This document shows positions 1 through 39,124 of a stretch of DNA of 39,124 nt, one piece after another. Both the position numbers and the translations under genes were made by a program. The stretch is from Spirogloea muscicola (Eukaryota; Streptophyta; Zygnematophyceae; Spirogloeales; Spirogloeaceae), in NCBI GenBank assembly GCA_009602725.1, contig WELB01000014.1, positions 1,160,974-1,200,097 of the forward strand, given 5' to 3'. Every line of letters starts with the position of its first letter. Position 1 is the first letter of the stretch. The notes under the pieces were generated by a model that worked only from the letters and a program-made list of their open reading frames with translations, made no database searches and was not told the DNA's origin.

Positions 1-1132
1 GGCGGGGGCCTGTTCGCGCTGCCAGCGCGGCCGACAATGTCCACGGCCGTGGCGGCGGAGGCGGCGCCGCGCTTGCCGAGGCCGGCGGGGGCGGGCGAGG
101 GCGCGGTGCAGACGGCAACGGCCGGCGGCGTCGCCGAGGTCGACAAGGACTCCTTCCACCCGGCGCTCGACGCCGCGGGCGACCGCCTCGTCGTCCTCGA
201 CATGTACACGCAATGGTAACCACTCCATTTGCCTGCGGCCGCCTCTGTCGCCGGCGCTTGACGGCGCACGCCTCGCCGCATTGCGCACCACCTGGCGGCC
301 CGAGGGCGAGTCCTCGAGCGCCTCAAGAGCAGCCACTTCGTCGCAGCGGCAGAGGCACTGCCCTTGTCTCTCAAACGAGCTGTCAGTGGTTGAGACAGAG
401 GCCACATTGGCACCACAATGTGCTCTCATGCTCGTCGAGACCTGACGTCCAAGCCTTGTGCGCTGGCGTGACTTGTGCTGCGCCGCCTCAAGAGGTGCTG
501 TGAAGCTGTGCTTCGAAGCAGATCTACACAGCAGGGCTGCTGCATGGTCCTGTCCTGCCGCCAGCGCCGTGGCGGCCAGTTGGGCTGGGCGTTTGGGAGT
601 CATGGATGGACGTGGTGCCCCTTGCAGGTGCGGCCCTTGCAAGCTCATCGCGCCCAAGCTTGACGTACTCTCGGGCGAGTATACGGACGTGGTGTTCCTC
701 AAGCTGGACTGCAACCTTGAGAACAAGGTATGATGTGCGTGTGCCTGGGGTGGCATGGCAATTGCCTTGCCACTCCTGCTCAATGCCTCAGCATTGAGCA
801 GGCTTTCATCTTTAAAGCCGCCCTTCTTCTAGTGGCTTGTACCAGATAGTATTACTTTGTGATGGCACTCTCAAATACGTGATTGCTTGATGATGGTCAA
901 TGCTGGATGCTGCAGGGCAGGCATGCAGTTGCACCAACTTTGTTCCCAGCCCCTAGAATTCTTAATCACTATTTCCTTCTTGCTGGTCCTGACTTGCTGG
1001 CAGCCTCTGGCAGAGGAGCTGGGCATCAAGACTGTTCCTACCTTCAAGCTGTTCAAGAAGAAGGAGCTGGTTGGCCAGGTGACAGGGGCCAAGTATGACG
1101 CCCTCCTTGAGCTGATTGATAATAACAGATGA
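1..1132 (+). CDS. trxF: Thioredoxin f, chloroplastic (5' partial)
   Basis: This gene encodes an f-type thioredoxin, a stromal protein-disulfide reductase. In plants it passes electrons from ferredoxin-thioredoxin reductase to Calvin-cycle and starch enzymes (family knowledge). Three exons join in phase: 1-215, 628-727 and 1004-1132. The first intron splits the Trp codon of the active site WCGPCK. Diagnostic f-type features are VVLDMYTQW before the active site, the extra cysteine in FLKLDCN, which is the glutathionylation site in plant Trx f, and ELGIKTVPTFK with the cis-proline after TV, followed by VTGAKYD. The first ATG is at 37, but the frame is open to base 1 with basic and alanine-rich residues, so the transit peptide probably starts before the window. 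The mature domain is about 100 aa, which is normal for the family. The gene converges on the small minus-strand gene at 1730. The identity is strong; only the N-terminus is unknown. Confidence 0.93.
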
Positions 1133-1729
1133 TAAGGAGGGGGAGGACCTGCAGCAGCTGTTGTTGCAGTTATGTGCCTGCTCACCAAGTCCACACGTAT
1201 CCAGGCGACAACCTGGATACACCTGTCGGCTGCGATGGTCAGTAGCCCGCCCAGCGGTCACCAGGACAAGCAGTTGTCTTAATCTCGCCTGAGGTGGTCT
1301 TCTCCTGAAGTCGAAATGCCACCCAAACATGCAGATTCATTGCGCCCCACTATTGGCAGGCTCTCACTTGGGGTTCTTGCAATGCTCGTGACTTGCCAGC
1401 TGACAATCAGGAAAGGCAATTACTGCTGTAGCAGCCTGCACAGTTGGGATTTACAGCTTCTTCTGTTTCGGGGCACTTGAAAATGGCTTGTCCACCAGCA
1501 CATAGGCATACTGTGCTGCCAGTGTATCTTCTCAATTGATGCTCCACACATGCTTGTGAGTAAAGGCCTCAGAAATCTTGACATGACTGAGATCGATGCT
1601 AGGCAGAGAATGTTGGTTCTCAAATGAATAGCTTGCTTAATGAGCACTTGGTGCCCAGGCAAGAAACTACTGAGCTGATCGATATGTACAGCTTTGCAGG
1701 TGTGAGCGAAGATGTCAATGTCAAGTGGC
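1133..1729. other. Intergenic region between convergent genes
   Basis: This stretch holds the 3' ends of thioredoxin f and, from the other strand, of the 64-aa membrane protein gene. No open frame here has family similarity that I can see. A clear plus-strand TGTAA signal was not found close to the thioredoxin stop. A minus-strand TGTAA lies near 1450, about 280 bases past the 64-aa gene's stop, and may be its polyadenylation signal. Confidence 0.5.
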
Positions 1730-2424
1730 CTAGAGGGAGAGTCTGCTCTTTCTTGCCCGCTCTGCAGCTTCCATATAGTCCTCGTGCGATTGCTGCTGTT
1801 TACCTGCATGTAGACAATGCAGGATAAGACGATCAAGGTGTTTGAACAGTTCACCATAGGGCCAAAGTATGACTGACTGTACCTGCAAATCAAGGTATTG
1901 AGAAGGAGAGGCATATAAAATCAACATCTGCAATACAATTGCAGAAGCAGTGCTATGTGGAGATTAGGTTAGCAGGCAACTGCTGCTTCTCAAGCGACGT
2001 GATTACAAGGTTACACCAGCTTCAGTCAGAGCATGCCCTGCAAAGGAGCTCATCTCGGAACTTCAAGCCATGGCTTGATGACTTTCGAGCAGGCTTCTGC
2101 AGGCCTGACGAGAGCGATGCTTTTGCTCCTGGCAAACAAGCTTCAGCTGCTCTTCTCACCATTGCAACAGCTGTCTTGTGCATAAATAGCTTGCAAAGAA
2201 CCAGCACTGCTGTTTCCAATTGGAGATGTTTCGCGTGAGGGAGCAAGCATGGGCTGACCTTACCACTGGTCATGTAGAGGAAGGGGATGCTAGACACGCC
2301 CACGATGAAGATGAAGCCGCCAAGCACGTGCCTGCATGCACAGAAAGTCAAGAGCATCAAGGAATGTCCACTCGCCCAGCTGCCACTGCAGCATGTAAGA
2401 CACGTTGTCCAAAGTAGCTCCCAT
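1730..2424 (-). CDS. Small single-pass membrane protein, 64 aa, function unknown
   Basis: I do not recognise this family by name. Three exons close in phase: 2424-2372, 2331-2264 and 1803-1730, giving 64 aa. Residues about 18-38 form a hydrophobic helix (EHVLGGFIFIVGVSSIPFLY). The tail is strongly hydrophilic and charged (SHEDYMEAAERARKSRLSL, then stop). The layout of a short N-terminus, one helix and an EDY...RARK tail resembles small subunits or assembly factors of mitochondrial or ER membrane complexes, but that is only a resemblance. The second intron has a good GTAAGG donor and a CATGCAG acceptor. The first intron is only 40 nt, very short, so the exon 1 to exon 2 join is the weak point. 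The start is the first ATG in frame. The gene is divergent from BTA1 and convergent with thioredoxin f. Confidence 0.55.
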
Positions 2425-4029
2425 TCTGCTGTAGCAGCAAGCAGCAGTTGAAGCTCCTGCGGACCTCGCGGCCGTGGTACGTCAATGGGAGGACGGCGAA
2501 CACAACGACTCTGACGCCTGACGGGGGATGGTCTGGAGGACGCGTCAGATGTAGGGTGCCAATAAGGCCCCCTATCGCTGGCGCTGGGACCTACAGACAT
2601 TGATAACGCATCCGCCGTGCCCACTGGAGAGCTGCAGGAGCAGCTAGTGAAGCCTAGGAGCTCCGCGTGCCACCTGCCAGGCGCCCTGCTTCAAAGCCGA
2701 CCGTGACCCTAGACCCCGACCGTCAGAGCCCGAGCCCCCAAGCGGTGTGCTACGTGTGTCAGGCAGGCAGGGAGGAGTACCAGCGGTTGCCGCTGCGAGC
2801 GAAGTTCTGGAAGGCGGACTGCGGCCGAGTCGCTGCAGGCGGCTGCTGCGGCGCCGGCGCCGGGGCTGCCATGGGGGCCCGAGCCCGCGCTCTCAGGCCG
2901 CCATGGCTGCCTGCTCTTGAGAGCAGCAAAACGGAAGATGGGGGGGTTGGGGGTTTGGGTCCACGTGTCTGCTCTCAGGGGTTACGCGGATCTCGGAATT
3001 GGAATCTTCGGTGGGGACCCCGGCTTTTGCACGCGTCCGCCGCTTTGGGGCGCCGTCTCGTTAGCGGGCCTCGACGTGCTGACCGTGGGTATGCTTAGCA
3101 GCAGCAGGTGATGTGTATCTTCAATGCTTGCCTCTGTACTTGGCCACTCGGATCACGATCACACACTCCATTGTTTTACGTGGTCCTTGCTTACTTGTGT
3201 CTCTCAGAGCTATTTCATTCTTTATTGGCTGGCTTCTGCCAGCCCCTCTTTTCTATGGGCGAGCTCATTCTTCTATGCGGCCCCTTCGGACCCTGTCAAC
3301 TCTTTTCGGGCTGGCTTTCGCAGCCCCCCCTTTGGCGAGCCACTTTCGTTTCACCTATTCCCGTCCCTTGCCCGTTTCCCCAGTTTTTCCTTTGGCTTTG
3401 GACATTGTCCATTCTTTTTGGGTTGGCTTTGCCAGCCCCTCTGCACTCAAGCTCCCTCAGACCTTGTCCATTCTTTTGGGCTGGCCTTTCCCAGCCACCA
3501 GGCAATCTGGCCGCGCTTTCTTCTTCTCTATTTCATGCGCACCGCGCGCCTTCTCTCTATGGGCGAGCTCTTTTCTTTTCCCCGGCGACGGGCATTGGTG
3601 GGAGCGAGCGCCCACAGTGGCATTGGCATGGCACGCTCGTCCCGCCGCCGGCATTGGCGAGCAGCGCCGCGGACTGACCCTCCCCCACAACTGTCGTGCG
3701 GGAGCGGAGCGGGGCCAGCTCCCGGGGGTTAGGTGGCCCGCCCCTCTTGATCGGGCCACCCAATCGGTGCTCAAATCCGGCGGCGCCGCCGCACGCCCGC
3801 TACGTTGCAGTCGTGAGCCGTCTCTGACGGGAATCGAGCAGGGCGGCGGCATTCGCTGACGGATCCCGGCGGGGCCGCAGCTCCCACGGAAGCCATTACC
3901 GGCGCGGCGAGTTAAATCGGAACGGTGGGCCAAAACGGGCCGCGGGAAACACTCCCGCGACGATGGGAGAGTGTTTCTCCCCACCCCAGCCCCCACGCGC
4001 TGGCTCGGCGGCCCGCCCCCTGACCAGCT
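2425..4029. promoter_or_regulatory. Shared upstream region of the 64-aa gene and BTA1
   Basis: About 1.6 kb lies between two divergent genes. It is GC-rich at both ends with a pyrimidine-rich middle (3120-3560). The middle carries four copies of a short repeat, described separately, and two copies of a CTATGGGCGAGCTC word near 3253 and 3557. Long open frames cross it in several frames at once (for example 3113-3859). They are proline-, serine- and leucine-rich translations of the repeats and have no family similarity. It probably contains the BTA1 promoter and 5' untranslated or first-exon sequence. Confidence 0.5.
3216..3496 (+). repeat. Four-copy cluster of the ATTCTTTT-GGGCTGGC dispersed motif
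   Basis: Copies lie at about 3216-3246, 3291-3326, 3401-3438 and 3461-3496. Each has a T-rich block (ATTCTTTT or close), then G(G)GCTGGC, a 3-5 base spacer, and CCAGCC or a close variant. The GGCTGGC and GCCAGCC halves can pair as a short hairpin. Better copies are preceded by ACC(C/T)TGTCC. Related copies occur near 10457, 18274, 18399 and 33194, so this is a genome element and not a local accident. Function unknown. Confidence 0.7.
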
Positions 4030-4030
4030 T

Positions 4031-4031
4031 N
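4031..4031. other. Single ambiguous base
   Basis: One N sits inside a very GC-rich stretch just upstream of the first recognisable BTA1 residues. If a base is missing or extra here, the reading frame changes. It could link the ATG at 3963 to the BTA1 frame, so it prevents a firm start call. Confidence 0.9.
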
Positions 4032-4089
4032 GGTGCCGGGGCTCCGGGCCGCCCGGGGCCTGGCCGAGGACCTCACCTGCCTCTCCTCC

Positions 4090-7000
4090 ATGTGGCTCCG
4101 CAAGATCGGCGGCGCCACGCACAAGGAGCGCCTCGAGTCCTTCTACGGGCCCCAGGCGGCCGCTTGTGAGGGCCCCCCCAGGCCTGCTTTTACTGCTGAT
4201 CACAGCCTTGGCTGCTGCACGCCAGCTCCATGCCCAGCTCTGGCGACCAGTTCATTGGTGTACTTTTCGGAGCCGCCGAGCCATTGGCCTCACTCCACAG
4301 CTCCATGCCGACACATTTTGCAGACGATCGATTCCGCAAGGACTTCCTGCATGGCCGCCGGAGCATGCTGGCAGCGTGTGCAGCGCGCCTTCGAGGGTCT
4401 ACAGGCATGGTGTGGGTGGACCTCGGAGGAGGCACTGCGGAGAACGTTGAGATGCTGTCAGAGTACATCGATTTGGAGTGCTTCAGCAAGATATACGTCG
4501 TAGACCTCTGCTCGGCTCTCTGTGACGTAGCCAGGCAGAAGGCCAAGCGGAAGGGGTGGAAGAATGTTGTCGTGGTGGATGGCGATGCCTGCCTCTTTAA
4601 GCCGGAGGACACTGCCACTTTGATCACCTTCTCCTACTCCTTGTCCAGTAAGGATCCTAGCCACTCCTTCCCAAAACGTTCTCTGTGTCCTCCTGTCCAG
4701 CCACCTCTTTGCAGATTTTCTGTGATCTCTTCTTGTCAGCCAGCTTTAAGCGCCAGCGGCCTGGGGTGACTTGTGTTCGGTCTAAGTGTCTTCTTCTGGC
4801 ACATCCCTGTTTTGTCAGATCAAGCAAAAATAGTGGTGACATTGAGGTGGGGGTTTTTGGCGTATCTTGTATGCGCTTGAACTTGGAGGCGTACTCTGCT
4901 GTGCAGTGATACCGCCGTTCATGGATGCCGTAGATCAAGCTTTGACATACCTGGAGAAAGACGGCATCCTTGGTGTGACAGACTTTTTCACTTCAGCCAA
5001 GCATGACCTTCCAAATCGCCAGCACACCTTTGCACAAAGGTGGTTTTGGAGATCAGTATTTGACCTCGATGGGATCGATCTCGGGCCAGAGAGGCGCCAG
5101 TATTTGGAGCACAAGCTGGAACCTGGTAAGGCTTGTTCAACATAACCTCACTTCTGTGGAGAATATGGTGGCACGCTGCAGCAGTGTATGACTCCAAGGG
5201 CTGGGAGATATGGTCAATGTTCCTTGCAACAGTGGCGCAAGAAGGGTGTGCTGCCTGTGCTGTGAGTTGACAAGTGGTATCTACGTTGTCAGAGAGTGAT
5301 ATAGCTGGCCGACGGACTGTCTCCTGCAGTTTACGAGTACAATGGGCGTGGAAAGATACCATACGTGCCTTATCTGCGTGCTCCTTACTACACCTGGATT
5401 GGCAGAAGGCGTGAGAACACAAGTAAGTGTGGCAGGGTGGCACAGGCAGGGGGACGAGGCCATTGACTGCACACCCTTGGCAGACAGATGTCTCTTTGTG
5501 GAATGCATGCATTGAGCAGCCAGAAGCGTGTGCTAGTGCTGCCAGCAGTGCTCTCAATGCTTGTGAGCATGCACAATATGTCATGATGGATTGTTTTCTA
5601 CCCTCTCCCATTGCAGAGGTTGACCTGCGACGTTTTCCAGCTAGAGCCTCGGATGAGTTTGAGAGCAAGCGACCTCCAGGCTTCCCGCCTACATTTCTCT
5701 ACTCCTTGTCCTGGGAGGATCCTAGGGAGGATGACAAGGTTTTAGACATCAGTGAGCACGACACCGTGCTCACTCTGACATCCGGAGGTTGCAATGCCCT
5801 CGACCTTGTCCTCCAGGTAACAGCTGCTCGCTTACCACTTGATCCATCGACTTTTCTGTCCAAGCAGTCGCAACTTGAAACGCTACAGTATGTGGGTGCT
5901 CTCATTCCAGCAGGCTTCGGTAATTAGTGTGCTCAAAGTTGGCCAAGCCACATCCTTGCATCAACTACAGCTGGTTTGCTTGTCTCTGTGCTGCTTTTAA
6001 CAGGGAGCTGGCAAGGTTGTTGCTGTGGACATAAATCCTGCACAGAACCACCTCTTGGAACTCAAACGTGTGGCTATTGTCAGGTATAGTCTTGCAGTTG
6101 CACCTCTTGCCATCGCCTTGGCCAGAGGGCATTTCATCCTTCACTACATTTAACAATTGCTGTGCAGTGTCCCTACATTGCTTTTCAGCGTCAGCGTTTC
6201 GTTAACCATTGGCCATCCTGGCTACCTTCTTTGTTCTCTGCCTTGTCTCCCTGGCTTTCTTCTGGGACAGTGTATTGGCCTCTGAGATTGTCATAAGAAA
6301 CCAGAGGCCACGTGAATGCTGAAGGATCTCTCCTTATGCGTCCATGCAGGCTACCATTTATTGACGTCTGGAAAATGTTTGGAGAGGGAGTACATCCTAA
6401 ATTTATGAACCTTCTGGAGCGAGAACTGGCTCCTTTCCTTAGCCAGGGGGCTGTCAATTTCTGGTATGTGATCATTGTCAAGCCAATATTATTGTGTTGA
6501 GCTGTTGATCAAGTTCTTGGCAGTCTGAGGCTCCTGAAAGTGTCTTATGGTAGGTTGTTATATGCTATACCTGCAGGAGGAAAAAGGGTCCAAGGTACTT
6601 CAAGAATGGCATCTACTATCATGGTAAGTGTAATTGTTATCTCCGTCAAATTTTCCCATAGCAACTGTGATTCCACATCCAGGAGCCTTCTGATCTGAGC
6701 CTCTGAGCTTCTGAGCCTTTGAGCCTATGCTCCAGCTGAAGGTGCAAACCGTTCATGATGCAGGAGGAATGGGAAGGCTGATAAGAGCTGTGAGGATTCT
6801 TGCCAAGGTCACAAGGAAGGTTTGGCTCTGCAGCACTCACTCCTTTGTGACTGCAACATGCTGTCAAGAAGCCTTACTCAGAAGCGATTTCACAAGGCTA
6901 TGTATGATGCACTTGCCATCATATGGTAGGAACGTGCCAATGGATTCAGGTCGACTCTGCATGCAAGCAAACAAGTGTACAATGTTAGACTCTTATGCAA

Positions 7001-9319
7001 CCGTGCTGAATACTGCCTTTGCAGGAACAATGGTTAGAAAGTTTAGTAAATGCTCCGACTATTGAGAAGCAGTATGCACTGTGGTAAGTGAGTGAGGGAT
7101 GCCCTCCTCCCCCTTATCTGACCACATCAGCAGCATATCCAGGACGTATTTCATAGAGCCCTGCTACCAGGTCGTACAGCTTCAAGTGCAAACAGGATCC
7201 ATTTGCTATCAGAGATATGTGCTGCCTCATCGTAGCCTGTCATGTGGAAGGTCGGGTGTTTGGATAGTTGGCTTGGCCCAATGACAAACAATACCACAAA
7301 GCCCAGTACCTAAGATCAGTAGATTACTTACTTTGTCCTTTGAGATCCTCTTTCCCTCTTCTCTGGCAGGAGTGCAACTGTGGGGAAGTTCTTCCTGCAG
7401 GCAGGAGTTGCTGCACGACTTTTTGGATACCTCTTTTTCAACAGGGTGGTCCTCTGGTTTTGTGCTGGAATTGCAAAAGGCCAGCTCAATCTGATTAGGA
7501 AAGAGGACAATGTCTACAAGTAAGTTGTCAAAGGTCCCTCGGTGATTGCTAGCAGCAATTAGCAGTGAGTTGTCACTAGCACTTCACAGTGTGCACCTAG
7601 TGGGCATTGAGGCTAATTGAGCCTATTACAGAACTGCAACTTGTGGACATTCACTGACTGCTGAGTATCTAGCTCTCTAGTAACAGGAAGACAACGCAGT
7701 ATCCGCGTACTATGTTTGCCTTGCACTAATGCAATACTCATTGCGCTTTGTTATGTGCAGCTACATCGTTCGCTGCTTGAACTCCACAGCTGAAAACTCC
7801 CACCTTCGAGACGAGTAAGTCATATGCAACAATGTCGCAATCATGTTCACATGGCAACAATCGACCAGCATCAAACAAGAAAGGCTGACATGAGTCATGT
7901 AGAGAAGATGGAGACCAGAAGCTCCATTGGTCTACACTTTTCTTTTTAAGTACAGCATGGGATGAAGATGCAGTTATTCAGCACCTAAATTCCATACGCT
8001 GTGTGCAGTAATTACTTCTACCGCTGCTGTTTAACTGGGAAATTTTCTCCAACCTGCTGTCCACGGTTCTTACAAGAGGACTACTTCAATAAGCTCAAGG
8101 TCAGTCTCAGTCCTTCACTATTGCACTTGTGAGAGAGAGAGGCTGCTGCTTCTTGAAAGGTGGACTGCCAATGAGCTCTGGGTTGATCACCAGATTTTCC
8201 AGCCAGTGTGTAGGGCTCCGTAGTCAATGATTACCTCCTAGTATCATGATTTGAGCCGTCTTGTGCCATTTTCTATAAGCAAGGTGAAATGATGTAGTGC
8301 AGCTGGTAAGGCCGTTCAGCTTGACAGGCTCATGACATGTCCTGCAGGTAGAGCTTGCTAGTGCGGAGCGTATGAAAATCTCAACCTCATTCTTTGTTGA
8401 GGAGCTGAAGAAGAGGAAGTACACCAAGGTAAATATCATATAGATGGACATGTTAATATTGAGGGCAGATCATTGTCTGTCTGCACCCTGCAGCTTTTCA
8501 AGCTGATCCTACTTGCATTCAGTACCTGCTTACATGCAGTCTCCTTGTGATATCACTTTCAGGTCATTTTAATGGACCATGTTGATTGGTTGGAGCAAGA
8601 GGACATTGACAACCTTTGCGAAGCTTTGTGTGGGCAAGTGGAGGTACATTATTTTGTTCCATTGTCTTGATCAGGGTCAAGGGGAGGCAATGCAGTCTTG
8701 CCATCATGTATTACCCTGTTCTTGACCTGTTGCAGACACAGTGGTTGCTAAACAGACAGCCTGCTTCAGACAAAAGCTCATGCCAGGCTTGTTGCATATG
8801 TTGCTGCAGCCTGGTGGCAGAGTGATCTGGCGTAGTGCCTCACGCTGCCCTGCATATGCACGATGTATAGAGAAGGCTGGTTTTAGAGGTACTTTGAGCT
8901 GGCACTATCGCTGTTGCTCGTTCTCTCGCAGCACTTTCAAGAAAGATGGATGTTTTTTACCTGGTGTTGGCATGTTGTGTTTAGGTATTGGATGGGTGCA
9001 GTATTTTGCATTTGACATACAAATGCTTTTCACACCTGGGGTTTGCATGTTGTGACCAAGGTGTTGGGTGGGTGCAGTGATCTGCATTCGGTCCACAAGT
9101 GAAGAGCAATACATGGACCGCGTCAACATGTATTCAAGCTTCTACTTAGCCATACGGCAGGGAGGCCCTGCTTCGTATGAGATTTTTAATAGCCCGCCGG
9201 ACCCCTTGACGGTGCACTATGCCAATGGTAATGGTCATATCAAGCTGAATGGAGAGGAGGACTCCCCCAAGTCTATCCTGAATGGTCCAAGGACCCCAGA
9301 TGCCTCAGTGGGCGCTTAA
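4090..9319 (+). CDS. BTA1: Betaine lipid (DGTS) synthase, bifunctional BTA1
   Basis: This enzyme makes diacylglyceryl-trimethylhomoserine. The BtaA half transfers the aminocarboxypropyl group of S-adenosylmethionine to diacylglycerol, and the BtaB half N-methylates it three times. Exons: up to 4165, 4324-4647, 4907-5125, 5330-5422, 5617-5816, 6004-6083, 6350-6463, 6577-6623, 6764-6807 (or 6819), 7025-7083, 7370-7519, 7761-7814, 8009-8099, 8348-8428, 8563-8643, 8810-8888 and 9078-9319. From the ATG at 4090 this gives about 677 aa. The N-terminal half has HKERLESFYGPQA and the methyltransferase motif WVDLGGGTAENVE. The C-terminal half has SLSWEDPREDD, LTLTSGGCNALD, AVDINPAQ, LMDHVDWL and PGGRVIWRSA. 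The methyltransferase-first order is that of the Chlamydomonas enzyme and is the reverse of fungi (family knowledge). The start is uncertain: the frame is open upstream to a TGA at 4021, next to the N at 4031. The end of the ninth exon is also uncertain. It acts on ER or other extraplastidic membranes. Confidence 0.93.
8957..9090 (+). repeat. Diverged tandem duplication of a splice acceptor and exon start in BTA1
   Basis: Two copies, about 75 bases apart, begin with ACCTGG at 8959 and 9034. Both run through a GGGTGCAG acceptor, ending at 9001 and 9077. The downstream acceptor opens the last exon in frame (VICIR). The upstream copy would read V, F, C, I and then TGA, so it is a decayed copy inside the intron. 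Confidence 0.75.
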
Positions 9320-10456
9320 GCACAAGTAGGTGCTCCATGCTCGTGTTTGCCCCCTGAACCCTTAAGAGCTGTATGGGACTGTGAGAACGCAGTAATATCT
9401 GGAAGCCCAGCTTCTTAGTGATTGCTTTGCTCAAATCACACACACCTGCTTCCACTAGGGTGTAGAGCTCATTCTTGGCCTTGTTCTCATTGGGTGTTTG
9501 CAAGGATTTGCAGGTACGTCCCCTGATACACCTGACAGCCACCAGACAGCCAAAGGCTAGCAGCAATAGCTGGTGCTGATGCGCAGGGTGCGCAGAGAAC
9601 CTGGTTCACTTATGCTGCCACACACATAAGAGGGACCATTAGATGATTAGGATGGACCTATCCTAGGTTGTTATGGCTTTGAGATGGATGTCCAAGTGGG
9701 TAACCAGAGCAGGAGTGCTGCAATATCTGCATCAGAGCTTAATTTTGTCGAGCCACATGGCAAAGTGCCAGAGGCGGGTCTGTGCCATGTGGCGCAACAT
9801 TTAGTAGGGCTGTGTGACTTGGGGCCGCTGCCGAATATGGCAGCAGGCTGTCAGACCAGGGTTTGTGTTTAGTTGAGATGGAACTCAGCAATGACGACGG
9901 CAGACGTGCACGGCAGCATGGGGCAGGAACTGCCTCCTGTGCCACCAAGAGCATGTGGTGGTCACCTCCATTCACCTCAAATCGGTGAGTCTTGCTACTA
10001 CTGCCTTCAGATATGCAAGCTAAGCGGCTGCCAGACTGTGGGTGCAGGGAAGTGCGGTATTCGGTTGCATCTGTGTACCTGGATGGCGTTTTTATGGAAG
10101 GGGGACTTGTCAAGAGGCTGCGGACCTCGTGTATGCTCACAAACCGATAGCACTCAAGAGTCTCACGTCAGAGCCCAGAGTGATGTTGCAAGGGGCTACA
10201 GTGGCTAGTGGTACAGCTGACTGGGAGCGTGGTGCTTGTTTTTTTAGACATGCCGTTCTGCACAGACGCCAGCTTCAATGCTAGATGCAAGGACTGCAGG
10301 GGAGCGGGTAAGTTAGTCAAGGTCTTGTCGAGCGCTTGAGATCAGGGGAGCAGCCTGTCCATGCTAATCAACTGTCTACAAGCATGCCACTCGTCAGTGG
10401 CACTGCGAATTAATGATCTCATGCTGAGGATAAGAACGCTTCCAGGAGAGGACAGT

Positions 10457-10490
10457 GGCTGGGAGAGGCCAGCCCAGGAAAAAGAATGAA
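10457..10490 (-). repeat. Copy of the ATTCTTTT-GGGCTGGC dispersed motif
   Basis: Read on the minus strand, this has ATTCTTTTT, then GGGCTGGC, five bases, and CCAGCC. It is preceded by GGCCCCTTC and CTCTTGTTC, which also align with the copy at 3291. It is one of the best preserved copies and the only one not near a gene's 5' end. Confidence 0.65.
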
Positions 10491-11059
10491 CAAGAGTTTG
10501 AAGGGGCCAAAGGAACGTGCTAAAGCACACAGGGAATCAAGCAGCTGTGAAGCACTCAGTAACTCCTGTTGAGCAGCCGCAGATCGGAGAAATTAGTCTC
10601 CCGGTGGCAAGTCCCCTGGCCAGGGCCAGAGGCTGCAGCTAAGGCACGACCGGCAAGCAGATGTAGCGCGCGAGCCATTAACCTCTGCAGCGAGACGGAC
10701 AGGAGCATGCAAAACAACTGTGCAAGCGAGCCTGCAGCACGCAAATCCACCGGCTTCCCATGGTACTGGCGGGAGAGTTGTAGAACAGTCTGCCAGTCAG
10801 TGCACAGAAAGCAAGTGATCTGCAGGTCGTTTGCTTGGTGCTGGGGAAACTTCCAAGTCTGCCAAAGGCCCTAGCATCTGATAGAAAAGAAGAGCCTGCT
10901 TGGAGCCGCCTCGATCACACCGACAGCTGGACACTGACAAGTCTGCCAGTCTCGAGTAAGTTGACAATATAAACAGTTGTATACAGCCAAAGCAGGGAGC
11001 AGGGGCAAGCCATCCCCCACACAACTCTGGAGCATGCAAGCCGATGGAGCACATTCCAT

Positions 11060-11105
11060 GAAGTTTGACGAAAACTTCTGACATCTGCATGATAATGCAG
11101 ATGTC
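11060..11105. repeat. Two adjacent perfect hairpins downstream of clpC
   Basis: GAAGTTT (11060-11066) pairs with AAACTTC (11072-11078) across five bases. Immediately after it, GACATCTGCAT (11080-11090) pairs with ATGCAGATGTC (11095-11105) across a GATA loop. Both arm pairs match perfectly. They lie about 175-220 bases past the clpC stop, so they may be in its 3' untranslated region. Confidence 0.7.
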
Positions 11106-11278
11106 CATGCTCATAGCAGCTACATAAGAAAGTAGGGTGTGGTCTCAGGGATTTCAGGGCTTCAGAATCTCGGACTTGAGCTCCACTCCAGCAGAGCATG
11201 CTGACCACCTCCATCTGTGGAATTTACCTTGATAAGAAGCGGCGTACACCTATGCTGCAGGGTCTGCTGGAGAATGAT

Positions 11279-14200
11279 CTAGACAATTCCGCTTGCTGCC
11301 TCGATCGCAGTCGTTGAGGCTGTTCCTGTGTTGCCATTGAGGACTGTGATGTTACCATTTGCATCTACGTCCACAATGGCAGAGTCGCCCTCCTATGGGT
11401 CATAACATGAAGTCTTGGAGTCAGTGATTGTCAGTAACAGAAAAGGGGCTTGAAAGCATTCTTTCCACATTAGGTCAGAGCAATCAAATAGACAGGTACT
11501 GAGATAGCTCTGATCAGCAATCATGGCCACCCTCATCTGGCAGAATGGGTTGCTGCCTTTAGGGGTACTGCACATGTAATGTCCTCCTGCTTGATGCAAA
11601 TAGGCTGATAATCGAGGGTGCAGTACAACTGCTCAAGCTGTGAGAATGAGATGACTGTACCTTGATGGAGCCCTCAAGCAAGCGTTCCGCTAGGTTATCC
11701 TCAAGGAGCCGCATGATGGCCCTCCTCAGTGGCCTGGCTCCGTAGCTGGGGCTGTACCCTTCATCAACCTGCAACGAAGACGAGCACGTCATCAGCAGCA
11801 GGTGTGCACCGTGCTCCAACAGCATCCAGCCTTCAGCAAAGCTCTATAAACTGACCTCGGATTCAGAATTCTGCAACTTGACTTCAACTTTGTAACTACT
11901 CGCATGGCATCCCAACATTCCTAGGGAAGCTTGCACTATGACCAAGGCATGCCTCCATGAGCCAGCATACCACTCGGTCCTTGAAGCGTTCTGTGACCTC
12001 AAGATTGATCTCCTTCTTCTTCAAGCGCTCAAAGACCTCCTTGAGCATGAGGTCAGCAATTTCCTTGACCTCCAGCTTGGTAAGCTGGCGGAACACAATA
12101 ATTTCATCTAAGCGATTCAAGAACTCAGGTCGGAAGTACTGCTTCAATTCTTCATTCACCTGCACAACATGCAGAAAGGTAAACTGTTAGAACCTCTCTT
12201 CTAACTATTCTTGTGATGACACGGTCGACTCCTTGAGTACTTCGGCCCATGCCACATGCTCTTGCTTCACTCAGCAGCTGCACATGCAGGCCCAAAGGCC
12301 TATACAGGTTATAGGCCTTTGTATACTGTTGACTGGAGGTGATCTTCATTTATGTACTTGACATTCAAATATTCTGTGTGATTCTCAGTAACCTTGACTA
12401 ACGCTTCAGCAAACAATCGTGACTTACAAGCGACTTGATGCGGTTGTAAGAAGTATCTTTCTCATCATAATCGAGCTGGAAACCTATTCCACCGCCCCCT
12501 TTCTCAATGACGGAAGAGCCAACATTAGACGTCATGATGAGGAGAGTGTTCTTGAAGTCCACAGTGCGCCCTTTGCTATCCGTCAACCGTCCATCCTCAA
12601 GGATCTGAAGCAAGAATGTCAGCTTACTAATGGACCGCTTATTCAGACGGAATGTCCTTATTCAGCTTCTACTCTTACACATTGTTTTGTCAGAATGCTA
12701 GTCCTCCTTCTCATAGGCAATTACGTGAGCCATGATGGTTGTCACCTTCTAAGCCAGCATGCTGTCATCAGTGCCATCCACTTTCATTAGTTAAAATAGA
12801 TCTATGAAAGGTCTACCATTGCTTACTGCTGCTGGCAAATGAGCAGGTTGAGTGGGCTTCCAAGGGGGTACGACAATCACTTACCTGCAGCATCATGTTG
12901 AAAACATCTGGATGTGCCTTCTCAATCTCGTCAAAGAGAACCACAGTGTAAGGCCTGCGGCGGACAGCCTCAGTGAGTTGGCCCCCTTCTTGGTAGCCTA
13001 CATAACCAGGCGGCGATCCAATGAGCTTCGACACGGTGTGGCGCTCCATGAACTCGCTCATATCCAGCCGAATCATAGCCTGTAGACAGCACACAAGATC
13101 AGAAAAGCAGATGCTAGCTTGTGAAGAGAGCAGAAACACAATAGAAAAGCACTGAGGTGAAGCATTACAGCAACCTTGAGAAAGAGCACCACACTTCCAA
13201 ACCCACCTCCTCAGAGCCATAGTAGTAGGCTGCCAAGGACTTGGCAAGCTCTGACTTGCCGACTCCCGTTGGGCCTGAGAATATGAAGGAGGCTACGGGC
13301 CTGTTTGGATTCTTAAGGCCAACCCTTGCCCTTCTGATTGCTCGGCTGATGGCTCGCACAGCCTCCTCCTGGCCAATCAAACGCTGGTGCAGATTCTCCT
13401 CCATCTTCAGAAGCCTGCTGGACTCATCAGAACTCACCTGCAACAAGGCCTAGTGGTCAGGCCTGCCAAGATACTCATGTAAGAGATACTAGCTGCACAT
13501 GGAGGTCTGGTATCTAACAAGAAGTAGAAACGGTATGTGCTTGCAGGAGAAGACTGGTTCGCTTGCAGTTAGACGGGATCTGACAATTAAATGGGACAGA
13601 CTCTTACCTTGTCAACCGGTATGCCAGTCCACATGCAAACAATATGTGCAATGTGTGCTTCAGTCACAATAGGGCCGCTGTCTCCGGACTCCTCCTCAGC
13701 CTTGTTCTTCTCCTTGTCCTTGGACACAAGAGCATTGATTTGCGCCCGCAGCTCCATCTCTTTGTCCCTCATCTCGCCTGCCTGCAACAGCATGAATAGG
13801 TGCCAGGCCATGACTCAGTGGAAAATTTCCGGGTACCTTACAAACCATGCGACCACAGAAGTTGTGACTACATTGTGAGCAGCTTCTCGCCTCCTGTGAC
13901 TTTCTGATGCTAACCACGATGTAAGCCCACCCAATCATACATACAGTGCAGATAGATATGAGTGGGTGCATATAGCTGCAGCTTTTGCAGAAAGGAACAT
14001 GCTTTTTCTCAAGTATACGAGCAGCAATGGCTCGTCCACCCACACTATGGTTTGCAATATAGATATGCACACCTTCTCAAAGTCTTGATTGCGAACAAGT
14101 TCGTCCTTCTCCTTGGTGAGAGCTCTTAATTCTTTGTCTAAGGCGCGGGCTTCCTCTGGGAGCTGTTGATCAGAAGACATAAGTTGTTTAGGGTGAGAGC

Positions 14201-17200
14201 TCTCAATTCTTTGTCTGAAGTGTGGGCTTTCTCTGGGAGTATTTCAATAAGAAGAGATGACTTATGTGGTTTAAAGAAGTGATAACAAGTGCCACTATAT
14301 TGGCAATCACTGAGATGAAATGCGCAGTATCAAGAAGCGCTTGAAGGAGTGTATGCAAAGTAGACCAACTGCACCTGGCCATGTTGAAGCCGGACACGCG
14401 AGCCAGCCTCGTCAATGAGATCGATGGCTTTGTCAGGGAGAAAGCGATCACTGAAAGAATACAGACCCACATGTGATCAGTTAATGCCATCTACCAGACT
14501 CAAGATACGCAAAAACAATGTCACGTCTAATGACACATAAGTGGTGGAGGAGCAGTAAGGCAATGCAAGACATGTGGGGAGTACAATACCTGATATACTG
14601 ATATGACAATTGGGCAGCAGAAACGAGTGCTTCGTCAGTATATCGCAGCTTGTGATGGATCTCATAGCGCTCTCTTAAACCCCTCAAAATATCCACGGTC
14701 TCTTCGACAGATGGCTCCGGAACCTGAGCCACAGTTACAAGGCATTTCCGAATTGAATAATATGTAATGTAAATGTCCCTGTAAGTGTTGCAAAGTACAG
14801 ACTTTAAGCACAACAAGTAGATGATGGTTCGTGCAGGCCTGAGTGTCTGATTTGTTGGACTACCATGACTGGCTGGAATCGCCGTTCGAGAGCAGCATCC
14901 TTCTCGATGTGCTTCCGATATTCGTCGAGTGTTGTAGCACCTATGACCTAGGTAGTGCACGTGAAGAGCTTCAGGAATGAGGCGGTACCAGCCATGCAGT
15001 TGGAGCACACCAGCTATGCAGCAAGAGCACAAACCCCAGAAACTTAAATACTCCAGAACTTCAACCCTGAATCATGCTCATTGAGACTAGAAGAGGCTGG
15101 GCAACTACCTGCAATTCTCCTCTAGACAAGGCAGGCTTGAGAATGTTAGCAGCATCTATGGCCCCCTCGGCTGCTCCAGCACCAATTAGAGTGTGGACTT
15201 CGTCGATCACAAGGATGACATCTGAAGATGCCTTGATCTCTTCCATCAGCTTCTTCAGGCGCTCCTCAAATTCCCCTCGATATTTTGTGCCTGCAACCAG
15301 CAGCCCTAGGTCCAGGGTAATGACCTGCAAAAGCACAAATCTTGTCCATGCATTATGCAACTTTTCTGCTTCACTTCGATGTATTTAGGGATAACAACAC
15401 TTCCTGTGAGTAACTTAAGTAAAAGCATTGCCGTACGTTATTTACTCTTGCAGATTGCAGTTTGCACTCTCACCCTCTTGCCTTCTATGGTCTCAGGGGC
15501 ATCCCCACTAGCAATTCTTTGTGCAAGACCTTCGGCAATGGCTGTCTTGCCAACACCTGGCTCACCAACCAGGCAAGGGTTGTTCTTCGTTCTCCGCCCT
15601 AATATTTGTGTGACCCGCTCAATCTGAGGCTTTCTTCCTACTACGGGGTCAAGCTTGCCCTGAACACAGGCAAGACACAGTCTCAGTGTTTCCCGAAGCA
15701 GCTAACAAGCAACGAGAATGACACGATCTTTGATAGTAGTAGCCTGCAGGAAGAGAGGAGAATGCACCTCCATTGCCATCTTGGTGAGGTCTGTGCCGAA
15801 CTCCTCCAAGGTTGGAGTCTTGGTTGCTTTTCCAGATGCAGCTCCTCCAGTGGTGACAAGGTCATTACTCTCCCCCACCATCCTTATTACCTGCAGCAAT
15901 GTGATCAAAGTAATATATATGGCTCAACAAGCTTTTATACGAAGTTTTGCAGAACGAGAGCATGGTCATGCACAAGGGGGACGTCAGGGCCTGACGATGT
16001 CAAATTTGGTCAAGCTTAGGGGTGTCACAAGGGCAGACCAAGCCAAGAAGCACTGAAACACGGTGACGCACATGTAGCATACCTGTCCACTGTGGAATGA
16101 GCCAGATATGCAGAAAGCCTGTCTGCTCTACTCAAGACTCCTCTTGTAATGGCATGCATTATCAGTGTGCGCAGCACTACCTGATAGACAAGCTTTCTTA
16201 ATCAGGGAGGTTGAAGTGTCAGAAGCGGTCTCGGCTAACACAATTGCCCTGCAACCCCACTCCAAAGTCTTATGCTCACTTGAGTGCGGATCTTCTGAGG
16301 GTCGGCCCCGAGATTCTCAAGGACCCGAGCAGCAACACCCTCGCCTTCAAGTAGAAGACCCAGCAGCAGGTGCTCTGTTCCGATGTAGTTGTGACCTAGC
16401 ATGACAGACATTATACAATGCCAGGACGCCATCAAGACGCCACCGACGATTATTGAGCAAGACTGTGAGGGTGAGTGCAGTGTGGTGCTTTTTGCTCTGC
16501 AGCGGAACTGTCAGTGCACCCAAATCTGTGACTTAAGAGCAGAATTGACTAAGCAGGGACAAGAAGATGCAGCAGATGGCGAAGCAGGATGAAGGCTGTG
16601 CTTTAGTACCAAGCTGGCGAGCCTCTTCCAGAGAGAGCTCCAGGACGCGCTTTGCGCGTGGCGTAAACGGTATCTCCACGGCCACAAATCCACTTCCCCT
16701 ACCGATGATCTGCCACATGGTATGGTATATCACTTTGTTATAATAGTCAGAGGACCATGGCACAAGACAGCTCCAAGGCTCCAACAATGATGTTAACAGC
16801 AAATTTGAGTATCTATGCATAGACAGCACCTTTTCCACTTCCGTTCGACCCTCTTTGAGATTCACGCCCATGGATTTCAATACTTTGGCTGCTATTCCAG
16901 TCCCTTCTCCAATAAGTCCAAGCAGAATCTGCAGAGCAGATGGCAGAATTCTATCAAAGTAGACTGCAGACCGTGTCCAATCCTTTGCATTAACACAACA
17001 GTATTGCATTTGACTTCTGGTAGCTCATGCCTCCTCACTGGAGAAGTCACGAGCTTGAGTTGCGGGGCAGCACAGGAAGCCACACTGACGCAATGACAAA
17101 GGGGTGGACAAAGTCAAGTGTGCAAACCTGCTCGGTCCCAACAAAATTGTGGCCTAAACGCCGAGCCTCCTCTTGTGCTAGCATGACCACTTTGATTGCC

Positions 17201-17855
17201 TGCCATCACAAAGGGAAGTATCGAGACCTCTTAAGCGTGTCAGGGAACGAACAAGGGACAAGAATGGTTGATATGCTTGACGATACTCAGGGATTATATC
17301 CGAACCGAATTCAACCATAATATACAACAGGCAAGGGAGCGCACAATGACATATGCCACGACATCATTGTCTGTCCTGCGTCCACAATCTGGCATACATT
17401 AGCAGGCGACGGTCAACACCTCAGCTGCCTAATAACGCGCATGGTCTGCTAAATTGCCTCTCGAATCAAAGTGGGATGTCGCTGTGTCCCAATGGCAACA
17501 GAAGGTGGAGCACTGGGAGCCCCACCTTCTCTGTGAAACGCTCAAACATGGCCACAGTCCGGGCGGCTCCGGAGCCGCTGCCAGCCGCCCGGATCCTCCT
17601 GGAGACTACACTCACGAAGCTCCGGTCTCTGCCACCGGCCGCCACCGCCGCATTGCCGTTGTGGCCTCGGAGGCCCGCAGCCTGCACGACCGGCGGAGTC
17701 CTCGAGCTCCCCGCCGCCGCACACGGTCGCACGCCATGGCGGCATTGAGAGTGGATGCCGCCGCCGGAGCGGCGGAGTGCGGGCTGCGGCGCCCGCAGCG
17801 GCGGCGCCGGCAGCCGCGCGCACTCCGGGACGCCGGCGCGGGCCAACTGCGCCAT
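11279..17855 (-). CDS. clpC: Chloroplast ClpC, Hsp100/AAA+ unfoldase of the Clp protease
   Basis: ClpC unfolds stromal proteins and feeds them to the ClpP/R core, and it also associates with the import machinery (family knowledge). Nineteen exons close in phase to 937 aa, a normal length. They begin, in order, at 17855, 17199, 16928, 16709, 16395, 15890, 15659, 15324, 14947, 14723, 14450, 14162, 13781, 13437, 13079, 12604, 12159, 11768 and 11392. The start ATG at 17855 gives a transit peptide of about 100 aa rich in Ala, Arg and Ser before MFERFTEK. Then come two Clp N repeats ([19 protein letters not shown]), the first AAA+ module (GEPGVGKT Walker [10 protein letters not shown] Walker B), a middle coiled coil of the ClpB/C M-domain type ([19 protein letters not shown]), the second module ([22 protein letters not shown]), [10 protein letters not shown] with the IGF tripeptide expected for ClpP docking, and the D2-small domain ([15 protein letters not shown]). 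CIGATT reads VIGATT here. No lesion is visible. Confidence 0.97.
12294..12320. repeat. Perfect 11-bp-arm hairpin in a clpC intron
   Basis: AAAGGCCTATA (12294-12304), a five-base CAGGT loop, then TATAGGCCTTT (12310-12320) form a perfect stem-loop. It lies in the intron between the exons ending at 12428 and starting at 12159. No mobile-element features flank it. Confidence 0.8.
14115..14271 (-). repeat. Tandem duplication: decayed copy of a clpC exon in the upstream intron
   Basis: The block 14115-14191 holds the M-domain exon (14162-14073) from about its middle through its acceptor. It is repeated at 14192-14271 with a period of 77 bases. On the minus strand the extra copy lies just upstream of the working exon. 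It would encode [16 protein letters not shown], compared with [16 protein letters not shown] in the real exon. The AG acceptor of the extra copy is lost (ATTTC-type sequence in place of CAACAG), so it should not be spliced in. It is a fossil exon. Confidence 0.8.
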
Positions 17856-19112
17856 GGCGCCCCTCCCACGCTCTCCCTCTCTCTCCCTCTCTCGATATCC
17901 CGCTTCCCACTCTGTGGCCTGGCGAGTGCGCTCCCCTGGCGTGCTGCCAGCGACTTCGAGGCCTTGCCGCCGCCGCCGCCGTCGCCGCCGACGCGTCTGC
18001 CGGCGGGCGCTCCGCGGGCGGGCGCGGGGGAGCGTGCTCGGCTGGCACGTCCGACTAGGCCTCCACGAGGCGGGCGAAGCTGCAAGCTCAAGAACCCGAG
18101 CGCCCCAATCCACTTTCTGCACTAGCTTTCGCCTCAGCGATGAATTGGCGTCAATTGGCCACCCTTTCGTTTCACGCGCACCCCGCGCCGTCTCTCATCC
18201 ATCAGACCGAACGACTATGAAGCGTTCGGCTGAACAATTGGAGAAAGAAGGAAGACTCTTCCGGTAGCGGCGATGGCTGTTCTTGGCCAGCCCAGAAAAA
18301 GGGTGAGCAAAGTTGGGGGAAGCCAACCAGAGGCTTGGATGGTTCCGCCACATATGAACAAGAGCTCATCCAACAGGAGATGACGGTGTGAGAAAGAAAG
18401 GTCAGCCCGAAAGGAATGTCCAATGGGGCTGTAAAGCACAGACCCTTCAGCAATGCAAGCTACAAGCTGCTAGTGCAGGCAGTTGCTGATGAGAGGAGAG
18501 AGAATGTTGGTAAGGTGCCCCACACCTTGCGAGCTCGCACCTATCTCAAGCACCTGCAGCTTGTGTGGGCCGGCTGCCATACACTGACTTTGGCCACCTT
18601 CACTAGCCACTTGCAGCCGCCTGTGCTGGAGCAACTGGACTCGAAATGCAGACAGCTGATTGCGTGAGTCTTGCTAAAGCTGGGCAGTGGCGAAGAGTCA
18701 AAAGGAGGAAGAATCCACGTGTCCTGTCACATGTGCAGTTACTTTGCATGATGGACACACATATGCTACGAGAGACAAGTGGCCACGCTTGGACTCCGTA
18801 CAGGTGCCTCGTAAGATGGCGCGGAGGCATTCCTTGTGGTGCTGCACAGCGATGCTTGTCTACGAGAATTAGTGTACATCTTTCTATTTCCTGCTGAGAA
18901 ATCTCCGCTACTCGTAGCTGCAAAGACGATGAACGAACGAACTGCCCAGGGACCCACTTAAAATGTTGTGGTATCGGCACTGCCATTCATGTGTAGGCTG
19001 ACCACTACTGCCAATTCAGGGTCCTGACTGTGGAACTGTGCACGCTACTCTAGCTCTCAGATCGATTAGGCAAGTGGGATTATCTTTTCTAAATGGCAAT
19101 GCATCACTGACC
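17856..19112. promoter_or_regulatory. clpC upstream region and CCCH gene downstream region
   Basis: The clpC 5' side is very GC-rich, with a CT-rich tract at 17869-17897 and CCG/CGC repeats at 17966-17998. An antisense frame of over 200 codons here is a composition artefact. At 18167-18195 a TCACGCGCACC...CTCTC word resembles 3533-3562 upstream of BTA1. Two minus-strand copies of the dispersed motif lie near 18274-18305 and 18399-18420. A plus-strand frame at 18416-18667 (83 codons) has no similarity that I recognise. No other gene seen. Confidence 0.5.
18274..18420 (-). repeat. Two copies of the dispersed motif upstream of clpC
   Basis: On the minus strand, 18274-18305 reads CACCCTTTTTCT then GGGCTGGCC. 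The other copy, 18399-18420, reads GGACATTCCTTTC then GGGCTGACC. The right half of the hairpin is poorly kept in both. They lie about 420 and 540 bases upstream of the clpC start, in clpC orientation. Confidence 0.5.
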
Positions 19113-21483
19113 TCACGTAAAGTAGCTGCCGAGCTTGCCAGCTACATCCTCCTCATCCTCTGCAAGCTCAGTCTCTTCAAGCTCGTAATCTTCTAATGGA
19201 ATGTCAGGCCCGTCCTCACTGCCATCGGCCTGCGGCGGCGGTCTGCCGGCTCCCTCAGTAGCTGGCTTGCTTTCTGAAGGACCACGTTCTTCAGGCACGG
19301 CGTGCCCTGTTGCATCACTCACAGGGATGGACCCTAGCTCACCAGCAATGGTCGTCCTCTCCTCGGCGCCAGACACGCCTCGGCCTTGGCTAGCAACCAA
19401 GGCTGGCATTTTGGCATCTTCTTTAGCAGGTAGCCTGGTCTGACCAAGGAGCTGCCGCGCCCTGGCAGCAGCAGCAGCGCCAAAACGCTTTGCAGGCACG
19501 CCTGCCTCAGGCTGACGAGCCCCAGCATTCGTCTCAGGCCCAGGACTGCTTTTGGCACCACCTACAGCTGGCTGCGGTTGCTGCGCAGACTTCGTCTTGT
19601 CAGCCAGGATCTCCTCAAGCGACTTGGGCCCGTCGAAGGGCCCAAGCTCCTGCCCCTGCTCCTTCCTGCGCTTCTTGCTGTCAGATGCACCTACACCTGC
19701 GCTGCTCCCGCCATTGTGGTGCTCATTTCGGTGCTCTTGACCCATTTGAGAGCCCACTCTCTGCCACATTGTCCAGATTCAATGGGTTGGTCAAGCCTTG
19801 ACTGTAAAGTTGACTGTCAATCACCTATGGTGATTGCTGCAGACAAGAGAAAATGAGATTCTCGAAAGAACCTTCCAGCTCAGATTGCCAGCTCAAAAGT
19901 GCTCAGCAATATGTACCTGTGTAGAAGGCTCGCTTTTCTTGCCAGGACCCTGCTCAGGTCCAGCACCCAGGCGCTTCCGAAGGCGGGTGGACATTGGCTG
20001 GCCAGGGCCAGGCGCAGTCCTGGCCTGTACAGCGTGCGTGCCCATGTCGAGCACCACTTCCAGCCCAGCCTCGCCATACTCCCCTGCAGTGAAGCCATTC
20101 AACTGGCCGGCGCCATTCATGTAGTACCCTCCGAGCCTGTCCCGCACACTCCTCCGCCGCCGCTTTTGGCTCAGCTGGTAAGCGCCGTAGTCGTCATCCT
20201 CGAAATATCCATCGCCGTAGACCTCTGCATAGTGTGTTCTGACCCCCGGCTCCCCGGCATCATCGTCGACGAGAACATCGAACTCCTCCTGATCAAAGTC
20301 GTCGCCCTCGCTGTGCCCCTGCGTCTCCTCAATGCCGGACCGCGTCTGCAGCCTACCCACAAGCTTGCTGGCAGGGATGACTGCCGGCCTGGCAGTGCCA
20401 GGAGCCACCGGCGGAGCCAGCCCAGGCGGCCGTCTGTAGACGTTCTTGAATTTCGGTGTGACGGAAGCAGACTGAGGTGGCGACGACGGCTGCTGCGCGT
20501 TCGCCCCACCTGCCCCCGCCCCCCCGCTCTTGGAGGATCCGGTCGAGGCGGCTGCGCCTCCGGCGGGTGAGGGAGCGGCGTGCTTCTCAGCAGCGTGGAG
20601 GTAGGGACAGCGGTCGCCCTTAAAGCAGAAGCCCTGCGCAAAGTAGAAGCAGCGCGCATTGTCTGCTTCCAGCGCGGTGGGCACGAGCCGGCCATCCAGC
20701 GGCTGCCACAGCCACAGGCGGCGATCATCAGTCACAGGTGCGAGTGCACATGGATGTAAGTCAAGTCAAGTGTAAGCTGGCCACCGCAATCAAGATGTGG
20801 CCTTGTGCATTCCCGCTGGTTTGCAAAGGCTCCAGCTTACAGGACTTCACCACACCCAACTCAGCAATGAAGCGGACGACACCATAGCCCGAGCACGCTC
20901 CCAGCTCTGGCAATTGCCCACAGGCGCAGAGCTGGACCAGACCGCGTGGTGGCCGGAGCGAGCGGTCACCGACCGGGTGGCGAAAGGGGCAATCGAGGCG
21001 CGCGCAGCAGTCGGAGAGCCAGAAGACGCAGTCCCGAGGGTTGGCCCGCGCGGCGTCGCTGTGCCGGAACTCGCACTCTGCGCCCTGCCCGCGACAGCAG
21101 CAGACTCCAACAGTCTGAGGGCAGCAGCTCAACGGCAGCCGTCCGGGAGCCATGGCTGCCGCCGCAGTCAAGGCCTGCAGCTCTTCTCGCCAGCCAAAGG
21201 CTTCCGGCAGAGACGAGAGTTTCACGTCACGCGTGTTGCCTCCAGTTACGGTGAACGTCCAGTCCAGCAACTCTGGCAGAGCTGCCCCGGTCCGCCATAT
21301 AGCGCAGTGAAGCCACGCCGGAGCTCGGGGTCGTCTCCATGGCGAAGAGGAAACGGGCGAAACGGAGTGGCGGACCTTCTTGCAGGAGGCGGGGGAGGCG
21401 AGGTAGTAGACGCAGTCCGTGCGCGCCCGGCGCGAGGCCTCCTCGCGCTCCTTCCGCGCCTCGCCCGCCCCCGCCGCCGGCCC
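19113..21483 (-). CDS. CCCH zinc finger protein, ZC3H11A / plant C3H type (5' end lost in gap)
   Basis: This is an RNA-binding CCCH protein. Human ZC3H11A is a TREX-linked mRNA export factor (family knowledge), and plant homologues share the same finger array. Visible exons are 21483-21376 (continuing into the gap), 21084-20974, 20702-19917 and 19760-19113, all joining in phase 0. Finger 1 is split by an intron: CVYYLASPASC, KK, then GAECEFRH. Finger 2 is NPRDCVFWLSDCCARLDCPFRH, with spacing C-x7-C-x4-C-x3-H. The junction FRHP|PLDG matches plant proteins. Finger 3 is CFYFAQGFC, FKGDRC, PYLH. The rest (about 450 aa) is disordered, Gly/Ala/Pro-rich and acidic, with a VYRRPPGL patch, a basic KKRRRRSVRDRLG stretch, GPFDGPKSLEEILADK and an acidic tail ending GKLGSYFT. 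The acceptor at 19760 is the least certain join. The start lies in or above the N gap, near a (GGC)n tract. Confidence 0.82.
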
Positions 21484-21680
21484 NNNNNNNNNNNNNNNNN
21501 NNNNNNNNNNNNNNNNNNNNNNNNNNNNNNNNNNNNNNNNNNNNNNNNNNNNNNNNNNNNNNNNNNNNNNNNNNNNNNNNNNNNNNNNNNNNNNNNNNNN
21601 NNNNNNNNNNNNNNNNNNNNNNNNNNNNNNNNNNNNNNNNNNNNNNNNNNNNNNNNNNNNNNNNNNNNNNNNNNNNNNNN
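21484..21680. other. Assembly gap, 197 N
   Basis: The gap lies in the first exon or 5' leader of the CCCH gene in extremely GC-rich sequence. Its length is probably an estimate, so reading frames across it cannot be trusted. All open frames that span it are artefacts in part. Confidence 0.98.
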
Positions 21681-21740
21681 GGCGGGCGGGGCGCCCACCC
21701 GCCATCGCCATAGCGCTCGACGGCGAGCACCCTCCAGGAC

Positions 21741-21751
21741 CGCCGCCGCCT

Positions 21752-21785
<34 letters not shown>
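21741..21785. repeat. (CCG)n microsatellite
   Basis: About 15 nearly uninterrupted CCG units lie just above the N gap and upstream of the CCCH coding exons. On the sense (minus) strand this is (GGC)n, typical of a GC-rich 5' leader. It would encode polyalanine or polyglycine if translated. Confidence 0.9.
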
Positions 21786-21849
21786 GACCAAGGCAGCGAG
21801 GGGGTGCAGCGTGATTGTTAACGATGCCGAATAGAAGCTGCCGCGCCGT

Positions 21850-22476
21850 TTGAGCCGACGAGCCAACGAGAATACGAGAACCGCAAATTGGCTATCCTAG
21901 GTAACCAAGCACCCCAAGAACGTGGATTGGACCTTCCCACTGTGAGCGTTGCTGCACGATCATAACGTGACTGCAGCCTTACTGCATCTCCTTCGCTGTG
22001 CCCTCTTCTCGTACCCTATCTTTGCTGGCTAATTCATACGCCCTACTGTACAGCCCTTCTCCTTGTCTACCAAAACCACCAACAATGCACAGGAGGCCAC
22101 CTTTCCGATCAAACCCTCCATCATTTGCAGGACGACCTGCTGCAGACTTTATGCTGCCCAACATGTGGCAAAAGTGTGCCTTATCAAGGGACAAGTGAGT
22201 CTGAAAGACAGTATGCAAATTTCATGATTTGCTTGATTCCCAAATGGAGCCACTTGATATGCTCTGGATGTTGGTAAAGTGAGCGACGCACAGTCTGTGC
22301 CTCAATCAAGCTCCATACAGAGGAGAAACTTGACGGGCTTCCCCTGTGCAGCTTTCATTCCAGGGGAAGAACAACCTGCCCTACTAGTGAAGCCATCACT
22401 GCGCTCCCGGAATGGAAGGTGATCGCCTCAACAGGCTTTCTCCTTGCAGGCACCAATTTCAAGCTCACGCCTCTCC
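21850..22476. other. Intergenic region, UAP56 3' end to CCCH 5' end
   Basis: Two minus-strand genes are separated by about 0.6 kb. It should hold the UAP56 3' untranslated region and the CCCH promoter. Overlapping frames at 21979-22218 (minus, 79 codons) and 21998-22198 (plus, 66 codons) are mirror images of one stretch and have no recognisable similarity. No clear polyadenylation signal was identified. Confidence 0.5.
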
Positions 22477-25758
<3,282 letters not shown>

Positions 25759-25822
25759 GGCTGCAGGTCCTGAAAGCGACGCGGAGGCAACGGTGGCGAC
25801 GGCGGGGGCGGCGACGGCGCGG

Positions 25823-25823
<1 letters not shown>

Positions 25824-25886
<63 letters not shown>
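25824..25886. repeat. (GGCGAC)n hexamer microsatellite in the UAP56 leader
   Basis: About ten copies of GGCGAC lie 66 bases upstream of the UAP56 start codon, most likely in its 5' untranslated region. On the sense strand this is (GTCGCC)n. It keeps reading frames open on both strands and so produces false arginine-rich proteins. Confidence 0.9.
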
Positions 25887-27314
25887 TCCGGAGGCGCGAC
25901 GACGAGCGGACTGTGCACAGGATCCGGCAGCGGCTGCAGCTAAGGCGGCAAGAGCGGCTGAGGTGGTGAAAACAGTGGTTGCGACGGTGATTGCGACAGC
26001 GACGGCGCCTGCGACAGCGGCGGCGGCCGCGGCGGCGGCGGCGACGGCGGGCGGCAGTCACCCGAGCAAGCAGGCGCGGGGCGGGGGGGGGCGGGGCGCG
26101 CGGCTTTGGTCCGGAGCTTGCGCGAGTGCTCGACTATGGCGGGGCGTAGTGGCGCGAGTCCAAAAAACCCTAGCCCGGGGGGGCGCGGGGCGGGGGCCCG
26201 ATCCGGATGCGCCCATCGAAGCCGTCGGTTTGGGGTCGATCTGCGCCGTCCCGACGGCGCTCGGCCAGCCTGCGCCGTCGATCAAGGAGTGGCGGAGCAG
26301 GGCGTACAGGGCCTGACGCGGCCAACGAACGGCACACTGACCTCCGTCCCGTTGGCGTCCCGTCGCGAGAGCGTCTAGTCGGAGGAAGCCAGCCGTCCGA
26401 TGCGCCAGATTAGGCTCCGATTGACCAGCCTTTCGGCCAGCCTCCAGCCGGAAATAGAGTAGACATCAGAGTTGCTCATTCTCTGTGTTCCCGACTTTCT
26501 TCTGTAAGTCAGAAAGGTGCTCTTGCACAAGAGATGGCCCCCTTCTCGTCCTTTTGTTGATTTTTCTTCTTTCACAGCCCTTCGCCCCGTTGTGGACGAG
26601 AGCTGCGTATTCTCTGATTCTTTGCCCACCACAGTGGGGGCCGCAGCTTCGTTCCGCTTTCGCTCCCACAAAGCCCACGCTAGCATGATCGCAGCCCCGG
26701 GCATGGCGGCGCGGGCGCCGGCCCGGGGCCGCGGGCAGGCGGTGCCGGGCTGCCGTCGGCCTCCGGCGGCGGCGCGACGACGCGCCGCCAACCGCCTAGC
26801 GGCCTGAGAGCCTCTGCGAGAGCGCGCTGCTGTTTCATCCAGATCGCGGCTCTCGTCCAGCCGGCTCAAGCCCCCATTGCAGCCTCCGTCGTCAGCAGCG
26901 GTCTACAGCTCCGACTTCCCGAGACGTCTGACTGAGACCGAGGCGCAACGATGCAGGCGAGTCATTCTCCGCATGCTGCGTCGCGTGGCGTGCCGGACCC
27001 TGGGCGCGGCAACTGTTGATTTTGCTCCGAGAGCTGGCCTGACGGGCAACACCAAGGACGGTCGACCAGAGATGAGGTTCTCGCCCGTGCGCGCAGGAGA
27101 TAAGGGGATCACTGAAAGAGGCTCTTCGGTCTTCCTTTGTAGTATTCAGTGAAGGGTTTTATTGGTTAAGGAGGCCTCTCATTGCTTTCTGCGACAGCTA
27201 GCCCGAATGGCTTCCTGAACTCTGGGCGAGCCTGTTACTCACTTGCTGCATTTGCTAGTTCGCTGACAGCAGAGCTTGCCGGGTCCTACGTGTGTACTGC
27301 GCGTACAGGGCGCC
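25887..27314. promoter_or_regulatory. Bidirectional upstream region of UAP56 and the PPR-SMR gene
   Basis: The space between the divergent start codons is GC-rich on the UAP56 side and more balanced near 26400-26650. It contains a telo-box-like word (26165-26173). Long frames on both strands, for example minus 26375-26869 (164 codons), have no similarity that I recognise, and their composition follows local GC. A minor further gene here cannot be excluded. Confidence 0.5.
26165..26173. promoter_or_regulatory. Telo-box-like AAACCCTAG
   Basis: AAACCCTAG occurs once, about 400 bases upstream of the UAP56 ATG. In land plants, telo-boxes of this sequence occur in promoters of ribosomal-protein and other growth-linked genes. 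Whether algae use it is unknown, and one 9-mer may be chance. Confidence 0.35.
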
Positions 27315-30300
27315 ATGTTGCGCAGCAAGGTCGCTGTCCCACTGCTGAAGGGTGCAAGGGCCGTCTTTGCTGCTGGCGCCACACACAGCTCGCGATCGCC
27401 CGTGGAGACTGTGCTGCAGCAATCGCAGCAGCAGAGCGACGAGCAGCACCGCTCGAGGCCAGCGTTTGCTGGATTGCCCCAGAGCCAGCCCCAGCCCCAG
27501 CCACAGCCGCTCCTCGCTCCCTACTTGCCGCCCATCTCACCGCCGCTTCCGGTCTTTGCAGCAGAGCAAACCCTGAGGCACGGCAAGGCAAGCGTGAGCC
27601 CTGAAGGGACTCCCAATGCTCTGATTAGTCCGGCCCTGGTGGGGCCTCCGCCGGGCTTCTCGTCCCTAAGGGGAGAGAATGCATCTGCGACTCCCTTTCC
27701 TGATCCAAGGACCAAGGTGGTATACACCATACCCGCTGCCAAGCAAAGTGGTCTGGCATCCCCAACAAGTGGAAGCCCTCAGACGCAGCTCCCCACCCCA
27801 ATTGAAAGCTCCAACACAAACAGAGCGCCTCCCTACATTGCTGGTCAGGAAAGTTGCACAGAGAACAATAGAGGGAAGCTCGTTGCACCCTCCCATGGAG
27901 CTGAGTTGGAGGTGACAGATACAGGGCTGTCATGCGGGGAAGCGGAGGCTGGCGTTGTGCGTCAAGGAGGGCCCACCTCTGACTCAGGGAGCAGTCCAAG
28001 TGCTGCTGCTAGTCACGGGGTTGACAGAGCTCCGCTTGTGAGAGGTGCTGTGGAGGACAGCCAATATTCTTTGCCGCAGGCCCATGGCACAACCAGGGGA
28101 AGTAGCACACCGTCGACAACGACCGGGGCAATCGCAGGCTCCCGAAAATTCCACAGTGGCACACATTCCCCAGGGTCTACACCGCACAGCCATGCCAGGC
28201 AATCTGCGGTGGAGACTTCCATTCTGTATAACCAGCCCCAGAGACACCATCAATGGCTGCCGATATCAGGTCACTCGCAGGTAGCAGTCACACCAGCATA
28301 CAGACAGCCAGGTTCTTCAGTACAGCTAGCAGCAACACGTGCTGAGGAAGGACCCAGACTGGGCGCGTTCCTGCCAAGCAGCGCTGGCCAGGCAGATCTG
28401 CATGTGCAGTTACCTGTCTTTGGCCCGGCCTTACCACGTCCTCATGAGGCCGCTGGCAGCGAAAGGAGAGATGCAGTCAGGCCAAGCCATGGGGATCTGA
28501 AGGCTGGTAAGGGGCATGTGCACCAGTTCCACAACACCAGCCGGAAGCCCAAGTTGGGGCCTCACCATGAGGTGGTTGGAGACGTCATTGCTGCCCTGCG
28601 GAAGGTGCGTCATGCCGCACTTCCAATCCTGCATCCAAAGTACTTGCGATTCTGTTTCCCTTGAAGTTTTTATGAGCCCCTGTTCCACGTTCTAAGATTT
28701 GGCGCCTTTCTTGCATAGTGGTTTGATGGTGCGAAGCTGCACAGGCTCAGGTGTTGAGCAGCAGCATGCAACTCTTTTCGCAGATGCATTCAGATGCCCA
28801 TGGAAGCTTGGACCTTGCTTTGAAGCCCTGGAAGGGAGCTCTCAATCCATATCACATGTGTGACGTGCTAAAGCAGCAGCGTGATCCAAGACTAGCAATG
28901 GACTTGTTCCAGTGGTACAAGAGTCAGGCGCGCTCGAAGAACGACGTCTTTGTGAGTACTTTCTATAAGAAGCAGTTATGCAGCTTTTACTTTCTCTGGA
29001 TGGCGGGGGCAACTTTTGATTGCGAGGTAGCTTCTCCATGTTTTAGTTGTGGCTCTGAGGCGTACATGCTGATTCAGGTCAGGTTGTATTGCAGCTCTAC
29101 ACGACCCTGATTGTACTCATGGGTAGGACGAAGAACATTGCGGCAGTTGAACAGCTGTTCAAGGAGATGCAGGATGAAGGCTGCGAGCCGTCTCTTGTGA
29201 CTTACAATAGTGTCATGCATGCATATGGCAAGGCCAACCTGCTGGATGAAGCAAAGGCAGTATTTGACCACATGAGCACTTTGGGCAAGAAGTTGGACAC
29301 AGTAACCTATGGGTATGCTCAATCATGGATCTTGACCTCAATGCGTGTGTCGCGACAAATATAGGAGAGGTGTATAGAAGCACAGCACTTCATATGTAAG
29401 CCCACTCAGATGGTATGTGTGATTCATCGATTATCAGTTATTGATGTAGAAGAAGCTGATATCTTCTTCAATTATGGTGCTGCAGCACGTTGATTGACCT
29501 TTACAGTAAGGCAGGCCGCCACAAGGATGCCATAGACATCTTCAATAAAATGAAGAGCTCAGGCTTGAAAGGCGATGTCGTGTCATATAGCATGCTGATA
29601 TCTTCATTCGGACGAATAGGCGATCTCGTATCTGCTGCAAAGCTTTTCCAAGAAATGACAACAAAAGGCATCCCGCCGAATCACATCACATGTAAGTGGC
29701 CTGCTCACTGGCTACTGGCATTTGAAATTGTTGTCAGCTAAGAAGTCAAAACTGTGGCGGCTTTAAAGCCAGACAAGCTTTTACACGAGCTTGATTGAGC
29801 ATTTCTGGAGCAACTACTGTGCTGGTTTTGCTGGTATACTTGTCTGAAGTGGCATCACAGTCGTGCATTATCTGCTCATTTGCTAAGTGCAATTGCTTGA
29901 TGCTACATGAACAGACAATACAATGATAGACCTGTATGGAAAGGGAGGGAGGTACTCTACAGCTATCAAGCTTTTCCAGGAGATGAAAGACTCTGGCCTC
30001 AAGTGCGACAGGGCAACTTACAGGTGCATCCTCTTACTTTTTCTGCAAATTAGAGCAGCAGAGAAAATATGCTTTTACCTTCTGTTTTTGACAAGACTTT
30101 GTGCAGTCTATTTCTTCTTCTTGTTGAATCATGAGGTGACTTGGAGGGTCAACTGTCAGTTTTAGGTGCACAGTAGTCACATGCAGGATTTGCCGTGTCC
30201 CTGCAGTGCAATGATCAATCTGTGTGGGAAGGCTGGTTACTACGCTGAGGCCGAAGCCTTCTTCACTGAGATGGAGGATGCCGGTATTCAAGCTGATGCA

Positions 30301-31677
30301 ATAGCATACTCCATCCTAGTTGACATGTGGGGCAAAGCTGGACAGCCGAGAAGAGCTGGCAAGTGGTTCAGGACTATGATACAGGCCGGCTTGACTCCTA
30401 GCCCTCCTGCCTGTAAGCTATGTCTGCCAATTACAGTGAGCAGATTATTAGCGTGCTCTCCCTTTATGACTTCCATGTGCAAACCTCTGTGAAGATTAGC
30501 AGCAGCAGTAGCAGCACGACTGTCATTGCCTGTACGCACTGCTTGCTTTTACCAGTTGTTGTATGTTCCAGGCAGCCCTTTGCTATAGGTCTGACTAGTT
30601 CTTCTGCCGTTTCAGTTAATGCACTGATGCATGCATATTTGAAGATGGAAATGTATTCCGAGACCAAGCACATCTTCGAGACAATGCTGCGTGGGAGCGT
30701 AATTCCCAATCTGAAGACATACACCCTGCTGCTGTCTTCATGCACCGACTGCTCTGAGCAAAATGGAGTTGACATATGCTTGGAGCTTATGGCCTGCACA
30801 GGACACCCTGTACACAGCCTCGTCAAGCTTCTCCTGCAGGTCAATAAAGACTACTCAATACTCGGATTGTGTTAATATGTAACTGTTGGTTTGTTGGCAA
30901 GTTGTGTTTCTTCCTTCCGAATAACACAGTTTGCCCTTGTGCCAAAGCAGGATACTGCAGACCCATCAGAAGAGGATGCAATGATGAAGCAGGTTGGGCA
31001 GTTCATGGAACAAATCAAGCAGCACGAGGAACACGAGTCACGCCGCGCGTTCACCGACTGTCTCATAAGTTTCTTGTATCAGTACGGCAGGAGAGAGAGG
31101 GCTGCACGTGTGTGGAGAGAGGCCAACTACCTCCACATGTTTCCGTCAGCATTTCGGGGGTCTGACAACAATCTGTGGAGCCTAGATTTACATTACATGT
31201 CTCCAGGCACAGCTATGACAGCAGTCAAGGCGGAGCTTAGCACGTTGCGCGAAAGGGCCATGAGCGGAGGTCTTCTGCCACAGAGACTGGAAATCATCAC
31301 AGGTTGGGGGAGGCGGAGTCGTATCATTGGGACATCCTTCATTAAGAAGGTAATTTTGGATATCTTTGTGAGTGAAGAGTATTGCGAAGTGCAGCAGCAT
31401 GGCCTCAATGCCACCATATATTGCTTGCTCCACAGGGGGCACTAGAGTTCCTCCACTTGCCTATGCTTTACTTGTTGCTGCATGCTACCTACAGTTGACA
31501 ATGTCATTCTTGGCTCCTCAGGCTGTTGAAGACCTCCTGGATGGGGTCGGATCTCCATTCAGGATGGATGTCAACAATGTAGGCTGTCTGTATGCGCCTG
31601 CCCCCGAGGTGATAGAGTGGCTCATGCAGCCTGAAATTGACAGAATACTTGCGGCACGCAACTTTGACCCACCTTAG
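27315..31677 (+). CDS. P-class PPR protein with C-terminal SMR domain (organellar)
   Basis: This is an organellar RNA-binding protein with a C-terminal SMR (MutS2-related) nuclease-like domain. Exons 27315-28604, 28784-28951, 29095-29312, 29486-29691, 29915-30023, 30207-30412, 30616-30839, 30951-31349 (or from 30930) and 31522-31677 give about 991 aa. The ATG at 27315 starts a basic, acid-free leader (MLRSKVAVPLLKGARAVF) that looks mitochondrial. About 400 aa of Gln/Pro/Ser-rich linker follow. One degenerate and nine clear 35-aa PPR units follow (for example TYNSVMHAYGKANLLDEAK), then TYTLLLSSCTD and CTGHP. The SMR domain keeps LDLHYMS (LDxH) and ITGWGRRS (TGxG), both needed for nuclease activity in active members. 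The order and the linker motifs match the Arabidopsis At1g18900/At1g74750 type better than GUN1 (recalled, not searched). Its target RNA is unknown. Confidence 0.93.
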
Positions 31678-31797
31678 CAGTTGTCAGGCAATTATATCAA
31701 CGGCATCAGTGGTCTGCCCCTTAGGCCACCCACTACTATCAACCCTCGATTTAGAAACCTCTCTGTGTCCCATGTGCCCAACATTGAGTAAGCGTGT

Positions 31798-31802
31798 TGT
31801 AA
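31798..31802 (+). terminator. Probable polyadenylation signal TGTAA of the PPR-SMR gene
   Basis: TGTAA is the green-algal polyadenylation signal (established for Chlamydomonas and relatives). This copy lies 121 bases past the stop codon, a plausible 3' untranslated length. The five-base word is common, so support is moderate. Confidence 0.5.
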
Positions 31803-32000
31803 AAGTGTGTGCCCTCAGTCACATGTGGAACTTATTGGCTGTAGCCTGCTGCACCTGCAGAGGAAGTTCACAAGCATGCCCATCAATTCCTGAGTATGCA
31901 GCATGTATGTGTGACATGGCTTGCTGGCTCGTGTGCTGGGGTGGAATGCCACTCGCAGTGGCCTTATTGATTGACTAAGAAGGGAACAGTCAAGCATCTC

Positions 32001-32025
32001 GAATTTCAGGCAGTGCCTGAAATTC
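32001..32025. repeat. Perfect inverted repeat, 12-base arms
   Basis: GAATTTCAGGCA, one central G, then TGCCTGAAATTC form a perfect palindrome. It lies about 325 bases downstream of the PPR-SMR stop. A further GAATTTCAG occurs near 32309. It could fold as a hairpin or bind a dimeric factor. Confidence 0.8.
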
Positions 32026-32774
32026 AACCCTAAATCCATTGCCTGATATCCTCTAGCTTGACTGCATGCTGTAAGAAGTACAAGCCTTGGGCTCGTGATG
32101 CTTTCAGCTTCTCCTCTACATGGCTTTCGTGATCATGAATCATGCAAGTCTGCGTTGCTGCGTCACCACGTCAGAGCAACTTGTAATGTGACAAGCTAGG
32201 TCTTCACTGCATCAAGGTACTGACGAACCTATTGGGGGCTAGCTTTGTGGTTAGCACTCACATTGGCCAGCTTTGCCACATTCCCAGACAGCATTCAAAC
32301 CCCTCTGAATTTCAGATTTTACGATGTTGGAATGATGTTGACCCGGATTTAAGGCAAGTTGATAATACAAAGGACTTGCGAGTGTGAGTTGCGAGGGGCC
32401 AGCCAGTAGCAACGACTAGTCTAAGCAAAAAAAAGCAACGGTGTAAGGCCGAGAAAGAACCAGCGGAGCAAACAGGAGGAGGCCTACACTACGTGAGTGC
32501 TTAGCAAAACCAATGCTCATCAGCCCCTCAGATAGACAAGGCCAGCTAGCTCATAGGCAACCAGCATTGTCCATACATCACACTCATATGAGTAGCCAGG
32601 ATCTGCCAGCCCCTGAGCCGCATGCGGAGCACCTGGGCAAGCGACCCCAAAAATCCTCAAACAATAAGTGCAAGTGGCTGGTAGAGCCCCCTCCAGGAAA
32701 CGGCGGGGAAAACGGCGGGCGAGGACAAACGGGAGGGCGCCAAGGGGGGCAGCCACGCGGCCGCGTCGCTGGCC

Positions 32775-32848
32775 CACGTGGCCAGCCAGCAGGGCGCCGC
32801 GGGGCCTTCCACGTGGCGACAGCAAAGGAAGTGGTCCAGCCACGTGGC
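32775..32848. promoter_or_regulatory. Three CACGTGGC (ABRE/G-box) elements
   Basis: CACGTGGC occurs at 32775, 32810 and 32841, with spacings of 35 and 31 bases, about 600-670 bases upstream of the 78-aa gene's ATG. CACGTG is the core bound by bZIP and bHLH factors, and CACGTGGC is the ABRE consensus of stress-inducible plant genes. Three identical 8-mers in 75 bases is well beyond chance even in GC-rich DNA. Confidence 0.65.
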
Positions 32849-33193
32849 GCAGCCCTGCGCCGCGACGCCAGCGGCTTGCAGGCCGCCCCGGCGCCCCCTC
32901 TTTTCATTTCTTATTCAGCAGCCGCATTCTTCATCATCAAAGGACCCCCCCCTCCCTCCCCGCTTCCCCATCAACGCACGACCACGGGGCTCTCCCTTGT
33001 CCCCCTCCCCCCCCCTCCTCCACTCCGCCCCTCCTGTGGCCCACCACCGCCTCCCCCTCTCTCTCCTCCTCCCCCAGCTCTCCAGCACCCGCCCACCTGC
33101 GAGCGAGCGAGCTCTGGGTCGCCCACCTCGCCCATCTCTCGCCTGCACAATTCCTTGACTGTCGACAGCCTGCCCGCCTTCCGCCCTTTCAGG

Positions 33194-33222
33194 CCTTGTA
33201 CATTTTGTGGGCTGGCATTCCA
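33194..33222 (+). repeat. Copy of the dispersed motif upstream of the 78-aa gene
   Basis: This reads CCTTGTACATTTTGT then GGGCTGGC and ATTCCA, matching the copy at 3461 except for the right half. It lies about 220-245 bases before the ATG at 33441, in gene orientation. Confidence 0.55.
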
Positions 33223-33440
33223 CAGACACTGCTTTACATCAAGGAGCTTTCCAGTTTCCTCCGCTACCTCCTCCGTCCTCCGCTACCACCGCTTGCCGCC
33301 TTTGCCGCCGCCGCCGCCGCCCTCAAGCTCCGCTCCGCTGCTCCCTGTCCTCGCCGAGCTCGCCGTCCCCTAGTGGTCGCTCGCGGCGACCGCCCAACCA
33401 ATCCCCGATCTCCTTTTCTGCCGGAGCGGCCGCCTTCGCT

Positions 33441-33888
33441 ATGTCGTCGATTGCCGAGTCCGTGAAGAACAACCCGCGGGAGGCCTGCCTGCAGGCGCAG
33501 GAGAACGTCAAGTGAGCGCCAGGGCATGCACTGAAGTCGCCAGGCCTAACTCATGCGAGCTCACGCAGCCCCCATCAAAGCAGGACTGCTTTGCTAAGGA
33601 CGCTCATGGGAGCTGCACAGCTTGTACGCGGCAGTGCACCTTGATCTGCCAAACGTTCTTCTTCCACCTTGCTGATCTTGTCAGTGTCACCGTGCATATG
33701 TATGTCATGTATTTCATGGCAGGCAAGACCTTGATGCTGAAGCCGGCGGCCGCGGCCTTGCTGAGGCTATCGGCGGGACGTTCCAGGAGGAGTACGACAG
33801 CTCGGCGGAGAAGGACAAGGACTTCACGCCCGACCAGGCCAATGTGTCCGAGCAGGAGGGTGACACGGAAATTCCTGTGTCTGAGTAG
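33441..33888 (+). CDS. Small hydrophilic acidic protein, 78 aa, function unknown
   Basis: I do not recognise this protein by name. Two exons, 33441-33511 and 33723-33888, join in phase across a GTGAGC...GGCAG intron that splits a lysine codon. The protein starts MSSIAESVKNNPREA, then LQAQENVKQDLDAEAGG, and ends GDTEIPVSE. It has no signal peptide, no membrane helix and no long hydrophobic run. It is rich in Glu, Asp, Gln, Ser and Ala, with one Cys, and is probably disordered or partly helical. This composition resembles small LEA-like or stress-associated proteins, and the ABRE/G-box trio upstream fits stress control, but both are inference. The start is the first ATG after a C-rich leader. 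A TGTAA lies about 170 bases past the stop. Confidence 0.75.
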
Positions 33889-34055
33889 GCCGCCTGCGGC
33901 GGCAACCTAGCTCCGAGCTCCTAGCTGCCAGTTGCCAAGTACAGTGTGGCCATAAGCTGGCAAGCTTGCCAAGCCTCCTGTGCAGCTGGGGCTCGGCTTG
34001 TACTTCGACTAGTAACACTGGAGACGTACGATGCAGCCTTTACCTGGGCTTTTCT

Positions 34056-34060
34056 TGTAA
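34056..34060 (+). terminator. Probable polyadenylation signal TGTAA of the 78-aa gene
   Basis: TGTAA lies 168 bases after the stop codon, in the expected range for a green-algal 3' untranslated region. Support rests on the word and its position only. Confidence 0.5.
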
Positions 34061-34429
34061 TTCGCTATTCATGCTTGCATCTGCCCTTGCTCTTCCAATA
34101 TGAGCTGCCATGTATTTGTATTGCAAAGAAGCTGCTCTCTTCAAATATGTTCCCCTTTGTCGATCAAGACTGCAGCACCTCCAACAATGTCCTACTGGTC
34201 TGCTGCGCTTCCGTCTTGTCGGAGCCTATGATGTATGGCTCTTATAAGCTTCTTGGCAATTGGCAATAGTTGTCTACAGATACTGTTACTGGTTCAGTGA
34301 TACTCATCTTAAGTATGGTGCTACTTCAGTAAACAGTGGGACATTGGCAAGTCAAAGGCAAGGCGAGTGGAAGATACTTTTCGCTTTCGCCCTTTGGAGA
34401 ACTCCTAAGGCGAACAGGGATGCACAGCT

Positions 34430-34537
34430 TGACTAGCGTTGTTGTCATGTGTATCATATGTAAGCAGAGAAGCTCATGTATTATGACTAGCGTTGTTCTC
34501 ATGTGCATCATATTTAAGCAGAGAAGCTCATGTATTA
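34430..34537 (+). repeat. 54-bp tandem duplication
   Basis: Two adjacent copies, 34430-34483 and 34484-34537, start TGACTAGCGTTGTT and end GCTCATGTATTA. Only a few substitutions separate them (for example GTATCATATG and GCATCATATT), so the event is fairly recent. The region is noncoding. Confidence 0.9.
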
Positions 34538-35669
34538 AGCTTCTGAGCAAATGTCAATCTATGTTAACAAACACTCATTGTATTAAGGTTGTCAGTACTA
34601 CACTCAGCAGTGGGAAAAAGGCATGTTTATATGATGATGACCGTCCCTCTTGTGAGGAGGGATACTTAGCTCGACAATATCGCAAGACATTGCGCCACTT
34701 GGACTCAATTACAGAGACGACGAGTAGTGAGATACTGATTGTCGTGTAGAGCTGCATAGATTGCTATTTACAACTCTTCCTGAGTAATCCTGTGATCACT
34801 TGCTGCAATTAAATTGGAAAATTGTGAGAGACTACATGCAGAAGGGTGGACCCTTCAAACGCTAAGATAGAAGTAAGTCCGGCTGAATGTCACTACTCTA
34901 GACAGTTGTGCAGCTATCAAAGCAGAACTGTTGCAAGCAACTCGGTGCACAGAATAGATGAGCAGAGCACTGTAAGTCGAGCACAGGATGTGCATCTGTC
35001 AATGGGCTTGCTTATAAACTGACCACTCAGGCCCTCCATCTCTCAGTACACTTTCCACCTCATGCACGACAGAGAGTAGACAAGGCAGGCAACATTATGG
35101 TGTAGCAGGTGGAGCATATGATGGTCCGGGCAAAAGAGGATGCTGGCTCGCCTCAAGTGAGCAGGATTGCCTTCAACTCTCACACGGACTTCAGTAGGAA
35201 TCACCAACAGGCAGCTCTGTATGCTACGTTTGAGACTCTTAACTTTTATACGACACCCTTATTTGATGGGTATGTCGCTCTTGACGTCCTTGACTCTTAG
35301 GACTTGGTGATATCTGCCCTTCGCCACGGCCAGCTATGGAGTCTGCTGGCCTGCAAAGATAGCAAAGAATGCAGACAACTCGCATGCTGATCATTTCAGA
35401 CATCAGCCTCGGCCAACTAATCCATCATAAGCAGTAGGTCTTACTCATCGATTTTACCCTTGCACGGCACGCTGCTGCCTAGCAGCAAGCGTGGATAGGA
35501 GGTTAAGTCGCTTCCGTGTTACTAATATGATTTATACATGTGGTTGTTGGTGTCTGGGTAGATGCCCTTGACCTCTGCTATACACCCTTTCGGAGATTTA
35601 GCATATGCACTATATCAATCTTTAGCTATGCGTTTGGTCCTCTATCAGACTCTGGCTGTTGTCTGACTC

Positions 35670-35906
35670 CTAGCTGGCATAGTCGGTGGCCCCAGCCATT
35701 TCCTCCAGTCCGTTAGCCTCCTCGCATAGTGCTCCAATAGTTTTTGGTTGGTCACACAGCCCATCCGACTTTGCTATTTGTCCGGATAGCTGGTCGTTGC
35801 TTCTTAGGCTATGGAGATCACATGTCAAGTGCTCCAGTCGCTTTTCCTCACTGTCTGGATTTGCAGCTCGCTCTAGGAGCTGACTCGCTTGCCATAAGGT
35901 GCACAA
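35670..35906 (-). pseudogene. Possible coding relic with coiled-coil character
   Basis: A 78-codon minus-strand frame without an ATG reads QLLERAANPDSEEKRLEHL, then RSNDQLSGQIAKSDGL, then EEANGLEEMAGATDYAS before TAG. It is hydrophilic and Glu/Leu/Gln-rich with leucine and isoleucine at roughly heptad spacing, unlike the usual shadow frames here. There is no clear acceptor or partner exon, so it may be a decayed gene or element fragment, or chance. I do not recognise a family. Confidence 0.25.
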
Positions 35907-36116
35907 TTAACAAGAAGATATTTCAAGCCAATAACGTGGCTTTTGCATATTGAATTATTGCCCTGAGCTTGATGTCACAGAGGCAAGCACTTCAATGTTT
36001 CAGGCTGAAGGTTGTGGGCATGATGAGGTAAGTGAGCAGACAATACATGTCACTATTTGTACAAAGTTTGTACAAGTTTGTAACAATGAAAGAGAGGAAT
36101 GTACAGAGTTGCCACA

Positions 36117-39100
36117 TCACAGGGTTCGCTTCTTGCGCCGCTCCTTGAGCTGCTGCGTGCGGCCGACCTGCTGCAGGCGGCGCGAGTTGTTGAGGCACTC
36201 ACGGAAGCCAAAGTGCGGGCGGCGCTCGTACCACGTGCCCATCGGCTCGCTCGTGTCCCACCACTCGCCGCTGCTGCTCTGGCCGTACTTGTGCACCCAC
36301 CCAGACCCGTTATGGTCCTCGCCCCACGTGCGGTTCCAGCGCTCGCCGCTCACGCCCTCCCACCACGTCTCGCCCTTCTTCACGCCGTGTGCACTCTTAT
36401 TGAAGTCCTCGTCCCACTTGTCGCCCCACTTGGTCCACCCTCCACCGGGCTCCTTGCGCTCCGCCCACTTGTCCGTGTACTTCTTCGCCGCGCCCTTGCC
36501 ATCGAACTCCTCGCCCCACCTGCCAGCACCACAACCGTTGCACCTGAGTTTGCAATGGGCACACGACTAGATGCACACGCTGTATATATCATTTGCAGGA
36601 TCCTCAAACAGCTAGTACAACTTGTCTGAGCAGATAGTACAGCCACAGTGAAGGAGGTCGCACTTCTCGTGCCACACGTGGCCGTGCCCTGCCTCGAGCG
36701 GCGTGTCGATGTCGATCTTGCTCCACTTGTCCGCCCACTTGGACGCCCTCCCAAGCGCATCATAGTGCTCGTACCATTTCTCATGCCATTCTCCGCCAGT
36801 GCCATTCCTGGCCCACTTGTCCGCGCTCTTTTCTAAGTGCGGCAGCCCATTCTGGGCATCCTGCAACATGCAACTCATGGAGCAAGCTAACGGCCAGAGC
36901 TGACATGATCATGAAAGTCCACCTCAGCATCTGCTGTACCAGCTTGACAAGGCAGCACCAATTTTTGTGTAGGCTTCTATAGGACTCTTATGCCGGAGCT
37001 TGGCGAGCACCTGCCACATGGCCTCCCGCCACGTCTCTCGCCACACGCCACCGGATGCATCGCGGCCCGACTTCTCGGCTCCAAGCTCCTTGTAGTCAAA
37101 CGCGTCGCTTGTCTCCCACCACTTCTCCTCCCACTCGACACCTCCGTCCGCACTCACACCACGGACCACTGTCCAGTGGCAAATCTCTCCATTCTCGCGC
37201 TCGTCCACGCCCACTTCCTTCCACCAACGCGAACCGTCAGGATGCACGCCCTCGGTCTTTGCACTCTGCTCAGCGGCGGCCATCATAATTGACGCCTCTG
37301 CCAGCTCTGGCACGCGCAGCGCCTGATCTCTCGTTTTGCTCTGCTCCTCGTCAACCTCAGCCTTCTCCTCCACCTCCAGCAGGGACTGCATGGGTGGCAG
37401 GGAGGGCATTGCCCTGCTTTGGAGCAGAAATGCCAGGTCCTTTGTCTTCTCGCCCGCCACTTCAGTCTGATGCACAAGCACAATCACTTTCACTTAGACA
37501 ACAAGCCGGTATTGCACCTTCACAGTCAGAGGTCACTTCACCTGCAACCTTCTGCTAAGACCAGGTACACATGCTTGCAAAGTCAATTTTGCGTCCTCAA
37601 AGCATCCGGAAGTTGCTTGCAGGAAGGGTCCAACTTTCACAGGGCTGGGGTGCTTGCTTGCTTAAGCGACACTAACAGGAGAATATATAAGTGTTGACTC
37701 TATCGACAGGAGGTAACATGCACACCTCAAATGGGAGAGGGAGTGGAGTTGCATCACGCTCCTTCAGCAGCAGCGTCGGCTGCGGCAGCGTGGCCGCCTG
37801 CTTCTGCAGCTCTGGCTTGGTCGAGGCCGCTTCGGAAGCAGCAGGCGGCGACCAAGTCCAGAAGTCGGGCCCTGGCGTGGCGTCGCCACCAAGCGTGGGG
37901 CTCCCAGAGGGTGAGCTGGAGATGCCACGCTGGGGTCGCACAGGAGCTGAGAACGACACCGTTGCACCACTGCCGGGAGTACCTGAGTAACAGATGGAGT
38001 TACAGCTGCTGTATAAGAGGGCCAGCCTATAGGAGCCAATTGGGTTTGCATGTGCAGCCGAGCTTGTCACCAGTAGAGGAGAGAGTGAGCGGTGAGTACC
38101 ATCAGATACATCCTCGCCCTCACTCAGATACGCTCTGCGGATGCTGAGGCGGCTCCCTGACAGCCACTCAGGGGGCCGCTCGCTGGTCGGCCTTCCCAAG
38201 CTCGCCTGACGGCGGGCCCGGTCGCTGGCGGCGTCCGCCAGCACCGACTCGGCGGCCGCCAGCGCGGCTGCGGCACGGTCCAGGATCTGCTGCCGCTCCA
38301 CCTTTGCACGCTCCTCGGCAGGGACCTTGCACGGCAGGCCAACACAAAACCCCGTCAGTGTTGATCTTTGTCACGTCACTGTGAGAAGCCTTCTCTAGAT
38401 GACCAGGGACTTGGTTGTGATGCAATGCGGAGGCGACTGGGAGGAAGCTGTCCTGCAGTGGCGCGAATACAGCACTTTTCTTGATGCCGCTTTCCTTCTT
38501 TTTTTTTGCTATGTAATAGGATCTTGTTATGCTGGGTCTCGTTATGCTATGCCATTCCTTGTAAAAAGAGTCTGCGATGAAGTTGGTGAGCATATCATGA
38601 ACTTGGTTGGGGTGGACAGTGGTTGTGGAACTCCGTGGACAACGCTTCTCTTATGCCTTGGCTTGTAGCAACTCCTGCTACTCTTTCTCTACTTCCACCT
38701 AGACATAACCCTTGGACCTTTATTTTTGTTGCCTCTACCGCTTTACTAAGTAAATTAGGCACTTTCCTTCAAGGGCAGGCCTGCGATCAGCTCCGTCGCC
38801 TCACTGTGGCACTGTGTCGGAAGGATGAGCCATGCCGAGGACCGATATCTCTGCCACAATGGAGTGCTCTCCCGCTCACCTGCAGTATGCTGGCAAACTG
38901 CTGCTCGCGGCGAAGCATGGCCCCCTGGTCGTCGGCGGCGGCGGCTGCGTCCCGGCGGCGGGCCTGCTCGTTGGGCCGCCGCTGCTCCTCCGCCTCCCGC
39001 TCGCGCCGCTTTTCCTCCTCGCGCTCCCGCGCGCGCCGCCACATCTCCAGGTACGACGAGCCACTGCCGCTGCCGCTCGCCGCCGGCGCCGCCGGCGGGG

Positions 39101-39124
39101 CTGCGGCCACGCTCCTGCCGCGGC
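36117..39124 (-). CDS. LESV: ESV1/LESV-type tryptophan-rich starch-binding protein (5' partial)
   Basis: This protein belongs to the EARLY STARVATION 1 family. In plants ESV1 and LESV are stromal proteins that bind glucans and organise or stabilise the starch granule. Exons: 39124-38880 (continuing past the window), 38325-38100, 37982-37726, 37466-37011, 36860-36664 and 36519-36117, all in phase, with about 593 aa visible. The N-terminal part is Ala/Ser-rich, then a charged coiled coil (SYLEMWRRAREREEEKRRER) and a disordered linker. The C-terminal half carries the W-rich repeats: SRWWKEVGVDE, WEEKWWETSD, GEWHEKWYEHYD, WTKWGDKWDEDF, KKGETWWEGVSGERWNRTWG, NGSGWVHKYGQSSSGEWWDT and TWYERRPHFGF. 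The basic C-terminus is KERRKKRTL. The length and the long N-terminal region fit LESV better than the shorter ESV1, but the split between the two in algae is uncertain. No internal lesion is seen. Confidence 0.88.

What the first reader, a model, noticed from the sequence alone, without database searches (positions are those of the whole stretch)
3216..33222. A dispersed ~45-bp motif recurring near gene 5' ends
At least eight copies of one pattern occur: (ACC)nTGTCC, ATTCTTTT, GGGCTGGC, short spacer, CCAGCC. Four lie upstream of BTA1 (3216-3496), two upstream of clpC (18274, 18399, clpC orientation), one upstream of the 78-aa gene (33194, gene orientation) and one downstream of clpC (10457). 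Seven of the eight are oriented with, and upstream of, a gene. The inverted GGCTGGC/GCCAGCC halves could form a hairpin or a dimer-binding site. It may be a shared promoter element of this lineage or a very short non-autonomous repeat that settles near promoters. I know of no named element with this sequence.
Basis: partly seen in the sequence, partly recalled or inferred. Interest (0 to 1): 0.72.

Follow-up and report, generated by a model that had tools for sequence, protein, structure and literature searches.

The report
Short dispersed repeat in algal DNA
A roughly 45-50 base sequence with a small hairpin recurs seven times between genes in a stretch of probably green-algal nuclear DNA; it looks like an old dispersed short repeat, and a role as a gene switch is possible but not shown.

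Summary
The repeat is real. A weight matrix built on the five best copies (GGGCTGGC block at + 3226, 3308, 3420, 3478; - 10475) finds each again when it is left out of training. It then ranks 18293(-) and 33209(+) next; none of 60 shuffled windows has a hit that good. The (ACC)n part is not shared. Homology is confined to about 45-50 bp and flanks are unrelated. The closest pair (87%) lies 7 kb apart on opposite strands, so the cluster before BTA1 is not one tandem duplication. The hairpin is perfect in one copy and decayed in others, without covariation. The promoter claim rests on four loci, three upstream and co-oriented: not significant. No own genome is held; the collections searched gave one chance bacterial hit. 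Best reading: a lineage-specific short dispersed repeat, comparable to chlorophyte short palindromic repeats. A composite promoter element is the main rival.

The parts
3208..3248 (+). copy c1: ATTCTTT block and perfect 7-bp GGCTGGC/GCCAGCC hairpin; GGGCTGGC block 864 nt before the presumed BTA1 ATG
3289..3327 (+). copy c2
3401..3440 (+). copy c3 (8-bp hairpin with one G-T pair)
3460..3497 (+). copy c4, closest to c5 (87% over core columns)
10457..10500 (-). copy c5, between the presumed convergent 3' ends of clpC and BTA1
18274..18316 (-). copy c7, 438 nt before the presumed clpC ATG; not used in training the matrix
18393..18432 (-). doubtful copy c6, 3' arm absent
   Evidence: score 13.3; partial pairwise support
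33191..33229 (+). copy c8, hairpin arm broken, 232 nt before the presumed ATG of a small ORF; not used in training the matrix
3253..3266 (+). CTATGGGCGAGCTC box between c1 and c2; the same 14 bp recur at 3557
   Evidence: spacer comparison 1 of 500 shuffles
3557..3570 (+). second CTATGGGCGAGCTC box, downstream of c4

Best explanation
A lineage-specific, degenerate family of short (about 45-50 bp) dispersed repeats that sit in intergenic DNA of a probably green-algal nuclear genome. Each unit is a pyrimidine-rich 5' half followed by a small GC-rich hairpin. Shown: the copies, their approximate boundaries, and the lack of flank homology. Inferred: that they spread as a unit (by template switching, gene conversion or transposition of short hairpin DNA), that they survive where insertion does little harm, and that most copies are decaying without a function. 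A few may have been taken up by promoters.
For: Seven copies well above chance. In ungapped comparison identity is 52-100% from -8 to +23 around the GGGCTGGC start and 17-46% outside; with cores masked, flanks of different loci are no more alike than shuffles. The closest pair lies at different loci on opposite strands (c4 and c5, 87%), while 9 of 10 comparisons between spacers and flanks of the BTA1 cluster show no kinship. Hairpins range from perfect (c1) to broken (c8), without covariation. One copy lies between presumed 3' ends, where no promoter of the flanking genes is expected. Precedent: Volvox carteri has short palindromic repeats (average 50 nt in its organelles) whose nuclear copies are often degenerate in the stem (passages of PMC2670323).
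Against: No target-site duplication or terminal inverted repeat was seen by eye. All four loci lie outside my rough gene bounds and three are upstream of and co-oriented with a gene, which a regulatory site would also give. GGGCTGGC is the best-conserved block across loci (100% against 52-62% beside it), although the copies were found through that block. The regions of clpC-upstream and the small ORF do not match each other significantly even with their cores (74 of 200 shuffles), so membership of c7 and c8 rests on the matrix and on c4/c5.
Confidence: 0.52

Rival explanations
1. A composite cis-regulatory element: a pyrimidine block and an inverted GGCTGGC/GCCAGCC site bound by a dimeric nuclear protein, clustered four-fold before BTA1 and present before clpC and a small ORF.
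For: Three of four loci are upstream of and oriented with a gene; bounded core with unrelated flanks; four sites in 290 bp with almost no spacer homology.
Against: Four independent loci only; with even odds per strand, co-orientation at the three upstream loci has a chance of 1 in 8. One copy lies between presumed convergent 3' ends. Distances to the presumed start codons vary from 232 to 864 nt. About 45 bp is long for one binding site. c8 lacks the second arm.
Confidence: 0.25
2. Nuclear remnants of an organelle short palindromic repeat, moved in with mitochondrial or plastid DNA, as its authors propose for Volvox carteri.
For: Small unit, short-loop hairpin, stem decay and noncoding position match what passages of PMC2670323 describe; Coccomyxa organelles carry GC-rich repeats of 20-250 nt (passages of PMC3162594).
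Against: Half of the unit is not palindromic. No organelle sequence of this organism was available. Four direct copies in 290 bp are not expected from rare transfers.
Confidence: 0.12
3. An RNA element of 5' untranslated regions, acting through the hairpin.
For: c1 and c3 fold better than nearly all shuffles (0 and 1 of 200 as good); in-register pairing of the stem (71.9% of cells) exceeds all six slid versions (31.3-54.7%).
Against: c7 and c8 fold no better than shuffles (77 and 118 of 200); no excess of compensatory change; copies lie 232-864 nt from presumed start codons.
Confidence: 0.06
4. Chance resemblance in pyrimidine-rich upstream DNA.
For: The region 3001-4000 is T-rich (AT skew -0.305), the shuffles do not keep local composition, and c6 is near noise.
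Against: 0 of 60 shuffled windows give a hit as good as any of the seven; c1-c5 also exceed shuffles of their own stretches pairwise (0 to 2 of 500).
Confidence: 0.03

Closest known systems
Short palindromic repeats of Volvox carteri, organelles and nucleus (PMC2670323, passages read)
   Same: Short unit (average 50 nt in organelles; nuclear matches average 29-39 nt), small hairpin with short loop, noncoding positions, degenerate stems in nuclear copies, both orientations
   Different: Here the 5' half is a pyrimidine-rich, non-palindromic block; the loop is not the TTTA/TAAA type; no link to organelle DNA was shown
LIMP palindromic repeats of Lobosphaera incisa mitochondria (PMC4524435, passages read)
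   Same: Short dispersed palindromic repeats in intergenic DNA of a green alga
   Different: LIMPs are (AACCA)m-loop-(TGGTT)n and mitochondrial; the paper says its mitochondrial repeats are virtually absent from the nuclear genome
MITEs (recalled)
   Same: Small non-autonomous units near genes
   Different: MITEs are usually longer, with terminal inverted repeats and target-site duplications; none seen here by eye
Plant site II promoter element TGGGCY (recalled)
   Same: Four of the seven accepted copies (c4, c5, c7, c8) carry TGGGCT
   Different: A 6-bp site, not a 45-bp unit with a second arm; c1, c2 and c3 read TTGGCT, CGGGCT and TGGGTT; not tested further

Membership tests
Chlorophyte short palindromic repeats | Short dispersed unit that can fold into a hairpin | tested here: met
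   Hairpin of 5-8 pairs at the GGCTGG/CCAGCC arms in 6 of the 7 accepted copies; in c8 the predicted fold uses other bases
Chlorophyte short palindromic repeats | Whole unit palindromic | tested here: not met
   The 5' half lies outside the main hairpin in the predicted folds of c1-c5 and c7
Chlorophyte short palindromic repeats | Many copies in noncoding DNA genome-wide or in organelles | not testable with these tools
   No own genome held
MITE | Terminal inverted repeats | tested here: not met
   The shared inverted repeat is internal, in the 3' half
MITE | Target-site duplication | tested here: inconclusive
   None visible by eye; the unit's ends are not exact
Promoter cis-element | Strand and distance bias to transcription starts | tested here: inconclusive
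   3 of 4 loci upstream and co-oriented; 232-864 nt from presumed ATG; transcription starts unknown
Promoter cis-element | Conservation at orthologous promoters, protein binding | not testable with these tools
   No related algal sequence came from the scans made
Structured RNA element | Compensatory base changes in the stem | tested here: not met
   1 both-side change in 64 cells over the 8 aligned rows, reached by 337 of 500 shuffles; no Rfam match at gathering score in the window

The most novel reading that the evidence does not exclude
A long composite promoter element specific to this algal lineage, in which a pyrimidine block and an inverted GGCTGGC site spread as a mobile short repeat and were taken up to co-regulate genes such as BTA1 and clpC.
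Probability: 0.18. Interest if true: 0.6.

Novelty: new member of a known kind. Interest (0 to 1): 0.33.

Why it matters
If the family is genome-wide it would be a short nuclear repeat whose spread into gene-upstream DNA can be counted, and a test of whether such repeats become promoter parts. As it stands it is a modest finding resting on four loci in one window.

Tried and rejected
Longer transposon: not supported within this window, since core-masked flanks of the four loci are no more alike than shuffles (6 pairs: 200, 163, 198, 79, 193 and 100 of 200 shuffles reach the observed score). Limits of that control: the mask missed c1, and the shuffled sequences had the masked bases removed. Unmasked, 4 of the 6 pairs reach 0 of 200, one 5 of 200 and one (clpC upstream against small ORF upstream) 74 of 200.

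Tandem duplication before BTA1: not supported, since of 10 spacer and flank comparisons only one (the shared 14-bp box) stands out, 1 of 500; the other nine are reached by 77 to 492 of 500 shuffles.

3' splice sites of upstream introns: considered because the copies end in a pyrimidine stretch plus CAG; by eye no usable GT donor lies between c1 and c2 or between c3 and c4, and this was not tested further. Helitron-like 3' hairpin: no CTRR end by eye. Bacterial-type signals between 3100 and 3700: 0 promoter-like sites; 4 terminator-like sites against 1.5 expected, of which two are the c1 hairpin and one the GGACATTGTCC of c3; not meaningful in nuclear DNA. Rfam: no match at gathering score. tRNA: none. 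A second hairpin at 18330(-) (GGTTGG/CCAAC) scored -11.8 and was dropped.

Outside relatives: 3 DNA-pattern scans of viral contigs found nothing; 2 protein scans of viral contigs, with one BTA1-region ORF and one tryptophan-rich ORF, confirmed no relative; the first genome-contig scan found nothing, the second found one match inside a bacterial ORF, judged chance. Literature: one search searched three motif strings and listed 12 papers; by title none is on algae or repeats, and I opened none. Searches looked for algal repeats and promoter motifs (searches list only part of their hits); I read passages of PMC4524435, PMC3162594 and PMC2670323 and saw only listings of the rest. None of these searches showed me a paper that names this sequence.

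Results dropped: one search scored the pairs c1-c2, c2-c3, c3-c4 and c6-c7 on overlapping stretches, so those scores were self-matches; all 28 pairs were repeated on non-overlapping stretches. One search used too strict a pattern and found nothing.

Full report
What was claimed.

Is it there. Yes for seven copies. I aligned the eight proposed copies and built a three-block matrix (pyrimidine block, GGGCTGGC, CCAGCC, with variable gaps) from c1-c5. Leaving each out in turn, all five are found again with scores 31.7-42.9, and none of 60 dinucleotide-shuffled windows has a hit that good. The matrix then ranks c7 (18293, 29.4) and c8 (33209, 26.8) next among separate sites, again 0 of 60; the next unrelated site, 20817, scores 19.9 with E about 0.6. 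Pairwise, c1-c5 support each other (0 to 2 of 500 shuffles), c8 is supported by c2, c4 and c5 (0 of 500 each) and c7 by c5 (0) and c4 (1) only. c6 (18408) scores 13.3; pairwise it resembles c2 and c4 (0 of 500 each) but not clearly the other five (8 to 111 of 500), so I keep it as doubtful. The (ACC)n part is not shared; the consensus of the 5' part is close to GCCCCTTCAGACCTTGT.C.

Where the copies lie. Pfam supports BTA1 (DUF3419 in one ORF, methyltransferase families in another), ClpC (AAA_2), a DEAD helicase and a PPR gene, and gives a thioredoxin match just under the curated cut-off (22 against 23.5 bits). The names BTA1 and ClpC, the gene starts and the green-algal origin are my inference from these matches and from recalled sequence features. 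Rough gene bounds set by hand cover 25.3 of 39.1 kb; all seven copies are outside them. The four BTA1 copies count as one locus, so there are four loci; three are upstream and co-oriented. With even odds for strand at those three, that is 1 in 8: no evidence of bias. In the 1 kb upstream of five presumed starts, the DEAD helicase (best score 12.2) and the PPR ORF (18.3) have no copy; other genes of the window were not tested in this way, but the whole-window scan found no further copy.

What kind of thing. Ungapped identity between one copy per locus is 100% at GGGCTGGC, 52-62% in the next blocks from -8 to +23, and 17-46% outside; gapped alignment carries the 5' part further, to about -25 to -35. 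With cores masked, flanks of the four loci are not alike. The spacers of the BTA1 cluster are unrelated except for a 14-bp box, CTATGGGCGAGCTC, at 3253 and 3557. c4 is closer to c5 (87%) than to its neighbours (73-82%). This is the pattern of a short unit that moves as such, or of a bounded functional site; it does not look like a fragment of a longer transposon, as far as these four loci tell, nor like a local tandem array.

Hairpin. As RNA, c1 folds into a perfect 7-bp stem (0 of 200 shuffles as good), c3 into an 8-bp stem (1 of 200), c2, c4 and c5 into 6-bp stems (6, 13 and 18 of 200), c7 into 5 bp (77 of 200); c8 folds through other bases (118 of 200) and c6 through an upstream arm (1 of 200). 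Counting the stem on the 8-row alignment gives 71.9% paired cells, above the slid versions (31.3-54.7%) but not above the column shuffles (mean 73.0%), and one both-side change, reached by 337 of 500 shuffles. The hairpin is real in several copies but is not shown to be maintained.

Outside evidence. No genome is held for this window. Three pattern scans and two protein scans of viral contigs gave no relative. Of two genome-contig scans, one was empty and one gave a single match that lies within an ORF of a Balneolaceae contig, which I judge chance. Literature passages show that green algae do carry short palindromic repeats in organelles and, in Volvox, in the nucleus as well.

Verdict. A true short repeat family, most likely a lineage-specific dispersed repeat; promoter function is open. 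What is shown is the family and its approximate boundaries. Mobility, decay and any regulatory role are inferred.

Noticed in passing
14115-14162 and 14192-14239: A 48-nt stretch of the clpC region is repeated 77 nt apart at 88% identity; one copy overlaps ClpC-like coding sequence, so it may be a duplicated exon piece.
   Followed up: no
34430-34537: Two head-to-tail copies of a 54-bp unit, 94% identical.
   Followed up: no
775-802, 11080-11105, 12293-12321, 32001-32025: Perfect inverted repeats with 11-12 bp stems and loops of 3-5 nt, by eye unrelated in sequence to the motif.
   Followed up: no
18385-18432 (-): In the doubtful copy c6 the GGGCTG block pairs with an upstream CAGCCC rather than a downstream arm (1 of 200 shuffles fold as well).
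   Followed up: partly
36117-37493 (-): ORFs rich in tryptophan, which recall the ESV1/LESV starch proteins (recalled); no Pfam match for the part tested, 36117-36566.
   Followed up: partly
25795-26055: Long GGCGAC and GCG repeats just upstream of the presumed DEAD helicase start.
   Followed up: no
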